DNA of 64,000 nt from Polaribacter sp. L3A8. GTDB taxonomy: Bacteria; Bacteroidota; Bacteroidia; Flavobacteriales; Flavobacteriaceae. Where the stretch lies: the NCBI RefSeq assembly GCF_009796785.1, contig NZ_CP047026.1:1324001-1388000 (forward strand), in the 5' to 3' direction. How positions within the stretch are numbered: the first letter of the stretch is position 1; every line of letters starts with the position of its first letter. A model generated the notes under the pieces. That model was not told where the DNA came from. It did no database searches and saw only the letters and a list, made by a program, of their open reading frames with translations. Positions 1 to 64,000 of the stretch are shown piece after piece. The position numbers and the translations under genes are program-made.

Positions 1-2
1 AC

Positions 3-95
3 AAAATTTTAAATGCAAAAATATTTCCTGACATTGAAAAGATAGCAATTGGAAAAGCAAAAATTCTATTGACGGAAATAAAAGCCAGCAGGTAA
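3..95 (+). CDS. C-terminal tail of an unidentified protein (cut by window edge)
   Basis: An open frame runs in from the left edge and ends at a TAA at 93-95, giving about 30 residues rich in Lys and Ile. The stop codon is also the first base of the palindromic repeat at 93-221, so the gene abuts the repeat directly, as cassette-borne genes do. Too little remains to name a family, and it could also be chance coding. Confidence 0.35.
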   Translation, partial: KILNAKIFPDIEKIAIGKAKILLTEIKASR

Positions 96-221
96 CACCG
101 TGTATAATTAATGGCTAATTCTAGCTTACTTACGAAAATCCTCGCGGATTTTCTGTTCGGTTTATATTCTCTAAATTAGTTGCTTGAAACACGCCAACAA
201 TCATACACAAAACAAGGTTAG
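93..221. repeat. Imperfect-palindrome repeat, copy 1 (cassette-boundary-like)
   Basis: The outer ends are inverted: GTGTATAATT at 100-109 pairs with AATCATACAC at 199-208 (9 of 10), and TAAC at 93 faces GTTA at 217-220. Inside is a perfect 8-bp hairpin with loop TCGC (134-153). The core shares about 33 of 34 bases with copy 2 near 1371-1405, and both copies share CTAAATTAGTTGCTT further right. The two copies bracket the Crp/DoxX gene pair. Confidence 0.75.
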
Positions 222-244
222 CCACAAGCAAAAAAAACACGTAA

Positions 245-811
245 ATGAACGAAATCAGAAAGTTTATTGATAATATCTCTCCAATGACAAATTCTGATTG
301 GGAATTTTTCTCTTCAAAACTACAAGAAGTAAAATTGAAAAAAAATACTCCGATATTAAAAATTGGTAAAACTGAAAATTATTTGTCATTTATTACCAAA
401 GGAATAATCCGACTTTATATTCCTAGAGAAGAGTCTGATTTAACTTTCGGTTTTTTATTTGACAATGAATTTGTTACTGCTTATGATTCTTTTTTAACAC
501 AAAATCCCTCGGAATATCAAATAGAAACGTTAACAGAAACAACCTTGTGGAAAATTTCGAACAAAGATTTACAAGAAGTCTATGAAAAAACAAATAATGG
601 AAATATTATTGGACGGAAAATGGCTGAAAATATGTTTTTACTAAAATCAAAAAGAGAGCTTGCCTTATTAAGTAAAACTGCTGAAGAACGTTATTTAGAC
701 TTATTCTCTGAAAGACCAAAATTATTACAACAAATTCCTTTAAAATATATTGCCTCATATATTGGAGTTACTCCACAAGCCTTGAGTAGAATAAGAAAAC
801 GCATTAATTAA
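245..811 (+). CDS. Crp/Fnr-family transcriptional regulator
   Basis: A 188-aa protein with a cyclic-nucleotide-binding-like beta-roll over about residues 20-115 and a short C-terminal helix-turn-helix over the last 25 residues (IASYIGVTPQALSRIRK). This is the usual size for the short Bacteroidota Crp-type regulators, which often lack confirmed cAMP binding. It probably controls the DoxX-like gene 62 bp downstream, a common pairing in this phylum. Both genes lie between two copies of a palindromic repeat, which suggests they move as a unit. The ligand cannot be inferred. Confidence 0.85.
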   Translation: MNEIRKFIDNISPMTNSDWEFFSSKLQEVKLKKNTPILKIGKTENYLSFITKGIIRLYIPREESDLTFGFLFDNEFVTAYDSFLTQNPSEYQIETLTETTLWKISNKDLQEVYEKTNNGNIIGRKMAENMFLLKSKRELALLSKTAEERYLDLFSERPKLLQQIPLKYIASYIGVTPQALSRIRKRIN

Positions 812-873
812 CTTGGGTTCATTCTTTTTTTCTATACTTTTCTAACCTTTGTATTTCAATAATTTAGAAAAAT

Positions 874-1326
874 ATGAAACCATTAATTGTACTTTTATTA
901 ACTTTTACAATTTCTCTTTTTGCGATTAAGCTCATAAAGAAAGAATATCACTTTGCCTTATCTGCTAGGGTTGCAATGTCTACTATGCTCGTGTTCACAG
1001 CGATTGGACATTTTATATTTACAAAAGGAATGTCAATGATGATACCTGAGTATATTCCTTTTAGAGAAAATTTTGTTTACTTAACAGGAATCTTTGAGAT
1101 TTTACTTGCAATAGGTCTTTTAATTCCTGGTTTAAAAGTTATATCTAGATGGACACTTATTATTTTCTTTTTACTAATGTTACCTGCAAATATTTATGCT
1201 TCTATAAATAATGTGAACTACCAAAAAGGAACATTTGATGGGAATGGTCTTGCCTATTTATGGTTTCGAATCCCATTACAAACCCTGTTTATTATTTGGG
1301 TCTATATTAGCACAATCCGAATTTAA
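874..1326 (+). CDS. DoxX-like integral membrane protein
   Basis: A 150-aa protein with four or five predicted membrane helices (about 1-20, 35-52, 66-90, 98-116, 130-148). The pattern of a small-residue-rich second helix, a TGIFEILLAIGLL segment and a short loop before the last helix is typical of DoxX/DUF417-like proteins. The biochemical role of the family is poorly defined; some members have been linked to redox or thiol stress. It follows the Crp-type regulator on the same strand and is probably its target. A palindromic repeat begins 16 bp after the stop. Confidence 0.75.
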   Translation: MKPLIVLLLTFTISLFAIKLIKKEYHFALSARVAMSTMLVFTAIGHFIFTKGMSMMIPEYIPFRENFVYLTGIFEILLAIGLLIPGLKVISRWTLIIFFLLMLPANIYASINNVNYQKGTFDGNGLAYLWFRIPLQTLFIIWVYISTIRI

Positions 1327-1341
1327 TGAAGAATGCCAGTG

Positions 1342-1475
1342 GCTAACACCATACAAAATTAATTGCTTGCTCCTAGCTTACTTACGAAAATCCTCGCGAA
1401 TTTTCTTTGTCAGTAATTATTCACTAAATTAGTTGCTTTATTCACGCAACAAACCTAGTCCAAACCCATTAACTA
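1342..1475. repeat. Imperfect-palindrome repeat, copy 2
   Basis: It starts with CTAACACC, as copy 1 does, and carries the same core with the hairpin at 1386-1405, where one stem base differs (GAATTTTC instead of GGATTTTC). It also shares CTAAATTAGTTGCTT and CACGC-AACAA. The outer inverted ends are weaker than in copy 1. It separates the DoxX-like gene from the DUF3024 gene. Confidence 0.7.
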
Positions 1476-1482
1476 GAAATCA

Positions 1483-1827
1483 ATGAAAAACACGCTTATT
1501 GACATAAACGACTCGACAATAAAAAAGTATATAGAATCTTTAAGACCTGAAGATCTAGAGATCCGTGAAAAAGTTGATATTGGATATTCTTATGAAAAAA
1601 ACATAGTAATCCTATTTGAAATTCGCCCTAAATGGGATACCCCCAAAAAAAAGGAGCACATTGAATTTGCTAAAATTCGATATTACAAATCGAGAAAAGA
1701 ATGGAATTTATATTGGATGAGAGCAAATTTAAAATGGGAACTTTATGAGCCTTTTCCTTTGTCTACACACTTATCTAAAATAATAGAAATCATAAAAGAA
1801 GACAAACATGGGTGTTTTTATGGATAA
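1483..1827 (+). CDS. DUF3024 family protein
   Basis: A 114-aa protein with the layout of DUF3024: an EIRPKW motif, a lysine-rich strand followed by WNLYWMRANLKW, and a C-terminal E-D-x-x-GCF-G ending. The function of the family is unknown. It starts immediately after the second palindromic repeat and overlaps or abuts the following UPF0158 relic, so the two were probably one cassette. No signal peptide or membrane segment is visible. Confidence 0.8.
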   Translation: MKNTLIDINDSTIKKYIESLRPEDLEIREKVDIGYSYEKNIVILFEIRPKWDTPKKKEHIEFAKIRYYKSRKEWNLYWMRANLKWELYEPFPLSTHLSKIIEIIKEDKHGCFYG

Positions 1828-2223
1828 TTTAAAACAAAATTTAATTAAAGAAATTGCTCAAGAATTAGATTGCGGAAATGATTGTTATTACAATGAAAAA
1901 AACAATGAAATTATTACAATACCAAGTTTTCTTGAAACATTAGATGAAGCTGAATTTAAAGAAATATTTCAATTAGAATTAACTAAAATAGAAAAAAAAA
2001 CTTAACAAAATTCCAACCTTTAGATAGTTTTCAATCATTTAAAATTATGAAGGAATTTGTAAAGCAATTGCCTAACAAAAAGCTTCAATCGGAATTAGAA
2101 AATATTTTAACAAATAAAAAGCCATTCCAGAATTTTAAGTTTGTAATCGAAAAAGCCGAAAATAGCGGATTTACGAATTTAAGTAAAGAACAAATATTAG
2201 CGGAATCTAAGGAGTTAATTTAA
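1820..2223 (+). pseudogene. UPF0158 gene, frameshifted, then fused to an antitoxin tail
   Basis: The first frame (1820-2005) encodes a typical UPF0158 start (IAQELDCGNDCYYN) and then stops at a poly-A run near 1990. The family homology resumes in another frame just upstream of the stop (FQPLDSFQSFKIM, then KPFQNFK at about 2120-2140). From there the reading frame switches to a ParD/CopG-like antitoxin ending (SGFTNLSKEQILAESKELI) and stops at 2223. So the gene has both a frameshift and a deletion junction. The start at 1820 is preferred over 1808 because the family begins with MDN-like residues. Confidence 0.75.
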
Positions 2224-2279
2224 TGGACGGTTATAAACTAAGCAATTTAGCCAAAGAAGATTTTAAAAATATTTTCTGA
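2223..2279 (+). pseudogene. ParE/RelE-type toxin remnant
   Basis: An ATG at 2223, overlapping the antitoxin-like stop, opens a frame reading M-D-G-Y-K-L-S-N-L-A-K-E-D-F-K-N-I-F and then TGA. This is the usual start of a Bacteroidota ParE/RelE toxin (K-L-S-x-x-A-K-x-D-L-x-x-I). The body of the toxin is missing. With the preceding antitoxin tail it marks a deleted toxin-antitoxin pair. Confidence 0.65.
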
Positions 2280-2371
2280 TTTGAAAAACAACTGTAGTTA
2301 ACAAAAATAATTCTTGGAATTTTAACAGTATCACTTTCAAGCTAAAAAGACATACTTAGATCTTAGAAAAC

Positions 2372-2414
2372 AAAAAAACTCCAAACACTTTTAAAAGTAT
2401 TTGGAGTTTTTTTA
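2372..2414 (-). terminator. Terminator after purM
   Basis: The inverted repeat AAACTCCAAA / TTTGGAGTTT has poly-A and poly-T flanks, so it can work in both directions. It lies just past the minus-strand purM stop. Confidence 0.8.
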
Positions 2415-2436
2415 TATCCTTATGGTTTGATCTTTT

Positions 2437-3615
2437 TTAATATTCAAAGACACCAAACTCACTTGTAATCGTCAGTTTTTTAGTTGGTGAAGCTTCTACT
2501 CTACCCACAATTTTAGCATCTACATTAAACGATTTTGAAATGGCAATAATATCTGCTGCTATTTCTGGAGAAACATAAATTTCCATTCTATGCCCGCAAT
2601 TAAAAACTTGATACATTTCTTTCCAATCTGTTTTAGATTGCTCTTGTATCAACCTAAATAATGGTGGAATTGGAAACATATTATCTTTTACAATATGTAA
2701 ATTATCTATAAAGTGTAATATTTTTGTTTGCGCACCTCCAGAACAATGAATCATTCCGTGTACTGTATTCGAAGAAAAATTAGATAGTATTTTTTTAATT
2801 ATTGGCGCGTAGGTTCTTGTTGGCGATAATACCAATTTACCTGCATCAATAGGAGAGTTTTCTACTGTATCCGTCAATTTTGTATTACCAGAATACACTA
2901 AATCTTCAGGTACAGCAGCATCAAAACTTTCTGGGTATTTTTCTGCTAAATATTTATGAAAAACATCGTGTCTTGCAGATGTTAATCCGTTAGACCCCAT
3001 TCCTCCATTGTATTCCGTTTCGTAACTTGCTTGTCCAAAAGATTCTAAACCAACAATTACATCCCCTGCTTTTATGTTTGCATTATCTACAACATCGGTA
3101 CGTTTCATACGTGCAGTTACGGTAGAATCTACAATAATTGTGCGTACTAAATCGCCAACATCTGCCGTTTCTCCTCCGGTTGAGTGAATCGTTACTCCAA
3201 AACCTTTTAAATCTTCGATTAACTCTTCTGTTCCGTTTATAATTGCAGATAAAACTTCTCCAGGAATTTTACTTTTATTTCTACCAATAGTAGAAGACAA
3301 CATAATGTTATCTGTTGCACCAACACATAAAAGATCATCAATATTCATGATTAAAGCATCTTGCGCAATGCCTTTCCAAACAGAAATATCGCCAGTTTCT
3401 TTCCAATACATATATGCTAAAGAAGATTTTGTACCCGCTCCATCTGCATGCATTATTAGACAATAATCATCATCATTGGTTAAATAATCTGGTACAATTT
3501 TACAAAATGCTTTCGGAAACAAACCTTTGTCTATATTCTTAATTGCATTGTGTACATCTTCTTTTGATGCAGATACCCCTCTTTGCGCGTATCTTTTAGA
3601 AACTTCTTGACTCAT
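2437..3615 (-). CDS. purM: Phosphoribosylformylglycinamidine cyclo-ligase (AIR synthetase)
   Basis: This cytoplasmic enzyme closes the imidazole ring of FGAM with ATP to give AIR in purine synthesis. The 392-aa product matches the longer Bacteroidota PurM form. Visible features are the N-terminal S-x-R-Y-A-x-RGV segment, the ATP-site loop DGAGTKSS, the conserved D-A-L-x-M-N-x-D-D-L region, and HSTGGETADVGDLV. The frame is open to 3639 with a TTG, but that codon lies inside the -7 box at 3637-3644. The ATG at 3615 (MSQEV) is therefore the likely start, about 22 nt below the box. It appears to be a single-gene unit. Confidence 0.93.
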   Translation of the reverse strand: MSQEVSKRYAQRGVSASKEDVHNAIKNIDKGLFPKAFCKIVPDYLTNDDDYCLIMHADGAGTKSSLAYMYWKETGDISVWKGIAQDALIMNIDDLLCVGATDNIMLSSTIGRNKSKIPGEVLSAIINGTEELIEDLKGFGVTIHSTGGETADVGDLVRTIIVDSTVTARMKRTDVVDNANIKAGDVIVGLESFGQASYETEYNGGMGSNGLTSARHDVFHKYLAEKYPESFDAAVPEDLVYSGNTKLTDTVENSPIDAGKLVLSPTRTYAPIIKKILSNFSSNTVHGMIHCSGGAQTKILHFIDNLHIVKDNMFPIPPLFRLIQEQSKTDWKEMYQVFNCGHRMEIYVSPEIAADIIAISKSFNVDAKIVGRVEASPTKKLTITSEFGVFEY

Positions 3616-3636
3616 TTTGTTGTGTTGTAGTTGCTG

Positions 3637-3644
3637 CAAATTTA
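3637..3644 (-). promoter_or_regulatory. purM -7 promoter box
   Basis: On the minus strand this reads TAAATTTG, a full match to the Bacteroidota TANNTTTG -7 consensus, 21 nt upstream of the purM ATG. It rules out the longer TTG-started frame. Confidence 0.65.
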
Positions 3645-3667
3645 GTTTTTCTAAACTTTATATCCAT

Positions 3668-3701
3668 AAAAAAAGCGAACGTTTTTTACCGTTCGCTTTT
3701 A
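3668..3701 (-). terminator. Terminator at the end of the curli operon
   Basis: A hairpin with arms AAAGCGAACG / CGTTCGCTTT and a T-rich flank lies 17 bp past the stop of the last operon gene. Confidence 0.8.
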
Positions 3702-3717
3702 AATTTAAAACTAAGTA

Positions 3718-5220
3718 TTATTCCCAATCTGGCATTGTTGCGTTTGCAAACAAAACCACTCTTTCAATATTTCCTGACAAATTAGTTTTAGAAATATTTT
3801 TTTGAGAAATACCGTCATTAGATGTATTTACAAAAATAACATCTGCTTCGCTTGGTGAAAAACGAGCATCTAAATCATTAGTGCCACTATTTTTTTCACC
3901 TTCAGAAACATCTTTAAAAGACCCATCTGTAAAGTTATATAAAAATATTCTTGTATCTAATTGCCTATAACTTGTTGCTTGATGGTTAGAAACGTCTCTT
4001 GTAAATAATAACAAATTACCAGATGCAGAAAAATTTAAACCACCTAATGCGCCTTTAACATTAGAAATTACAGTATTTAAAACGACTCCATTTATATCTA
4101 AAATTAAAATAGCACCATTATAACCGTTTGCATTATTGGTTTTTATGGCAATTTTACTACCATCGCTACTCCAATCACATTCGGTTATTAAGCTGCCATC
4201 TGTGGTTTCATATATTTTTTGCAAACCAGTACCATCTTTATTTATAGCATACAAACTACCAAAAGAGGGATATAATAATTTATTACCATCTGCTGACCAA
4301 GCAAAATCCATTTCATTTAAATTAAAACCTGCAACAGGAATTGTAGATGTTACTTTTTTAACCGCATCTCCATTGGTTTTCATTGTGTAAATATGAGCTT
4401 TATTATTATCTATCCTTAAAAACGCTATTAAATTAGATACATTATTTTTTCTAGGTCTCCAAGAGTTTAAACCAGCATTGGTTAATTGCACCGTATTAAA
4501 AACCTCTAAATTAGCGGGGTTAAAAGAAGAAGAATAGATTACATTATTACCACCTTCATTTTTAACATAAAAATACCGGTTTGCAGGATCTTCTTGTATT
4601 GTAAAAGATCTAATACTACTTATAACTTCTGTATGTATAGCATCAGTTACAGCTACAGTCCAAAAATATTTTGCACCATATTTAAAACCAGAAACGGTGT
4701 ACGATTTTTCTTTTATATCTGTAATACTGATTATATCATTATTAAAATCGTTTCTAATTTCAATAGTATATGTTAGCTCGTCTTCATCTACATCAATAGA
4801 TTCCCAAGAAAACTCAACTTCATTTAACAAACCCTCTAGCCTATCTTCTGGCGCAATAAGATTTGGTTTTGATGGAGGTTTGTTTAAAGCTGTTGAAATT
4901 TCCATTTCTAACACAACATTTACCTCAACATCTTTACTTACCGTTACGCCCTCATACTGGTCTAAATAACCTTCTTTGGCGGCTTGTACAGAATATTCTT
5001 TAGCTTCTACTCCCTGAAAGATAAAGTTACCTTCTGCATCTGTAAACACCGTATTATTTGTAGGCGATAATATTACTTTTACATTTTCTAAAGGCACAAA
5101 GCCATCTTTTGCCACAACTTTACCTTTTAAATCACCATACGCTACCAACCCAATAGTTCCGTCTTCTCCACAACTTATAAAAAAGAGTGTAATTAGTAGT
5201 ATTTTTATTACTTTTTTCAT
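3718..5220 (-). CDS. Surface lipoprotein: regulatory-like domain, FN3-like domain and TolB-type beta-propeller
   Basis: A 500-aa lipoprotein whose signal ends at Cys17 (FISCGED). Residues about 25-105 form a carboxypeptidase-regulatory-like domain (LKGKVVAKDG, TDAEGNFIFQGV). Residues about 120-210 are an Ig/FN3-like domain (W-E-S-x-D-V-D-E-D). Residues 220-500 are PD40/TolB-type propeller repeats (W-S-A-D-G-x-K, W-S-S-D-G-S-K, F-S-A-S-G, F-S-P-S-E). It starts 11 bp after csgG on the same strand and a terminator follows, so it is the last gene of the curli operon. A role in displaying or anchoring amyloid at the surface is inferred from position only. Confidence 0.8.
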   Translation of the reverse strand: MKKVIKILLITLFFISCGEDGTIGLVAYGDLKGKVVAKDGFVPLENVKVILSPTNNTVFTDAEGNFIFQGVEAKEYSVQAAKEGYLDQYEGVTVSKDVEVNVVLEMEISTALNKPPSKPNLIAPEDRLEGLLNEVEFSWESIDVDEDELTYTIEIRNDFNNDIISITDIKEKSYTVSGFKYGAKYFWTVAVTDAIHTEVISSIRSFTIQEDPANRYFYVKNEGGNNVIYSSSFNPANLEVFNTVQLTNAGLNSWRPRKNNVSNLIAFLRIDNNKAHIYTMKTNGDAVKKVTSTIPVAGFNLNEMDFAWSADGNKLLYPSFGSLYAINKDGTGLQKIYETTDGSLITECDWSSDGSKIAIKTNNANGYNGAILILDINGVVLNTVISNVKGALGGLNFSASGNLLLFTRDVSNHQATSYRQLDTRIFLYNFTDGSFKDVSEGEKNSGTNDLDARFSPSEADVIFVNTSNDGISQKNISKTNLSGNIERVVLFANATMPDWE

Positions 5221-5231
5221 TTGAATTCTGC

Positions 5232-6572
5232 TTAAAAATATACATTAATACCTGCTCCGAAACGCCAAACTAAATCGTTTTTATTACCTACTACCTGCCT
5301 ATCTAAATTATCTGTTATCGTCATATTGTATTCTCCGTTTACAAAAAGCCCAATTTTATTTGAAAGTAAATACTCTAGCCCTAAACCTCCTTGAAACTTA
5401 AAGAAGCTATCTTCTAAATTCTTTCTAGAAATAGTACCAATACCAGCATACATATATGGCGTCAATTTCTCGTAGGGTAAAAAAGTGTATTCAAAATTAA
5501 TTGCAGATGTTAAAAAAGATTCATGAAAAGTACTTTTATTATCTAACTCATACTTACCTAAAGTTACCCAAAAATTAAACTTAGGATCGTCTAATCTATA
5601 TTTAAACTTAAAATCATAACCAAACTGAAAGGTTGGATTTATATAATCGCCAACAATTTTAGACATTCCCATACTTGTGCCTACCCCAAACTTACCTCTT
5701 CTTTCTTCTTGTTTTCTACTATAAAGCTTAATTTTACTAGACTCTAATTGCTCTTTGTAATATGCTTTTTTAACATAGTATTTTGCTGTATCACCTCCTT
5801 TAGGTTCCCAAATACCATCTACAATACCTTCTACAATTAAAACATCAACAGCTTTATCTATTGCTTCTTTTACTGCTAATTGTGCTGGTTCATTTTTAGT
5901 TACTCCAGTTTCTACCTCTAACAATCTTCTTAAAGATACATAACGAAATAAATTAGCAGAAATACCCTGAGATAAAATAGTTTTTGAAACATATACATTC
6001 TTTAAAATTTCTCCTGTAGAGGTAGATACTACCCGCAAGTAAACTGTAATTCTATCTTCTCTGTATTGATTAGAAACACCTGCACCAAAATACCGTAAGC
6101 CAGAACCTCCTGTTATAATGTTAGAATCGTAAGAAACAACCCCTCCCTCTATAATTGTACCTGCAAAAAGCAAAGGTGGCATTGTTATCTTTTTACCATT
6201 TGCATATTCTTGACGTGTATTTCTGATAATTTGCCTTTCATTTAAAAGATTACCAATATTTTCTCTTTCTACTGGTCTAAACCAACCAGACTCTTCGAGT
6301 GATTTTAATAATATTGTGGTACCGCCTTGGGTAACAGCAGTGCTAAATGTAGATCCATTTAACACAGGTTTGTATTGCCCTGTTTGATCTCTAAACTTAT
6401 AAACACCAACAATAATTTTCTCTGCAGGAAGAAATTTTTTCGCTAAAAACTCTGGCGATGTATTTTCTCCTATTCTTGCTTTTTTTTGAGTAAATGGTTG
6501 ATTAAAATAAGCCCCACAACTGGTAAATACACTAATTGTTACCAAATAAATTATACCAACAGCTTTTCTCAT
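5232..6572 (-). CDS. csgG: Curli secretion channel CsgG with C-terminal beta-barrel-like extension
   Basis: CsgG forms the outer-membrane pore that exports curlin subunits. The lipobox ends at Cys19 (VFTSCGAYF). The CsgG core spans about residues 45-260, with A-x-K-x-L-P-A-E-K-I-x-V-G-V-Y-x-F-x-D-Q-T-G near the start and the export-channel region G-G-x-x-x-Y-D-S-N-x-x-x-G-G after it. At 446 aa it is much longer than the roughly 277-aa E. coli protein. The last 160 residues look like outer-membrane beta-strands (G-K-x-G-V-G-T-S-x-G, Y-A-G-I-G, F-G-A-G-I-N-V-Y-F). Such long CsgG forms occur in Bacteroidota. It is 7 bp from csgF. Confidence 0.9.
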   Translation of the reverse strand: MRKAVGIIYLVTISVFTSCGAYFNQPFTQKKARIGENTSPEFLAKKFLPAEKIIVGVYKFRDQTGQYKPVLNGSTFSTAVTQGGTTILLKSLEESGWFRPVERENIGNLLNERQIIRNTRQEYANGKKITMPPLLFAGTIIEGGVVSYDSNIITGGSGLRYFGAGVSNQYREDRITVYLRVVSTSTGEILKNVYVSKTILSQGISANLFRYVSLRRLLEVETGVTKNEPAQLAVKEAIDKAVDVLIVEGIVDGIWEPKGGDTAKYYVKKAYYKEQLESSKIKLYSRKQEERRGKFGVGTSMGMSKIVGDYINPTFQFGYDFKFKYRLDDPKFNFWVTLGKYELDNKSTFHESFLTSAINFEYTFLPYEKLTPYMYAGIGTISRKNLEDSFFKFQGGLGLEYLLSNKIGLFVNGEYNMTITDNLDRQVVGNKNDLVWRFGAGINVYF

Positions 6573-6579
6573 AATAATT

Positions 6580-6990
6580 TTAGTTGCCGTTAGGAATTGT
6601 TATTTGGGTTTGCTCGCCTGTTGTTACATTAAGTATGCTAACATTTAAACCATTGGTACCTGGCGTTATTTCTACTACCAGATCTCCAAAATTATAAGTT
6701 CCAACGGTTAAATTGGTATCACCTAACTGTTGCTGAAACAAACTTTGAGACAACGAACTCAATAATCTATTATTTAAACTATTGGTAAAGTTTTCTAAAT
6801 CTGTTGTAACACTCCTTACCTCTTCTTCTTCTGTAAAATCATTTTGAGCGGCTGCAGAAGCCATAATTTGCTGATAATTAAATGTGGTACCACCAAAAAA
6901 CGGACTTATAGGCGTATATACCAAATCTTGTGAGTAAACAAAACCCGATATTAAAATAAAAATAAATAATAATCTTTGTTTCATAACCAA
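6580..6990 (-). CDS. csgF: Curli assembly factor CsgF
   Basis: CsgF binds CsgG at the cell surface and couples secretion to nucleation of the fibre. The 136-aa product has a signal peptide cleaved near residue 20. The mature start QDLVYTPISPFFGG matches the conserved N-P-x-F-G-G segment that inserts in the CsgG pore, followed by N-Y-Q-Q-I-M-x-S-A-x-A-Q-N. The C-terminal half is predicted beta-sheet. Translation may begin at either of two close ATGs (6990 or 6984). The gene sits between csgE and csgG with short gaps. Confidence 0.92.
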   Translation of the reverse strand: MVMKQRLLFIFILISGFVYSQDLVYTPISPFFGGTTFNYQQIMASAAAQNDFTEEEEVRSVTTDLENFTNSLNNRLLSSLSQSLFQQQLGDTNLTVGTYNFGDLVVEITPGTNGLNVSILNVTTGEQTQITIPNGN

Positions 6991-7004
6991 TAGCTTTTAG
7001 GTTT

Positions 7005-7730
7005 TTATATTTTATTAGAAAAAGTAGTTTTTCTTTGTTGGCTATAAACTCTTAGTTTTCTCATAGCCATTAAAACATTATTTTTTAAATATTCTTCTTC
7101 TGGTCTTGCAAAAAATTCATGAATTTTTTTTCTATCAACTTCTACAGATAATATACTACTTCTGCCCATTGCTGGTTTTTCTACCACCTTTATTATAAAA
7201 GGATAATTTTTACCTGTTACTAGGTATTCTTTATAAAAAAAATCATGAAAATCTCTACCAATTTTAGTCATAGCTTCATCTATCACTATTCCTTTAATTA
7301 AATACTGCTCTTCATTTACTTCTTTTGCAATTGTTTTTTTTTCATTAGAGAACAGAAATAATGTATCTCTGTCTATTAATTTGTCTTTGTATTTTACAAA
7401 TAGATAAACTTTTAATTCTTCCTCTTTTTTTAAGTTGATTTGAAATACAGATAATTGTTTCTCCTCATTTGGTTTTAATGAAAAATCGTTAGATTGATTA
7501 TTTTTAGACAAATTGCCTAAACTTCCTTTTTTTAGCAAAACAAAATTATAGTTAAGATCATCTATAAAAAAAGATTCTTCGTTTAACACTTGAGCTCTTA
7601 ATGTTAAAAATTCATCTCCTCTAGTTAAATTAATACTTCCCTTAACTTTATAATCACCAAATTCTTGAGCAGAAAGAAAAGACATAAAAAAAACATTTAA
7701 AATACAGAAATTTAAAAGTTTACTTTTCAT
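7005..7730 (-). CDS. csgE: CsgE with N-terminal CsgH/CsgC-like domain (probable fusion)
   Basis: The C-terminal part (about residues 145-230) matches CsgE, the periplasmic factor that caps CsgG and selects curlin substrates: M-T-K-x-G-R-D-F-H-D-F-F, then V-E-K-P and K-K-I-H-E-F-F-A-R-P-E-E. The protein has 241 aa against about 129 in E. coli. After the signal peptide (about 1-21), residues 25-115 read like an Ig-fold CsgH/CsgC domain: alternating strands with K-K-G-x-x-G-N-x-S-K-N and a S-L-K-P-N-E-E-K-Q-L-S turn. CsgC and CsgH keep curlins from aggregating in the periplasm, so a fusion would join inhibition and gating. The CsgE part is firm; the CsgH part is inferred. Confidence 0.85.
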   Translation of the reverse strand: MKSKLLNFCILNVFFMSFLSAQEFGDYKVKGSINLTRGDEFLTLRAQVLNEESFFIDDLNYNFVLLKKGSLGNLSKNNQSNDFSLKPNEEKQLSVFQINLKKEEELKVYLFVKYKDKLIDRDTLFLFSNEKKTIAKEVNEEQYLIKGIVIDEAMTKIGRDFHDFFYKEYLVTGKNYPFIIKVVEKPAMGRSSILSVEVDRKKIHEFFARPEEEYLKNNVLMAMRKLRVYSQQRKTTFSNKI

Positions 7731-7744
7731 ATCAATAGCTTTAA

Positions 7745-8179
7745 CTAGTAGTTAATTACACTCATTTTAGCCCCTCCAAATTGTACTATTTTTAGATTTT
7801 GAAACACAGAATTTATTCCTTGTATTTCTAATGAATTATCATTTCCAGACTGCAAAACACCTAAATTAATTGGCTGATTACTATTGTAATTTAAAAATTG
7901 ATAATTATTTCCATTTCCTATTTGATATACCCTGTGATCTCCATTAGAAAACCGATCATCAATATTTGTAACATTTGCATTACCAATTTGTTTTAATGAA
8001 ATAGTGCTAACCATTTCTTTAGAATTTATTTGAAAATTATTGATAGTACTTATTGGTAATTGGTAATTATCAAATTGCAATTGATCTGAAAAATAACTAG
8101 GTAATTTTTCGTCTTGTGCACTTGCTAAAAAAGATAATAAGAAAAGACAAACAATTGATATTTTTTTTATTGATTCCAT
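7745..8179 (-). CDS. csgB: Minor curlin subunit (CsgB-like)
   Basis: A 144-aa secreted protein with a signal peptide ending near LASAQ (residue 22). The mature part has curlin-type strand-loop-strand repeats around Q-x-G-x-x-N: LKQIGNANV, YQIGNGNNY, LQSGNDNS and a degenerate IVQFGGAK at the C-terminus. It has only about four repeats, fewer and more divergent than the downstream-facing major subunit, which fits a nucleator. It follows csgA after a strong hairpin, so it is probably made in smaller amounts. Assignment as nucleator rather than second structural subunit is inferred from size and order. Confidence 0.82.
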   Translation of the reverse strand: MESIKKISIVCLFLLSFLASAQDEKLPSYFSDQLQFDNYQLPISTINNFQINSKEMVSTISLKQIGNANVTNIDDRFSNGDHRVYQIGNGNNYQFLNYNSNQPINLGVLQSGNDNSLEIQGINSVFQNLKIVQFGGAKMSVINY

Positions 8180-8201
8180 CTTTTTATTTTTTAAAATTAA
8201 A

Positions 8202-8232
8202 AAAAGGTGTGAGGGGTTTCCTCACACCTTTT
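8202..8232 (-). terminator. Hairpin between csgA and csgB
   Basis: Perfect 13-bp arms (AAAAGGTGTGAGG / CCTCACACCTTTT) with a 5-nt loop sit directly after the csgA stop, inside the curli operon. Such an intra-operon terminator would allow abundant csgA mRNA and partial read-through to csgB-csgG. Confidence 0.85.
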
Positions 8233-8239
8233 AAAGATG

Positions 8240-9244
8240 TTAATTTGGCCCAAATTGAGTTACTTGAGCTGTATTCATATTACCTAATTGTAATACGTTA
8301 GCATTATTGTTACCTCCTACTGCTGCAGTTTGGTTTACTAAAGCAGAGTTTTGGTCACCAATTTGGTTTACTAAACTACAGTTAATAGCCATGTCTGCAT
8401 CTTGTGTAACACATGATGTATTGCTATCTCCTACCTGATTTACAGTAGATAAATTAAAGTTTGCAGCATCATCTCCAACCATTGTTTGAGTTTCTACAGA
8501 AACATTATTATCTCCTGTTTGATAAGCAGATGCAAAATTATTAGAACCAACTTGATTTTGTTGCGCACCATTACCGTCTCCTATTTGATTTGCAAAAGCT
8601 ACACTTCCGCTAGAATGATTTGGCCCACTAGATTGGTCTTGAACTACAGAGTTTCCATTACCCCAAGATAATACTGTTGCTTCATTACTATCAAAACGTT
8701 GTTTTTGAGAAGATTTATTGCCATTACCTTGTTGGTTAGCATAAGCCATATTATCTTCTGATTGCATAGCTGTAGTGCTTCCTACATCTTGTTTAGCATA
8801 ATTGTCATCTCCTATTTGGTAAACACGACCTTTGTTATTGTCTCCAAATTGTTTAATGTCCGATCCATTTGCATCACCAGATTGAAAAGAAGAAGCTAAA
8901 TTACCTGCTTGTCCTGGTATAAAATTAGAATTGTTTTGTCTTATTAAAGACATATTACTGTTTCCATTTTGCGTACCATTAGCTTGATTGCTGTTACCTA
9001 CTTGTTGAATATCAACCTGATTGACTCCTGTAGTTATAAAACCAGCTGGAACATTTATTTGATCTACCACACAATTAGCTGTTGCAGGTGCTCCGTTAGT
9101 CACATTATTGATTGCCTCAAGAGGTGTTCCGGAGGTTTTTGCAATTACTCCTGTTTGACCACCTGGAATTGCAAATTCATTTGGATTTTGAGCAAATGTT
9201 ACTCCTGTAGCTATACACATAGCCATAATTAATAATTTTTTCAT
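8240..9244 (-). CDS. csgA: Major curlin subunit (CsgA-like amyloid)
   Basis: A 334-aa secreted protein with a signal peptide ending near residue 18 (GVTFAQ). From about residue 75 to the end it is built from curlin repeats with spaced Gln/Asn ladders: QQVGNSNQA, KQFGDNNKG, YQIGDDNYA, NQIGDGNGA, YQTGDNNVS, NQVGDSNTS, NQIGDQNSA and LQLGNMNTA, among others. That is roughly twice the length of E. coli CsgA (151 aa). Three cysteines lie in the mature chain, unusual for a curlin. As the first gene of the operon it has a long upstream region and is followed by a terminator-like hairpin. Confidence 0.92.
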   Translation of the reverse strand: MKKLLIMAMCIATGVTFAQNPNEFAIPGGQTGVIAKTSGTPLEAINNVTNGAPATANCVVDQINVPAGFITTGVNQVDIQQVGNSNQANGTQNGNSNMSLIRQNNSNFIPGQAGNLASSFQSGDANGSDIKQFGDNNKGRVYQIGDDNYAKQDVGSTTAMQSEDNMAYANQQGNGNKSSQKQRFDSNEATVLSWGNGNSVVQDQSSGPNHSSGSVAFANQIGDGNGAQQNQVGSNNFASAYQTGDNNVSVETQTMVGDDAANFNLSTVNQVGDSNTSCVTQDADMAINCSLVNQIGDQNSALVNQTAAVGGNNNANVLQLGNMNTAQVTQFGPN

Positions 9245-9583
9245 GATAAATAATTTAAATACGTTAGTTAAAAATTTAGCACAACAAATTCTATTCGATA
9301 TAAATTGAATAAGAAGTACTATTAAAATTTTTAGGGGTAATTAAAATTATTAGGGATAAAATGTTTTGTTATTAGTATAACTTTACATTTTCAACCAACT
9401 CAAAAGAAAGAGTTGTAGTAAACTATATAGTTTGATCAATTTGTGTTTAAACATGTCAAATATAGTTTTTTTTTTACAAAATCCTATCTTATTATATTTT
9501 TTAAATAAGTAAAAGTCATACAGAAAAAACACAACTAACTGAAATATAGTTATTTAAATAAAAATTAAATACATCTATAAAGT
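9245..9583 (-). promoter_or_regulatory. Long upstream region of the curli operon
   Basis: About 340 bp, very AT-rich, with no open frame worth calling. A near-match to a -7 box (AGAATTTG on the minus strand, around 9285) lies about 40 nt from the csgA ATG. The length would accommodate regulator sites, but I see no clear palindrome and no csgD-like regulator gene next to the operon. Confidence 0.35.
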
Positions 9584-9626
9584 AAAAAAAGGTGTTTTAC
9601 CTATAAAAAATAAGATAAAAACACCT
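9584..9626 (-). terminator. Terminator after glnN
   Basis: The arms AGGTGTTTT / AAAACACCT are followed on the minus strand by a T run. It lies about 57 bp past the glnN stop. Confidence 0.7.
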
Positions 9627-9682
9627 GAGTAATTCTTAATTTAACGACCATTATTTTAGTAATTAAATAATTTTTTAGCTAT

Positions 9683-11866
9683 TTATTTAGTAAACAACAA
9701 CTCTCTATACTTTGTAAGTGGCCATAAATTATCATCTACCATGGTTTCTAACGCATCGCAATGAAATCTAATTTCTTTAAGAAATGGTTTTACCTTAAGG
9801 CTGTAACATTCTGCACTTTTTAACCCAGAATACTTATTCGCTTTCGATTTTTCTACTTCCATTTTAATAACCAAAGCATTTATTTGAGTAATATGTTTAG
9901 AGATAAGCATAATTAACTCTATTTGTTCTTTGGCGATGTTTTTATACTCCTCTCCAAAAATTTCTTTTAAATTTCTGGTATTTTCTAATAAAGTATTTTG
10001 ATAAATTATAGCTGTAGGTACTACTTGATTTCTAGCAATATCTGCTAATACACGCCCTTCTATTTGCACCTTTTTAGTATAGGATTCTAGATCAATTTCA
10101 TAACGAGCTTCTAGCTCTACTTTACTCATTACCTCCATTTCTTCAAATAAAGAAATTGCTTTGTCAGAAACCTTTACTTTTAAGGCTTCTGGTGTTGTTT
10201 TATAATTACTTAAACCCCGTTTTTTTGCTTCTTTTTCCCAAGCTTTACCATAACTATCTCCATCGAAACGAATCGCCTTTGAGTCTTTGATATATTCTCT
10301 TAAAATATTAAAAACTGCTTCGTCTTTTTTTAGACCTTTTTCTTCTATGATTGCATCTACTTCAATCTTAAACTCTTTTAATTGTTTTGCTACAATGGTG
10401 TTTAAAACAGTCATTGGTATGGCACAATTTGCCAAAGAACCCACCGCTCTAAATTCGAATTTATTTCCTGTAAACGCAAAAGGAGATGTTCTATTTCTGT
10501 CTGTATTATCTAATAAAATTTCTGGAATTTTACCGATAATATTTAGCTTTAAATCCGTTTTTTCTTGTGGAGATAACTTCCCTTTTGTTACGTTTTCTAA
10601 CTCATCTAAAACCGCAGATAATTGGCTACCGATAAAGACAGATATAATTGCCGGAGGCGCTTCATCAGCACCTAAACGATACTCATTACTTGCAGAAGCT
10701 ATGGAAGCTCTTAACAACTCCTCGTAATTAAAAACCGCTTTAATGGTGTTTATAAAAAAGGTTAGAAATTGTAAATTTTTCATGGGTGTTTTACCAGGAC
10801 TCAGTAAATTAGTTCCGGTACCTGTAGCTAAAGACCAATTGTTATGTTTACCAGAACCATTGATGCCTGCAAATGGTTTTTCATGAAACAACACTTTAAA
10901 TTTATGTCTTCTAGAAATTTTTTGCATTACATCCATTAACAACGAGTTGTGATCTACCGCTAAATTTGCCTCCTCAAAAATAGGTGCAATCTCAAACTGA
11001 TTCGGCGCAACCTCATTATGTCTTGTTTTTACAGGGATACCCAACAACATACATTCTTGCTCTAAATCTTGCATAAAACTCATAGCTCTTGCAGGAATGG
11101 TACCAAAATAATGATCGTCTAATTGCTGCCCTTTTGCTGGAGAATGCCCCAATAGGGTTCTACCAGTTAATTGTAAATCTGGTCTAGCCATTACCAAAGC
11201 ATCATCAATTAAAAAAAATTCTTGCTCCCAACCAAGTGTTGCTTTTACACTACTTGCATTTTTATCAAAATATTTACAAACTGCCGTAGCATGTGTATCT
11301 ATGGCTTGTAATGCTCTTAATAAAGGTGTTTTATTATCTAAAGCTTCGCCTGTATAGGCTACAAAAATAGTAGGAATACAAAGTGTGGTTTCGTAAATAA
11401 AGGCAGGCGATGTAGGGTCCCAAGCGGTATACCCTCTTGCTTCGAACATATTTCTAATACCTCCATTAGGAAAACTTGATGCATCTGGCTCTTGTTGCAC
11501 AAGTTGCTCTCCATCAAACTTTTCCATCGCCAAACTACCATTAATAGATTCAAAAAAAGCATCGTGCTTTTCTGCAGTTGCACCTGTAAGTGGCTGAAAC
11601 CAATGTGTATAATGAGTCGCTCCTTTAGACATTGCCCAATCTTTCATGCTTACCGCAACCTGATCTGCAATCTTTCTATCAATCTTGGTTCCATGGTCTA
11701 TTGCATTCATTACACTTTCATAAGCAGCTCGTGTAAGATACTGTTGCATAGCATGTTTATTAAAGACATTTTGACCAAAAAGTGTTGACCTTTTTTCATT
11801 CTGAATCACTTTTACAGGACTTCTCTGTAGTGTTTCTTGCAAAGCTCTAAATCTAATCCTTGACAT
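9683..11866 (-). CDS. glnN: Type III glutamine synthetase
   Basis: It condenses glutamate and ammonia to glutamine using ATP in the cytoplasm. The 727-aa length is that of the GSIII class typical of Bacteroidota. Catalytic-core motifs are EQEFFLID at 214-221, NEVAPNQFEIAP at 284-295 and GINGSGKHNNWS at 334-345. An N-terminal K-x-x-x-S-T-L-F-G-x-N-V-F segment is also typical of GlnN. The gene diverges from a type II enzyme gene across 168 bp. A TATATTTG box upstream marks its promoter. A single cell would thus have two unrelated glutamine synthetase classes. Confidence 0.95.
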   Translation of the reverse strand: MSRIRFRALQETLQRSPVKVIQNEKRSTLFGQNVFNKHAMQQYLTRAAYESVMNAIDHGTKIDRKIADQVAVSMKDWAMSKGATHYTHWFQPLTGATAEKHDAFFESINGSLAMEKFDGEQLVQQEPDASSFPNGGIRNMFEARGYTAWDPTSPAFIYETTLCIPTIFVAYTGEALDNKTPLLRALQAIDTHATAVCKYFDKNASSVKATLGWEQEFFLIDDALVMARPDLQLTGRTLLGHSPAKGQQLDDHYFGTIPARAMSFMQDLEQECMLLGIPVKTRHNEVAPNQFEIAPIFEEANLAVDHNSLLMDVMQKISRRHKFKVLFHEKPFAGINGSGKHNNWSLATGTGTNLLSPGKTPMKNLQFLTFFINTIKAVFNYEELLRASIASASNEYRLGADEAPPAIISVFIGSQLSAVLDELENVTKGKLSPQEKTDLKLNIIGKIPEILLDNTDRNRTSPFAFTGNKFEFRAVGSLANCAIPMTVLNTIVAKQLKEFKIEVDAIIEEKGLKKDEAVFNILREYIKDSKAIRFDGDSYGKAWEKEAKKRGLSNYKTTPEALKVKVSDKAISLFEEMEVMSKVELEARYEIDLESYTKKVQIEGRVLADIARNQVVPTAIIYQNTLLENTRNLKEIFGEEYKNIAKEQIELIMLISKHITQINALVIKMEVEKSKANKYSGLKSAECYSLKVKPFLKEIRFHCDALETMVDDNLWPLTKYRELLFTK

Positions 11867-11901
11867 ATTACTAATATTTTCTACTTATTTTTAACTTTAA
11901 A

Positions 11902-11909
11902 CAAATATA
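11902..11909 (-). promoter_or_regulatory. glnN -7 promoter box
   Basis: The minus strand reads TATATTTG, a full TANNTTTG match 35 nt upstream of the glnN ATG, in the 168-bp region shared with the divergent glnA. Confidence 0.6.
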
Positions 11910-12034
11910 CCCTTTAGAAATTAGGGATAAAATTATTTTTTAAGCTTTTTAAATATTTACCCCCTCTTTTTTTTGATATCTAGCTAAATTATTTGATTTT
12001 TGTAGAACGAACATCACATAAACAATTATAAATT

Positions 12035-13051
12035 ATGGCAAAAATTAAATTAGAATACATTTGGTTAGATGGATATTTTCCAACTCAGAATATGAGAAGT
12101 AAAACCAAAGTTGAAGAGCACGAAAACTTTCAAGGAACAGTTGAAGAATTAGGCCTTTGGTCTTTTGACGGTTCTTCTACGAAACAAGCTTCTGGAGGAG
12201 CGTCTGATTGTATTTTGAAACCAGTTGCTATTTATCCAGATCCTAGTCGTATCAATGGATGGTTAGTAATGAATGAAGTTATGAATGCTGATGGAACACC
12301 GCATGAATCTAATGCACGTGCAACTATTGAAGATGATGATAACGATTTTTGGTTCGGTTTTGAACAAGAATACTTTATAATGAATACTAATACAGGATTA
12401 CCTTTAGGTTTTCCAAGAGGTGGTTACCCAGCTCCACAAGGACAATACTACTGTTCTGTAGGAGGTTTATATACTCATGGTCGTGATATAGTTGAAGAGC
12501 ATGCAGATTTATGTATTGATGCAGGTTTAAACTTTGAAGGAATTAACCAAGAGGTTGCTTCTGGACAATGGGAATACCAATTATTTGCAAAAGGTGCAAA
12601 GAAAGCAGGAGATGAAATTTGGATATCTAGATATTTATTAGATCGTTTAACTGAAGGAAAAGGAATGTACATTGAGTACCACCCAAAACCATTAGGAGAT
12701 ACTGATTGGAATGGATCTGGAATGCACGCTAACTTCTCTAACTCTATTTTAAGAGAATGTGGTTCTAAAGATAAATATATTGAAATCTGTGAAGCTTTCC
12801 GTCCATTGGTTAAAGAACACATTGAAATTTATGGTGAATTTAACGACCAACGTTTAACTGGTAAGCATGAAACTGCTTCAATCAACGATTTCTCTTGGGG
12901 AATTTCAGATAGAGGCGCGTCAATTCGTATTCCAATTATCGTTGTAGAAAAAGGATACAAAGGATGGTTAGAAGACCGTCGTCCTTCTTCAAACGCAGAT
13001 CCATATAAAGTTGCTTCAAGAATTATTAAAACTGTAAAACCAGTTAAATAA
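12035..13051 (+). CDS. glnA: Type II (eukaryote-like) glutamine synthetase
   Basis: A 338-aa GSII enzyme, the class common in eukaryotes and also found in Bacteroidota and some actinobacteria. Motifs are W-S-F-D-G-S-S at 42-48, the Mg/glutamate-site FGFEQEYF at 107-114, NQEVASGQWE at 171-180 and the NGSGMHANFS ammonia/ATP-site motif at 226-235. It is divergent from glnN and followed by a strong terminator at 13071, so it is monocistronic. The GSI tyrosine adenylylation site is absent, as expected, so control is probably transcriptional or by feedback. Confidence 0.95.
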   Translation: MAKIKLEYIWLDGYFPTQNMRSKTKVEEHENFQGTVEELGLWSFDGSSTKQASGGASDCILKPVAIYPDPSRINGWLVMNEVMNADGTPHESNARATIEDDDNDFWFGFEQEYFIMNTNTGLPLGFPRGGYPAPQGQYYCSVGGLYTHGRDIVEEHADLCIDAGLNFEGINQEVASGQWEYQLFAKGAKKAGDEIWISRYLLDRLTEGKGMYIEYHPKPLGDTDWNGSGMHANFSNSILRECGSKDKYIEICEAFRPLVKEHIEIYGEFNDQRLTGKHETASINDFSWGISDRGASIRIPIIVVEKGYKGWLEDRRPSSNADPYKVASRIIKTVKPVK

Positions 13052-13070
13052 TTTTACATCTATACTATAT

Positions 13071-13104
13071 AAAAACGCTAACATTAATTTGTTAGCGTTT
13101 TTTT
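13071..13104 (+). terminator. Terminator after glnA
   Basis: The arms AAAAACGCTAAC / GTTAGCGTTTTTTT with a short loop lie 20 bp past the stop. Confidence 0.85.
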
Positions 13105-13246
13105 ATGCGCTTTTCTACGTAAAAAAAAAGAAATACTTTTGTTAGAAAAAACAGCTAAACTTACAGAATTCTCCTTAATAGAATTGACTATTTTTATTTA
13201 TAATATATTTGCCCAATAAGCCTACATTAATTATTTTGTTGTTCGT

Positions 13247-14905
13247 ATGAAAGTAAAAAAATGGATTTTATTAATAATGAACACGCTGGTAATTTTTGTG
13301 GTTACAGCTGTGTCATTAAGCTTTTATTTTGAGTTTTCTAAAGTTTTAGATCAGCGTATTTTGCTTCATCTAAATTCGATTAAAACCTTAAAAAAAATAC
13401 AACTAGAACGTTTAATTGATAAAGAATGGAACACCTTTAATTACATTGACAACAAAGACAGAACCTCACAAATAAAATTACCTAAAAATACGTTTTTAAC
13501 TCCTGGAATTTACGATTTAACACATTTACACCCAACAAAAAAAACGTCAATTGGATTAATTAAGGTTAAAGACAGTGTTAGATATTTAAAGATTATTTCT
13601 TATCAAAAAATAAAACAAATATTACTAGAACGAACAGGAATGGGGGCTAGTGGAGAGTCTTACTTAGTAGGAGCTGATTATAGGTTGCGCTCTCAATCAC
13701 GTTTTTCTCCGAAGAAAACCCCTTACAAAATAGAAGCAAAAACTAAAAATGTTATCAATGCATTTGAAAAAGGAAATGGAGACGGCATTTTTTTAGACTA
13801 CAGAAACACCAAAGTATACAGCGTTTACAATCCTTTAAAATTAGGCAATTTAAACTGGGTAATTCTCTCTGAAATTGATGTAGCAGAAGTGAATATTCCG
13901 TTGCAAAAGATGCGATTAAAACTGGCAATCTTAACTTTAATTATTATTACAATCTCCATAATACTTTCGCTGTTTTTAACAAAAATAATTACAGAACCTA
14001 TCAAAAAAATACAGAATAGCATCCTTTTAATGGTTAAAGGAGACTACAAGAACAATTTATCTCTAAAAAAGAGTCCTACAGAAATTATAGAAATAGCCAA
14101 TGCGTTAAACAATCTAAAAGCGATGTTATCTGGAGCCGTAGCTTTTTCTATGGATATAGGAGAAATGAATTTAACATCGGAATACCAACCTAAAAGTAAT
14201 TCTGATCTATTAGGACATAGTTTATTAAAAATGCGAGAAAAACTAACTTCTTATAGAAACATAGAAAAAGAGATAAACTTATCTACAAAACGCTATTTGG
14301 TTGAAGGTCTAGAAAACGAACGAGCAAGACTAGCAAGAGAATTACATGATGGTATTGGCCCCTTGTTAATAACACTTAAACTTTATATTCAGAATAATAT
14401 TTATGATAAAACTCATAAAGAAACCATGAAGAATATGATTGATACCACAATTACAGAAGTTAGGCAAATGACAAATGTGTTAATGCCCACAAGCTTAGAC
14501 AATTTTGGCATTGGTGTTACCTTAATTAACTATGTAGATACAATTAGAAATTCTATAAAAGCATCAATTTTCTTTGAAGATTTTACAAAAAAAGGAAAAT
14601 CTAACATTAATAAAAACCAAGAAATAAATCTTTTTAGAATAACACAAGAATTAATAAACAATTCCATTAAACACGCTCAGGCAACGGAAATAAGAATAAC
14701 ATTAACGGAGTTTAATGATTTTTTATCTTTATATTATTTTGATAACGGTATTGGTTTCGATATCAAAAAGGTAACCATGGGCGCTGGTATCTCTAACATT
14801 AAAGAACGTGTAGAAATTTCTGAAGGTACTTTTCTAATAGAATCGACAACCAATAGCACTGTTTTTGAAATTGAAATGCCTATAAAAAACACAAAACATG
14901 ATTAA
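13247..14905 (+). CDS. Membrane sensor histidine kinase (NarX/HisKA_3 type)
   Basis: A 552-aa kinase with TM helices at about 5-28 and 223-247 enclosing an extracytoplasmic sensor of about 195 residues. The segment GASGESYLVGADYRLRS at 133-149 resembles the Cache/double-Cache folds of chemoreceptors. A HAMP-like linker follows (EPIKKIQNSI). The phosphoacceptor is His367 in the HisKA_3 motif E-R-A-R-L-A-R-E-L-H-D-G-I-G. A HATPase_c domain ends the protein, with N-box E-L-I-N-N-S-I-K-H-A and G-box D-N-G-I-G-F-D. It overlaps the response regulator gene by 8 bp, so the two are co-translated partners. The ligand is unknown. Confidence 0.92.
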   Translation: MKVKKWILLIMNTLVIFVVTAVSLSFYFEFSKVLDQRILLHLNSIKTLKKIQLERLIDKEWNTFNYIDNKDRTSQIKLPKNTFLTPGIYDLTHLHPTKKTSIGLIKVKDSVRYLKIISYQKIKQILLERTGMGASGESYLVGADYRLRSQSRFSPKKTPYKIEAKTKNVINAFEKGNGDGIFLDYRNTKVYSVYNPLKLGNLNWVILSEIDVAEVNIPLQKMRLKLAILTLIIITISIILSLFLTKIITEPIKKIQNSILLMVKGDYKNNLSLKKSPTEIIEIANALNNLKAMLSGAVAFSMDIGEMNLTSEYQPKSNSDLLGHSLLKMREKLTSYRNIEKEINLSTKRYLVEGLENERARLARELHDGIGPLLITLKLYIQNNIYDKTHKETMKNMIDTTITEVRQMTNVLMPTSLDNFGIGVTLINYVDTIRNSIKASIFFEDFTKKGKSNINKNQEINLFRITQELINNSIKHAQATEIRITLTEFNDFLSLYYFDNGIGFDIKKVTMGAGISNIKERVEISEGTFLIESTTNSTVFEIEMPIKNTKHD

Positions 14906-15524
14906 AATTGTAATTACCGACGACCATAATTTGTTTAGAATGGGACTAGCAGAACTCCTAAAAAAACAAAAAGACATTGATGTGGTTGCAGAATTATCTA
15001 ATGGAGCTGAATTTTTAGATTTTTTATCAGAAAAAAATGATATTGATATTGTTTTGCTTGACATTAATATGCCAGAACTAGATGGTTTTGAAGTTTTACG
15101 AAAATTAAATAAACAAAAAAGTTTCGTAAAACCCATCATCTTATCCATGCACGATGACGGGAACTATATTGCAAAATGTGCCAAAAATGGAGCTTTTAGT
15201 TATTTATTAAAAAACACCGATGAAGATGAACTCCTTAAAGCAATAAGAATCGTTGCTAAAGGCAAAAAATACTTTGGTCATTTGATCTCAGAAAAGATGA
15301 TTAATTTTATGTCTGAACAACATACAAGTCAAAAAAAATTATCAAATAAAGAGTCTGAAGTTTTAACCTTAATAAGCGAAGGGTTAACGACTAAAGAAAT
15401 TGCATCAAAATTATTTGTTAGCTCAAGAACTATAGAAACCCATCGTGCTAATATTCTTAAAAAATTAGAAGTTAAAAATACTGCTTCACTCATAAAAAAG
15501 GCTACAGAAAACAAGCTTTTATAA
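14898..15524 (+). CDS. LuxR/NarL-family response regulator
   Basis: A 208-aa regulator with an N-terminal receiver (acidic pair D8-D9, phosphoacceptor Asp55 in LLDINMPELDG, conserved Lys near 105) and a C-terminal LuxR-type HTH (SNKESEVLTLISEGLTTKEI, SSRTIETHRANILKKL). It partners the overlapping HisKA_3 kinase. A perfect palindrome at 15530-15549, just past its stop and about 100 bp before a small secreted protein gene, is a candidate binding site. Confidence 0.93.
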   Translation: MIKIVITDDHNLFRMGLAELLKKQKDIDVVAELSNGAEFLDFLSEKNDIDIVLLDINMPELDGFEVLRKLNKQKSFVKPIILSMHDDGNYIAKCAKNGAFSYLLKNTDEDELLKAIRIVAKGKKYFGHLISEKMINFMSEQHTSQKKLSNKESEVLTLISEGLTTKEIASKLFVSSRTIETHRANILKKLEVKNTASLIKKATENKLL

Positions 15525-15529
15525 ATTTC

Positions 15530-15549
15530 TTATCCGTATAAATACGGAT
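15530..15549. promoter_or_regulatory. Perfect palindrome, candidate response-regulator operator
   Basis: TATCCGTAT / ATACGGATA with a 2-nt AA spacer. There is no T run on either side, so it is not a terminator. The C-G-T-A-n-n-n-n-T-A-C-G-like symmetry suits a NarL/LuxR-type dimer. A second, weaker AT palindrome (CTAAATA / TATTTAG) lies at about 15611-15628, nearer the next gene. Confidence 0.5.
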
Positions 15550-15648
15550 ATAAAATACCAATATTCTTATAACAGTAAAACACCTCTTTCTAAAGTATTT
15601 TTACCAAAGCTAAATAATAGTATTTAGTATAATATAAAAACTTTTATT

Positions 15649-15948
15649 ATGAAGAGCACTCGTTTAATTGTAGTCCTTTTATTTGTTTCTGCATCTGTAT
15701 TTGCACAAAAAAGAAATGAATTAATAGGACCAGAACACAAAAATTATAAACCTTGGATGCACAAAACTGAAAACACAGTTGTATTTAAAAATACAAGTAA
15801 AAAAGCATTAAAAGGATCAGAAATAAAAAACCATAAAGTTTGGGACACTAGTAATAAAGATTTAAAATTAATCTCTTTTACCAAATCTAATAAAACCAAA
15901 CTAACAGGTCCTGCGTATAAAAACTATAAACCCTGGAAAAAGGATTAA
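15649..15948 (+). CDS. Small secreted protein with three GPxxKNYKPW-like repeats
   Basis: A 99-aa protein with a signal peptide cleaved near SVFAQ (residue 20). The 79-residue basic mature part is almost entirely three copies of one motif: L-I-G-P-E-H-K-N-Y-K-P-W, L-K-G-S-E-I-K-N-H-K-V-W and L-T-G-P-A-Y-K-N-Y-K-P-W. I do not recognise a named family; similar small flavobacterial exported proteins exist, to my recollection. It follows the two-component genes and two upstream palindromes, so it may be their output. A terminator follows at 15971. Confidence 0.75.
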   Translation: MKSTRLIVVLLFVSASVFAQKRNELIGPEHKNYKPWMHKTENTVVFKNTSKKALKGSEIKNHKVWDTSNKDLKLISFTKSNKTKLTGPAYKNYKPWKKD

Positions 15949-15970
15949 ACTTACTTTAATTTCATCTTTA

Positions 15971-16010
15971 AAAAAACTCTTGTACATTTAATATACAAGA
16001 GTTTTTTTTT
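15971..16010 (+). terminator. Terminator between convergent genes
   Basis: The arms AAAACTCTTGTA / TACAAGAGTTTT have a T run to the right. It ends the small secreted-protein gene and can also serve the convergent exchanger gene. Confidence 0.8.
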
Positions 16011-16030
16011 GCAACGTAACTTAAAAACAG

Positions 16031-16963
16031 TTACACTGTTACATATAAAAAGGCCAAATATGCTATTAATAAAAGCACACCATCTTTCCAATTTAAACGA
16101 TATCCTTTCGGTATAAAAACCAAAGGCAATACGATAAAAGAAATTCCTAACATCCAAAAAATATCGTTTGTTAATAATCCTAGATCCTTTACGGCTACAG
16201 GTGTAATTATTGATGTGATTCCTAAAACGGCTAAAATATTAAATATGTTAGAACCAATAAGGTTACCTAAAGAAATTGCTTTTTCCTTCTTTAAAACCGC
16301 TATAATAGATGCTGCAAGCTCAGGAATACTGGTTCCTATAGATACTACTGTAACAGCAATTACCCTTTCACTTACCCCAAACTCTAACGCTAAAGAAGTA
16401 GCCCCTTTTATTAACAACTCAGAACCACCCCAAAGACCTAATCCTCCAAGAGCTAAAAAAAGCACAATTTTATACACTGGCAAAGGCACATCATCTTCTG
16501 GTATCTCATCTATAACTGCTGTTTTTTGATAACGTAATAAATAAATTAAAAAAATTATAAGAAGTGAAAACATAATAATTCCTTCATTTCTAGTAATCAC
16601 ATTATCTCCACTTAAAAAAAAGTACAATAAAACAGACGCAATCATCATAACAGGCCAATCCGTTTTGTAAAAACTTTTTTGAACATCCATAGTTCCAAAC
16701 AACAAGGTAATCCCTAAAACCAACCCTAAATTGGCAATATTAGAACCAATAACATTCCCCAACGCTAAGTCTGAAGCTCCACTTAGAGCTGCATTAATAC
16801 TTACAATAAGCTCTGGAGCAGAAGTTGCAAAAGAAACAACCGTCATACCAATAACAATTTTAGGAATATCTAACTTTAAAGATAAAGCAACCGCCGATTT
16901 TAACAACCAGTTACCCCCTAAAATCAACAATACCAAACCACCTATTATTAATAAAAAATTCAT
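16031..16963 (-). CDS. Calcium/sodium antiporter (YrbG/CaCA family)
   Basis: A 310-aa inner-membrane exchanger with about ten helices in two inverted halves. Each half carries the alpha-repeat signature: S-F-A-T-S-A-P-E-L with G-N-V-I-G-S-N-I-A-N in the first, and S-I-G-T-S-I-P-E-L with G-N-L-I-G-S-N-I-F-N in the second. The glutamates and asparagines of these repeats bind the cations. It probably extrudes Ca2+ using a Na+ or H+ gradient. The gene stands alone. Confidence 0.93.
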   Translation of the reverse strand: MNFLLIIGGLVLLILGGNWLLKSAVALSLKLDIPKIVIGMTVVSFATSAPELIVSINAALSGASDLALGNVIGSNIANLGLVLGITLLFGTMDVQKSFYKTDWPVMMIASVLLYFFLSGDNVITRNEGIIMFSLLIIFLIYLLRYQKTAVIDEIPEDDVPLPVYKIVLFLALGGLGLWGGSELLIKGATSLALEFGVSERVIAVTVVSIGTSIPELAASIIAVLKKEKAISLGNLIGSNIFNILAVLGITSIITPVAVKDLGLLTNDIFWMLGISFIVLPLVFIPKGYRLNWKDGVLLLIAYLAFLYVTV

Positions 16964-17504
16964 GCGTTATAATTTTGAGCGAAGATACATTTTTATCACT
17001 TTAAGAAGAAAATAAAAAAGGAAAAGCCCTAAAATAAGCATCTAAAACATCCTTTTTCCTTTACATTAAAAAAACACAGACCCCCTACCCTTTATTTACT
17101 AACATATTTTTACAATAACTAACATTTATAATTACACTATAAAACAAATAACAAGTAAATAATATTACATATTAAAACAAATAAAACCATATTAGTTATA
17201 AATTACAAATCAATTTAATTAATAAGTAATAGTTCTGTTGGTTACAAGGGTTTAATGGTTATATATTGATAAAACAATTTCGAAATTAACCCAAATTACT
17301 AACTTAAAAACCCAAATTACTATGTTTATTATCTTAATTAAATTTACCGAAACTATCTCTGACATTATATTTCAAATTTTATTTTAACAAAAAAAATAAG
17401 GAAACAAAAGTGAAAAAGTAGAAAAAGTAACTTATCTTTAAACAGCTCAATATTTAAAGCCTGAGCTGTTTATTTTAGTAAATTTGATAACAAATTTACA
17501 ACCT
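16964..17504. other. Gene-free AT-rich stretch
   Basis: About 540 bp without a credible open frame. A 13-bp direct repeat (ACCCAAATTACTA) occurs twice near 17290 and 17318. A hairpin with arms TAAACAGCTCA / TGAGCTGTTTA lies at 17439-17472 and is followed by TTTT. The rest shows no structure I can support. Confidence 0.4.
17439..17472 (+). terminator. Terminator-like hairpin
   Basis: Perfect 11-bp arms (TAAACAGCTCA / TGAGCTGTTTA) with a 12-nt loop, followed by a short T stretch. No gene ends immediately upstream; it may end a short transcript or a lost gene. Confidence 0.55.
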
Positions 17505-17658
17505 ATGAAAAAACAAGTTTTTAAAACACTTTCAAAAATTAATAAATTGATCTTACCATCCTTTACAAAAAAAAGGATTGGATATTTCTAAAGCGTCTAA
17601 AATTCAACTCGCTATTGTTGGATGTAGAGCTTATATCACTAAAAACTCATTAAACTAA
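17505..17658 (+). pseudogene. Small flavobacterial protein of about 50 aa, frameshifted
   Basis: An ATG at 17505 opens K-K-Q-V-F-K-T-L-S-K-I-N-K-L-I-L-P-S-F-T-K-K and then meets a stop. Removing one A from the eight-A run at about 17562-17571 restores a frame continuing L-D-I-S-K-A-S-K-I-Q-L-A-I-V-G-C-R-A-Y-I-T-K-N and ending at 17658. The whole span is 154 nt, one base over a multiple of three. From memory, intact proteins of this pattern exist in flavobacteria with unknown function. It could be a real frameshift, a slippage-read gene or a homopolymer sequencing error. Confidence 0.6.
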
Positions 17659-17669
17659 AAAACAATATT

Positions 17670-17900
17670 ATGGCAACAGAACACATAAAAATTTTTACCG
17701 GTACCTCTATTATTGTTAGAGGCTTACAAAACAGACTAGACAACAGCAATATTAACTCATTAATTAAAGACCCTGTAAACTCAGGACAACTTGCTGGTTT
17801 TGGTGCATTAGGTAATTCTATCGAATTATTTATCTTAGAATCTGACGTTAAAAAAGCACAATTAATAGTAGATACATACAAAGAAGAAATAAATTTATAA
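17670..17900 (+). CDS. DUF2007 family protein
   Basis: A 76-aa protein. The pattern I-F-T-G-T-S-I-I-V-R-G-L-Q-N-R-L, then a basic-acidic stretch and a C-terminal E-S-D-V-K-K-A-Q-x-I-V-D, matches DUF2007, a small ferredoxin-like domain called a putative signal transducing protein. No catalytic residues are known. It lies 11 bp downstream of the frameshifted small gene, probably in the same transcript, and just before the tRNA promoter. Confidence 0.8.
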   Translation: MATEHIKIFTGTSIIVRGLQNRLDNSNINSLIKDPVNSGQLAGFGALGNSIELFILESDVKKAQLIVDTYKEEINL

Positions 17901-17939
17901 AAAAACAACAATTATCTTTCCATAATCAAAAAATGATAC

Positions 17940-17947
17940 TATATTTG
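17940..17947 (+). promoter_or_regulatory. tRNA-Arg -7 promoter box
   Basis: TATATTTG is a full -7 consensus match, 12 nt before the first base of the tRNA. Confidence 0.6.
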
Positions 17948-17959
17948 CACCCGCTTAAC

Positions 17960-18036
17960 GGCCATGTGGCGCAACTGAATAGCGCACTTGATTACGGCTC
18001 AAGAGGTTGCTGGTTTGAATCCAGCCATGGTCACCA
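17960..18036 (+). tRNA. tRNA-Arg (anticodon ACG)
   Basis: The acceptor arms GGCCATG and CATGGTC pair (one G-U), followed by discriminator A and an encoded CCA. The D arm uses GCGC/GCGC, the anticodon stem CTTGA/TCAAG surrounds loop TTACGGC, and the T arm is GCTGG-TTTGAAT-CCAGC. Anticodon ACG, read as ICG after deamination, decodes CGU, CGC and CGA. Confidence 0.95.
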
Positions 18037-18039
18037 ATA

Positions 18040-18080
18040 AAACCAGTACTTTCCAACGATTTGGAAATTACTGGTTTTTT
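18040..18080 (+). terminator. Terminator after tRNA-Arg
   Basis: A long imperfect hairpin (AAACCAGTA-CTTTCCAA / TTGGAAA-TTACTGGTTT) is followed by T6. Confidence 0.85.
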
Positions 18081-18208
18081 CATTTTCACACTATTTTTAT
18101 ACTACTCCACAACTTTTTGTGTTGATCTAAAAAAACCTTAATAAAAAGATAAGTATATCGTCTTTCTAAAAAGGTTTATTAAAATATATTTTACTTTTTA
18201 AGACCTAC

Positions 18209-19711
18209 TTAAATAGTTAAAGTATTAAACCAATTTTGCACCAAATTACCTTCCATAGGTTTTATGGTATTATGTATGTAATCATTTTTAATTATATCAT
18301 AATGATAATCTTTAGACCATTCTTTAATATGAGTAGATAGTTCTAATAAAGATTCGCAAATAAAACCCACTTCTTGGTTTGTCATTGTTGGGTGTATAGA
18401 CAAACGAACCCAACCCGGTTTTTCTGTATTACAACCTTCGTGAATTTGAAGTCCTATATTTCTTGAGGTTTGCTGATCTACATTTAGCAAAAAGTGCCCA
18501 TAAGTACCCGCACAAGAACATCCGCCGCGTGTTTGAATACCAAAATGATCATTTAGCAATTTAACCACCAAATTGAAATGGTAATTTTCAAAATAAAATG
18601 AGAAAATTCCTAATCTGTCTTTTTGATCTGGAGCTAAAATATTAACACTGGGTAAAGCTTCTAATGTTTCAAAAATACGAGCATTGATTTCATCTTCTCT
18701 AAGCTTTATCATCGCTACACTCATCTCTTCTTTTAACTGAATGGCAAGTGCTATTTTGATGGTTTGTAAAAATGCAGGTGTACCTCCATCTTCCCTCGTT
18801 TCTACATCGTCAAAATAATCGTGCTGCCCCCAAGGATTTGTGTAACTGACCGTTCCTCCACCAGGATTATCTGGCACGGTGTTTTTATATAATTTTTTAT
18901 TAAAAATTAAAACTCCAGAACTACCAGGGCCTCCAAGAAATTTATGTGGTGAAAAGAAAATAGCATCTAGATATTCTTCTTCATTTTCTGGGTGCATATC
19001 AATATCTACGTAAGGTGCAGAACAAGCAAAATCTACAAAACAAAGTCCAGTGTATTTATGTGTAATTGCTGCAATTTTATGATAGGGTAATTTAATACCC
19101 GTTACATTAGAACATGCGGTTACAGAAACCATCTTTATAGGATGCGCTTTATAGGTTATTAAAAGCTTTTCTAGACTCTCTAAACAAATAAGTCCCTCAT
19201 TATTACTAGGAATTACTTGAACATTTGCAATGGTTTCTAACCAAGAGGTTTGATTTGAGTGATGCTCCATATGCGATACAAAAACAATAGGTCTTAACGC
19301 TTCTGGAATTGCAGTATAATCTTTTAAGTTTTCTAAAACTTTTAACCCAAGAATTCTTTGAAACTTATTTACAACACCAGTCATACCAGAACCTTCTGTA
19401 ATTAGCACATCATTTTTAGATGCATTTACATGTTGTTTTATTCTGGTTCTTGCTTCATGATAAGCAAGCGTCATTGCTGCACCACAAGTAGATGTTTCTG
19501 TATGTGTATTGGCCACAAAAGGGCCAAAACTATGTAACAGTCTCTCTTCAATAGGACGGTAAAGCCTACCACTAGCCGTCCAATCTGTGTAAATAAGTTT
19601 TTTTTCTCCGGATAGAAACATAAAAGTTTGATCTACACCAACTATATTTTTTCTAAATTTATTAAAATACAGCTCTAATTCTGTTTCTTTTTTATGAAGT
19701 AATATTTTCAT
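18209..19711 (-). CDS. Class V PLP-dependent aminotransferase (cysteine-desulfurase-like)
   Basis: A 500-aa fold-type I enzyme. The PLP lysine is Lys257 in F-F-S-P-H-K-F-L-G-G-P-G, with H-x-E-H-H-S-N at 147-152 and V-D-F-A-C-S-A-P near 225 as cofactor-site residues. A cysteine-rich loop, T-R-G-G-C-S-C-A-G, sits near 410 where SufS/CsdA enzymes carry the persulfide cysteine. It is longer than SufS (about 406 aa). No suf or isc genes adjoin it. It lies 40 bp downstream of the dsbD-like gene on the same strand. The substrate is not certain; cysteine or a related thiol is the best guess. Confidence 0.82.
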   Translation of the reverse strand: MKILLHKKETELELYFNKFRKNIVGVDQTFMFLSGEKKLIYTDWTASGRLYRPIEERLLHSFGPFVANTHTETSTCGAAMTLAYHEARTRIKQHVNASKNDVLITEGSGMTGVVNKFQRILGLKVLENLKDYTAIPEALRPIVFVSHMEHHSNQTSWLETIANVQVIPSNNEGLICLESLEKLLITYKAHPIKMVSVTACSNVTGIKLPYHKIAAITHKYTGLCFVDFACSAPYVDIDMHPENEEEYLDAIFFSPHKFLGGPGSSGVLIFNKKLYKNTVPDNPGGGTVSYTNPWGQHDYFDDVETREDGGTPAFLQTIKIALAIQLKEEMSVAMIKLREDEINARIFETLEALPSVNILAPDQKDRLGIFSFYFENYHFNLVVKLLNDHFGIQTRGGCSCAGTYGHFLLNVDQQTSRNIGLQIHEGCNTEKPGWVRLSIHPTMTNQEVGFICESLLELSTHIKEWSKDYHYDIIKNDYIHNTIKPMEGNLVQNWFNTLTI

Positions 19712-19750
19712 TTTTTTTAGTTTTTAAAAGAATCGATTTAAAATAAAAAA

Positions 19751-21730
19751 TTACTTTTTAAAGTTTGAAACACCATTTTTTAACCAGTTTTTATAGGTTT
19801 CTACATCTGGTGTATAAGCAACAGGATCTATTAAATTATTTTCATTATGATCCATCAATACATACATTGGCTGTGTATTGGTTTTGTATTTAATTGTTTG
19901 CAATTCGCTCCATTTTTGTCCGATGTATTTTAACTTCTTACCTGGTTTTAGTTTTGAGTCTACAACCTCATTATCTGGTAAAGGTCTTTTATCATCTACA
20001 TACAATGAAATTAAAATTACATCATTCTTAAGCATCCTTAAAACATTTGGTTTTACCCAAACATTCTGCTCCATCTTTCTACAATTTACACACGCCTTTC
20101 CTGTAAAATCTATCAATACGGGTTTTCCTACTTTTTTTGCATAGGCTAAGCCTTTATCATAATCATTAAAAGCTAAAATATCATGTGGCGCCATTAAATG
20201 AGCTCCCTCTGGAATATCAGACTGTATAGCTTCTCCACCTCCTAACTTAGAAAACCCAACTCCGTAAGGCGATTCACTGTAATGTTGTGGTGGTGGAAAT
20301 GCACTAATTAAATTTAAAGGTGCTCCCCACAATCCCGGAATCATATAAATAGTAAACGACATAACTATTAACCCTAAACTTAATCGACCTACAGAAATGT
20401 GTGCAAGCGGACTATCATGTGGCAATTGTATTTTTCCGAATAAGTAAAATGCAAGAGCTCCAAAAATGGCTATCCAAATGGCTAAGAACATTTCTCTTTC
20501 TAACAAATGTAAATCTAAAACCAAATCTGCATTAGACAAGAATTTAAAAGCCAAGGCTAATTCTAAAAATCCTAAAACAACCTTTACGGTATTTAACCAT
20601 CCTCCAGATTTTGGCAAAGAATTTAACCATCCAGGAAAAGCTGCAAATAATGCAAATGGCAATGCAATTGCTAAAGAAAAACCTAACATCCCTACAATTG
20701 GACCTAGCTGGCTACCACCAGATGCGGCTTCTACTAATAAAGTACCTACAATTGGACCTGTACATGAAAAAGAGACAATTGCTAATGCTAAGGCCATAAA
20801 AAAGATACCGATTAGTCCTCCTTTATCTGCTTGGGCATCTACTTTATTTGCCCAAGAATTAGGTAGCATTATTTCAAAAGCACCTAAAAACGAAGCTGCA
20901 AAAACTAATAATAATAAAAAGAAAATTAAGTTAAACCAAACGTTGGTAGACAATGCATTTAAGGCATCAGCTCCAAAAACTAAACTTACAAATACCCCTA
21001 GTAATACATAGATTACAATAATAGAAATTCCGTAAATAAGTGCATTCTTAATTCCGGCTGCTTTTGTTTTACTTTGCTTTGTAAAAAAACTTACCGTCAT
21101 AGGAATCATCGGAAACACACATGGGGTTAGTAAAGCTGTAAAACCAGATAAAAAAGCTATAAAGAAAATAGCTATTAAATCTTTGTTTTCAGACTTTTTT
21201 TGTTCTTTTTTTATTTCCGAAACTATTTTGTAATCACTTTTTGTATTCTCTACCGTTTCGGTTGTTTTTATTTGAGCTTCTTTTACATTAAATTCTAAAT
21301 CGATATATGAAGGTGGTAAACATTTTGTATCATCACAGATCATAAACTCAACCTCTCCTTTTATCAACAATAATTCTTTGTTTAATACTTTTATGCGCTG
21401 TCTAAACTCTGCTTCATTTTTAAAAAACTTAATTTTTAATCCAAAAACAGGATCATCAATCGTATAACCAATATCTTCAGATACTGTATCTACCAATTCG
21501 AAATCTGAATTGGTTTCAAACGTAAAACTAGTGGCTATCGGACCATCTTCTGGCACATTTTGAGAATAAAGATGCCAACCTTCATCAATCGCTGCATTAA
21601 CAATTAGGATAAACTCTGTTTCTGATTTTTTTTCAACTGAAGTTGTCCAACTCACAGGTTCAAAAATTTGCGCATGGGCACTTAGTACAAAAAAAAATAT
21701 GAACACAAAGTTCTTAAATTTATTTTTCAT
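19751..21730 (-). CDS. dsbD: DsbD-family thiol:disulfide interchange protein
   Basis: It carries electrons from cytoplasmic thioredoxin across the inner membrane to periplasmic thiol proteins. The 659-aa product has a signal peptide, an N-terminal nDsbD-like domain (Cys pair C-D-D-T-K-C near residue 128-133), an eight-helix core with paired cysteines in T-P-C-V-F-P-M and F-S-C-T-G-P, and a C-terminal thioredoxin domain with G-K-A-C-V-N-C-R. It lies downstream of three TlpA-like genes and is a natural electron source for them. The gene name follows domain architecture. Confidence 0.9.
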   Translation of the reverse strand: MKNKFKNFVFIFFFVLSAHAQIFEPVSWTTSVEKKSETEFILIVNAAIDEGWHLYSQNVPEDGPIATSFTFETNSDFELVDTVSEDIGYTIDDPVFGLKIKFFKNEAEFRQRIKVLNKELLLIKGEVEFMICDDTKCLPPSYIDLEFNVKEAQIKTTETVENTKSDYKIVSEIKKEQKKSENKDLIAIFFIAFLSGFTALLTPCVFPMIPMTVSFFTKQSKTKAAGIKNALIYGISIIVIYVLLGVFVSLVFGADALNALSTNVWFNLIFFLLLLVFAASFLGAFEIMLPNSWANKVDAQADKGGLIGIFFMALALAIVSFSCTGPIVGTLLVEAASGGSQLGPIVGMLGFSLAIALPFALFAAFPGWLNSLPKSGGWLNTVKVVLGFLELALAFKFLSNADLVLDLHLLEREMFLAIWIAIFGALAFYLFGKIQLPHDSPLAHISVGRLSLGLIVMSFTIYMIPGLWGAPLNLISAFPPPQHYSESPYGVGFSKLGGGEAIQSDIPEGAHLMAPHDILAFNDYDKGLAYAKKVGKPVLIDFTGKACVNCRKMEQNVWVKPNVLRMLKNDVILISLYVDDKRPLPDNEVVDSKLKPGKKLKYIGQKWSELQTIKYKTNTQPMYVLMDHNENNLIDPVAYTPDVETYKNWLKNGVSNFKK

Positions 21731-21841
21731 TTCTGTATTTTTTAGGATTGTTGATGATTATCAATCTCTTACACCACCTTATCTTCTATTTTTTTTTAAA
21801 AGCTATTTAATAAACTAAAAACTAAGATGATGTATTTTGAT

Positions 21842-23218
21842 TTAAATATTTAAAGAATCGAAAAGTGTTTTTAACTCTTCTTCTGAAGGTCTTGGTGCAT
21901 TTGTATTTACAATTTTACCTTCGGGATCTAAAAGAATGAATTTAGGAATGCCTTTAATAACATAATCTTTGATAAATTCTGAATCAAAATTTTTATCTGC
22001 CAATAACTGAACACCACCAAGCTCTTTATCCTTAATCATAAGCTTCCATTTTTTATAATCTTTTGGCTTATCAACAGAAATACTTACAAATTGAATGTTT
22101 TTACCATGGTAGGCTTTTTCCATTTCCTTTAGGGCAGGAATTTGAGCTAAACACGGGCCGCACCAGGTTGCCCAAACATCAATATAAATATATTTGCCTT
22201 TAAGATCATCTAAAGAGGTTGTTCCGCCTGCAAAATTCTCGTATCCCTCAAACTTTGGAGAAGGCTCTCCAACTTGTATCAATTTCAATTTACTATAATA
22301 ATCTTCTACCTTTTTTAGTTGGTCTTGGTCTGTAGCACCTGTTTTAAATGCATTATAGTAATCATTTAAATCTTTTGTAATAGTGATTCCAAAAATAGCA
22401 CTGTTTAATAAATCTGTTTTCATGGTATTACTAGCTACAGCAGCGTAGGTTTGTACACGTGCCACGTCTTCTGGAATATTTTCTGCATCGCTTAATTGTT
22501 TTGCTTTTTCTCTGTAATACTTTGCAACCAATACTTTATACGCTTTAAAAGATGAATAATCTTCTTCGTGGTTATAATTAACATTTTTAAGAGGATCTAA
22601 AAATTCTTTAGAGACATTGAAATCTGGTTCTTTTGCATAATAGCGATGATAATTTTCATAATTGGCCAACGCTGATAAATGATTATATTCAATATCGCGT
22701 TGTTGCGCAGATTTAAAATTAGCAGAAATGGTTTTGTTACTTGCAAGAAGTTTATTCTGTATTTCTTTTTCTTCGTTAAGCTTTTGCGTAAAGTTTATTT
22801 CATCGAGCATATAGAAGTTTTCACTACCATTAAATGCTTTTACTTTATTTTTTCTTTCTTTTAGAAAATGATTTTCGGCAGATCCATTACCAGTAATTGT
22901 TAATGTACTGTCTAAAAACTTGGCATTGGCAGTTATATTTAGGTTGTACCCTGTTTCTAAATACATTGGTACTTTACCTCTACCATACTTTAAGTTATAA
23001 TACCCCTTTTTTAATTTAATTGTATCATTAAAAGTACCATCAACATTTACAGATATGGTATCTAAAACTTTTCTAGACAAACTGTTAGACACAATAATTT
23101 GTTTAGAACTTCCTTCTTCAATTTTTCCAGAAATAATTGCGTAATCTATAACGTGTACTTCATTTTTACAAGAGAGCACTACTATCGTTATAAGTAAAAT
23201 ATAAATTGCTTTTTTCAT
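21842..23218 (-). CDS. TlpA-like thioredoxin-fold lipoprotein, CGPC active site
   Basis: A 458-aa protein with a lipoprotein signal (V-V-L-S-C-K-N). The N-terminal 120 residues resemble a DUF4369-like beta domain, a helical middle follows, and a C-terminal TlpA/AhpC-TSA thioredoxin domain has D-V-W-A-T-W-C-G-P-C near residue 350 and the cis-proline segment K-G-I-P-K-F. It is probably a periplasmic, membrane-anchored disulfide reductase reduced by the adjacent DsbD. It lies 1 bp from the next TlpA gene, so the two are one operon. Confidence 0.88.
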   Translation of the reverse strand: MKKAIYILLITIVVLSCKNEVHVIDYAIISGKIEEGSSKQIIVSNSLSRKVLDTISVNVDGTFNDTIKLKKGYYNLKYGRGKVPMYLETGYNLNITANAKFLDSTLTITGNGSAENHFLKERKNKVKAFNGSENFYMLDEINFTQKLNEEKEIQNKLLASNKTISANFKSAQQRDIEYNHLSALANYENYHRYYAKEPDFNVSKEFLDPLKNVNYNHEEDYSSFKAYKVLVAKYYREKAKQLSDAENIPEDVARVQTYAAVASNTMKTDLLNSAIFGITITKDLNDYYNAFKTGATDQDQLKKVEDYYSKLKLIQVGEPSPKFEGYENFAGGTTSLDDLKGKYIYIDVWATWCGPCLAQIPALKEMEKAYHGKNIQFVSISVDKPKDYKKWKLMIKDKELGGVQLLADKNFDSEFIKDYVIKGIPKFILLDPEGKIVNTNAPRPSEEELKTLFDSLNI

Positions 23219-23219
23219 T

Positions 23220-24371
23220 TTATTTATTTTTAATGTTTTTATTTAGAAAGTTTTCTACCTCATGTTCTGAGATATTTTTCATTATTATTTTACCAGATTT
23301 ATCCAAAAGAAAGTTACTTGGAAAGGCTTGAATACCAAATTCATTACAAACAGCATTGTCTACATCTAATACTTGCGTCCATGTGGTATTAAATTTATCT
23401 AAAACACGTAACCATTTATTTCTATGGCGTTCACCATCATGAGAAACACCTACAATTTCAAAAACTTCTTTATTGGCCTGATGCAATTCTTTAAGTTTAG
23501 GAAACTGAGCAATACATGGCGGACAGCCACTATACCAAAAATCGACTAATACATATTTACCTTTAAAATCTTCTAAAGAAACCTTGTTTCCGTTTCTGTC
23601 TGGCAATGTAAAGTTTGGTAGATTTCTACCTACAGTTACTTTTTTAGTTAATTCTTTATAATTATATAGTTCTTTTCCTAACCACTTAGATTTCATACTG
23701 CTGCCCAATAAACCATATACATATTCTAAATCTTCTACTTTAGGGTCGTAAGTGTAAAGTGATCTTGCAAATGCTAACGATAAATAAGAGTCTGGATGTT
23801 TCATGATATAATCTAGTTTCTTAATTTCATCTATTTCACCAATCTGAGCATATAAATTTTGTCTTTTTGTTTCTTGTTCTTGGGCCTTATCTTTAAGCAT
23901 AGTTAATGGTTTTGCCATTGCATATAAAGAATCTGATGCCTGTTTTAAATCTGTCCTTGATTTTCTGAAACGTATATACTCGTCATGAACTGTAGAGCCT
24001 TTTACCGCTTTTAAGAATGGATAATTTGAATTTAATTTTACACTAATTTCTCCTGGTTCTAAAAAGAATGATCCATTTGCTTTAGATTTTTTACCATAGA
24101 AACGCGCCCAACTAGGATGTAGAATCTCTCCTTTAAAAACAACCTGTCCTTTATTAGCTTGTTGTTCTATCTTTTTCTTTTTGCCATCCATATCTAAATA
24201 TGTTATTGATAACAACTCGTCATCAGCGCCTTCTATATGAACTAATACTTTAAAATCATGTGATTTGTTTTGTGCTTTTTCTTTGCAATTAAGCAAAATC
24301 AATGAAAATATTATAAAAATTAAGTTTATTACCTTAGGGTGTATTTGGACTTGTATTATTTTTTTTTTCAT
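23220..24371 (-). CDS. TlpA-like thioredoxin-fold lipoprotein, CPPC active site
   Basis: A 383-aa protein with an N-terminal hydrophobic segment and lipobox (L-I-L-L-N-C-K-E near residue 29), a DUF4369-like domain (about 45-120), a helical linker and a TlpA domain with D-F-W-Y-S-G-C-P-P-C near residue 280 and A-F-P-S-N-F as the cis-proline loop. The CPPC dipeptide and the WYSGC context differ from its neighbours, suggesting a different redox potential or partner. It abuts the CGPC paralogue. Confidence 0.87.
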   Translation of the reverse strand: MKKKIIQVQIHPKVINLIFIIFSLILLNCKEKAQNKSHDFKVLVHIEGADDELLSITYLDMDGKKKKIEQQANKGQVVFKGEILHPSWARFYGKKSKANGSFFLEPGEISVKLNSNYPFLKAVKGSTVHDEYIRFRKSRTDLKQASDSLYAMAKPLTMLKDKAQEQETKRQNLYAQIGEIDEIKKLDYIMKHPDSYLSLAFARSLYTYDPKVEDLEYVYGLLGSSMKSKWLGKELYNYKELTKKVTVGRNLPNFTLPDRNGNKVSLEDFKGKYVLVDFWYSGCPPCIAQFPKLKELHQANKEVFEIVGVSHDGERHRNKWLRVLDKFNTTWTQVLDVDNAVCNEFGIQAFPSNFLLDKSGKIIMKNISEHEVENFLNKNIKNK

Positions 24372-24701
24372 GTTTTCTATTTCTTAATTATAACTTAAGC
24401 ACAAGCTTCACTATATCGAACTTAAACTGATAAATTGACTTTCTAAATCTTTAAAGAGAGGCCTTGCTTCTTATTAAATTTGATAACTTAAGCCTACCTC
24501 TTTTTTTGAAGTCACATGATTTTTCAGCATTTATTTATACATACTTCTTCGTATCATTGTAAAAAAAACATCAGAATTCTTTACAAAATTGCTTATACTT
24601 ATCTAGTTTTTTGTAATGTTTATACAGGTTGTATCCTTTGTAGCTAATTACTACAAACTGCTGTATTTATTTTAAACATCCACCTTAAAACCTTCTCTAA
24701 A
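24372..24701. other. Gene-free stretch with two palindromes
   Basis: About 330 bp between two TlpA genes. A hairpin at about 24454-24500 (AGAGGCCTTGCTT / AAGCCTACCTCT, with mismatches) is flanked by a T run and may act as a terminator. A tight palindrome at 24637-24657 (TTTGTAG / CTACAAA, 7-nt centre) has no T run and may be an operator for the 23220-24371 gene or a processing site. Confidence 0.4.
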
Positions 24702-26051
24702 TTAATCTTTAACGTTGCTATAATTTTCTTTAGTCATTGGGTCTTTAGGAAATGGCAAGCCTGATTCTTCTAAAAGTTTATCAATTTTTTCTGCCTCAAG
24801 ATATGGCGCATGATAAGGACGTAACATGTTATAACGTACAACTCCCTTAGGGTCTATGATTGCAACATGTGGAATTCCGGTAACACCAAAATCAGGATTA
24901 AACTCTTCTTGCTCAGTAAATGCTACTTTCCAAGTCATGCCTAAAAACTTCATAAAAGAAGGCATTCCTTCATATTCTATTTCAGGTTGATCTTTAGCAG
25001 GAATTCTTTTTTTATTTTCTTTATCTAAATGATACCCTTGTAAACTTGTTACCCCAATAATTTCTACAGGATAATTTTTGTAGCGTTCTTCTAATTTTCT
25101 GATATTTGGAAAACTTGCAATACAAGGACTGCACCAAGTAGCCCAAAAATCTAGAATAACAACTTTTCCTTTAAAATCTGATAATTCGGTTTCATTTCCT
25201 TTGCTAATCCAGTTTATGTTAAGTTCTGGAGCAGGGTTGTTTAACAATATATGTTTTGCATAAGCTCCACTTAAGAATTTTTTTCTAGAAACAATATTCG
25301 TATTCTTTTTAATATCTTCTTCTGTAATAGCATTTGTAGTTACTTTAAGACATTTTTTTCTAATATACTGTATGTCATTTTCGGAAAGCTTTACCTCGGT
25401 TTCATTTGCTGTTTTAAATAGTATAAATGCGGTATGTGCTGCTCTTTTAGACATAGGCATATCGAGTAATTTTACAATTTCTTGTAAAAGGTTAGAATCG
25501 CCAATGGCTTTAGGGTTTAAAAATTGTAAACGCCCAAATGGTGAGGTTGACATGTTATCTTCTAGCAATAATAATTGCCCAATAGCAGGGTGGTTAACAA
25601 AGTTTTTATAGGTTTCTGCCCATTTTATATTTTGATCATAATCTTTTTGATCTCCATTTTCTGCAATAGGAAAATTAACTGTTGCTATAGATGCTGCTTT
25701 AGCTCCTTCTATATCGGGAGATTTAGCTAGTTCTGCCAATCGTGTTTGCAGAGCTTTTCTAAGCGCATTACTTTTATATAATATTCCATCATCATTAAAA
25801 GTTTTAATCTGAGACAAACTAAGTTTGTTAAATGAAAAAACTTCAGAAAAGCTATCGATTACTTTTTTTGAAGCAGCTGTTTTAGTGCTATCGGCGGTCT
25901 TGCTTTTTATAATATCTAATAAGTTATTATGTAACGCTGTTAACTGCTCTACTGTTGCTGTAGATTTATCTTTAGAAGTACAAAAACTAAACATTAATAA
26001 TGTGAAGAAACATACTACTATAATATTTAAATAATTACTTGTTATTTTCAT
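24702..26051 (-). CDS. TlpA-like thioredoxin-fold lipoprotein, CSPC active site
   Basis: A 449-aa lipoprotein (lipobox L-M-F-S-F-C-T-S near residue 24) with a long helical N-terminal half, unlike the DUF4369-type halves of its two neighbours. The C-terminal TlpA domain has D-F-W-A-T-W-C-S-P-C near residue 305, an extended insert with a Lys-rich loop before the cis-proline V-T-G-I-P-H-V, and about 20 residues after the fold. It sits between the DUF4465/SusD genes and the other TlpA genes, separated by 330 bp on one side and 131 bp on the other. Confidence 0.86.
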   Translation of the reverse strand: MKITSNYLNIIVVCFFTLLMFSFCTSKDKSTATVEQLTALHNNLLDIIKSKTADSTKTAASKKVIDSFSEVFSFNKLSLSQIKTFNDDGILYKSNALRKALQTRLAELAKSPDIEGAKAASIATVNFPIAENGDQKDYDQNIKWAETYKNFVNHPAIGQLLLLEDNMSTSPFGRLQFLNPKAIGDSNLLQEIVKLLDMPMSKRAAHTAFILFKTANETEVKLSENDIQYIRKKCLKVTTNAITEEDIKKNTNIVSRKKFLSGAYAKHILLNNPAPELNINWISKGNETELSDFKGKVVILDFWATWCSPCIASFPNIRKLEERYKNYPVEIIGVTSLQGYHLDKENKKRIPAKDQPEIEYEGMPSFMKFLGMTWKVAFTEQEEFNPDFGVTGIPHVAIIDPKGVVRYNMLRPYHAPYLEAEKIDKLLEESGLPFPKDPMTKENYSNVKD

Positions 26052-26071
26052 AATTAAAATTATAAATTATC

Positions 26072-26122
26072 TTTATTTAAGTTACGTAAGTTCAAAAAAA
26101 GCTCTCACGTAACTTAATAAAG
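26072..26122. other. Long inverted repeat between DUF4465 and TlpA genes
   Basis: Perfect 11-bp arms TTAAGTTACGT (26078-26088) and ACGTAACTTAA (26107-26117), extended by CTTTA / TAAAG with one bulged base, around an 18-nt loop. No T run follows on either strand, so it may be an RNA structure that protects the susCD mRNA or an operator rather than a classical terminator. Confidence 0.6.
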
Positions 26123-26182
26123 ATTTTGAAACTTTTTTTTAAAATTAAAACCTTAAGTTTTGTGTTATTTTCTATGGAATTG

Positions 26183-27007
26183 TTATCTCACCAAACGAAT
26201 ACCATCCAAACAAAAATAAGGAGGAGTTAATAACTCACCCGTTACAGAATCTACATCAGATCCTTCTAAATTAAACACGAGTTTATCAACTTCACCTAAT
26301 TCGGTTAAATCCCATCTCATCCACTCTCTAACTACAAATGTTCTCGTAGGAAAAAGTGGGTCTACTCTAGAAGAGGCCAAGTAAAATTCTAGTTCACCAG
26401 TAAAAGTATCTCCATTGTAACCTTTTACAATAGCTTTTAAATAATCACCTTCCTCATTAAGTCTTTTTGCTCCACCTGTATTTAATTCCCAAACACCTAT
26501 TGCACTAGCTTTAATGTTTGGATTTTGTCTAGGAGAATCTTCTGTTCCGTAAGGATCTCCATACTGCATAGATAAGTAGTTATAACTTGTATTTGCAATT
26601 AAAACATGTTCAACTACAGAAGGGTTTTCAAACGTAATAAAGGCATCGTCATCTTTAACATGAGCTACAGCAAAGGTTTTTGTTTTATTTAAATAAGTAT
26701 GTGTATAAACACTATAAATAACAGAGTCTAAAGCCGTTTGTGTTGTAGTCCAAGTATATGAAGCGTAGTTTCTATTAGAATATGCAAACCCACTATAAGA
26801 ACCGTCTGAATTATTAACGGTGTTAAAAGTAGCCACATCGGATGTAAAGCTACTAGTAGGAATAACATGATTAAAGACACCTACACTTTCATCTAATTCA
26901 TTTAATGTAATATCATTTGGAATAGGAAGTGGATCATTGAACTTTGTTTCACATCCTAAAAGCGTAATTATTGATAAAACAAGTATATATATAAAATTAT
27001 TTTTCAT
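26183..27007 (-). CDS. DUF4465 lipoprotein
   Basis: A 274-aa protein with a lipobox (T-L-L-G-C-E-T, Cys19). The sequence fits DUF4465: S-S-F-T-S-D-V, a Y-S-G-F-A-Y-S-N-R segment, A-V-A-H-V-K, a G-E-L-E-F-Y-L-A motif, W-M-R-W-D-L-T-x-L-G-x-V and a C-terminal T-P-P-Y-F-C-L-D. The fold is a beta-sandwich expected at the cell surface. It is 38 bp downstream of susD, where surface ligand-binding lipoproteins of SusCD loci usually lie. Its ligand is unknown. Confidence 0.82.
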   Translation of the reverse strand: MKNNFIYILVLSIITLLGCETKFNDPLPIPNDITLNELDESVGVFNHVIPTSSFTSDVATFNTVNNSDGSYSGFAYSNRNYASYTWTTTQTALDSVIYSVYTHTYLNKTKTFAVAHVKDDDAFITFENPSVVEHVLIANTSYNYLSMQYGDPYGTEDSPRQNPNIKASAIGVWELNTGGAKRLNEEGDYLKAIVKGYNGDTFTGELEFYLASSRVDPLFPTRTFVVREWMRWDLTELGEVDKLVFNLEGSDVDSVTGELLTPPYFCLDGIRLVR

Positions 27008-27045
27008 TTGTTATTTTTTAATTTAATAATATTCAGTTTTAAAAT

Positions 27046-28608
27046 TTATTCCCAACCAAAATTTTGCTTACATTCTAGGTTGGCTGTAATTTCTACTTCT
27101 GGAATAGGCCAACAGCGCATAAACTCACTAATATTAGGGTTTAATTCTTCAATCCAATCACGTCCATCTTCCATTTGAAAACGCAATGTTGCAAAATATT
27201 CGCTACCGTTTTCAAACCCAAGTTCTAGAAAATATTCTTTAAATAAAATATCCATAGCTTGTTGAGAAGTTAAACCATTAGTATCCACATCTGGTAAAAA
27301 TCGAGTTTCAACTCCATCAACCATTATTGTACCTCTGTTTTGGCGCATTAGGTTAAGCGGAGCCATACTATTAACAACGTCAGCTGGATTTAATCTCATA
27401 CGTAATTCTGATTGCATTAAATACAATTCAGGAACACGTAAGTAGTAGGTTGCCCATTTCTGATTAGGAAATTCATACCTGTCTTTTCTACATAATTTTT
27501 CTACACACCAATAAGCACCTCTTGTTCCATAATCACTCCACCCCATAAATACTTCTTTACGGTATTTATTAAAATCTTCATCCATCATATTTAAGGCTAA
27601 GGTTTTAAGCCCTCCAGTTAGTGTTGTAGAAGTATACCTTGTACCATCTCCTAGTAAATAATAGGTAAAACCAGAAACAGGGCTATATCTTTTTCCATCA
27701 TCTTCTAAATAACTAACAAATATATTTTCTGATGAATCCCAAGAGTTTTCATACAATGCACCCATTAAGCTTTTATTGTCTTCAAAACTAGTAATGTTAT
27801 ATGTATCTCCTGTAGAAGATTCTAATACTTCAGGAAAAACCCCAGCACTGGTCTCCATATGCACATTTGCCGGTAAGTTTAATAAAACATCATCAACCAA
27901 AGTTAGAGCAGATTGGTAATCTCCATCTCTACCACGATATAGAAAAAGTTTTGCTTTTAAAGATTTTGCTAAAATTTGAGACATATGAAATTGATCTGTA
28001 AAAGCAGGAAGATGTTCAATTGCAAAATCAATATCTTCAAAAAGTTTTGCATAGCTTTCTCCAACAGTTAACCTTGCTTGTTGTTCATTATCAATAGAAG
28101 ACACTTCTCCTTTATACAATAAACCATAGATACTATCATCATCATCCCAATACCTGTTATATGACCAAAATATTTGAGTATGCATCCAAGCCCTTAACAA
28201 ACGTGCTTCTGCAATTAAAGCATTTTTAGCCTCTATAGAAGGGTATTTTTCATCTTCTAATTGGTTTAACGCAAAAATGGCAATATTGGTACTATTTAAA
28301 ACCTTATAAAGATTAATCCAAATATTTTTTTGACTATATCCGTCTGGATCAAAAGTACCAGCTGCATTAGCAGCATAATATTGATGAAAACCACCATTAG
28401 AGGTTAATGAGGGATACAGCTCACTAGCCACCCATCTATGTTGCATCGTTTTATAAATACCACTAACAATGGCTTGTGCATTTGTATAATTGGTAACGGC
28501 TGCATCATAAGTATAATCATATTTAGGTTCTACATCTAAATATTTTTCACAAGATTGAAAAGAGACTATACATAAAAAAGTAAGTAAAGAATATAATATT
28601 TTTTTCAT
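27046..28608 (-). CDS. RagB/SusD-family outer-membrane lipoprotein (second pair)
   Basis: A 520-aa surface lipoprotein with lipobox F-Q-S-C-E-K (Cys20). It has SusD features: an N-terminal S-E-L-Y-P region, A-E-A-R-L-L-R-A-W near residue 130 and the C-terminal M-R-C-W-P-I-P-x-x-E segment. SusD proteins cap the SusC barrel and bind substrate. It lies 7 bp after its SusC partner and precedes DUF4465. Confidence 0.93.
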   Translation of the reverse strand: MKKILYSLLTFLCIVSFQSCEKYLDVEPKYDYTYDAAVTNYTNAQAIVSGIYKTMQHRWVASELYPSLTSNGGFHQYYAANAAGTFDPDGYSQKNIWINLYKVLNSTNIAIFALNQLEDEKYPSIEAKNALIAEARLLRAWMHTQIFWSYNRYWDDDDSIYGLLYKGEVSSIDNEQQARLTVGESYAKLFEDIDFAIEHLPAFTDQFHMSQILAKSLKAKLFLYRGRDGDYQSALTLVDDVLLNLPANVHMETSAGVFPEVLESSTGDTYNITSFEDNKSLMGALYENSWDSSENIFVSYLEDDGKRYSPVSGFTYYLLGDGTRYTSTTLTGGLKTLALNMMDEDFNKYRKEVFMGWSDYGTRGAYWCVEKLCRKDRYEFPNQKWATYYLRVPELYLMQSELRMRLNPADVVNSMAPLNLMRQNRGTIMVDGVETRFLPDVDTNGLTSQQAMDILFKEYFLELGFENGSEYFATLRFQMEDGRDWIEELNPNISEFMRCWPIPEVEITANLECKQNFGWE

Positions 28609-28615
28609 CTTTTTT

Positions 28616-31600
28616 TTATTTAAAAGTTAATTTCATATTAAAATTGTATGCTCTTGCAGGAGGATAAATACCTCTGTCTATTCCCATCCCAAAAAATGAG
28701 CCATTCCACTCAGAATCCCAATTTCCTTGAGGATCCATACCTGGGTATTTAGTTATCGTAAACACATTTGTAGCTTGTAAAGAAAATACCAATTTAGAAA
28801 TCATACCTTTTTTAAGAAAATCTTTAGGTACATTATAATTTACAGATAAATTATTTAGTTTTATATAAGAAGCATCAAATATGTAGTTTTCATTAAATTG
28901 ATAGTTATAGTTTACTGGATTACTTGGAAATTGAGAATACGGATCTCCTGTATAAGAATACCCATTTTCTATAATAGCAAATTTGTTATCCCAATGATTA
29001 GAATTAATTAAACTTTGCATAGCATACCAATATTTCTTATTTCCATAAGAATAGGTAAATTGGCTATTTAAACTAAATGCCTTATATCTAAATTGCATAC
29101 TAAACCCACCAAAAGCAACAGGATTAAAAGTGCTATTAAGTTTTACACGGTCTTCTATATCAATTTTACCATCTCCATTTTGATCTATCGGATACAAACC
29201 TCCAGGTACATCTCCGGTATGAAGATATTTATTATTAGAGTATCCTGTGGTTGCTCTTTCCCTTAAAGCAATTATTTCTTCTGCTGTAGCAAACCAACGA
29301 CCAGCTGTTTGAAAACCATACCAATTACCTAAAGACTCTCCTGGTGTAGCTGTAATTGCCTGACTTGTAGCACCCCAACCAGTAGGGAAATTTAAAGATT
29401 CTAGTACACCATCTAGTTTATTAAGTTTACCCCAATTTCTTGCAATGTTTGCACTAACTTTTAAAGAGATATCATCTTTACGAATAATATTGTATGTTAA
29501 ATCAAATTCTAACCCATTATTAGTAATGGAAGCAACATTATATGGCGTAGTAGCGTAGCCAGAAGAAGGCGCTAACCTTTTGGTGAAAATCATATTATCA
29601 ATGGTTCTTTCATAATAACCTAGTGTACCGCTTAGCTTATTATTTAATAATGCAAAATCTAACCCAATATCTAATTGTTTGGTTTCTTCCCATTGCAGGT
29701 TAGAGTTACCAATATTACTACCAGGAACTAAGGCTCCTTCTTCAAAAGAGTTCGTTGCTTGTAGTAATTTTCTCCATCCGTAGGCACTTACGTTTTGCGA
29801 ACCAGATTTACCTAAAGAGGTTCTTAATTTTAAGTATGGAATGGTTTTTTGAAGAGATTTCATAAAAGGCTCTTCACTTATTAACCAAGCAATTCCTCCA
29901 GAAGGAAAATACCCCCAACTATTTCCGTCTCCAAATCTAGAAGAACCATCGGCACGTAAAGTAAAAGTTGCTAAATAACGTTTTTTAAAATCATACCTTA
30001 TACGACCTAAAGCAGATACTATGTGTGTTTCTGAAAAAGATTCTGTAGGACGGTTAAAATTAGTCCCATAATTTAAACTAATTAATTTTTCTTCATCAAA
30101 ATAATCATAAGCAGAGCCAGTTAATCTATCGCTTTTTGATTGTTCCATTGAATATACACCTGTAAAATCAATTTTATGATCATTAATTTCTTCAAAATAA
30201 GTAACCATGTTTTCCCACACCATAGTATTACCATTACCTTTAGAAAGGGATCTATAAGCACCTCTATTAGATGCATATGAAGTACCTGAATGATTAAACG
30301 TATTATAAGTACTATTACTAAGACTAATATTAGCACTTGTTTTAAGCGTTAAATTTGATAGTGGTTTATAGATAAAAGAATTATTTATTCTCATATTATT
30401 TGACACGCCTTTGTTAGTATTATTTATACTAACTAATGGATTTTCTTTAAAATAACTATCCGGATTATAAAAAGTACCATCTTCATTATATGCTGGTAAA
30501 TCTGGTCTAAATGATGTAATCTTTTCTAGCACCCCATTTTTTCCTTGACTTTCTCGAGATGTTGCACTCATATTTAAACGGTAAGTAAACTTATCAGAAA
30601 CATCGGTATCTAAATTAAGGGTTAGTCCATAATTTTTAGAATAAGAATTAACTACAACACCATCATTTTTTCCATAAGTTAATGATGCTCGGTACCTAGT
30701 AGCCTCTGAACCCCCACTTACTGCCAAATTATATCTTTGACTTGTTGATTGTTGAACTATTTCATCCCACCAGTTTGTATCTCCATCACCAAAAGCATCT
30801 GGTAATACAGTTAACATATCTCTATTATACTGGGTTGAAGTATTTAAGGCTAAAAATGCATCATAATCAAAAATCATTTTAGCATTAGTACTCCAGCTAC
30901 TAGAGTTTAAAATTTCATCAGCTGTTTTACTTATTATATGATCTTTGTACTCCTCGCTATTAAACAAGCGATATTTTCCACTATTAGGTGTTATAATAGA
31001 AGTTGTTATAGAAAGATCTATTTGAGGCTTAGAACCTTTTTTACCTCTTTTAGTTGTAACAAGCACAACCCCATTTGCTGCACGCGAACCATAAATTGCT
31101 GCAGATGCAGCATCTTTTAAAATGTTTATACTTTCTACATCATCTAAGTTTAGATTATATAGTGTATTACTAATATCACCACTTGTTCCTGCTCCATATT
31201 CTGGAACTCCGTCAATTACCCATAATGGTTGGCTATCACCAGATAATGATGAAGACCCTCTAATAATTACACTTATAGGAGAATCTGGAGCAGAGGATTG
31301 TACCATTACATTTACACCAGCAGCACGACCTTGAATAACACTCTGAACCGTATTTTGTACAGGAGCAGAACTAAGTTCTTTAGCGCTTATATAGTTAATG
31401 GCTCCTGTAGCTTCCTTTATTTTTGTTGTTCCATATCCAATTACCACAACCTCATCTAAAGATGATACGTCCTCAATTAAACGAACTTTTAATTTCGTTT
31501 TATCTATGACAACTTCTTTTGTTTCATAACCAACATAAGAGAATTTTAAAACATCTCCAATATTAGCTTTTATTTCAAAATTACCATTAAAATCTGTAGC

Positions 31601-32074
31601 AACTCCTATGTTTGTTTTTTTAAGAAGAACCGTTACACCTGGTAGAGGTGTTTTATATGAATCGGAAACATTTCCTGTGATAATTTGTTGTGTTTTAACT
31701 GAAATCGGTTTTTCTTCAATAACAATAGTAGATTTATTAATCAGCTTAAAATTTAAACCTGCAAATAATAAGCTTTTATCTAATAAATCATTGGCTTTAA
31801 TATTTCCTTTATTTAAGGTTACATCTGGAAAATCTTTAAACAGATCTACTTTATAAATAAAAGTATAATCAGTTTGCTCCATGATGATATCAAAAACTTC
31901 ATCAACAGTAACAGTTTGATTCTTATCTATTTTAATTTTGGCGTTTTGAGACAAAACGTTATTTGGCGTGAAACTGAAAACCGTAGCACAAAATAATAGA
32001 ATGAAGGTTTTCATAATAATTAGCAATAGTTTTCTTCTTAATAAAAAAAGAATATTAGTTAATTTAATTTCCAT
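28616..32074 (-). CDS. SusC/RagA TonB-dependent transporter with STN domain (second pair)
   Basis: A 1152-aa outer-membrane importer. After the signal region come an STN signalling domain (about residues 45-125), a carboxypeptidase-regulatory-like domain (about 130-205), a TonB box-like V-V-I-G-Y-G-T, the plug with D-A-A-S-A-A-I-Y-G-S-R-A-A-N-G and the 22-strand barrel. The STN domain indicates signalling through FecR to the ECF sigma factor. The first 80 residues are nearly identical to the SusC at 34008, so they are recent paralogues at this end; the barrels diverge strongly. Confidence 0.94.
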   Translation of the reverse strand: MEIKLTNILFLLRRKLLLIIMKTFILLFCATVFSFTPNNVLSQNAKIKIDKNQTVTVDEVFDIIMEQTDYTFIYKVDLFKDFPDVTLNKGNIKANDLLDKSLLFAGLNFKLINKSTIVIEEKPISVKTQQIITGNVSDSYKTPLPGVTVLLKKTNIGVATDFNGNFEIKANIGDVLKFSYVGYETKEVVIDKTKLKVRLIEDVSSLDEVVVIGYGTTKIKEATGAINYISAKELSSAPVQNTVQSVIQGRAAGVNVMVQSSAPDSPISVIIRGSSSLSGDSQPLWVIDGVPEYGAGTSGDISNTLYNLNLDDVESINILKDAASAAIYGSRAANGVVLVTTKRGKKGSKPQIDLSITTSIITPNSGKYRLFNSEEYKDHIISKTADEILNSSSWSTNAKMIFDYDAFLALNTSTQYNRDMLTVLPDAFGDGDTNWWDEIVQQSTSQRYNLAVSGGSEATRYRASLTYGKNDGVVVNSYSKNYGLTLNLDTDVSDKFTYRLNMSATSRESQGKNGVLEKITSFRPDLPAYNEDGTFYNPDSYFKENPLVSINNTNKGVSNNMRINNSFIYKPLSNLTLKTSANISLSNSTYNTFNHSGTSYASNRGAYRSLSKGNGNTMVWENMVTYFEEINDHKIDFTGVYSMEQSKSDRLTGSAYDYFDEEKLISLNYGTNFNRPTESFSETHIVSALGRIRYDFKKRYLATFTLRADGSSRFGDGNSWGYFPSGGIAWLISEEPFMKSLQKTIPYLKLRTSLGKSGSQNVSAYGWRKLLQATNSFEEGALVPGSNIGNSNLQWEETKQLDIGLDFALLNNKLSGTLGYYERTIDNMIFTKRLAPSSGYATTPYNVASITNNGLEFDLTYNIIRKDDISLKVSANIARNWGKLNKLDGVLESLNFPTGWGATSQAITATPGESLGNWYGFQTAGRWFATAEEIIALRERATTGYSNNKYLHTGDVPGGLYPIDQNGDGKIDIEDRVKLNSTFNPVAFGGFSMQFRYKAFSLNSQFTYSYGNKKYWYAMQSLINSNHWDNKFAIIENGYSYTGDPYSQFPSNPVNYNYQFNENYIFDASYIKLNNLSVNYNVPKDFLKKGMISKLVFSLQATNVFTITKYPGMDPQGNWDSEWNGSFFGMGIDRGIYPPARAYNFNMKLTFK

Positions 32075-32177
32075 AAATTTGTACGTTTTTAGTTAGTTAA
32101 TCTTTTTGGTTTAATTAATTAATAATTACAAAAGGGGATAAAGTTTTTTCTTTGAACGGTCTAATACTTTGTTCCCT
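32075..32177 (-). promoter_or_regulatory. Duplicated susC upstream region, copy 2
   Basis: About 100 bp between susC and the fecR relic, nearly identical to 37368-37470 upstream of the other susC. Shared blocks include a CGTTTTTAGTTA segment, TTAATTAATTAATAATTACA and TTTGAACGGTCTAATACTTTG. Conservation of non-coding sequence between divergent paralogues suggests a promoter or leader. Confidence 0.6.
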
Positions 32178-32416
32178 TTACTTTTTTAAAATCGGTGTAT
32201 TTTTTTTATTTCATAGGCATTTATATATTTTGGTTTTTTTAATTAATAAAAGTATATTCTTAAGGTTTTGACTTTTACTTATCACTCCTTAAAATTTATT
32301 TTTTTTTGAGTTATCATCTTCAAAAAACAACATCATAGCATCTAGAAAAGATGTTTATTATTTCTTTTAGAGTTCTGTTTTTAAAACCAAACAAACTACG
32401 TTTCTAAACTACTTTA
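32178..32416 (-). pseudogene. Decayed 3-prime fragment of fecR
   Basis: This stretch aligns with the last 240 bp of the intact fecR at 37471. Read on the minus strand it gives interrupted FecR-like sequence (F-K-N-R-T-L-K-E-I-I, S-R-C-Y-D-V, K-Y-I-N-A-Y-E-I-K-K) with several stops. It lies directly upstream of the second susC, exactly where the intact fecR lies relative to the first. Confidence 0.8.
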
Positions 32417-32646
32417 AATAATTATCTATTTATAAAGCAGTCAATTGGTTAAAAGAAAAAAATAGAAACCTTACTTAAAACAGCTATTGTTTCTTTTTAC
32501 TTATCCCATTAGTTATGTATAAAACATTAACTAAAATTACACACACCATTTGTACATGCCTTTGTTTTAGGATACAATTTTTAAGTTTTAAGTTAAACAG
32601 GTATTTTTGCGTACCTATTTAACTTAAAAACTATTTTGAATAAACT
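32417..32646. other. Gene-free remainder between the two SusCD units
   Basis: About 230 bp of AT-rich sequence past the recognisable fecR relic. I see no open frame or terminator that I can support; it may be more of the decayed fecR. Confidence 0.3.
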
Positions 32647-33996
32647 TTAATATCCTGGGTTCTGCTCTACAACGTTATTACTAGTAGTAACCGAATTAAA
32701 AGGGATAGGCAGTATATATTGGTTTTTACTAGTTACTAGAGGTTTTATGGTAGAAATATCAAAACCATCAAGATCTGCATACCTTACAAGATCAAACCAA
32801 GGTTCTTGCTCTTCTGCTACTAATTCTAAAAATTTCTCAACACGTATCGCTTCAATCAATTCCTCTCTTGTGCTTGCTGTAGTATTAAGCAAACCTGCTC
32901 TATTTCTTACAGTATTAACAGCAGCAGCCACATCTATTAGACTTCCGTTAGATCTTGCCAAAGCTTCTGCATAGATAAGATATACTTCTGGCAGTCTTAA
33001 ATAATAATTAGTGGCACCATCAAAGAAAAAAGGCGCTTTACCATTTAAATACCCTCTAGTTGGGTGCTCGAAATTAACAATATCTAATCTGGTATCTCCT
33101 TGAGAAGTAGCAAAATTTACATAATATTCTGATAAACTTAGGTACAACCACCAACCTACGCTGGTACCATTATATTCCGTATCGCTATGAATGTTTGAAA
33201 ATAAAACTTCACTAGAATTAAATTCGTTCTCAAAAACCTCTGCAAAGGTATTTTCTAATGTAAAACCACTATTCAGTATAACATCGTTAGCCAAAGTAGC
33301 AGCCTCAGAAAATTTCCCCATATATAATAACACTCTAGATTTTAGTCCTTTTGCTGCAAATTTATTAGCATGATAACTAACGTTAGAAGCTGGTAAATTT
33401 TCTATAGCATAATCTAAATCACTTAAAATAAAATCATAAGATGCCTGCACGCTACTTCTTGGTAAAACCTCTAATGTAGACGCTTGTTTTTCTCTTAAAA
33501 CAATACCATAAGGAGACTCTAAATCCCAAAATTGCCCAAACCTTCTTAAAAGATAAAGACTCATTACACTTCTTAAAAATCTAGCCTCTGCAACAATATG
33601 ATTTTTTTTACCTGGTTCAAATAAGTTATCCTCTAGTTCTGGCACTATATTAATAACGTAATTTGCTCTGTTAATTAGATTATAGTAAGATGAATATACC
33701 AGTGCAATTGTTCCATTCTCTGAATCAACATTATTGGTTGAATACCCATTAGAAGATCCTTTAGGATCTGTATCTATATAAAAGGGATATATATTAATAC
33801 CTGTTACGGCTAAATTACCATCATTTAAGGTACTGTAAGTACCTGCTAACGCTAACTCAGCTCCTATTTGGTCTGTAATTGCTGTTTCTTCTGTTAATAC
33901 ATCTTGCGCCTCAATATCTGTAACATTAACTAGCTCACAAGAATAAATAGAAAAAGTTAATATAAATACTATGATGATATTCTGATAATTTTTCAT
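32647..33996 (-). CDS. RagB/SusD-family outer-membrane lipoprotein (first pair)
   Basis: A 449-aa lipoprotein with lipobox I-Y-S-C-E-L (Cys20). SusD motifs include A-E-A-R-F-L-R-S near residue 135, the TPR-like helices A-A-K-G-L-K-S-R-V-L-L-Y-M-G-K near 210, L-R-L-P-E-V-Y-L-I-Y-A-E-A and the ending Y-I-L-P-I-P. It lies 11 bp after its SusC partner. It is shorter than the second-pair SusD and clearly diverged from it, so the two pairs probably bind different ligands. Confidence 0.93.
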   Translation of the reverse strand: MKNYQNIIIVFILTFSIYSCELVNVTDIEAQDVLTEETAITDQIGAELALAGTYSTLNDGNLAVTGINIYPFYIDTDPKGSSNGYSTNNVDSENGTIALVYSSYYNLINRANYVINIVPELEDNLFEPGKKNHIVAEARFLRSVMSLYLLRRFGQFWDLESPYGIVLREKQASTLEVLPRSSVQASYDFILSDLDYAIENLPASNVSYHANKFAAKGLKSRVLLYMGKFSEAATLANDVILNSGFTLENTFAEVFENEFNSSEVLFSNIHSDTEYNGTSVGWWLYLSLSEYYVNFATSQGDTRLDIVNFEHPTRGYLNGKAPFFFDGATNYYLRLPEVYLIYAEALARSNGSLIDVAAAVNTVRNRAGLLNTTASTREELIEAIRVEKFLELVAEEQEPWFDLVRYADLDGFDISTIKPLVTSKNQYILPIPFNSVTTSNNVVEQNPGY

Positions 33997-34007
33997 GTGA
34001 TTTTTTT

Positions 34008-37000
34008 TTAAAGTTGTACGTTAATTCCAAAAACAAAACTTTTAGACAAAGGATATTCATCAGCATCAGTATAATTAAAGAAACTTTGTCTACCATCATC
34101 TCTACTTGTTTCTGGATCTAACCCTGGGTATTTAGTAAATGTTAATAAATTACTTAATGACATGTATATGTTAATATTATTAGCGTTTATCTTTTTAATT
34201 ATGCCCTTTGGCAAGGTGTAACCTAATCTAACATTTTTTAAACGGACAAAGGATGCATCATGTACAAATGCGTCTGACCTTCTATCGTTATTATTTGGAT
34301 CATTTAATACTAATCTTGGTCTTGTACCATCTGTATTTGTTGGAGACCAAGCATCTTGAACATTATCTTTAATAACATTTCTAATATCTTTTAAAACACC
34401 TGCAGCCTCCCAAACTTTTGAGTTTCCGTAAGAGTATTGCCATAGTGTGGATAGACTAAAACTTTTATATTGAAAAGTTGTTGTAAGCCCTCCAAAAAAA
34501 TCTGGTTGAATAGATCCTAATACTTCTGTATCTGTACTAGTTATAACGCCATCTTCATTAAGATCTTTAAATATGTAATCTCCAGGAGCGGTTCCGGAGG
34601 ATTGATACCTGCCAGTAGGTGAAGCGTTATTAAGAGTAGTTATTTCTTCTTGAGTTTGAAAAATACCTTCTACTCTATAACCTCTAATTGTTCCTAAGGG
34701 TTGACCTTCTTCAACTAAAGAAGTTCCTCCTGTAGAAAAAGGAAAACCACCTTCTAAATCGATAATTTTGTTCTGTATAGATGTAAAATTAAAACTGGTG
34801 TTAAAAGTAAAATCTTGTGTTCTAATAATATCTGCATCTATCTGAAACTCAATACCCTTATTATCCATAATACCTACATTGGCACTTTGGCTATTATAAC
34901 CTAATTCTAACTGAACGGGTCTATTCATTAATAAATCCTCTACTCTTTTAGTAAAATACCCAACTGTTCCATTTAAGCGAGCATCAAAAAAACTAAAATC
35001 AATTGCTACATCTAATTGTTTTGTTTTTTGCCATCTAATATCAGGATTAGGCAAACCAAGAGGAGCAATACCATTTAAGCCATCATAACTATATCCTGCT
35101 CCAAAAAAAGTATCATACAAAAAATCAGAAACATTTGCTAAACCTGTTAACCCATAACTAGTTCTTAATTTTAAATTATCAACCCAGGTTATGCTTTTCA
35201 TAAAAGATTCATTACTAATATTCCACGCTAAAGCTCCTGAAGGGAATTTTCCCCATCTATTATTAGGCCCAAATTTAGAAGACTCGTCTGCTCTAAATGT
35301 AAAAGTTGCATAATAGCGACTATCAAAATTATAATTGAGTCGTGTAAAATATGACACCAAACCACTAGAAGCATTTCCTCCACCGGCACTAGTAATATCA
35401 TTTGCTGAACCTATGTTATTAATTTGTTCATAATTAGCAAATCCCTCAACACCAATATTAGAGTAGTGATCCTCTGTTTTGTAAAAAGAAGCACCTACAA
35501 GTGCATTAATAGCATGTTTATCATTAAAAAGTTTCTTATAAGTCAGTGTATTATCAAACGTAGTGTTAAATGTACGTCCATTTCGTTCAGATCGAGTTGC
35601 CTCATCATTGCCCGATGCCGTTGGTGGGTTAAAGAAATTGCTTTCTGTTAAATATAAACTCGCATTAAGCTGTGTTCTAAAAGTTAGTTCTGGTATAAAG
35701 TCTACTTCGGCAAATATATTACCCAACAAGCTATTAGAATGTCTTTTGCTATCTTTACCAGAAGTAGCTACTGGATTAGGATCTCCATTATAATTATTAA
35801 AACTGCCATTGTCTTGGTAGATGCTATAATCTGGTCTATACCTAATAGCATCTTGTATAGCAAACAATCCAGAACTGCCGTAATTAAGTGAATTAGTAAA
35901 ATTTAAATTGGTACCTACTTTAAAATTTTTAGTAAAGTTAGTTTCAATATTGGTTCGAATATTATAGCGTTTAAATCCGGTTTTATCAATAATTCCTTCC
36001 TGATCAGATAAATTAATATTAAAAGAATAGATACTTTTTTCACTTCCTCCAGAAATACCTAAACCAAAATTTTTAGTCATCGCAGAACGGGTTATTTGCT
36101 TTTGCCAATTAGTGTTTCCGTTTTGAAAAAAATTAGGATCATTTAAAATACTTGTTTTTAAAGAGTTATTCCCAGAAAAATTTTGAGCTGCAATTGTTAA
36201 ATTAGATTTGTATTCATCTGCACTTAATACATCATACAACTCCAAAGGTTTATCTATTGTTAGTGAAGAATTTATAGAAATAGTTGGTTTTTGATTTTTA
36301 CGACCTCTTTTAGTAGTTACAATAACTACTCCATTGGCAGCTCTAGAACCATAAATTGCTGCAGAAGATGCATCTTTTAAAATATCGATACTTTGGATGT
36401 CATCTGGATCAATAGATGCTAATGGATTTCCTCTACTTCCAATCCCAGCATCAAACGAATAACCACTTACATAGTTAGGATGCGTATCAATAGGGATACC
36501 ATCGATTACGTATAATGGTTGATTATATCCTAAAACAGAAGAAACACCACGTATGTTTATAACAATGCCCTCTCCTGGACGACCTGTTGTTTGCTTAACA
36601 AATACACCTGGTGCTTTGGCTGCAATAGCTTGCTCAAAAGTAGTTGGTGTTATATTTGCAATTTCTGAACTAGAGATTGATGATACCGAACCTGTAACAT
36701 CCTTTTTACGAACCGATCCATAACCAACAACCACAACTTCTTCTAATGATTCATCATCTGGTTTTAATACAATGTTAATAGGTGCATCTTTAGATGTTAC
36801 TTCTACTTCTTTATTTTTTTTTCCTAAATATTGAAATACTAAAACATCGCCAATATTTGCTGCAATTTTATAATTTCCATCAATATCAGTAGTTGTTCCT
36901 CTTTTGTTTCTCTTTATTAAAATAGTAACTCCTGGTAAAGGACCTCCGTTTTCTTCAGTAACCTGACCTTTAATAGGTTCTTGAACTATAGATTTACTAG

Positions 37001-37367
37001 GTTTGTTTGTAATAACTATAGTGTTTTTATTTGTTAATTCGAAATTGAACTTATCTCTTGCTAAGGACTTTAATAACAAGTCATTAGCCCTAATTTTTCC
37101 TTTATTTAAGGTTACGCTTGGAAAACCCTTAAACATATCTACTTGATATATAAAAGTATAATCAGTTTGTTTCATGATGATATCAAAAACCTCATCAACA
37201 GTAATGGTTTGATTCTTATCAATTTTAATTTTGGCGTTTTGCGACAAAACGTTATTTGGTGTAAAACCAAAAACCGTAGCACAAAATAATAAAATGAAGG
37301 TTTTCATGATGATTAGTAATAGTTTTCTTCCTTGTGAAAAAAGAATATTAGTTAATTTAATTTCCAT
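34008..37367 (-). CDS. SusC/RagA TonB-dependent transporter with STN domain (first pair)
   Basis: An 1119-aa importer with the same order of parts: N-terminal signal, STN domain (about 45-120), carboxypeptidase-regulatory-like domain (P-L-P-G-V-T-I-L), V-V-V-G-Y-G, plug with D-A-S-S-A-A-I-Y-G-S-R-A-A-N-G and the barrel. The start M-E-I-K-L-T-N-I-L-F and most of the STN region match the second SusC almost word for word. An internal ATG at M21 (MKTFILLF) would give a more typical signal peptide and may be the true start in both paralogues. The intact fecR is 103 bp upstream. Confidence 0.94.
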   Translation of the reverse strand: MEIKLTNILFSQGRKLLLIIMKTFILLFCATVFGFTPNNVLSQNAKIKIDKNQTITVDEVFDIIMKQTDYTFIYQVDMFKGFPSVTLNKGKIRANDLLLKSLARDKFNFELTNKNTIVITNKPSKSIVQEPIKGQVTEENGGPLPGVTILIKRNKRGTTTDIDGNYKIAANIGDVLVFQYLGKKNKEVEVTSKDAPINIVLKPDDESLEEVVVVGYGSVRKKDVTGSVSSISSSEIANITPTTFEQAIAAKAPGVFVKQTTGRPGEGIVINIRGVSSVLGYNQPLYVIDGIPIDTHPNYVSGYSFDAGIGSRGNPLASIDPDDIQSIDILKDASSAAIYGSRAANGVVIVTTKRGRKNQKPTISINSSLTIDKPLELYDVLSADEYKSNLTIAAQNFSGNNSLKTSILNDPNFFQNGNTNWQKQITRSAMTKNFGLGISGGSEKSIYSFNINLSDQEGIIDKTGFKRYNIRTNIETNFTKNFKVGTNLNFTNSLNYGSSGLFAIQDAIRYRPDYSIYQDNGSFNNYNGDPNPVATSGKDSKRHSNSLLGNIFAEVDFIPELTFRTQLNASLYLTESNFFNPPTASGNDEATRSERNGRTFNTTFDNTLTYKKLFNDKHAINALVGASFYKTEDHYSNIGVEGFANYEQINNIGSANDITSAGGGNASSGLVSYFTRLNYNFDSRYYATFTFRADESSKFGPNNRWGKFPSGALAWNISNESFMKSITWVDNLKLRTSYGLTGLANVSDFLYDTFFGAGYSYDGLNGIAPLGLPNPDIRWQKTKQLDVAIDFSFFDARLNGTVGYFTKRVEDLLMNRPVQLELGYNSQSANVGIMDNKGIEFQIDADIIRTQDFTFNTSFNFTSIQNKIIDLEGGFPFSTGGTSLVEEGQPLGTIRGYRVEGIFQTQEEITTLNNASPTGRYQSSGTAPGDYIFKDLNEDGVITSTDTEVLGSIQPDFFGGLTTTFQYKSFSLSTLWQYSYGNSKVWEAAGVLKDIRNVIKDNVQDAWSPTNTDGTRPRLVLNDPNNNDRRSDAFVHDASFVRLKNVRLGYTLPKGIIKKINANNINIYMSLSNLLTFTKYPGLDPETSRDDGRQSFFNYTDADEYPLSKSFVFGINVQL

Positions 37368-37470
37368 AAATTTATACGTTTTTAGTTATTTAATCATTTT
37401 GGTTTAATTAATTAATAATTACAAAAGGAGATAAAGTTTCTTCTTTGAACGGTCTAATACTTTGCTCCCT
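37368..37470 (-). promoter_or_regulatory. Duplicated susC upstream region, copy 1
   Basis: The counterpart of 32075-32177, with only scattered substitutions over about 100 bp. It lies between fecR and susC and is a candidate promoter or mRNA leader recognised by the neighbouring ECF sigma factor. Confidence 0.6.
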
Positions 37471-38643
37471 TTACTTTTTTAAAATTAGTGTGTTTTCTTT
37501 TATTTCATAATTCTTTATATATTTAGTTTTTTTAATTAGTAATAGTATATCTGCAAGGTTTTGATTTTTACTTATAACCCCTTTAAATTTAACATCTTCT
37601 AAGCTTTTATCTTCAAAAACAACATCAACATCATACCATCTAGAAAGAACTTTCATTATTTCTTTTAGAGTTTTGTCTTTAAAACTAAACAAACCACGTT
37701 TCCAAACTACTTCAGAGTAAGCATCAACTTGTGTAGAAATAATTAAACTATTTTTTTTAGTATCAAGTACTGCCTGCTCGCTAGGTTTTAGAATATTTTT
37801 TTTATTAAAATTATACAACGCAATACTTCCTTTAAGAAGGGTGGTATAAATTAAATCTTCATCAGAATATGCTTTAATATTAAACTCTGTACCTAAAACT
37901 TCTATTTCTTGTAAATTAGATAATACCTTAAATTTAGATCCATTGTGGTTTATGCTTGATGACACCTCAAAATAAGCTTCTCCATACACCAATTCTACAA
38001 TTCGAGTTTCCCCTTCAATAAAATTAACTGGATATTTTAATTTTGATGCTGAATTTAGCCAAACTTTTGTTCCGTCGGACAAACTAACAAAAAACTGACC
38101 TCCTCTTGGTATTGTTAAATAATTGTAAACTATCTCTTTTGTTTTTTGTTCTTTATACTTGTAAATAATTTTTTCTCCGTTGCTTTTTACGTTATCCTTT
38201 GTGTATTTAGTTCCTTTTTCTAAGGCTACACTTGTGCCATCTTCTAAAGTTAAAACAGCTTTATCAGTCCCCGTTTTTATTTTATTGATAACCCCCACAT
38301 TTTTATTTAAGATGTTATAAACAATAGTGTCCTTAAAAAAATAAGTCCCTATAAAAAGCCCTATAACTAATACAGCAGCTACAATTCTTCTAATGCGATA
38401 ATAAGATTTCATTCTAAAAACCTTTTTATCTTTATTAATTTTTTCTAATAACTGTTTTTTTGTATTATGTTTACTAAACTCTTTTGTACTATAGTCAATT
38501 GCAAAATTTACTTTAACATAACTTTTAAACACCTCTTCATTATTACCTTCTTTAATCCAAAGCTCTAATTTTTCTAATTCTGCTATAGATATTTGATTGG
38601 TAAGATATTTTATAATTAAGTTTTCGTCTTCCGAAATAATCAT
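37471..38643 (-). CDS. FecR-family anti-sigma/sensor protein
   Basis: A 390-aa inner-membrane regulator. The N-terminal 85 residues are cytoplasmic (anti-sigma part), one TM helix follows (about 90-107, A-A-V-L-V-I-G-L-F-I-G), then a periplasmic FecR domain (R-G-G-Q-F-F-V-S-L-S-D-G-T-K-V-W-L-N-S) and a C-terminal STN-contacting DUF4974-like domain (F-K-D-K-T-L-K-E-I-M). The open frame extends upstream to 38685, but the MIISEDEN start at 38643 is the usual beginning. It diverges from the ECF sigma gene and probably relays SusC occupancy to it. Confidence 0.9.
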   Translation of the reverse strand: MIISEDENLIIKYLTNQISIAELEKLELWIKEGNNEEVFKSYVKVNFAIDYSTKEFSKHNTKKQLLEKINKDKKVFRMKSYYRIRRIVAAVLVIGLFIGTYFFKDTIVYNILNKNVGVINKIKTGTDKAVLTLEDGTSVALEKGTKYTKDNVKSNGEKIIYKYKEQKTKEIVYNYLTIPRGGQFFVSLSDGTKVWLNSASKLKYPVNFIEGETRIVELVYGEAYFEVSSSINHNGSKFKVLSNLQEIEVLGTEFNIKAYSDEDLIYTTLLKGSIALYNFNKKNILKPSEQAVLDTKKNSLIISTQVDAYSEVVWKRGLFSFKDKTLKEIMKVLSRWYDVDVVFEDKSLEDVKFKGVISKNQNLADILLLIKKTKYIKNYEIKENTLILKK

Positions 38644-38761
38644 TTTATTTTTATTATTTTTATATATAACGCACAAAATTAACAATACCCTAACTTTTTT
38701 TTAATTTATTTTTATACTTTGCGCAAATAACAACAATAATCCTCAATCTATTTAACAATAA

Positions 38762-39358
38762 ATGCACTCTTATACGAACAATAATCTATTTATTGAAGCT
38801 CTTAAAAAAGGCGCCCCCAAAGCTTATACATTTTTGGTAGATACTTATCATCAGAAATTATGTGTTTATGCATATGGACTAATCCACGACCATGATACGG
38901 CAGAAGACATTGTACAAAATGTCTTTTTAAAAACATGGACAAATCGTGAAAAACTAAAAACAGATTTATCCATCAACAGCTATCTATACAAATCTGTTTA
39001 CAATGAATTTATAGATCAATATCGCAAACAAAAAAAGATATTCCCTTTGGATAAAAAATATATTGACACCATTTTAACATTCGTTGAAGACGACGATACT
39101 TCATTTGATAAATTAATAGCCGATGTTAAACAAGAGATTCAGAACCTCCCAAAGAAATGTAAAGAAACATTTCTCTTAAGCAAAGAAGAAGGTTTAACAA
39201 ATATTGAAATTGCAGAATATAAAAATGTCTCCCTTAAAACAGTAGAAGCTCACATGACAAAGGCTTTTTCTATTTTAAGATTAAAAGTAGGACTTAAAAT
39301 GAATAGTATTTTATTTTTATTATACGGTGGTAATAATGGAGCCTTACGCAAATCTTAG
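38762..39358 (+). CDS. ECF RNA polymerase sigma factor
   Basis: A 198-aa sigma-70 protein with region 2 (D-T-A-E-D-I-V-Q-N-V-F-L-K-T-W) and region 4 (L-P-K-K-C-K-E-T-F-L-L-S, then I-A-E-Y-K-N-V-S-L-K-T-V-E-A-H-M). This is the Bacteroidota group that works with FecR and STN-containing SusC proteins. It is divergent from fecR with 118 bp between start codons. It should direct transcription of the SusCD genes when substrate is sensed. Confidence 0.92.
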   Translation: MHSYTNNNLFIEALKKGAPKAYTFLVDTYHQKLCVYAYGLIHDHDTAEDIVQNVFLKTWTNREKLKTDLSINSYLYKSVYNEFIDQYRKQKKIFPLDKKYIDTILTFVEDDDTSFDKLIADVKQEIQNLPKKCKETFLLSKEEGLTNIEIAEYKNVSLKTVEAHMTKAFSILRLKVGLKMNSILFLLYGGNNGALRKS

Positions 39359-40026
39359 TAATTCTTTACAGTACTAAATAATTAGGGTAATTACTGTAAA
39401 AAACTTCTTTCTAAATTAATAATTACCAATACGGCAAACTTTTATTGCCCTGTAATCTTTTTATTGATATTCCTTCATACAAAGTGATAACAGAAACACC
39501 AATTCTTTATCTTATTTTTTTATTTAGTTTGATATAAATTTTATAAGCTCATAAAAAAAAATTACAATACAAGGCAAACAGTCCATTATTTATTAAACGT
39601 AAAATTGGGGTATTTTTTTAAGAACCTTTTCCAGTTAATATGTGCTATCAGCTATATTATATAGTTCGAATGCACTTAAAAAATGAGCGATAATTTCACC
39701 TTTTATAGCTCAAAAAAATTAAAATATCAGAACAATATTAAAGAACGCTTCTAACAGCCAAAATTCAACTTAACAACTAACTTTATAAATATTATGCTAA
39801 TCCTATTAATAACATCAGAAAACGCCCTAGGATCATCAAATTTTAATCCCCACAACATTCTGCTTCTATTTAAATCTATAAGTTTCTTTACATCCTAACA
39901 TCTTGAGCTCTAAAACTAGTACTTTTGAGTGATTTGGAAATTACTTTTTTTTATTTACCTTCTTTTTTTAATGTAAGACTATTAGGCAATCAAGCCAATA
40001 ATCGTGACACTTCTAATTTTACAAAT
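39359..40026. other. Gene-free stretch after the sigma gene
   Basis: About 670 bp without a credible gene. An inverted repeat around 39363-39401 (TTTACAGTA / TACTGTAAA) may end the sigma transcript. A segment near 39920-39950 resembles half of the tRNA-Arg terminator at 18040 (GATTTGGAAATTACT followed by T8). The rest is AT-rich and unassigned. Confidence 0.4.
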
Positions 40027-40059
40027 AAAAAAGACCTTGAATAAAATTCAAGGCCTTTT
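40027..40059 (-). terminator. Terminator after the PID-CTERM gene
   Basis: The arms AAAGACCTTGAAT / ATTCAAGGCCTTTT lie about 25 bp past the minus-strand stop. Confidence 0.8.
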
Positions 40060-40084
40060 CGTCTAACCAAACTTAGTATAAAAA

Positions 40085-40282
40085 CTAACTACTACTATCT
40101 TTAAAGATCTTTACAAATCCATATATTAATCCTATTAAAAACAACACTCCTGTTATACCATCTATAGGTAAACCTGGAGGCGATGGAGGTCCTATAGAAG
40201 GAGGTCCGCCTGCTTGTGCAAATCCTATTGTTGGGAGAACAAAAAATAATACTACAAATAATACTACAATTTTTTTAACCAT
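40085..40282 (-). CDS. Small PID-CTERM sorting-signal protein
   Basis: A 65-aa protein with a signal peptide (about 1-22, ending GFAQA), a Gly/Pro-rich linker (GGPPSIGPPSPPG) and a C-terminal L-P-I-D-G-I-T-G followed by one TM helix and a short basic tail. This tripartite tail is the PID-CTERM signal of Bacteroidota, thought to be handled by exosortase-like transpeptidases. The mature part has almost nothing beyond the linker, so the sorting tag itself makes up most of the protein. It is a lone gene with its own terminator. Confidence 0.8.
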   Translation of the reverse strand: MVKKIVVLFVVLFFVLPTIGFAQAGGPPSIGPPSPPGLPIDGITGVLFLIGLIYGFVKIFKDSSS

Positions 40283-40385
40283 CTTTATAACATCTCTTAT
40301 CTATATGACCCCTATTAGTTTTAAAAGTCACTGCAAATAAAAAATAAAATAGCTTTTTTTACAAATCTATTCGATGAATGGTACT

Positions 40386-40658
40386 TTAGTGAAGGTATTG
40401 CTTGATCATTAGGCGATGAGCAGGAATGCTCTTATCGTAGTTTTCTACTAATAATTCTAGTATTTCTGGAGATTTTGTACCAACATCTTTTTTATGCTGA
40501 TATCTTGATACGTATAAATTATAAGAAACACCATCTTTTTCAAAGATTAAAAAATGAGTTGCATTTAATTCTGTAAAACAAATTTCATTACCAGAAAAGG
40601 TATCTGAAGTATCTAAAAAGAAAGGTGAAAACTCGTAATATTTAAAAACATTTTCCAT
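40386..40658 (-). CDS. Conserved small protein of unknown function next to clpS
   Basis: A 90-aa soluble protein without signal peptide or membrane helix. It is predicted to be mixed alpha/beta, with E-I-C-F-T-E-L-N-A-T-H-F-L-I-F as a central strand pair and an amphipathic C-terminal helix. I recognise no family. It starts 2 bp after clpS stops, so it is in an operon with clpS and prmA and may be translationally coupled to clpS. Confidence 0.7.
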   Translation of the reverse strand: MENVFKYYEFSPFFLDTSDTFSGNEICFTELNATHFLIFEKDGVSYNLYVSRYQHKKDVGTKSPEILELLVENYDKSIPAHRLMIKQYLH

Positions 40659-40660
40659 AC

Positions 40661-40936
40661 TTATACCAATTCTGCAGATAAACCAAGTTGTAATAACTTA
40701 GAGCATCTTGGTTCTAAATCTTTATATTCACCAGATTTAACGGTGCATTTTCCTTTATAATGTACCAAAGTAGCACATTGCTCTGCTTGTACTAACGTAT
40801 GATCGCAGACATCAATTAAAGAATCAATTACATGATCAAACGTGTTTACATCATCATTATGCAACACTATTTCGTGCTGATGCGTTTCTTGCTCTAAAAC
40901 ATCAACATCTTCTTGTATTTTTTCTTTAGTACTCAT
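40661..40936 (-). CDS. clpS: ATP-dependent Clp protease adaptor ClpS
   Basis: ClpS hands N-end-rule substrates to ClpAP-type proteases. The 91-aa product has the signature H-N-D-D-V-N-T-F-D-H-V-I at about 26-37 and later H-Y-K-G-K-C-T-V-K-S-G. The N-degron pocket residues N-D-D and a downstream His are present. It is 10 bp downstream of prmA, a common Bacteroidota pairing. Confidence 0.93.
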   Translation of the reverse strand: MSTKEKIQEDVDVLEQETHQHEIVLHNDDVNTFDHVIDSLIDVCDHTLVQAEQCATLVHYKGKCTVKSGEYKDLEPRCSKLLQLGLSAELV

Positions 40937-40946
40937 ATTTACAAAA

Positions 40947-41783
40947 TTACAATTTATTGTATTTTAATGCAACCCAATTATTTCTTTCAATAAAAGTTTC
41001 TAATATTAAATCATATTTAGAAACTTCTGCGTCTATAACAGGGATGTCTTCTTGATAAAATCCACTTAATAAAAGAACACCTTTATCATTTAAACAGTTC
41101 GCATACACTTTCATATCCATCAATAAAATATTTCTATTGATGTTCGCGATAATAACATCATATTTCTTATTGATTAAAAGAGATGCATCACCTTCATAAA
41201 CTGAAATATTGTTACAATTATTTCTTTCTACGTTTTCTATTGAATTCTCATAACACCAATTATCAATATCGATAGCATCTAAAGGATTTGCCCCTTTCAT
41301 TTCAGCAAAAATTGCTAAAATTCCGGTTCCACATCCCATATCTAATACTTTTTTATTTTCTAAATCTAATTGTAATAAGTGTTGCACCATCATGTGTGTA
41401 GTTTCATGATGACCTGTACCAAAACTCATTTTTGGTTCTATTACAATATCATATTTTAAATTTGGATTCTCATGAAATGGAGCACGAATACTTACCACAT
41501 CTTCTACCTGAATAGGAGAAAAATTCTTTTCCCACTCTGCATTCCAGTTTGTTTGCTCAATCTCTTTTTGATAGTATTCTATAGAAAACTCATCAGAATT
41601 TAAAACAAAAATATCCTCTAAAACGGTAGCGCTCCAATCATCTTTCTGAATGTAGGCTGTTACTCCGTTTTCGTTTTCAACAAAACTCTCAAAACCAACC
41701 TCTCCTAATTCTGCAATTAAAATTTCTGTTCCAGGTTCTTTTGGCGTTACTGTAAAATTGTATTCTATATAAATATTGTCCAT
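40947..41783 (-). CDS. prmA: Ribosomal protein L11 methyltransferase
   Basis: An SAM-dependent enzyme that trimethylates ribosomal protein L11 residues. The 278-aa product has an N-terminal L11-binding domain, the SAM motif V-L-D-M-G-C-G-T-G-I-L near residue 147, the preceding F-G-T-G-H-H-E-T-T signature and the catalytic N-I-N-R-N region. It is the first gene of an operon with clpS and a 90-aa protein; tpiA lies 80 bp upstream behind a terminator. Confidence 0.95.
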   Translation of the reverse strand: MDNIYIEYNFTVTPKEPGTEILIAELGEVGFESFVENENGVTAYIQKDDWSATVLEDIFVLNSDEFSIEYYQKEIEQTNWNAEWEKNFSPIQVEDVVSIRAPFHENPNLKYDIVIEPKMSFGTGHHETTHMMVQHLLQLDLENKKVLDMGCGTGILAIFAEMKGANPLDAIDIDNWCYENSIENVERNNCNNISVYEGDASLLINKKYDVIIANINRNILLMDMKVYANCLNDKGVLLLSGFYQEDIPVIDAEVSKYDLILETFIERNNWVALKYNKL

Positions 41784-41796
41784 AAATTTTCTTGTA

Positions 41797-41836
41797 AAAA
41801 AAATGCATCAAGATTTTTAAAATCCTGATGCAAATT
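41797..41836 (-). terminator. Terminator after tpiA
   Basis: The arms TGCATCAAGATTTT / AATCCTGATGCA with a T run on the minus strand separate tpiA from prmA. Confidence 0.75.
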
Positions 41837-41863
41837 TATTGTAAATATCTTTAAATACGATGC

Positions 41864-42622
41864 TTAAATAGCTTTAATAATTCCTGTAAAATCATCTACG
41901 TTTAAAGCAGCTCCACCAATTAATCCTCCATCTACATCTGGTTTAGAAAAAATTTCTTCTGCGTTAGCTGGTTTTACACTTCCTCCGTATAAGATAGACA
42001 CTTCATCAGCAACTTCTTTATTGTATTTTTTGGCTACAATACTTCTAATAAAAGCATGCATTTCTTGTGCTTGTTCTGCACTTGCAGTTTCTCCTGTACC
42101 AATTGCCCAAACTGGTTCATACGCTAAAATAATACTTTTCCAAGCATCTGCTTCTAAGTGAAACAATGCGTTAGATATTTGGCTTTCTACTACTGCAAAA
42201 TGGTTATCAGATTTTCTATCTTCTAACAATTCTCCAAAACAGAAAATAGTTTCTAAATCATTTGCTAAAATAGCATCTACTTTTGCTGCTAAAGACGCAT
42301 CTGTTTCATTAAAATAAGTTCTTCTTTCAGAATGCCCTAAAATAACCGTTTTAATTCCGATTGCTTTTAACATATCTGCAGAAATTTCTCCTGTATACGC
42401 TCCGTTTTTAGCTTGGTGCATATTTTGCGCAACCACTTCTATTTTAGAATCTTTAGCCGCTTTTAAAGAAGCAGATAAATTTACAAAAGTAGGAGCAACA
42501 ATTACACGAGTATTTTTTAACTTCTCTTTTTTAATTGCTTTTTTTAAATCTTTGATAAGTTTTTTACTTTCCGACTTATCATTATTCATTTTCCAGTTAC
42601 CTGCTACTATTTTTGTTCTCAT
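41864..42622 (-). CDS. tpiA: Triosephosphate isomerase
   Basis: It interconverts dihydroxyacetone phosphate and glyceraldehyde 3-phosphate in glycolysis. The 252-aa length is normal. The active-site residues are visible: N-W-K-M-N at 10-14, the catalytic His in G-H-S-E-R-R near 98, the catalytic Glu and loop 6 in A-Y-E-P-V-W-A-I-G-T-G near 170, and the phosphate loop L-Y-G-G-S-V. Confidence 0.97.
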   Translation of the reverse strand: MRTKIVAGNWKMNNDKSESKKLIKDLKKAIKKEKLKNTRVIVAPTFVNLSASLKAAKDSKIEVVAQNMHQAKNGAYTGEISADMLKAIGIKTVILGHSERRTYFNETDASLAAKVDAILANDLETIFCFGELLEDRKSDNHFAVVESQISNALFHLEADAWKSIILAYEPVWAIGTGETASAEQAQEMHAFIRSIVAKKYNKEVADEVSILYGGSVKPANAEEIFSKPDVDGGLIGGAALNVDDFTGIIKAI

Positions 42623-42737
42623 AATTGTTATTTTATCACCTAAAAGGTTCTTATTAATGTTTTTTTTAATTTGGATGTAAATTTAAGAAATGGAAAGACA
42701 AAAAACACTTAGAAAAGTAAATAGTTACGATAACGTT

Positions 42738-43238
42738 TTATATAGATTTTTTTAATGCCTCAATAACGTCTTTATCCGCAGCATCTGTGGCATTAAATAA
42801 AGAAATCCCTCCGTTTTCATCTACAACAACATATCTCGGAATCCAACTAACATTTAAAAAATCGACTAAATCTCCTTTTTTCATTCCTTTTGGCAAATTA
42901 TAATGCTCTCCAATAACATTGTAACGCTCCACTCCTCTCTTCCAAGATCCTTTTTTTTCATCAACAGATAAAAATAAATAAACCACCTCCGGAAATTCTT
43001 TTTGCAATGCTTTTACTTTTGGCATTCCTGCAATACAATCTCTACACCAAGAAGCCCAAACATCAATTAAAATCTTTTTTCCTTTATGTTGTACTATTAC
43101 TTCTTTAAAGGTTGCAACCTCATCATTTAAATTATATACTTTTTCATTTAAAGCTTTTTCTGAAAACTCCGTAGGTTTTTCTGAATTACAACTCACAAAA
43201 ATGGTTAGTAAAACTAAAATGTATATTTTTTTAAACAT
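42738..43238 (-). CDS. TlpA-like thioredoxin lipoprotein, CRDC active site
   Basis: A 166-aa lipoprotein (lipobox T-I-F-V-S-C-N, Cys17) that is a single thioredoxin domain. The active site is D-V-W-A-S-W-C-R-D-C, where R-D replaces the common G-P, and the cis-proline loop is V-S-W-I-P-R-Y. It is probably a periplasmic-facing thiol oxidoreductase with a distinct redox potential. It stands alone, away from the TlpA cluster at 21842-26051. Confidence 0.88.
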   Translation of the reverse strand: MFKKIYILVLLTIFVSCNSEKPTEFSEKALNEKVYNLNDEVATFKEVIVQHKGKKILIDVWASWCRDCIAGMPKVKALQKEFPEVVYLFLSVDEKKGSWKRGVERYNVIGEHYNLPKGMKKGDLVDFLNVSWIPRYVVVDENGGISLFNATDAADKDVIEALKKSI

Positions 43239-43313
43239 AAATTTATTTTTAATTTTGGACTTGTAATATATCTATTACTTACAACTTAGCCTTTATTTAA
43301 AAACAAAAATAAC

Positions 43314-43321
43314 TACTTTTG
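43314..43321 (+). promoter_or_regulatory. pyrF -7 promoter box
   Basis: TACTTTTG is a full TANNTTTG match, 19 nt before the pyrF ATG. Confidence 0.6.
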
Positions 43322-43340
43322 CGTAACTATTAAAAAACCA

Positions 43341-44156
43341 ATGACTACACAAGAACTTATTGCCCAAATTAAAAAGAAAAATTCATTTTTATGCATCGGA
43401 TTAGATGTGGATTTAAACAAAATTCCATCGCATCTTTTAAAAGAAGAAGATCCTATTTTTGCATTTAACAAAGCAATTATTGATGCTACACATCATTTAT
43501 GTGTTGCCTACAAACCAAATACTGCTTTTTATGAAGCGTATGGAATTAAAGGTTGGCAATCTCTAGAAAAAACCATTCAGTATTTAAATAGTAATTACCC
43601 AGAAATCTACACCATTGCAGATGCAAAACGTGGCGATATTGGCAACACATCTACCATGTATGCAAAAGCTTTCTTTGAAGATTTAGCATTCGATTCGGTT
43701 ACTGTTGCGCCTTATATGGGTAAGGATTCTGTAGAACCTTTTTTAGCTTTTAAAAACAAACACACTATTATGTTAGCCTTAACTTCTAATGAAGGTGCTT
43801 TCGATTTTCAAACAAAAGAAGTAAATGGTAGAGAGTTATATAAAGAGGTTTTAGAAACTTCTAAAGGATGGGAAAACTCAGAGAACTTAATGTATGTTGT
43901 TGGTGCTACAAAAGCAGAATACTTTAAAGAAATTAGAAAAATTGTACCAAATTCTTTTTTATTAGTTCCAGGTGTTGGTGCGCAAGGTGGTAATTTACAA
44001 GATGTTTGTAAATATGGTTTATCAGAAAATATAGGTTTACTAATTAACTCTTCTAGAGGAATTATTTACGCTTCTAAAAATGAAGATTTTGCAACTAAAG
44101 CGGCTACAAAAGCAGCAGAATTACAACAAGAAATGTCAGCTATTTTAAATCAATAA
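43341..44156 (+). CDS. pyrF: Orotidine 5-phosphate decarboxylase (type 2)
   Basis: It catalyses the last step of UMP synthesis. The 271-aa product is the longer type 2 form. Key motifs are L-C-I-G-L-D-V-D at 16-23, the catalytic D-A-K-R-G-D-I-G near residue 93, Y-M-G-K-D-S-V and the phosphate-site [10 protein letters not shown] near 210. The next gene begins 4 bp downstream, so the two are co-transcribed. Confidence 0.96.
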
Positions 44157-44160
44157 TTAA

Positions 44161-44943
44161 ATGCAGGTTCAAGATCAGATAGGCAGAATATTGGAGTTAG
44201 AAAAAACACCAAAACGGATTATTTCTCTTGTACCTAGTTTAACGGAATTATTGGTAGATTTAGGTTTAGAAGATGCAATTGTTGGTATTACCAAGTTTTG
44301 TATACATCCTGCACATTTAAAACAGACCAAAACAATTGTTGGTGGTACAAAAAATATTCATATTGATAAAATAAAGGCTTTACAGCCTGATATCATTCTT
44401 TGCAACAAGGAAGAAAACAGCAAAGAAATTGTAGCAATTTGCGAAAAAATTGCACCTACTCATGTTTCTGATATTTTTACTATTAATGATAATCTATCAC
44501 TTATAAAACAATACGGAAATCTATTTTCTGTAGAAAGTAACGCTTTAGAAATGATTACCGAAATCAGTCTTAAACTAACTGATTTTAAGCAATTCATCAA
44601 AAACAAAGCAATAAAAAAAGTAGTTTATTTTATTTGGAAAGATCCTTGGATGGCTGTTGGTAATACAACTTTTATCAATCATTTACTAGAATTAAACAAG
44701 TTTGATAATATCTATCAGCATAAAGAACGCTATCCTGAAGTGGATTTGGAAGAAATGAAATTAAATACGCAGCTTGATTTAGTTTTATTGTCTTCAGAAC
44801 CTTTTCCTTTTAAGGAAGAACATCTCTTAGAAGCAGAAAAAAACACCTCTAAAGCAAAAGCGATACTTGTAGATGGAGAAATGTTTTCTTGGACCGGAAG
44901 TAGATTGCTAAAAGCCTTCGATTACTTTAAAACCCTACATTAA
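44161..44943 (+). CDS. BtuF-like helical-backbone metal/cobalamin-binding protein without signal peptide
   Basis: A 260-aa protein of the class III substrate-binding fold: R-I-I-S-L-V-P-S-L-T-E-L-L at the N-terminus, V-G-x-T-K-F-C, I-D-K-I-K-A-L-Q-P-D-I-I-L as the long backbone helix approach, and W-K-D-P-W-M-A-V-G-N-T-T-F in the C-terminal lobe. BtuF proteins normally act in the periplasm, yet the product starts M-Q-V-Q-D-Q-I-G-R with no signal or lipobox. It may be cytoplasmic, or the name may not reflect the function. It is coupled to pyrF, and B12-dependent icmF lies 3 kb downstream. Confidence 0.8.
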   Translation: MQVQDQIGRILELEKTPKRIISLVPSLTELLVDLGLEDAIVGITKFCIHPAHLKQTKTIVGGTKNIHIDKIKALQPDIILCNKEENSKEIVAICEKIAPTHVSDIFTINDNLSLIKQYGNLFSVESNALEMITEISLKLTDFKQFIKNKAIKKVVYFIWKDPWMAVGNTTFINHLLELNKFDNIYQHKERYPEVDLEEMKLNTQLDLVLLSSEPFPFKEEHLLEAEKNTSKAKAILVDGEMFSWTGSRLLKAFDYFKTLH

Positions 44944-44974
44944 AAAAATACTCGTTTATAAAACCTTGCTAAAT

Positions 44975-45013
44975 AAAAAAATCTCTTTGTTTTAAAATAA
45001 AGAGATTTTTTTA
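44975..45013. terminator. Bidirectional terminator
   Basis: The arms AAAAAAATCTCTTT / AAAGAGATTTTTTT lie between convergent genes and fit both directions. Confidence 0.8.
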
Positions 45014-45033
45014 TACCTATTATTCAGTAAAAG

Positions 45034-45738
45034 TTAGTCTTGCAACGCAAATACTTGTTTCAATAAAGCAGAAGTTCTTAAACCTGCTTTTTCTCTAATT
45101 CCTTTTTCTTCAACTTCAATCATTGTAAAAACACCTTTTAAAGCTTGGTTTGTTACATATTGAGTTAAATCTGGATCTACCTTATTTACAAAAGGAATAG
45201 AATTGTATTTACTTATTAAGTTACTCCAAACCTTATCTGCACCTACTTTAGAGAAAGAGTTGTTAATAACAGGACTAAAACTAGCTGTTAAGCTCTCTGT
45301 AGTTTTACCTTGCAAATACGTTGTTGCTGCATTTTGATCTCCTAAAAGAATGTTTTTAGCATCTGCAAAAGACATATCTTTTACTGCATTTACAAAAATA
45401 GGAGTCGCTGTTTTTACCGCATCTTCTGCCGCTCTGTTTAAAACTTTAATTCCTTCATCAGCTAAATTACCCAAACCAATTTTACGCAAACCATTATCTA
45501 CTGCTTGTAATTCTTCTGGTAACATAATTTTTACCAAATCATTACCATAAAACCCATTGGTTGCTGTTAACTTAGAAACTTGGTTTTTTATTCCATTATC
45601 TAAAGCTTCACGTAAACCATTCCCTATTTGTTCTTGACTTAAACCAGTACTTTGTGTAACTTGATTTGCTACTTTTTGTAATTCAGCACATCCCACAAGC
45701 TGAACTGCCATTACTAAAATTAAAATTCTTTTTATCAT
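45034..45738 (-). CDS. DUF4197 lipoprotein
   Basis: A 234-aa protein with lipobox Q-L-V-G-C-A-E (Cys17). The helical body matches DUF4197: G-L-R-E-A-L-D-N-G-I, I-M-L-P-E-E-L, N-R-A-A-E-D-A-V and the C-terminal A-L-K-G-V-F-T-M-I-x-x-E-E-x-G-I-R. The function is unknown; members occur widely in Gram-negative bacteria. Confidence 0.88.
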   Translation of the reverse strand: MIKRILILVMAVQLVGCAELQKVANQVTQSTGLSQEQIGNGLREALDNGIKNQVSKLTATNGFYGNDLVKIMLPEELQAVDNGLRKIGLGNLADEGIKVLNRAAEDAVKTATPIFVNAVKDMSFADAKNILLGDQNAATTYLQGKTTESLTASFSPVINNSFSKVGADKVWSNLISKYNSIPFVNKVDPDLTQYVTNQALKGVFTMIEVEEKGIREKAGLRTSALLKQVFALQD

Positions 45739-45792
45739 CTTATTATTATTTATCTACTCTTTGGAAACTATTTCCCTTTAAAAGTCACTTTC

Positions 45793-45957
45793 TTATTTAA
45801 AAGAATCTGTTTTTTTATCGTACCCATAAGGACAATGTTTACATCCACTTTTACAGCAATATCCTCTTTTTAGGTGAAACTTTTCTGTAAACACTTTATA
45901 ACCTTGTTCGTTTACATAAAAATCACCTTCCTCTAACTCTACTCTTTTATTATACAC
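45793..45957 (-). CDS. DUF5522-like small Cys-rich protein with GTG start
   Basis: A 54-aa protein. The run G-Y-C-C-K-S-G-C-K-H-C-P-Y-G near the C-terminus is the DUF5522 signature and a likely metal or Fe-S site. The only usable start is a GTG at 45957, since an in-frame stop lies 5 codons upstream. A TATTTTTG box at 45962-45969 ends just 4 nt before this GTG, so the transcript would have almost no 5-prime leader. It sits between two lipoprotein genes on the same strand. Confidence 0.75.
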   Translation of the reverse strand: MYNKRVELEEGDFYVNEQGYKVFTEKFHLKRGYCCKSGCKHCPYGYDKKTDSFK

Positions 45958-45983
45958 GTTGCAAAAATATCATTTTAATCCAT

Positions 45984-46012
45984 AAAAAAAGCGTTCCTAA
46001 GAACGCTTTTTT
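45984..46012 (-). terminator. Terminator after DUF4136 gene
   Basis: The arms AAAAAGCGTTC / GAACGCTTTTTT with a 4-nt loop lie 6 bp past the stop. Confidence 0.85.
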
Positions 46013-46017
46013 AACTT

Positions 46018-46560
46018 TTATTTTTCTTGTCCTGGAGGAAACCTAGAAACAATCTCTTTTACAAATTCATTAATTCTTGCTTCCTTTTTTTCTCTATTCT
46101 GAAGTTTTAAAGCTCCAGTTCCTATTCCTTGCCAAACTAATTCTTTTTTCTGTTTATCAATAAAATCTATAAACAACGTACCTTCTGTATATTGAGAAAC
46201 GTTTATATTATTATTTCTATTTCCCATCATCCAAGGATTCCAACCCCAACCATAACCGTAGCCAAAATTATTATTTTGTTGTACGTTTACTTTTTCTCTA
46301 GACTTGGTAAAAATACTTACCAACATATCTGGGTTCTCCGATTTAGAAAAACCTTGTGCTAACAATTGTGATTCTATAGCACGTAAAATTCGTTTTTTAT
46401 CAATATCAGAAATTTCTGCTTTATCGATTCCTGGTTTGTAAAAAGCAAATGTTTTGTATTGATTAAAATCAACTTTATTATCATAATCTGTTGTAACTTT
46501 TATAGCATTACAAGAGGTTAATAGCACTGTACTAAACAGAAATAGGAATATTTTTTTCAT
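46018..46560 (-). CDS. DUF4136 lipoprotein
   Basis: A 180-aa lipoprotein with lipobox L-L-T-S-C-N (Cys17). It has the DUF4136 pattern: D-Y-D-x-x-V-D-F-x-x-Y-K-T-F-A-F near the N-terminus, I-x-x-Q-L-x-x-x-G-F in the middle, G-Y-G-W-G-W-N-P-W, and E-G-T-L-x-I-D-F-I-D-x-x-x-x-E-L-V-W-x-G. The function is unknown; it is a periplasmic or outer-membrane protein. Confidence 0.9.
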   Translation of the reverse strand: MKKIFLFLFSTVLLTSCNAIKVTTDYDNKVDFNQYKTFAFYKPGIDKAEISDIDKKRILRAIESQLLAQGFSKSENPDMLVSIFTKSREKVNVQQNNNFGYGYGWGWNPWMMGNRNNNINVSQYTEGTLFIDFIDKQKKELVWQGIGTGALKLQNREKKEARINEFVKEIVSRFPPGQEK

Positions 46561-46702
46561 GATATCTATTTTAAATTATTGAATCAGTTAACAAATCTAC
46601 AATAAAACGTAAGCTAAAACAGTATTCTATCTTTCTAAAAAAGAGTAGTTAATAAGGTTTTAACACTTAAAACAAAGAGCAATAATTATGCCATTTAAAA
46701 AC

Positions 46703-46710
46703 TAAATTTG
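46703..46710 (+). promoter_or_regulatory. -7 promoter box
   Basis: TAAATTTG is a full consensus match 54 nt before the ATG at 46765 and likely drives the two genes that follow. Confidence 0.55.
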
Positions 46711-46764
46711 TGATACTAAACAAATCTATTTATTTTAGACTAAACTTTTAGCCTACTATTATCT

Positions 46765-47088
46765 ATGATTTTAATTTCTAAACACATTGTTCCGAATGGT
46801 TTTGTAGGCATCACCTTATTCCCTTTTATTTTCTTGAAAAACAAAAAATTAAAAGAAGATAAAACACTTATCAATCATGAAAGAATTCATTTAAAACAGC
46901 AAGCAGAATTATTAATAATCTTCTTCTACCTTTTTTACGGACTAGAATGGATCTTTAAATTTTTTAAGCACAAAAATGGATATATTGCCTACAAAAATAT
47001 AAGTTTCGAACGGGAGGCTTATCAACATGAAAAAGATTTTAATTACATAAAAAATAGAAAGTTTTGGGCGTTTATAAATTATTTTTAA
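46765..47088 (+). CDS. Small membrane protein with HExxH-like motif
   Basis: A 107-aa protein with an N-terminal hydrophobic segment, then N-H-E-R-I-H-L-K-Q-Q around residue 38-47, a second hydrophobic helix (I-I-F-F-Y-L-F-Y-G-L-E-W) and F-E-R-E-A-Y. The H-E-x-x-H pattern followed by a distal E-R-E-A resembles a minimal zinc-metallopeptidase site, but the protein is very short and activity is not established. It overlaps the next gene by about 25 bp if that gene begins at its TTG. Confidence 0.7.
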   Translation: MILISKHIVPNGFVGITLFPFIFLKNKKLKEDKTLINHERIHLKQQAELLIIFFYLFYGLEWIFKFFKHKNGYIAYKNISFEREAYQHEKDFNYIKNRKFWAFINYF

Positions 47089-47855
47089 AATTAAGTATGC
47101 TTCTTTTTTTCTTCGGATGCATTACTAGCTGTAAAAAAGAGCAAAAAAAAGTTGCTGTAAAAACAAGTATTGTTGCCAAGAAAAAGGATTCTCTTGCGAT
47201 GCTTCCTAAATATCTAACCAAAAATTATGTGTTAGGAAAGTTTGATTACACCAAAAACCCCGATTTTGTAATCGTTCCCAAAGAAAATTCATCAAAAAAA
47301 ATATATCTAAGAAAAGAAGTATTGACTGCTTTTCTTAAAATGAAAAATGCTGCACAAAAAGAAGGGGTTACTTTAAAAGTGATTTCTGGAACGAGAAATT
47401 TTGAACATCAAAAAAATATATGGAATTACAAATGGAATGTAAAATTCAAAAATTTACCACCTTTAAAAAGAGCTCAAAAAATTCTTGAATACAGTTCAAT
47501 GCCCTCTACATCTAGACATCATTGGGGAACCGATTTAGATCTTAATAGTTTATCTAATACTCATTTTTTACATGGCCAAGGAAAAAAAACATACGATTGG
47601 TTATTAAAAAATGCTGCTACGTTTGGGTTTCATCAAGTCTATACATCTAAAGAAAACGGAAGAACGGGGTATCATGAAGAAAAATGGCATTGGTCTTACA
47701 CACCACTTTCTACCGTTTATTTAAAATTTTATAACGACAACGTTATCCTAAAAGATATAAACGGGTTTAAAGGACACACTTTTGCCAAAGATTTAAACGT
47801 TATTCAGGCTTATGTAAATGGAATCAATCCAACAATTTTTAAATTAAATATTTAA
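47064..47855 (+). CDS. M15 (VanY-type) D-alanyl-D-alanine carboxypeptidase lipoprotein
   Basis: It trims D-Ala from peptidoglycan stem peptides. The 263-aa product has the M15B zinc-site motifs [18 protein letters not shown] near residue 150, and a distal W-H-W-S-Y near 213. Two cysteines (G-C-I-T-S-C) follow the hydrophobic N-terminus, so it is a lipoprotein. The start is uncertain: the TTG at 47064 gives a signal peptide with basic residues, while the first ATG (47097) leaves only MLLFFFGC before the cysteine. Confidence 0.85.
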
Positions 47856-47928
47856 GATTACGTTAAAATTAGTTGATACTTTTATTAAATCCGTAAATTA
47901 CACCCATAAAAACAAACATCTATTACGA

Positions 47929-50900
47929 ATGAAACAAATAAAAACATACAAACCGACATATAAAGTACGAATTGTAACTGCTGCTGCACTTTTTGACGGT
48001 CATGATGCTTCCATTAATATTATGCGTAGAATTATTCAATCTACCGGAGTGGAAGTTATTCACTTAGGTCACGATAGATCTGTGGAAGAAGTAGTTAATT
48101 GTGCCATTCAAGAAGATGTAAATGCCATAGCAATTACCTCTTATCAAGGTGGTCATAATGAGTATTTTAAATATATGTACGATTTATTGCAAGAAAAAGG
48201 TGCAGGACACATTAAGATTTTTGGTGGTGGAGGCGGCGTAATTCTTCCAAAAGAAATTAAGGAGTTAATGGAGTATGGAATTACCCGAATTTATTCTCCA
48301 GATGATGGAAGAGAATTTGGATTGCAAGGAATGATTAATGACCTGGTACAAACTTCTGATTTTGCTATTGGAGACAAATTAAATGTAGATTTAAAAGAAT
48401 TAGCAAATAAAGAAATTGGTAAGATTGCAAGAGTAATTTCTTCTGCAGAAAATTTCCCTGAAATTGCAAAAGCAACTTTAGATAAAATTCACACTAAAAA
48501 TAAAACTTCTAAAACACCCGTTTTAGGAATTACAGGAACCGGTGGTGCTGGTAAATCTTCTTTGGTTGATGAATTGGTTCGTCGTTTTTTAATTGATTTT
48601 CCAGAAAAAACAGTCGGTATTATTTCTGTTGATCCATCAAAAAGAAAAACAGGTGGCGCACTTTTAGGCGATAGAATTAGAATGAATGCCATTAATAATG
48701 ATCGTGTTTATATGCGCTCATTAGCTACGCGTCAATCTAATTTAGCATTGTCTAAATATGTTAACGAAGCTGTTCAGGTTTTAAAAGCGGCTGAGTTTGA
48801 TTTAATCATTTTAGAAACTTCGGGTATCGGACAATCAGACACCGAAATTATAGAACACTCTGATACTTCTTTATACGTGATGACCCCAGAATTTGGTGCT
48901 GCAACTCAGTTAGAAAAGATTGACATGCTAGATTATGCAGATTTAGTTGCTATTAATAAGTTTGATAAACGTGGTGCTTTAGATGCCGTTAGAGATGTAA
49001 AAAAACAATATATACGTAACAATAATTTGTGGCATATTCATCAAGATGATTTACCTGTTTATGGTACCATTGCATCTCAATTTAATGATCCAGGAATGAA
49101 TACTTTGTACAAAAGTATTATGGACAAGTTGGTAGAGAAAACCGGAGTAGATTTAAAATCTAAAATGGAAATTACCAAAGAAATGTCTGAAAAAATCTTT
49201 GTAATTCCGCCTGCAAGAGTTCGTTATTTATCTGAAATTGCAGAAAGCAACAGAGCGTATGATAGTAAAGTAGATGACCAAGTTGTGGTTGCTCAAAAAC
49301 TATATGGAATTTATCAAACGATTCTTTCTATTACAGAAATCGATACGTCATTGCGAGGAACAAAGCAATCTCTAATTATTAAATCTGGATTAAATTCTGA
49401 TGAGATTCTGTCTCTCGACTGTGCTCGAGATGACAAAGAGTTTTTAAAATTACTTCTTGCTCAATTCGAAAAAGTAAAATTAAATCTAAACCCTTATAAT
49501 TGGGAAGTCATTTTAAATTGGCAAGAAAAAGTACAGAAATATAAAGACCCAATTTACACGTTTAAAGTGCGTGATAAAGAAATAAAGATAGCAACACACA
49601 GTGAATCGTTATCTCATTCTCAAATACCTAAAGTTGCTTTACCAAAATATAAAGCTTGGGGAGATTTATTACGTTGGAATTTACAAGAAAATGTTCCGGG
49701 AGAATTCCCTTATACAGCAGGATTGTATCCTTTTAAAAGAACCGGAGAAGACCCAACAAGAATGTTTGCCGGTGAAGGCGGACCAGAAAGAACAAATAGA
49801 AGGTTTCATTATGTAAGTTTAGGAATGGACGCAAAACGCCTTTCTACAGCGTTCGATTCTGTTACTTTATATGGAAATGACCCTGAAAGAAGACCTGATA
49901 TTTACGGAAAAATAGGAAACGCAGGGGTTTCAATTTGTTGTTTAGATGATGCCAAGAAATTATATTCTGGTTTCGATTTAAGTCACGCAATGACTTCTGT
50001 TTCTATGACTATAAATGGACCCGCACCTATGTTGTTAGGTTTTTTTATGAATGCAGCTATTGATCAGAATTGTGAGAAATACATCATCCAAAACAAATTA
50101 GAAAAACAAGTTGAAGCTAAGTTTTATGAAATTTATGAATCTAAAGCTTTAGAAAGACCTGTTTATCAAGGTACTTTACCCGAAGGAAATAATGGTTTAG
50201 GATTACTTTTATTAGGTTTAACGGGAGATTTAGTTTTACCTTCTGATGTTTATCAACAAATAAAAAAAGACACTTTAGCGCAAGTTAGAGGAACCGTACA
50301 AGCAGATATTTTAAAAGAAGATCAGGCACAAAATACCTGTATATTTTCTACGGAATTTGCGTTGCGTTTAATGGGTGATGTACAAGAGTATTTTATCGAA
50401 AAACAAGTTAGAAACTTTTATTCGGTTTCTATTTCTGGATATCATATTGCAGAAGCTGGTGCAAACCCAATTACGCAATTGGCGTTAACATTGTCTAACG
50501 GATTTACGTATGTAGAATATTATTTGAGTCGTGGAATGGACATCAATAAATTCGGACCAAATTTATCTTTCTTTTTCTCTAACGGAATTGATCCTGAATA
50601 TTCTGTAATTGGTAGAGTTGCTCGTAAAATTTGGGCAAAAGCCATGAAAAATAAATACGGTGCAAACCCAAGAGCACAAATGTTAAAGTATCATATTCAG
50701 ACTTCTGGACGCTCTTTACACGCGCAAGAAATCGACTTTAATGATATAAGAACTACACTGCAAGCCTTGTACGCAATTAACGATAATTGTAATTCTTTAC
50801 ATACCAATGCGTATGATGAAGCTATTACAACGCCAACGGAAGAATCTGTAAGAAGAGCTATGGCGATTCAGTTAATTATCAATAAAGAATTAGGTTTAAC

Positions 50901-51387
50901 TAAAAATGAAAACCCAATTCAAGGTGCATTTATTATTGAAGAATTAACCGACTTGGTAGAAGCTGCCGTTTTAGAAGAATTTGACAGAATTACAGAACGT
51001 GGTGGTGTTTTAGGAGCGATGGAAACCATGTATCAACGTTCTAAAATACAAGAAGAGAGTTTATATTATGAAACATTAAAACACAATGGAGAATTCCCAA
51101 TTATTGGGGTAAATACTTTTTTAAGTTCTAAAGGTTCTCCAACGGTACAACCTGCAGAAATTATCCGTGCAACGGAAGAAGAAAAACAATATCAAATTCA
51201 GACTAAAGAATTGCTAAACAAAGCGAATCCGAAGAAAGTAGAAGCCCAAATTGCAATTTTACAAGAAGCAGCAATTCAGAATGAAAATTTATTTGAGAAG
51301 TTAATGGAAGCAACCAAAGTTTGTTCTTTAGGGCAAATTACAGAAGCATTGTTTAAAGTTGGCGGACAGTATAGAAGGAATATGTAA
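47929..51387 (+). CDS. icmF: Fused isobutyryl-CoA mutase IcmF (B12-dependent, with MeaI-like GTPase)
   Basis: It is an adenosylcobalamin-dependent carbon-skeleton mutase joined to its own G-protein chaperone. The domain order is a B12-binding domain (about 10-145, D-G-H-D-A-S-I-N), a MeaI/ArgK-like GTPase (Walker [10 protein letters not shown] near 205), a linker and the TIM-barrel mutase domain (P-Y-T-A-G-L-Y-P near 590). The length is 1152 aa. Codons about 472-505 ([12 protein letters not shown] to C-A-R-D-D-K) are encoded by repeat DNA inserted in frame at 49346-49434 within the linker. I expect relatives to lack this stretch. Confidence 0.95.
49346..49434. repeat. REP-like repeat inserted in the icmF reading frame
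   Basis: The left end reads CGTCATTGCGAGGAACAAAG and the right end CTCTCGACTGTGCTCGAGAT followed by GACA. Both are arms of dispersed bacterial repeat families usually found between genes. The stretch preserves the frame without stops. Confidence 0.75.
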
Positions 51388-51432
51388 GCAGAGAACCACT
51401 TTTCATTTTTATAAAAAGTGTGTGAATCGCTT

Positions 51433-51505
51433 ATCCCGCTTTTGGGCGGGATCTTATAGTAGTATAATAATTTTAAAATTAGCTTATTCCTGTGAAAACA
51501 GGAAT
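51433..51505. repeat. Two REP-like hairpins downstream of icmF
   Basis: The first hairpin, ATCCCGC / GCGGGAT, spans 51433-51452. The second, ATTCCTGT / ACAGGAAT with loop GAAA, spans 51486-51505. Neither has a T tail. They resemble dispersed palindromes common in this phylum. Confidence 0.55.
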
Positions 51506-51533
51506 CTATATGCTTTCTAATAATATTTCATAA

Positions 51534-51571
51534 AAATAAAAATCCGCACTAATTGTGCGGATTTTTATTTT
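51534..51571 (-). terminator. Terminator after the epimerase operon
   Basis: The arms AATCCGCAC / GTGCGGATT with A- and T-rich flanks lie just past the minus-strand stop at 51573. Confidence 0.85.
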
Positions 51572-51572
51572 A

Positions 51573-52466
51573 CTAAAGTTTAAAAGCGTCAAAATTATCA
51601 GTTGAAAATACAAATCCTTTTTCTAAAAGTTTCTCTGGAAACACTTTTCTACTTTTTAAAATTAATTCTGACTCTGTTCCTATGAGTATTCCTCCTAATT
51701 TTAATAAAAATTTTGGAGTTGGTAATCCTATAAAACAGTTTAATTTTTCTCTTAATTTCTTTTGAAAATCTTTATTTCTAATTGGGTTTGGAACACACAA
51801 GTTATAAATACCTGCTTCTTTATCAATTAAAAATTCAATAGCTCTTACAAAATCTTCTTCCGTTATAAAACTTACAAACTGCTTTCCAGAACCTTGTTTA
51901 CCTCCAAACCCAAACTTTGTTAACCTCTTCATAATAGGGAAAGCACCACCATTATTACCTATAACAATAGAAGTTCTAGTAATTATTTTCTTAGTTTTTG
52001 GTAGATTGAATGAATTAAAAACAGTTTCCCATTTCTTACATACATCCATAGAAAAATCTGCACCAATCTCACCTTTTTTTTCTGTCATTAATACATCTTC
52101 TGAATACCTATAAATAGTTGCTGATGAAGATTGAATGAATACTTTAGGTGGAAATTTTAATTTCTGAACCACACTACAAAGCAAATTTGTACTCTCTAAT
52201 CTACTACTATAAATTACAGATTTATTAGCCTCTGTGTATCTACAATTAACAGATTTACCCGTTAAATTGATTAAAACATCTGTTCCTTCTAAGAAATTAA
52301 CCCAATAATTAGTTGTTTTACCATTCCATTTTAAATAAAAAACACGTTCAGTATTTATTAATTGTTTTCTACTTAAAATATAAATTGAGTTCTTTTTGTC
52401 TTTTAAAAAATGGCTTGTTAAAAGTTCTCCTAAATACCCCGTTCCTCCAGCAATTACTATTTTCAT
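51573..52466 (-). CDS. TIGR01777-family NAD(P)-binding epimerase-like protein
   Basis: A 297-aa Rossmann protein with G-G-T-G-Y-L-G-E at 7-14, the family Y-L-K-W-N-G segment, L-I-N-L-T-G-K-S-V near 70, S-S-A-T-I-Y near 118 and a C-terminal P-x-F-L-L-K-L-G region (the DUF1731-like tail). It belongs to the extended SDR group related to YfcH; the substrate is unknown. It is the last gene of a five-gene operon behind a GbsR/MarR regulator. Confidence 0.9.
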   Translation of the reverse strand: MKIVIAGGTGYLGELLTSHFLKDKKNSIYILSRKQLINTERVFYLKWNGKTTNYWVNFLEGTDVLINLTGKSVNCRYTEANKSVIYSSRLESTNLLCSVVQKLKFPPKVFIQSSSATIYRYSEDVLMTEKKGEIGADFSMDVCKKWETVFNSFNLPKTKKIITRTSIVIGNNGGAFPIMKRLTKFGFGGKQGSGKQFVSFITEEDFVRAIEFLIDKEAGIYNLCVPNPIRNKDFQKKLREKLNCFIGLPTPKFLLKLGGILIGTESELILKSRKVFPEKLLEKGFVFSTDNFDAFKL

Positions 52467-52474
52467 AATTTCTA

Positions 52475-52843
52475 TTAATTATTTTTTAATCTATTCTCTT
52501 TACTTGCTTTTCTACCTTTTAAAAAAAACAGAATAAAAGCAATCATAACAATTCCTAAATAGATAGAAAAACCACCAATTTTACTACTTAAAGTTTCTAC
52601 CAAATCTGTATAATCTACCAAACCATAAATTTTGATAATTCTTAAGGCAAAGCCAATATTTAGCAAGTAAAATCCTATTTTAAAAAGTTTGTTAGTTGCC
52701 ATGGCTATTTCTACTTTCTGATGAAAAATATCTAACATAAAAATTTTACTGTTTTTAAATAAATGTTGAGATACTAATGTTGTTAACCCAATACTTATTG
52801 GTAAATAAATGATGTACGCGATTAATTCTAATGAAGTGTTCAT
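52475..52843 (-). CDS. Small membrane protein, paralogue of the 53356-53706 product
   Basis: A 122-aa protein with three predicted helices (about 5-27, 53-72, 88-110). The central N-K-L-F-K-I-G-F-Y-L-L-N-I-G-F-A-L matches N-K-L-L-R-I-A-Y-Y-L-L-N-L-G-L-A in the gene two places upstream, so the two arose by duplication or form a pair. No named family is recognised. It lies 8 bp before the epimerase gene. Confidence 0.8.
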   Translation of the reverse strand: MNTSLELIAYIIYLPISIGLTTLVSQHLFKNSKIFMLDIFHQKVEIAMATNKLFKIGFYLLNIGFALRIIKIYGLVDYTDLVETLSSKIGGFSIYLGIVMIAFILFFLKGRKASKENRLKNN

Positions 52844-52867
52844 AATTATTGATTTTTAGTATTTATT

Positions 52868-53359
52868 TTAATTTTCTTTGGTCATTGTTCCTAAATTGAT
52901 TTTCTCCCCTTTTGTAAACTTAATTTCTCTTACCATATTCATATCTTCCCATAAGTATTTGCTTCCTTTCAATCTTTTTGTCTTTCGAACTCTTCGTTGA
53001 AAAGCTCGATATTCTTTCTCTGTCGCTTGTCTTTTAGCACCTAATTCTCCATATAATTTTACCGCAGGATACTCAGAAAAACTCATTTTAAACAAAGATT
53101 TTAACCAAAACCATTTGCTGCTATTCACCGCTAAAACACAAATATTTTTATTCGTTTTTGAGTTGACCTTTAATTTTGATGCAAATTTTTCAAAATAGAA
53201 TCCCGTCTGATCTTTATTTAGAAACAAAGAACCAATTGGTGTAATTGTTGGTTGATTCTCTTCATTTACAGATGCAATAGAAACATGCATATTTGCCCTA
53301 AAACATTTACTAAAATGTATTCTTATTTTTTGCCAATTTTCTATTAAGTTGACATTCAT
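52868..53359 (-). CDS. Pyridoxamine 5-phosphate oxidase-like (FMN split-barrel) protein
   Basis: A 163-aa protein. The early V-S-I-A-S-V-N-E-E-N-Q-P-T-I-T-P-I-G-S strand pair is typical of flavin split-barrel proteins, followed by N-K-N-I-C-V-L-A-V-N and V-K-L-Y-G-E-L. The C-terminal part is strongly basic (R-R-V-R-K-T-K-R-L-K-G). It probably binds FMN or F420-like cofactor; activity is unknown. Its ATG overlaps the stop of the preceding gene by 4 bp, so the two are translationally coupled. Confidence 0.8.
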   Translation of the reverse strand: MNVNLIENWQKIRIHFSKCFRANMHVSIASVNEENQPTITPIGSLFLNKDQTGFYFEKFASKLKVNSKTNKNICVLAVNSSKWFWLKSLFKMSFSEYPAVKLYGELGAKRQATEKEYRAFQRRVRKTKRLKGSKYLWEDMNMVREIKFTKGEKINLGTMTKEN

Positions 53360-53706
53360 TTTTCTTCCTTTTTAAAATGTTTATGAATTAAATACACAGT
53401 GTAAATATTGATAAAATGAAGCCCAGCAATAATCAATAAAATAAAACTCATTCGGCTACTGATTTCAAGAAGAACCTCAACAGCATTATCAATTTCTTTC
53501 ATGGAATGTAAACTCCAAATTGCCAAACCAAGGTTTAATAAATAATAGGCAATTCTTAGTAATTTATTAATACTGTTTCCAAAATTCAGATCATCGGGAA
53601 AGTAACTTAGTATGTAGACTTTTCCGTTTTTGTAACACCAATTACCAACTAGAATCACAATAGTACTTGATAATAAAATATATAATATGTATGTGAGTTG
53701 GTTCAT
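53356..53706 (-). CDS. Small membrane protein, paralogue of the 52475-52843 product
   Basis: A 116-aa protein with three predicted helices and the N-K-L-L-R-I-A-Y-Y-L-L-N-L-G core shared with its paralogue. The C-terminal tail is basic (H-K-H-F-K-K-E-E-K). It overlaps both neighbours by 4 bp, so the middle of the operon is translationally coupled. Confidence 0.8.
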   Translation of the reverse strand: MNQLTYILYILLSSTIVILVGNWCYKNGKVYILSYFPDDLNFGNSINKLLRIAYYLLNLGLAIWSLHSMKEIDNAVEVLLEISSRMSFILLIIAGLHFINIYTVYLIHKHFKKEEK

Positions 53707-54080
53707 GTTTTTTTGTGTATTGATTCTAAAATATAAGTCCAGAAAACTGAAAGCAGAATTGGAACCGCAACTACTAAAAATAGAAAAAGAGATTTTAAGT
53801 TACTATCACTATAATTTTCTGCTATGAGATAGCTTGTCAGAAAATAAAATAGTACAATTAATAAATACATAACTATTTCTTTTACTTTTTGACTTCCTAC
53901 TTTTTTAATAAAAAACAACGTTACTAAAAAGGAAATTATTTGATAAATGCCTAACACAAAAGCTATATACATTGAATATATAAACATCTCATTTTCAAAT
54001 ACTGATACTAGCAAGGTTAACAAAAAAGGAAACATTAAAATTCTGTTAATCCAAGTCATTATTGAGTTTGTTATTTTCAT
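53703..54080 (-). CDS. Small four-helix membrane protein
   Basis: A 125-aa protein with four predicted membrane helices (about 10-30, 34-55, 68-86, 95-115). No family is recognised. It is the first gene after the regulator, and a palindrome matching the one upstream of the regulator sits at 54095-54118, just before its start. Confidence 0.75.
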   Translation of the reverse strand: MKITNSIMTWINRILMFPFLLTLLVSVFENEMFIYSMYIAFVLGIYQIISFLVTLFFIKKVGSQKVKEIVMYLLIVLFYFLTSYLIAENYSDSNLKSLFLFLVVAVPILLSVFWTYILESIHKKT

Positions 54081-54094
54081 AATATTTATTTTAG

Positions 54095-54118
54095 AACTTT
54101 CAGAAATATTTGAAAGTT
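54095..54118. promoter_or_regulatory. Candidate GbsR/MarR operator, site 1
   Basis: AACTTTCA and TGAAAGTT, perfect 8-bp inverted arms around an 8-bp centre (GAAATATT). It lies 15 bp upstream of the membrane-protein gene start and matches site 2 at 54663-54686 in sequence and spacing. Confidence 0.75.
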
Positions 54119-54133
54119 TATTTGCAAATTTTT

Positions 54134-54637
54134 TTACTTTTTTATCATTTTTGTAAAATTAGACAACAACCAGTGTTCATCAGCTTTTATTGCTGTTTCT
54201 AACATACCATTTACTTTTGTGGTTACAGAAGATAAATCGCTTAATACTTTTTTAAATTGCATTCCATCTTCTGTAGCATCATCTACTTTTTGTAAATCTT
54301 CTAACACCTTTAAAACAGGTTCAATTTCTCTTTTCTTACGTTCTTTTGTAATTTGTTTAAACAATTCCCAAATATCTTTATCTGCCACAAAAAACTCCTT
54401 GCGCTCCCCTACTACAAACTCTTTGGTTACAATTCCCCAATCTATTAAAGCACGAACATTCATATTTACGTTTCCACGAGAAATTTGTAAAGTATCCATA
54501 ATTTCTTCAGCAGAAAGTGGTTTTGTAGAAATTAATAACAAAGCATGTACTTGTGCCATTGTTTTATTAATTCCCCAAGAAGTTGCTAAACTTCCCCAAG
54601 TCTGAATGTATTTATTTTTTGCTTCTTCTAATTCCAT
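54134..54637 (-). CDS. GbsR/MarR-family transcriptional regulator
   Basis: A 167-aa DNA-binding protein. The winged HTH spans about residues 25-85 (L-S-A-E-E-I-M-D-T-L-Q-I-S-R-G-N-V-N-M as the recognition helix region), followed by a long C-terminal dimerisation helix set. The matching palindromes before this gene and before the next gene suggest it controls itself and the operon. A TACATTTG box at 54642-54649 ends 4 nt before the ATG, so the mRNA may be leaderless. Confidence 0.9.
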   Translation of the reverse strand: MELEEAKNKYIQTWGSLATSWGINKTMAQVHALLLISTKPLSAEEIMDTLQISRGNVNMNVRALIDWGIVTKEFVVGERKEFFVADKDIWELFKQITKERKKREIEPVLKVLEDLQKVDDATEDGMQFKKVLSDLSSVTTKVNGMLETAIKADEHWLLSNFTKMIKK

Positions 54638-54641
54638 ACAT

Positions 54642-54649
54642 CAAATGTA
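54642..54649 (-). promoter_or_regulatory. gbsR-type regulator -7 box
   Basis: The minus strand reads TACATTTG, a full consensus match separated from the ATG by only 4 nt. Operator site 2 lies 13 bp further upstream, over the expected -33 region. Confidence 0.65.
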
Positions 54650-54662
54650 CAACTATTTTCTA

Positions 54663-54686
54663 AACTTTCAATAATATTTGAAAATT
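54663..54686. promoter_or_regulatory. Candidate GbsR/MarR operator, site 2
   Basis: AACTTTCA / TGAAAATT with an 8-bp centre (ATAATATT); one arm base differs from site 1. It lies between the regulator gene and the divergent 54742 gene, so it could control both. Confidence 0.75.
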
Positions 54687-54741
54687 AAATAACTTTATAA
54701 TTTAGAGATTAATTATTATCTTTCATTTAAAATAGAATTAC

Positions 54742-55269
54742 ATGAAATTATTAGGAGTTGGCTCTAGAATAGAGCATTCAGAATTTGGTTTAGGTGTTGT
54801 AACAAACGTAACGAGTAAGCATTATTGGGTAACTTTTATAAAAGACGGATTAGAAACCATAGCTATAGACAGCGATTTTGAAGTAATTGAAGCTGTTGAA
54901 GATGAAGTTGATACCGTAAGTTTTTATGAAGTAGAAAAATCTTTAAAAGCAATTTTACAAAAATGGTCTGATGTTACAGAGATTTCACCTATTGCAGACA
55001 AATGGAAAAAAGGAACTTTAATTTTTCAGCCAGAAGACACAAGCCAATCAAGTAAAGAAATACCTATTGATACCTTTTTTCATAAAATTGTAATGGTTAG
55101 AGATCGAATTAGAGTCATGGAGCAAAAGATAAATGCCAGTAAAACTTTAGACGACCAAGATAAAATAGATTTACAACAATACATTACTAGAATTTATGGC
55201 AGTTTAACTACATTTAATGTACTTTTTAAAGTAAAATCTGATCATTTTGTGGGAGAAAGATCTAAATAA
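54742..55269 (+). CDS. Conserved protein with CarD/Tudor-like N-terminus, function unknown
   Basis: A 175-aa soluble protein. The start G-V-G-S-R-I-E-H-S-E-F-G-L-G-V-V-T-N-V resembles the SH3/Tudor-like fold of CarD and of UvrD/Mfd C-terminal regions, where V-x-H-x-x-F-G-x-G is conserved. The rest is mostly helical, with V-R-D-R-I-R-V-M-E-Q-K-I-N and I-T-R-I-Y-G-S-L-T-T-F-N. I know it only as a conserved flavobacterial type. It diverges from the MarR-type gene across a shared palindrome. Confidence 0.7.
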   Translation: MKLLGVGSRIEHSEFGLGVVTNVTSKHYWVTFIKDGLETIAIDSDFEVIEAVEDEVDTVSFYEVEKSLKAILQKWSDVTEISPIADKWKKGTLIFQPEDTSQSSKEIPIDTFFHKIVMVRDRIRVMEQKINASKTLDDQDKIDLQQYITRIYGSLTTFNVLFKVKSDHFVGERSK

Positions 55270-55311
55270 TGCATCTTTTTAAGTTAAAAATTGTCCATTA
55301 TAAAAACAAAA

Positions 55312-55665
55312 ATGGACAATCATCTTTTAAAAATAGCTTTTTATCATCAATTAAAATCAGGAAGAAAAGCTTTAAAGAAGAACTCTTTCAAAATTGCTTT
55401 TTATCATTTTGAAAACGCACACATTCTTGGGCAAAATCATATAATTAGATACACTGTTTGTCATTATTGGATGTTTCTTTTTGGAATAAAAAATAGAAAT
55501 CTAAAAGAAATAATTGGACAAGCTCTAAGAATAATTGCTTCTCTTCTGTTTACTTATATTTGGATTCCTAAGGGAAATACAGGAGGATCAAACATTTCTG
55601 CTATCAAAAAAATGCCTATTAGAAAAGAATTAAAAAAATACTTTTATTTTAATGCATCTTTTTAA
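55312..55665 (+). CDS. DUF3703 family protein
   Basis: A 117-aa protein with two A-F-Y-H segments spaced like a helical hairpin (K-I-A-F-Y-H-Q-L near 8, K-I-A-F-Y-H-F-E near 27), then L-G-Q-N-H-I-I-R-Y-T-V-C-H-Y-W-M and a C-terminal I-P-x-G-N-T-G-G-S-N-I-S. These match DUF3703, often found near metal-efflux genes. Histidines are frequent. An upstream TTG at 55291 is also open, but the ATG at 55312 is preferred. It is followed closely by the Cys-rich peptide and SigZ genes. Confidence 0.82.
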   Translation: MDNHLLKIAFYHQLKSGRKALKKNSFKIAFYHFENAHILGQNHIIRYTVCHYWMFLFGIKNRNLKEIIGQALRIIASLLFTYIWIPKGNTGGSNISAIKKMPIRKELKKYFYFNASF

Positions 55666-55705
55666 ATATTTTAAGGTCTATTAAGTGAATATTAAAAAGA
55701 ATATC

Positions 55706-55807
55706 ATGAAAAATAATAATTGTAGTTGTAATTGTGAAGGTTGTAAAACCGGAGATTGTAAAAATTGTACTTGCCAAAATTGTTCTTGTAACAATTGTAA
55801 TTGCTAA
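55706..55807 (+). CDS. 33-aa peptide with 11 cysteines (metallothionein-like)
   Basis: An ATG at 55706 opens a 33-codon frame with 11 Cys and 9 Asn. Cysteines occur as C-x-C pairs and C-x-x-C steps: C-S-C-N-C-E-G-C, D-C-K-N-C-T-C and C-S-C-N-N-C-N-C. There is no signal peptide and no aromatic residue. This composition suits metal or metal-sulfur binding in the cytoplasm. It is too short for standard gene calling. It lies 40 bp after the DUF3703 gene and 99 bp before the SigZ-type gene, whose product also ends in a C-x-x-C. The function is inferred from composition and context only. Confidence 0.72.
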   Translation: MKNNNCSCNCEGCKTGDCKNCTCQNCSCNNCNC

Positions 55808-55812
55808 CATAT

Positions 55813-55888
55813 AATGTCATTTCGAATGAGGTACAATTGAAAAATATTTTTTTATGATTCTTCCAAATTCTTCGTTCGAAATGACATT
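55813..55888. repeat. REP-like palindrome with TGTCATTTCGAA arms
   Basis: AATGTCATTTCGAA (55813-55826) and TTCGAAATGACATT (55875-55888) are perfect 14-bp inverted arms around 48 bp. Similar TCATTTCGA palindromes are dispersed in flavobacterial genomes. It fills most of the gap between the Cys-rich peptide and sigZ. Confidence 0.75.
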
Positions 55889-55906
55889 TTGAAACCAAAA
55901 ATTATA

Positions 55907-56449
55907 ATGATAACAACAAATAAAGTTTGGCAAACATATTCTGAAGATTTAAAAAATTTTATCATTAGCAAGGTAAAAAATACAACAATTGCCGATGATA
56001 TTTTACAGGATACTTTTATCAAAATCCACACTAAACTGCATACCTTAAAAGACATTACTAAATTAAAACCATGGTGCTTTACAATTGCTAGAAATTCTAT
56101 CTTAGATTATTGGAAATCTACAAATCAGACTTTTGAAATTGCAAATTTTGAAGCAGCAACAGAATTAATAGAACACCAGCACACAGAAAAAGATTGCCTT
56201 AAAGGTATCTTAAAAACTTTGCCTAAAAAATATAGAGACCCATTATTTTTATCAGATATTAAAGGATTAAAACAGCAAGAAGTTGCTACTCAATTACATC
56301 AAACATTATCAACAACAAAATCTCAAATACAACGTGCAAGAAAATTAATTGCACAAGGTTTTATGGATTGTTGTGGATTTGTAATTAACAAAAACGGAAA
56401 CTTGGTTGGCGAAATTAAAGCAAAAGAAGACTGTAAAGTTTGTAATTAA
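55907..56449 (+). CDS. sigZ: SigZ-type RNA polymerase sigma factor
   Basis: A 180-aa sigma factor with region 2 (D-D-I-L-Q-D-T-F-I-K-I-H, then K-L-K-P-W-C-F-T-I-A-R-N) and region 4 (L-P-K-K-Y-R-D-P-L-F-L-S-D-I-K-G-L-K-Q-Q-E-V-A). The C-terminal extension F-M-D-C-C-G-F and E-D-C-K-V-C-N is the cysteine signature of the SigZ group and may sense metal or redox state. The frame opens at a TTG at 55889 next to the repeat; the ATG at 55907 is the safer start. It may control the upstream Cys-rich and DUF3703 genes. Confidence 0.87.
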   Translation: MITTNKVWQTYSEDLKNFIISKVKNTTIADDILQDTFIKIHTKLHTLKDITKLKPWCFTIARNSILDYWKSTNQTFEIANFEAATELIEHQHTEKDCLKGILKTLPKKYRDPLFLSDIKGLKQQEVATQLHQTLSTTKSQIQRARKLIAQGFMDCCGFVINKNGNLVGEIKAKEDCKVCN

Positions 56450-56505
56450 AATTAACAAATACTTCCTTTTTTTATTAACTTAGCTGAAACAACAAAATTA
56501 ACAGA

Positions 56506-57396
56506 ATGTCTGCACTTAAAAAAGAAGATATTAGTCAAGAAGTATTTGATTTATACGATGACTACGCACATAACAAAATAGATAGAAAAGTTTTTTTACA
56601 AAAACTTTCTTTATTTGCGGTAGGTGCTATTACACTACCTGCTTTATTAAGTTTTATTTCTCCTAATTATCTAGACTCTATTGTTGTAAAACCTACAGAC
56701 CCCAGATTAATCACAGAAACCATACATTACGCTTCGCCAAAAGGAGGTTTAAAAATGACAGGATTACTCGCAACGCCAAAAGAAGCTACAAGTAAATTAC
56801 CGGGTATTATTGTGGTTCATGAAAACAGAGGATTGAATCCATATATTAAAGATGTTACGAGAAGAGTCGCTTTAGAAGGTTTTATTGCTTTGGCGCCTGA
56901 TGCACTTTCTCCTATGGGAGGATATCCCGGAGATGATGATAAAGGGAGAGCATTGCAAAATAAAAGAGACCAAAATGAAATGTTAGAAGACTTTATTGCA
57001 GGTTACAATTATCTAAAAGATCATAAAGATTGCAACGGTAAAGTAGCTGTTGTTGGTTTTTGCTTTGGCGGATGGATTTCTAATATGATGGCGGTTAGAT
57101 TACCCCAATTAGCTGCTGCCGTTCCTTATTACGGTAGACAACCAGAAAAGGAGAATGCTGCAAAAATTAAAGCACCTTTATTATTACAATATGCTGGTTT
57201 AGACAAAAGAGTAAATGAAGGTTGGCCTGCATTTGATAAAGTTTTAACAGAAAATAATATTGAACACGAAGCTCATTTTTATCCGGATGTTAACCACGGG
57301 TTTCATAACAACACAACACCTAGATATGATGAAGCTGCTGCAGATTTGTCTTGGGAAAGAACCATTGCTTTTTTTAATAAACATTTAAAAGAATAG
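56506..57396 (+). CDS. Dienelactone hydrolase family protein
   Basis: A 296-aa alpha/beta hydrolase. The nucleophile is the Cys in V-V-G-F-C-F-G-G near residue 188, the acid lies near L-D-K-R in the Y-A-G-L-D-K-R loop, and the His is in D-V-N-H-G-F-H-N near 264. These are the Cys-Asp-His residues of dienelactone hydrolases. An N-terminal hydrophobic segment (about 30-48) suggests export or membrane anchoring. The physiological substrate is unknown. It is 56 bp after sigZ. Confidence 0.9.
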   Translation: MSALKKEDISQEVFDLYDDYAHNKIDRKVFLQKLSLFAVGAITLPALLSFISPNYLDSIVVKPTDPRLITETIHYASPKGGLKMTGLLATPKEATSKLPGIIVVHENRGLNPYIKDVTRRVALEGFIALAPDALSPMGGYPGDDDKGRALQNKRDQNEMLEDFIAGYNYLKDHKDCNGKVAVVGFCFGGWISNMMAVRLPQLAAAVPYYGRQPEKENAAKIKAPLLLQYAGLDKRVNEGWPAFDKVLTENNIEHEAHFYPDVNHGFHNNTTPRYDEAAADLSWERTIAFFNKHLKE

Positions 57397-57475
57397 TTTA
57401 TAATTTTATCATTACTACAAAAGCAGGAAACTATTTCACTATATTTTAATTACTTTTATCCTTTAAATATTAAAG

Positions 57476-58297
57476 GTGAAGAAGAAAACTCTTATTAGTA
57501 AAGAATTAGACGACTTTTACAACAAAGCTTCAGAAGAAACCAGACTAGAAAAAGGTATGGGTATTTTTGAATTTGAACGTATTAAAGAACTGATACAACA
57601 ACACATATCTAAACCAAACAACACCATTATAGATGTTGGTGGCGGAACAGGAAAATATGCTGAATGGTTAGCAAAAAACAACCATACAGTTCACTTAGTA
57701 GAACCTGTTTTAAAGCATATTAAACTTGCCGAAAAGAGAGCTAAAAAGTTAAAGAAACCTTTTACAGTTACTATTGGTGAAGCTAAAAAACTACCTTTTA
57801 AAGATAATTCTGCCGATTTGGTAATTTTACACGGACCTTTGTACCATTTGCAACAAAGAGAAGATAGAGTTGCTGCAATTATAGAAGCTAAAAGAGTGTT
57901 GAAAAAAGGTGGAATTATTTTAGGTTTTGCCATTAATGCCACTGCTTCTACAGTTGTTGGCTTAATGAATGGAATGATACACGCCAACTCGTTTTTTGAT
58001 ATGTGTAAAGCAGAATTAACAACAGGCGTACATGATGCACCAAAAGATTTTCCTTTTTTATTGGCAGACGCATTTTATCATAAACCTGCAGGTTTAAAAG
58101 CAGAGTTTTTAGAACAAAACCTCAACTTTATAAACCTTTTTGCTGTAGAAGGAATGATTTGGCTAGACAATGAATATTTTGCAAACATGTTAGATAAGAA
58201 AAAATCGAAAACCTTAAAAGCATTACAAACCCTTACTCAAAACGATGAGTATTTGTTACCTTTTAGTCCGCATATGATGATTGCTGTTAAAAAATAA
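57476..58297 (+). CDS. SAM-dependent methyltransferase
   Basis: A 273-aa class I methyltransferase with motif I I-I-D-V-G-G-G-T-G-K-Y at about 46-56, the acidic loop H-L-V-E-P-V near 74, and motif post-I D-L-V-I-L-H-G-P-L-Y-H-L with K-R-V-L-K-K-G-G near 140. It starts with GTG, the only in-frame start consistent with motif I spacing. The substrate is unknown. It is in the same direction as the hydrolase and the two genes after it. Confidence 0.87.
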   Translation: MKKKTLISKELDDFYNKASEETRLEKGMGIFEFERIKELIQQHISKPNNTIIDVGGGTGKYAEWLAKNNHTVHLVEPVLKHIKLAEKRAKKLKKPFTVTIGEAKKLPFKDNSADLVILHGPLYHLQQREDRVAAIIEAKRVLKKGGIILGFAINATASTVVGLMNGMIHANSFFDMCKAELTTGVHDAPKDFPFLLADAFYHKPAGLKAEFLEQNLNFINLFAVEGMIWLDNEYFANMLDKKKSKTLKALQTLTQNDEYLLPFSPHMMIAVKK

Positions 58298-58330
58298 TTT
58301 GCTTTCCTTTGATAAAAAAAAAGTCCTTTT

Positions 58331-58495
58331 ATGAATAAATTACAAATAATCGGAATCGTAATTATAATCATTGGAATTATTTCGGGATGTATTTTTGTAG
58401 AAAACAACATTATTAGTACAGTATCAGGAGTTTTATCAGCTATAGGTTTAACCTTAATATTAAAATGGTTTCCTTTAAAAAAAAGATTAAACTAA
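58331..58495 (+). CDS. Small two-helix membrane protein
   Basis: A 54-aa protein, M-N-K-L-Q-I-I-G-I then two hydrophobic helices (about 5-23 and 29-45) joined by E-N-N, with a basic tail K-K-R-L-N. It starts 34 bp after the methyltransferase and ends 6 bp before the monooxygenase gene, consistent with an operon. No family is recognised. Confidence 0.6.
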   Translation: MNKLQIIGIVIIIIGIISGCIFVENNIISTVSGVLSAIGLTLILKWFPLKKRLN

Positions 58496-58500
58496 ATTAA

Positions 58501-59943
58501 GTGTCAGAGAAAGAGGTGCATTGGGGAGTTTGTATAAACTGTAAAGGAAGAGGAAAGAAAAGAAAAAGTCTTCCTAAAAAAATACGCTTCAATTATAAAA
58601 TAGCCTTAGAACAATTTAACAATTCTAAAGAAAAAGAGCCTGCTCCTATTCGCCCGGAGGGACAATTACAAACCTGCTCTAATTGTAAAGGAACTGGATT
58701 ATCACGTTCTAATACAAAACCTTTTGTAAACAAAAAAGACTATCCGCACGTTGCTATAATTGGTGCCGGAATCGGTGGCGTTGCACTTGCTGTTGCTTGT
58801 TTGCATCGTGGAATTCCTTTTACGCTTTACGAACGAGATAATAGTTTTAATACACGCTCTCAAGGCTATGGACTTACTTTACAACAAGCTAGTAAAGCAA
58901 TGGCATCTTTAGGTATACTATCTTTAGAGAAAGGTATAACATCAACCAAGCACATCGTACACACTGCCGAAGGTAAAATCGTAGGCGAATGGGGAATTAG
59001 AAAATGGGGACGATCAGACACAAAAGCATCTCCAAAACGAACAAACATTCACATTGCAAGACAGTCTTTGCGTTTAGCGTTACTTGAGCAACTAAATGGA
59101 AGTGAGCATGTAAAATGGGGACATCAATTATTAAATTTTAATGAAACCGAAGAAGGTATAACGCTAAATTTTCAAGTAAACAACCAAATAAAAAGCGCCA
59201 AGGCGGATCTTGTTGTTGGTGCAGACGGAATTCGAAGTACCGTTAGAAAACTACTTATTGGTGATGACATAACTCCTTTACACTATTTAGGTTGTATTGT
59301 TATTTTAGGTATTTGTCCGCTAGAAAACTTAGAAAACATTGATAGCTCTCTATTAGATGCTGCAACCGTTTTTCAAACCGCAAATGGTAACGAAAGAATT
59401 TACATGATGCCTTATGATTCAGAAACCATTATGTGGCAACTTAGTTTTCCCATATCAGAAAAAGAAGCTAAAAAACTGAATTTACAAGGCGCAAAAGCAC
59501 TTAAAGAAGAAGCTTGTAAAAGAACGCTGTGGCACAGTCCTATTCCTCAAATTGTAGCAGCAACCAACGAGAATTTAATTTCTGGCTATCCGGTATATGA
59601 TCGAGAATTACTAAAACCTGAATTCTTAAAAAATGCAAACGCAGTTACTATAATAGGAGATGCAGCGCACCCAATGAGTCCTTTTAAAGGCCAAGGAGCT
59701 AACCAAGCTTTACTTGACGCATTGTCACTTGCTAGAGAAATATCAAAAGGCTGTACCCCTTTATCAGAATGGAAAGAAAAAGGAATTAGAAAAATGGTAC
59801 TAACAACATTTGAAGCAGAAATGATAGAACGGAGTGCTACCAAAGTAAAGAGTTCTGCTAAAGCTGCTGAATTATTGCACTCTGAAATTGTTTTGTATAA
59901 AGGTGATGGTCCTAGAGGGAAACACCGAAAAACAGAAAACTAA
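58501..59943 (+). CDS. FAD-dependent monooxygenase fused to a DnaJ-like zinc finger
   Basis: A 480-aa protein starting with GTG. Residues about 10-70 carry C-I-N-C-K-G-R-G and C-S-N-C-K-G-T-G, the paired C-x-x-C-x-G-x-G repeats of DnaJ cysteine-rich domains. From about residue 80 it is a class A flavin monooxygenase (TetX/UbiH type): I-I-G-A-G-I-G-G for the FAD ADP part, an internal D-L-V-V-G-A-D-G-I-R-S, and G-D-A-A-H-P-M-S-P-F-K-G-Q-G-A-N for the second FAD motif. The fusion is unusual. The substrate is unknown. It follows the 54-aa membrane protein gene closely. Confidence 0.88.
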   Translation: MSEKEVHWGVCINCKGRGKKRKSLPKKIRFNYKIALEQFNNSKEKEPAPIRPEGQLQTCSNCKGTGLSRSNTKPFVNKKDYPHVAIIGAGIGGVALAVACLHRGIPFTLYERDNSFNTRSQGYGLTLQQASKAMASLGILSLEKGITSTKHIVHTAEGKIVGEWGIRKWGRSDTKASPKRTNIHIARQSLRLALLEQLNGSEHVKWGHQLLNFNETEEGITLNFQVNNQIKSAKADLVVGADGIRSTVRKLLIGDDITPLHYLGCIVILGICPLENLENIDSSLLDAATVFQTANGNERIYMMPYDSETIMWQLSFPISEKEAKKLNLQGAKALKEEACKRTLWHSPIPQIVAATNENLISGYPVYDRELLKPEFLKNANAVTIIGDAAHPMSPFKGQGANQALLDALSLAREISKGCTPLSEWKEKGIRKMVLTTFEAEMIERSATKVKSSAKAAELLHSEIVLYKGDGPRGKHRKTEN

Positions 59944-60161
59944 TAATCATCACCATTTTAGAATCAAAATTAAGACACCTCTCCCTTTGTTTAAAGTCTA
60001 AAAAAAGACAAATATCTATTTCAACCACTTTTCTATTCCTCTCAATCAACTAATTTTCAGCAGGGTTCTAAACATTAGAAAAAAATAATACATTTATTTG
60101 TATTTTTCATGTCACTTTTTATCAAATTATGTGTCTAATAGATTAGAACAATAAACATATA

Positions 60162-60629
60162 ATGATGAAAAAAACACAATTCCTATTCACTTTAATATTC
60201 ATTTTTTTAGTTACTATTTCTTACGCACAAAACGTGGTGTATAAAGACACAACTTATACTGTTAAAAGGAAATCAATTTATTTAGCCAAAGTAGATGTAA
60301 CAAAAACTTTAAAGCCAGAAAAGGTCAATGAAATTTTTGCTATTCATAAAATAAATGAAGAAAGAATAGAAGCTGCAAAAAAAGCTAAAAAAGAAAAAAA
60401 AGCTTCTGAAAAGAAAGTAAAAAAAGCCGAAAAAGCTTTAAAAAAGAAAGTGAAAGCTCAGAAAAATTTAAGCAAAGCAAACGACAAATTAAAAAGTGGG
60501 ATTAAAAAATATAATAACCTTAAAGAAAATGGTGATTTATCTCCTAACGACAACAAAAAATGGTTAGGTAAAATAGAAAAGCTAAAAAAGAATGTAACAA
60601 AAGCTGAAAAGAATTTTAAAAAATCATAA
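60162..60629 (+). CDS. Secreted lysine-rich coiled-coil protein
   Basis: A 155-aa protein with a signal peptide cleaved near T-I-S-Y-A-Q (residue 23). After a short beta-like segment (V-V-Y-K-D-T-T-Y-T-V) the remainder is nearly all charged helix, with repeated A-K-K-A-K-K-E-K-K-like heptads from about residue 65. Lysine is exceptionally abundant. No family is recognised; a periplasmic spacer or polyanion-binding role is possible. It is followed by a terminator at 60658. Confidence 0.75.
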   Translation: MMKKTQFLFTLIFIFLVTISYAQNVVYKDTTYTVKRKSIYLAKVDVTKTLKPEKVNEIFAIHKINEERIEAAKKAKKEKKASEKKVKKAEKALKKKVKAQKNLSKANDKLKSGIKKYNNLKENGDLSPNDNKKWLGKIEKLKKNVTKAEKNFKKS

Positions 60630-60657
60630 ACTTTTATAGTTACACAACAATTATCAT

Positions 60658-60696
60658 AAGACAAGGTCTGGTTTAAATAAAACCAGACCTTGTCTT
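60658..60696 (+). terminator. Terminator (start of duplicated ygiQ-tail block)
   Basis: The arms AAGACAAGGTCTGGTTT / AAACCAGACCTTGTCTT are perfect over 17 bp. Its inner part is identical to the ygiQ terminator at 61562. Confidence 0.85.
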
Positions 60697-60766
60697 ATAT
60701 CTATCAATTTGTAAAAGTTAAAGAATTACCTTCTCCTTTTAGGTGCTCTACTTGCTTTTTTCTTTT
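60664..60766 (-). pseudogene. Duplicated 3-prime end of ygiQ
   Basis: About 103 bp nearly identical to 61567-61669. On the minus strand it ends in K-K-A-S-R-A-P-K-R-R-R and a stop, as the real ygiQ does. No upstream part of ygiQ accompanies it. Confidence 0.85.
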
Positions 60767-61123
60767 AAAAGTAACAACATAGAATATACATAAATCTTAG
60801 TAAAGAATATCAAATTATTGAAATAGATAAACGTGTAATAAAAAATGGTATTTTAAACTCAGACAATTCGATGAACACCAATTTATTAAAAGAGTCATTT
60901 ATATATTAAAAATAAAGCAATACAATAATACTAACTGCACCTCTAAATTTATGGTTATATAAGAATTATCAGAGAAATATTATTCATCTAATTTTATTAA
61001 AAAACTGATAAAAGAATTTAAAATGGTGCTTTTTTTACTGAGAGCTCAAATAACATTATATTATTTATCATTTGTAAAATTTTTCTTCAATCTAATTTAT
61101 GACCTTTGCAAAAAATAAAAATT
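60767..61123. other. Gene-free stretch upstream of the SMR gene
   Basis: About 355 bp. An open frame at about 60775-60909 (N-L-S-K-E-Y-Q-I-I-E-I-D-K-R, then L-L-K-E-S-F-I-Y and a stop) has protein-like composition without a start and may be a gene remnant. I see no riboswitch that I can support upstream of the SMR gene. Confidence 0.35.
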
Positions 61124-61450
61124 ATGAATTGGATTATTTTAGTAATCGCAGGTTTATTTGAAGTAGCATTTGCATTCTGTTTAGGAAAAGCAAAAGAAGC
61201 CACAGGTAATGAAATGTATTTTTGGTATTTAGGTTTCCTTATCACTTGTGGTATTAGCATGGTCCTTTTAATCAAAGCAACTCAGACATTGCCTATCGGA
61301 ACTGCATATGCAGTATGGACAGGGATTGGTGCTGTTGGAACTGTTTTAGTAGGAATCATTGTTTTTAAAGAACCTGCAACATTTTTAAGATTATTTTTCA
61401 TAACCACATTAGTAATCTCTATTGTTGGGTTAAAAGTCGTTTCGCAATAA
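61124..61450 (+). CDS. SMR-family exporter, Gdx/SugE type
   Basis: A 108-aa inner-membrane protein with four helices. The membrane glutamate is Glu13 in A-G-L-F-E-V-A-F-A. The third-helix segment G-T-A-Y-A-V-W-T-G-I-G-A-V-G and the E-P-A-T loop are typical of the Gdx (guanidinium exporter) branch rather than EmrE. The ATG at 61124 (MNWIILVIAG) is preferred over 61106. The SMR family works as antiparallel dimers. The gene and its flanks lie between two direct copies of the ygiQ tail. Confidence 0.9.
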   Translation: MNWIILVIAGLFEVAFAFCLGKAKEATGNEMYFWYLGFLITCGISMVLLIKATQTLPIGTAYAVWTGIGAVGTVLVGIIVFKEPATFLRLFFITTLVISIVGLKVVSQ

Positions 61451-61561
61451 AAAAGTAAACTTATAAAAAGCTTACATAAAGGATTCCTTTATAATAATTT
61501 TAGAGGAACTGAACAGAAACCAATTTATAAATTATTCCTTTTAGTCTTAAAATAACAACAA

Positions 61562-61599
61562 AAAAAAGGTCTGGTTTAAATAAAACCAGACCTTTTTTT
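61562..61599 (-). terminator. Terminator after ygiQ
   Basis: The arms AAAAAGGTCTGGTTT / AAACCAGACCTTTTT have A/T-rich flanks. It lies 30 bp past the minus-strand stop. Confidence 0.85.
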
Positions 61600-61628
61600 A
61601 TATCTATCAATTTGTAAAAGTTAAAGAA

Positions 61629-63602
61629 TTATCTTCTTCTTTTAGGTGCTCTACTTGCTTTTTTCTTTCTCTTATTAAAAGGAACAGGCACTGCATCATC
61701 AAAAGTATTCTTTACTTCTTTTGCATTTTTATTCTTTTTCCAAGAATTATTTTCAGGTAATAATTTCTGTAATAAATCTTGTCTTCCAACTTTGTTCAAC
61801 GTGTTTTTAATCCAATCTTTATTTTCTTTCTTATACCAAAAGAAAAATTTATGTTGGTCTTCACGCTCCTTTTTAGTCTTCGGTGTTTTAGTCGGTTTTA
61901 AAGTATACGGGTGATATCCTGAATAATAAATAACCGTTGCAACCGTCATAGGTGTTGGTGTAAAACCTTGCACTTGTTCTAACTGAAAGCCCATATCTTT
62001 GGTTTCTGCAGCTAAATTTGCCATGTCTTCCACTTCACTTGCTGGATGACTAGAAATAAAATACGGAATCAATTGTAAGTTCAATTTCTTCTTAATATTT
62101 ATTTTATCGAAACGCTCTTTAAACATGTGAAAATATTTAAAAGAAGGTTTACGCATCAGCTTTAAAACAGGATCAGACGTATGCTCTGGCGCTACTTTTA
62201 AACGACCAGAAACATGTTTTGTCATTACCTCTTCTGTATACGCATCTAATTCTTTTGGATCTGCATTTTTATTGAATTCCGGCACCAACATATCATGTCT
62301 AATTCCACTTCCTATAAAAGATTTTTTAATCTTCGGATGTTTATCAACTGCTTGGTATAATTCCGTTAAAGGTTTATGAGACGTATCTAAATTAGAACAA
62401 ATTACAGGCGATATACAACTAGGTGCCACACATTTGTCGCAAATAGATTGTACTTTCCCTTTCATCTGATACATATTAGCAGAAGGTCCACCAATATCAG
62501 ATAAATACCCTTTAAAATCTGGCATATTTGCCACTTTATCTATTTCTCTTAAAACAGATTCCTGACTTCTACTTGCTATAAACTTTCCTTGATGCGCAGA
62601 AATTGTACAAAAACTACAACCACCAAAACACCCTCTGTGAATGTTAATAGAAAATTTTATCATTTCAAACGCAGGTATTGGTCCACGTTTGTTATATTTT
62701 GGATGCGGTAAACGCGTAAAAGGCAAATCGAAAGAACCATCAATTTCCTTTTCTGTCATGGTAGGAAACGGCGGATTAATCACCAACGTATTCTCTCCTA
62801 CTCGTTGTAAAACTCTACGTGCTTTTAACTTATTAGACTCTTGTTCTATCACTTTAAAGTTAGAAGCAAACGTTTTCTTATCCTTTAAACAAGCCTCATG
62901 AGAATTAATGGTAACATCTTCCCAATCATTTACAACAGGTAATTTCTCTTTCTTTTCATTAACGTAAATAGCCGTTTGTTTAATGTTTTTTAAACTAGAA
63001 AACGGAACCCCTTTTTGCATCAATTCTACAATTTCTCGCAAAGGCTGTTCCCCCATTCCGTAAACTAACATATCTGCTTTAGACGTCTCTAAAATACCAG
63101 GTAACAACTTATCAGACCAATAATCATAATGCGTTACACGTCTTAATGAAGCTTCAATTCCTCCAATTAAGACAGGAATATCCGGAAACTTATCTTTTAA
63201 AATCTTAGAATACACAGAAGTTGCATAATCTGGTCTAAACCCTTTATCACCATTTGGTGTATACGCATCTTTATCTCTACTACGCTTACTTGCCGTGTAA
63301 TTAGAAACCATCGGATCCATACAACCACCAGTAACCCCAAAAAACAAACGAGGCTTTCCTAGTTTTTCAAAATCTTGTAAATTATCGTTTACACTTGGTT
63401 GCGGCACAATGGCCACACGCAAGCCGTAACTTTCTAAAATACGACCGATTACTGCAGGTCCAAATGATGGATGATCTACATACGCGTCTCCGCTAAATAA
63501 AATAACGTCTAATTCTTCCCAACCACGAATTTTCACTTCCTTGTTTGTGGTTGGTAACCAGTCGGTTAATTGATGTCTTTTAGGTTCTTGCATAGTTTGC
63601 AA
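61629..63602 (-). CDS. ygiQ: YgiQ-family radical SAM protein
   Basis: A 657-aa protein. The radical-SAM cluster motif is R-G-C-F-G-G-C-S-F-C-T-I-S-A-H-Q-G near residue 325 (C-x3-C-x2-C). The N-terminal half has a B12-binding-like domain (D-V-I-L-F-S-G-D-A-Y-V-D-H-P-S-F-G near 30). A second cysteine set, C-D-K-C-V-A-P-S-C, lies near 390. The C-terminus is very basic (K-K-K-A-S-R-A-P-K-R-R-R). The reaction is unknown. The length is usual for the family. Its 3-prime end is duplicated at 60664. Confidence 0.94.
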   Translation of the reverse strand: MQTMQEPKRHQLTDWLPTTNKEVKIRGWEELDVILFSGDAYVDHPSFGPAVIGRILESYGLRVAIVPQPSVNDNLQDFEKLGKPRLFFGVTGGCMDPMVSNYTASKRSRDKDAYTPNGDKGFRPDYATSVYSKILKDKFPDIPVLIGGIEASLRRVTHYDYWSDKLLPGILETSKADMLVYGMGEQPLREIVELMQKGVPFSSLKNIKQTAIYVNEKKEKLPVVNDWEDVTINSHEACLKDKKTFASNFKVIEQESNKLKARRVLQRVGENTLVINPPFPTMTEKEIDGSFDLPFTRLPHPKYNKRGPIPAFEMIKFSINIHRGCFGGCSFCTISAHQGKFIASRSQESVLREIDKVANMPDFKGYLSDIGGPSANMYQMKGKVQSICDKCVAPSCISPVICSNLDTSHKPLTELYQAVDKHPKIKKSFIGSGIRHDMLVPEFNKNADPKELDAYTEEVMTKHVSGRLKVAPEHTSDPVLKLMRKPSFKYFHMFKERFDKINIKKKLNLQLIPYFISSHPASEVEDMANLAAETKDMGFQLEQVQGFTPTPMTVATVIYYSGYHPYTLKPTKTPKTKKEREDQHKFFFWYKKENKDWIKNTLNKVGRQDLLQKLLPENNSWKKNKNAKEVKNTFDDAVPVPFNKRKKKASRAPKRRR

Positions 63603-64000
63603 AAATACAAGAATTTTAATAGAAAAAACACTTATTTTTAGAATGTCTTTTTTTTGCTCTATTAGAAGCTATTTCCTGCTTTCACTACTCGCTTTTTTTA
63701 TTCAGAAAAGAATAAAAAAGAGCTCAAACAGACCGTTCAATCAGGGCTAGACTTGTTTACTAGCTTTTTGAAAACTGAAAACGTATCTATTAAATAAATA
63801 TTTTGGCTAAAGCCCTTTTCTTTATCCTTTCTAATACCCTATGGATAAATCCATAGGCAATTGATGTATTGCCAGAGATTAATCTAGAATTTTTTATTTT
63901 AAAACGAATCAATAGCAATAGGCTTCAGCCTATTGTTACATTAAAAAGTAAATTATTGGCTTTAGCCAAAACCCTAAAAAATATTAATCCTCCTCATTAA
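63603..64000. other. Gene-free right end of the window
   Basis: About 400 bp without a credible open frame. The first part upstream of ygiQ should hold its promoter, but no clear -7 box is visible. The second part is the nested palindromic element at 63801-63971. Confidence 0.5.
63801..63971. repeat. Nested palindromic REP/MITE-like element
   Basis: The outer arms TTTTGGCTAAAGCC (63801-63814) and GGCTTTAGCCAAAA (63958-63971) are perfect 14-bp inverted repeats. Inside are three more hairpins: CCTATGGA / TCCATAGG (63838-63857), GGCAAT / ATTGCC (63856-63873) and CAATAGGCT / AGCCTATTG (63916-63935). The outer arms are themselves small palindromes. No transposase gene is within the window. Confidence 0.75.

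Follow-up and report, generated by a model that had tools for sequence, protein, structure and literature searches.

Which cargo is served by a SusCD uptake locus whose neighbouring genes encode thiol chemistry rather than polysaccharide breakdown? The question is raised by positions 18209..39358 of a 64,000-nucleotide stretch of forward strand from Polaribacter sp. L3A8 (NZ_CP047026.1, assembly GCF_009796785.1, positions 1,324,001 to 1,388,000), referred to here as the window. The features of this locus are as follows.

38762..39358, + strand: ECF-type sigma factor (TIGR02985, 130 bits, cut-off 126.4; Sigma70_r2/r4_2), divergent from fecR
37471..38685, - strand: FecR anti-sigma factor/transducer (FecR and FecR_C, both above the Pfam cut-offs)
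34008..37367, - strand: SusC1 with STN-like N-terminal extension (TIGR04056, 864 bits, cut-off 368.25; body 88% identical to SusC1 of locus L133)
32647..33996, - strand: SusD1 (SusD_RagB and SusD-like_3 above the Pfam cut-off)
32181..32415, - strand: 3' end of a fecR, a decayed relic with frameshift and stops (tblastn with the window's FecR as query, E 1e-15, 60-62% identity)
31547..32184, - strand: susC2 leader and STN-like 5' part (blastn E 2e-164, 80% DNA identity to the corresponding susC1 part, 36840-37477)
28616..32074, - strand: SusC2 (TIGR04056, 759 bits, cut-off 368.25; body 75% identical to SusC2 of locus L010)
27046..28608, - strand: SusD2 (SusD-like_3 and SusD_RagB above the Pfam cut-off)
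26183..27007, - strand: DUF4465 lipoprotein with B12-binding fold (Pfam 128.7 bits, cut-off 25), at the place usually taken by a surface ligand-binding lipoprotein
24702..26051, - strand: TlpA-like reductase, CSPC, with helical N-terminal domain at residues 34-261 (Redoxin; AF2 pLDDT 93.8; top Foldseek matches are ResA-type folds)
23220..24371, - strand: TlpA-like reductase, CPPC, with DUF4369 N-terminal domain (Pfam)
21842..23218, - strand: TlpA-like reductase, CGPC, probable lipoprotein (Pfam; signal sequence judged by eye)
19751..21730, - strand: DsbD-type electron transporter with predicted alpha, transmembrane and thioredoxin parts (DsbD_N, DsbD_TM, Thioredoxin_7; NCBIfam DsbD 151.5 bits, below the cut-off of 330)
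18209..19711, - strand: class V PLP enzyme, SufS-like (Aminotran_5; SufS model 146 bits, below the cut-off of 475; no signal sequence seen)

Pfam and NCBIfam recovered all twelve genes at these coordinates and in this order, bearing out the gene set proposed in a first-pass annotation (SusCD pairs, ECF/FecR, DUF4465, three TlpA-like proteins and DsbD). The CSPC, CPPC and CGPC active sites claimed there are visible directly in the translations of three AhpC-TSA/Redoxin proteins. Families of CAZymes, sulfatases, esterases and sugar transporters had no match among the twelve locus proteins in Pfam and NCBIfam, in agreement with the claimed absence of genes for polysaccharide breakdown, and a polysaccharide utilisation locus was rejected for lack of any CAZyme among the locus proteins. 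No gene relic was detected in the gap at 24372-24701, and scans for promoters (82 promoter-like sites, 89.0 expected) and terminators (10 terminator-like sites, 7.5 expected) were uninformative.

The SusC proteins had been described as STN-SusC. Both are extended at the N-terminus by about 125 residues, but the STN family (PF07660) of Pfam matched SusC1 only below threshold (E 0.11) and did not match SusC2; they are called STN-like here because the extension is common to other ECF/FecR-linked SusC proteins. Of the components of the switch, FecR (with FecR_C) scored above the Pfam cut-offs and the ECF sigma factor above the cut-off of TIGR02985. The N-terminal parts of SusC1 and SusC2 are 81% identical, whereas their bodies share 33%, and comparison with L010 showed that the N-terminal domain of susC2 was swapped in. 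Together with the fecR relic located before susC2, this swap indicates that SusC2 has probably been rewired onto the FecR/ECF switch of the first pair.

Switches of the ECF/FecR type classically serve transporters of the iron citrate type, and the ferric citrate model gives a weak match to the window's FecR (43.8 bits, cut-off 385). Thiol reduction might then release a metallophore, haem or copper chelate, but a metal complex of this kind is a very unlikely cargo: no metal-uptake family was found in the operon proteins or in the 20 neighbour proteins of relatives, a minority of all neighbours, that were scanned with Pfam. SusD1 and SusD2 gave mixed, mostly weak matches to solved structures, from which no cargo can be named. 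The helical domain at the N-terminus of the CSPC protein had no match of its own among the 50 Foldseek matches listed, which were thioredoxin-fold proteins.

Conservation of the gene order in relatives had been suggested as a check, and the order is repeated across many genera. In 43 of 45 loci of relatives, DUF4465 is preceded by a SusD2 homologue, and in 42 by one of SusC2, the first count being partly by construction because the patterns of the contig scan were derived by aligning relatives of the DUF4465 protein in the window. Of these 43 DUF4465 loci, 34 have FecR upstream and 33 have ECF. A thioredoxin-fold protein is encoded within two genes after DUF4465 in 32/43 loci, comprising 28 with a TlpA-like protein and four assigned through BLAST clustering with L016, where the neighbour is Thioredoxin_2. 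The 11 loci without such a neighbour all belong to Bacteroidales or Bacteroidetes genomes and count against the explanation favoured below. Relatives' ORFs were called mechanically, and phmmer searches with the proteins of the window served to name the neighbours. The resulting counts are lower bounds, since the sequence stretches end about 10 kb on, and less than 9 kb after DUF4465 in six loci.

Neighbourhoods were also collected for the SusD1 clade (20 of 31 matches, the 31 including the window; G440 was additionally seen as L107). Within the next four genes, 16 of these 20 loci have a TlpA-like gene and 19 have either a TlpA-like or an M16 peptidase gene, the sole exception being interrupted by a contig end. 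Among the DUF4465 loci, M16-type genes occur in 3/43 (L023 by Pfam, L043 and L050 by clustering and motif; L048 is a possible fourth) and trypsin-like genes in 5/43. Pfam confirmed Trypsin_2 and M16 in the members of sister loci scanned, and the M16 genes keep the HxxEH motif.

The best explanation of these data, offered tentatively as plausible rather than probable, is an operon that induces itself, imports a disulfide-bearing cargo and has it reduced in the periplasm; peptides or a peptide conjugate are the likeliest candidates. Capture at the cell surface would fall to SusD and the DUF4465 lipoprotein, and import to SusC1 and SusC2. The two SusC proteins, whose STN-like domains have become similar, may use these to signal occupancy to the single FecR, which would then release the ECF sigma factor. 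Cargo disulfides would be reduced by the TlpA-like proteins in the periplasm, with electrons presumably fed to them by DsbD. The opened peptide could be cut by peptidases such as those encoded by the M16 or trypsin-like genes of the sister loci, and a putatively cytosolic PLP enzyme may handle the sulfur of the freed cysteine. The small share of DUF4465 loci with peptidase genes, and the finding of none within the window's operon, count against this explanation.

TlpA-like proteins are general envelope reductases, and the thiol enzymes might instead keep envelope proteins of the uptake system reduced, or shield them from oxidants, leaving the cargo untouched. While the generic nature of the DsbD-PLP pair (see below) fits this alternative, it appears rather unlikely from two observations. 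First, the other 19 SusD matches of the host genome (16 regions) have no adjoining TlpA, DsbD, PLP or M16 gene, so that SusCD as such needs no thiol enzymes. Second, some SusD1-clade loci have an M16 peptidase gene next to the TlpA genes or instead of them. Permuting Redoxin against SusD positions within the host genome alone gave no significant association (3 cases observed against 1.6 expected, fraction 0.22); the case for a linkage beyond chance rests on conservation across genomes.

The position of the DsbD-PLP pair in the system is less secure. The DsbD protein has the three-part architecture (DsbD_N, DsbD_TM and Thioredoxin_7, all above Pfam cut-offs), with a score below the curated cut-off for PRK00293. 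The PLP enzyme, annotated as cysteine-desulfurase-like, does have the class V aminotransferase fold, but its SufS score (TIGR01979, 146.2 bits) falls under the curated cut-off of 475.1. DsbD was found within three genes of the PLP gene in 25 of 40 PLP neighbourhoods (from 84 matches, mostly the best-scoring), whereas a SusC above 200 bits was present in only 7 of the 40. In the family, 148/149 genomes have DsbD and 79/149 the PLP enzyme, and a second pair (L093) stands alone in the host genome, showing that DsbD-PLP is not specific to the uptake locus. The pair, generic and mostly apart from SusCD, was accordingly rejected as proof of cargo chemistry. It is thus possible, if doubtful, that the system consists of SusCD, DUF4465 and TlpA only and that an unrelated housekeeping pair settled at its end by chance. 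Against such chance, the pair recurs at the ends of SusCD-TlpA loci, in at least 7/43 DUF4465 loci and in six other SusCD-type loci (L099, L107, L114, L127, L128 and L151). The original proposal of thiol-linked import is partly supported, by the linkage of TlpA in relatives and by the peptidases of sister loci, and weakened with regard to DsbD-PLP. The outcome named there as refuting it, a lack of linkage to SusCD in relatives, did not arise for TlpA.

What the original ligand proposal missed is that DUF4465 is a B12-binding domain, a function recently proposed for the whole family; as far as the available portion of that paper goes, every DUF4465 protein assayed to date binds B12 and peptide binding is not reported (PMC13398666). 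A corrinoid-like ligand thereby has to be considered seriously: SusC2-SusD2-DUF4465 might import a corrinoid or other tetrapyrrole-like ligand, possibly a conjugate, with the thiol enzymes reducing it or stripping a thiol ligand from it. In the alignment, Y142, T261 and Y264 of the window protein are the counterparts of BtuJ Tyr146, Thr242 and Tyr245.

Several observations nevertheless render this ligand unlikely. The counterpart of BtuJ Asn241 is L260 in the window, and is Asn in 0/44 SusCD-type DUF4465 proteins. Genes for B12 synthesis are already present in the host genome, as is a BtuB/BtuG-like pair that follows a riboswitch and adjoins a BtuF-like gene, and the operon is without a BtuCDF gene. 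Rfam detected no cobalamin riboswitch (RF00174) in the window, and no operon-linked one in 40 SusCD-type loci, 36 of them including the DNA before susC (absent from the scan for L012, L024, L027 and L036); in L035, L053 and L054 the B12 box was checked by pattern only. The riboswitch of L049 (621-851) lies about 9 kb off on the opposite strand. In contrast, a riboswitch is present in 9/9 non-SusCD loci.

A family-HMM survey of 395 genomes gave 11 other DUF4465 places. Eight were examined (G077, G012 and G308 were left out), seven of them scanned with Rfam, and none had SusC or SusD by the queries used; at the eighth, L176, the queries matched BtuB/BtuG-like genes and missed the locus's own DUF4465. 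The window was the only SusCD-type case in that sample.

The riboswitch results argue against plain B12 nutrition, which was rejected as first choice, and as judged from the DNA the locus sits outside the usual vitamin B12 control. Absence of a riboswitch is not proof, because one B12 operon of B. theta is B12-regulated without an identifiable riboswitch (PMC12751083).

The window and 43 loci form a DUF4465 clade linked to SusCD, in most cases together with ECF/FecR, in which no operon-linked B12 riboswitch was seen, and provide a direct test case for the family-wide generalisation of B12 binding. Should the cargo prove to be a disulfide peptide, the SusCD loci would include a class that relies on reduction instead of glycan hydrolysis. 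More broadly, and with considerable doubt, Bacteroidota may have a second SusCD class that couples import to reductive rather than glycolytic processing. One of its branches would have recruited the B12-binding DUF4465 fold, now outside B12 regulation, to capture a cofactor-like or peptide-linked ligand of a kind not yet described that has to be reduced in the periplasm.

The first-pass annotation knew of no described system with this composition, and among the matches listed for the open-access literature, as far as seen, no paper on a SusCD-DUF4465-thiol combination was found. A polysaccharide utilisation locus shares the SusCD core and the surface lipoprotein after SusD, and differs in its carbohydrate-active enzymes. 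BtuJ1, BtuJ2 and other DUF4465 cobalamin binders resemble the window protein in Pfam family, fold, lipoprotein-like signal and the HI-loop and DE-helix tyrosines. Unlike BtuJ1/BtuJ2, it is paired with SusCD under ECF/FecR, has neither a cobalamin riboswitch nor an adjoining BtuB, BtuG or BtuF, and has the Asn241 counterpart replaced. To our knowledge, RagAB is without the thiol reductases, DUF4465 lipoprotein and ECF/FecR switch of the window locus. Likeness to RagAB-type peptide SusCD systems (PMC11817032) lies in the SusC/SusD pair and, in some sister loci, in neighbours for proteolysis instead of CAZymes. The SusCD-DUF4843-PKD_2 loci (L099, L128) have the same kind of thiol/peptidase module (M16, DsbD, TlpA-like and PLP), with DUF4843 and PKD_2 proteins where the window has DUF4465.

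The first-pass annotation had listed the genes of the operon (window 18209-39358) correctly, as judged from gene coordinates and from Pfam and NCBIfam matches. On the minus strand the order is fecR, susC1, susD1, susC2, susD2, the DUF4465 gene, three tlpA-like genes, dsbD and plp (a class V PLP enzyme); the ECF sigma gene lies on the plus strand, divergent from fecR. Intergenic gaps range from 1 to 131 bases with two exceptions, 572 bases upstream of susC2 and 330 bases separating the first and second tlpA genes. The host genome is a single contig of 4.22 Mb. The locus looks accessory, since in one genome sample DUF4465 was absent from all three further members of the host's genus. Bordering the accessory locus is a tRNA-Arg (17960-18036), 172 bases past the PLP gene, which is a possible insertion point. 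A small separate thioredoxin-fold protein (42738-43238; Pfam) is encoded past TPI, outside the operon.

Searching 299 family genomes at E 1e-40 gave SusD1 relatives in 22, the host included. A TlpA-like protein was encoded at most four genes downstream in 16 of 20 SusD1 neighbourhoods, and a TlpA-like or M16 protein in 19; the twentieth ends at a contig end. One relative (L133) has the order ECF-FecR-SusC1-SusD1-TlpA (CSPC type)-TlpB (CPPC type), with SusC2, SusD2 and DUF4465 absent; a second (L107) has ECF-FecR-SusC1-SusD1-220-aa gene-TlpB-TlpB-TlpC-DsbD-PLP; and a third (L010) has ECF-FecR-SusC2-SusD2-DUF4465-TlpA (CSPC type). From these gene orders, the operon looks like a SusC2-SusD2-DUF4465 block placed within a SusC1-SusD1 thiol locus. 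The join between the two loci is visible as a fecR relic and a susC1-like front of susC2. Positions 32181-32415 hold a decayed fecR 3' end (60-62% identity to the FecR of the window, E 1e-15; stops and a frameshift), and the approximately 640 bases that follow, comprising the susC2 leader and STN-like part, share 80% DNA identity with the matching part of susC1. In its N-terminal part SusC2 shares 81% identity with SusC1 but 50% with L010 SusC2; in the body the values are 33% with SusC1 and 75% with L010 SusC2. These identities are most simply explained if a copy of the fecR-leader-STN segment took the place of the original susC2 front, which would have put susC2 under the switch of the first pair; SusC1 and SusC2 may now both signal to one FecR.

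A scan of genome contigs based on aligned DUF4465 relatives yielded 45 loci, two of which (Phocaeicola and Bacteroides) lacked SusCD. Upstream of DUF4465, a SusD2 homologue was found in 43 loci and a SusC2 homologue in 42 (L027, without SusC2, is a short contig); FecR was found in 34 and ECF in 33 of the SusCD-type loci. Within two genes after DUF4465, 28 of the 43 loci encode a TlpA-like protein and another four a protein clustering with that of L016, itself a Thioredoxin_2 match (Pfam), giving 32 of 43; the 11 loci without such a neighbour belong to genomes designated Bacteroidales or Bacteroidetes. Genes after DUF4465 also include M16-type (three loci), trypsin-like (five) and PNGase-F-like secreted proteins (two), with Pfam scans covering one or two members per group. 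The PNGase-F-like proteins adjoining L046 and L049 carry sorting domains (Pfam). As a control, the host genome has 19 other SusD matches in 16 regions. None of these regions matched TlpA, DsbD, PLP or M16, no Redoxin match lay closer than 39 kb to the 19 SusD matches, and ECF/FecR with an STN-like SusC occurred in one region (L153).

The link of DsbD and PLP to SusCD, proposed in the first pass, held in part. Both genes lie downstream in seven of 43 DUF4465 loci (L023, L031, L033, L037, L043, L047 and L049; Lutibacter, Polaribacter, Tamlana, Algibacter and Winogradskyella), but the pair also stands apart, as in a second, solitary host pair (L093). Of 149 family genomes searched at E 1e-60, 148 had DsbD and 79 had the PLP enzyme. 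Among 40 fetched PLP neighbourhoods, DsbD was at most three genes away in 25, and M16, TlpA-like and SusC genes were near in 9, 9 and 7. These counts and the solitary pair indicate that DsbD-PLP is a module in its own right, recruited repeatedly by SusCD-TlpA loci. The PLP enzyme is SufS-like, scoring far under the SufS cut-off; its closest solved structures by sequence are cysteine desulfurases, and no signal sequence was seen. In another recurrent setting (L101, L103, L108, L119) the pair is preceded by genes for a giant protein (1798-3058 aa, some incomplete at the stretch end) and for a putative PorP/SprF-type partner of about 330 aa. Full-length DsbD is preceded by an additional short DsbD-like gene (about 150 aa) in L094, L099, L102-L104, L106, L108, L128, L150, L043 and L047; in the last two it resembles the DsbD N-terminal domain.

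In the proposed pathway, cargo would be captured at the surface by SusD and DUF4465 and imported by SusC, with induction mediated by FecR/ECF; the TlpA proteins, supplied by DsbD, would reduce it, followed by proteolysis and possibly sulfur release. A disulfide peptide, which fits the thiol and peptidase neighbours, is tentatively ranked first as cargo because it covers both SusCD clades. That the DUF4465 branch takes a corrinoid or tetrapyrrole ligand is ranked second and appears rather unlikely: a corrinoid-like part would fit DUF4465, but the operon-linked cobalamin riboswitch found upstream, on the gene's strand, in all nine non-SusCD loci scanned with Rfam (L051, L052, L169-L175; L176 left out) is absent from the scanned SusCD-type loci. 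Among 40 of the 43 SusCD-type loci, only the L049 stretch contained one, 9 kb away on the opposite strand. DNA upstream of susC was covered in 36 of the 40, for which the contrast gave Fisher p 1e-9 (1e-8 with L049 scored positive); with all 40, p was 5e-10 (5e-9). A cobalamin riboswitch occurred elsewhere in 34 of 38 genomes bearing SusCD-type loci (L051 and L052 genomes excluded). The host has three. One (L009) precedes a run of cobalamin-synthesis genes, with CobM/CbiF and CobJ/CbiH domains above cut-off downstream and CbiB just upstream. Another (L008) lies upstream of a TonB receptor and a DUF5074 propeller, the putative BtuB and BtuG, and downstream of the gene for a putative BtuF, a periplasmic binding protein. 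The third (L007, about 10103-10289; G000:C1:2419102-2419288, minus strand) faces two plus-strand ORFs of 176 and 151 aa, read as a putative split transposase. The peptide and corrinoid-like readings may both be true, e.g. for a conjugate.

No described system with the SusCD-DUF4465-TlpA-ECF/FecR composition was among the matches listed in open-access literature. SusCD, DUF4465, TlpA and ECF/FecR are each already known singly; as far as could be seen, the gene combination, the DUF4465 clade without B12 riboswitches and the N-terminal domain swap are undescribed.
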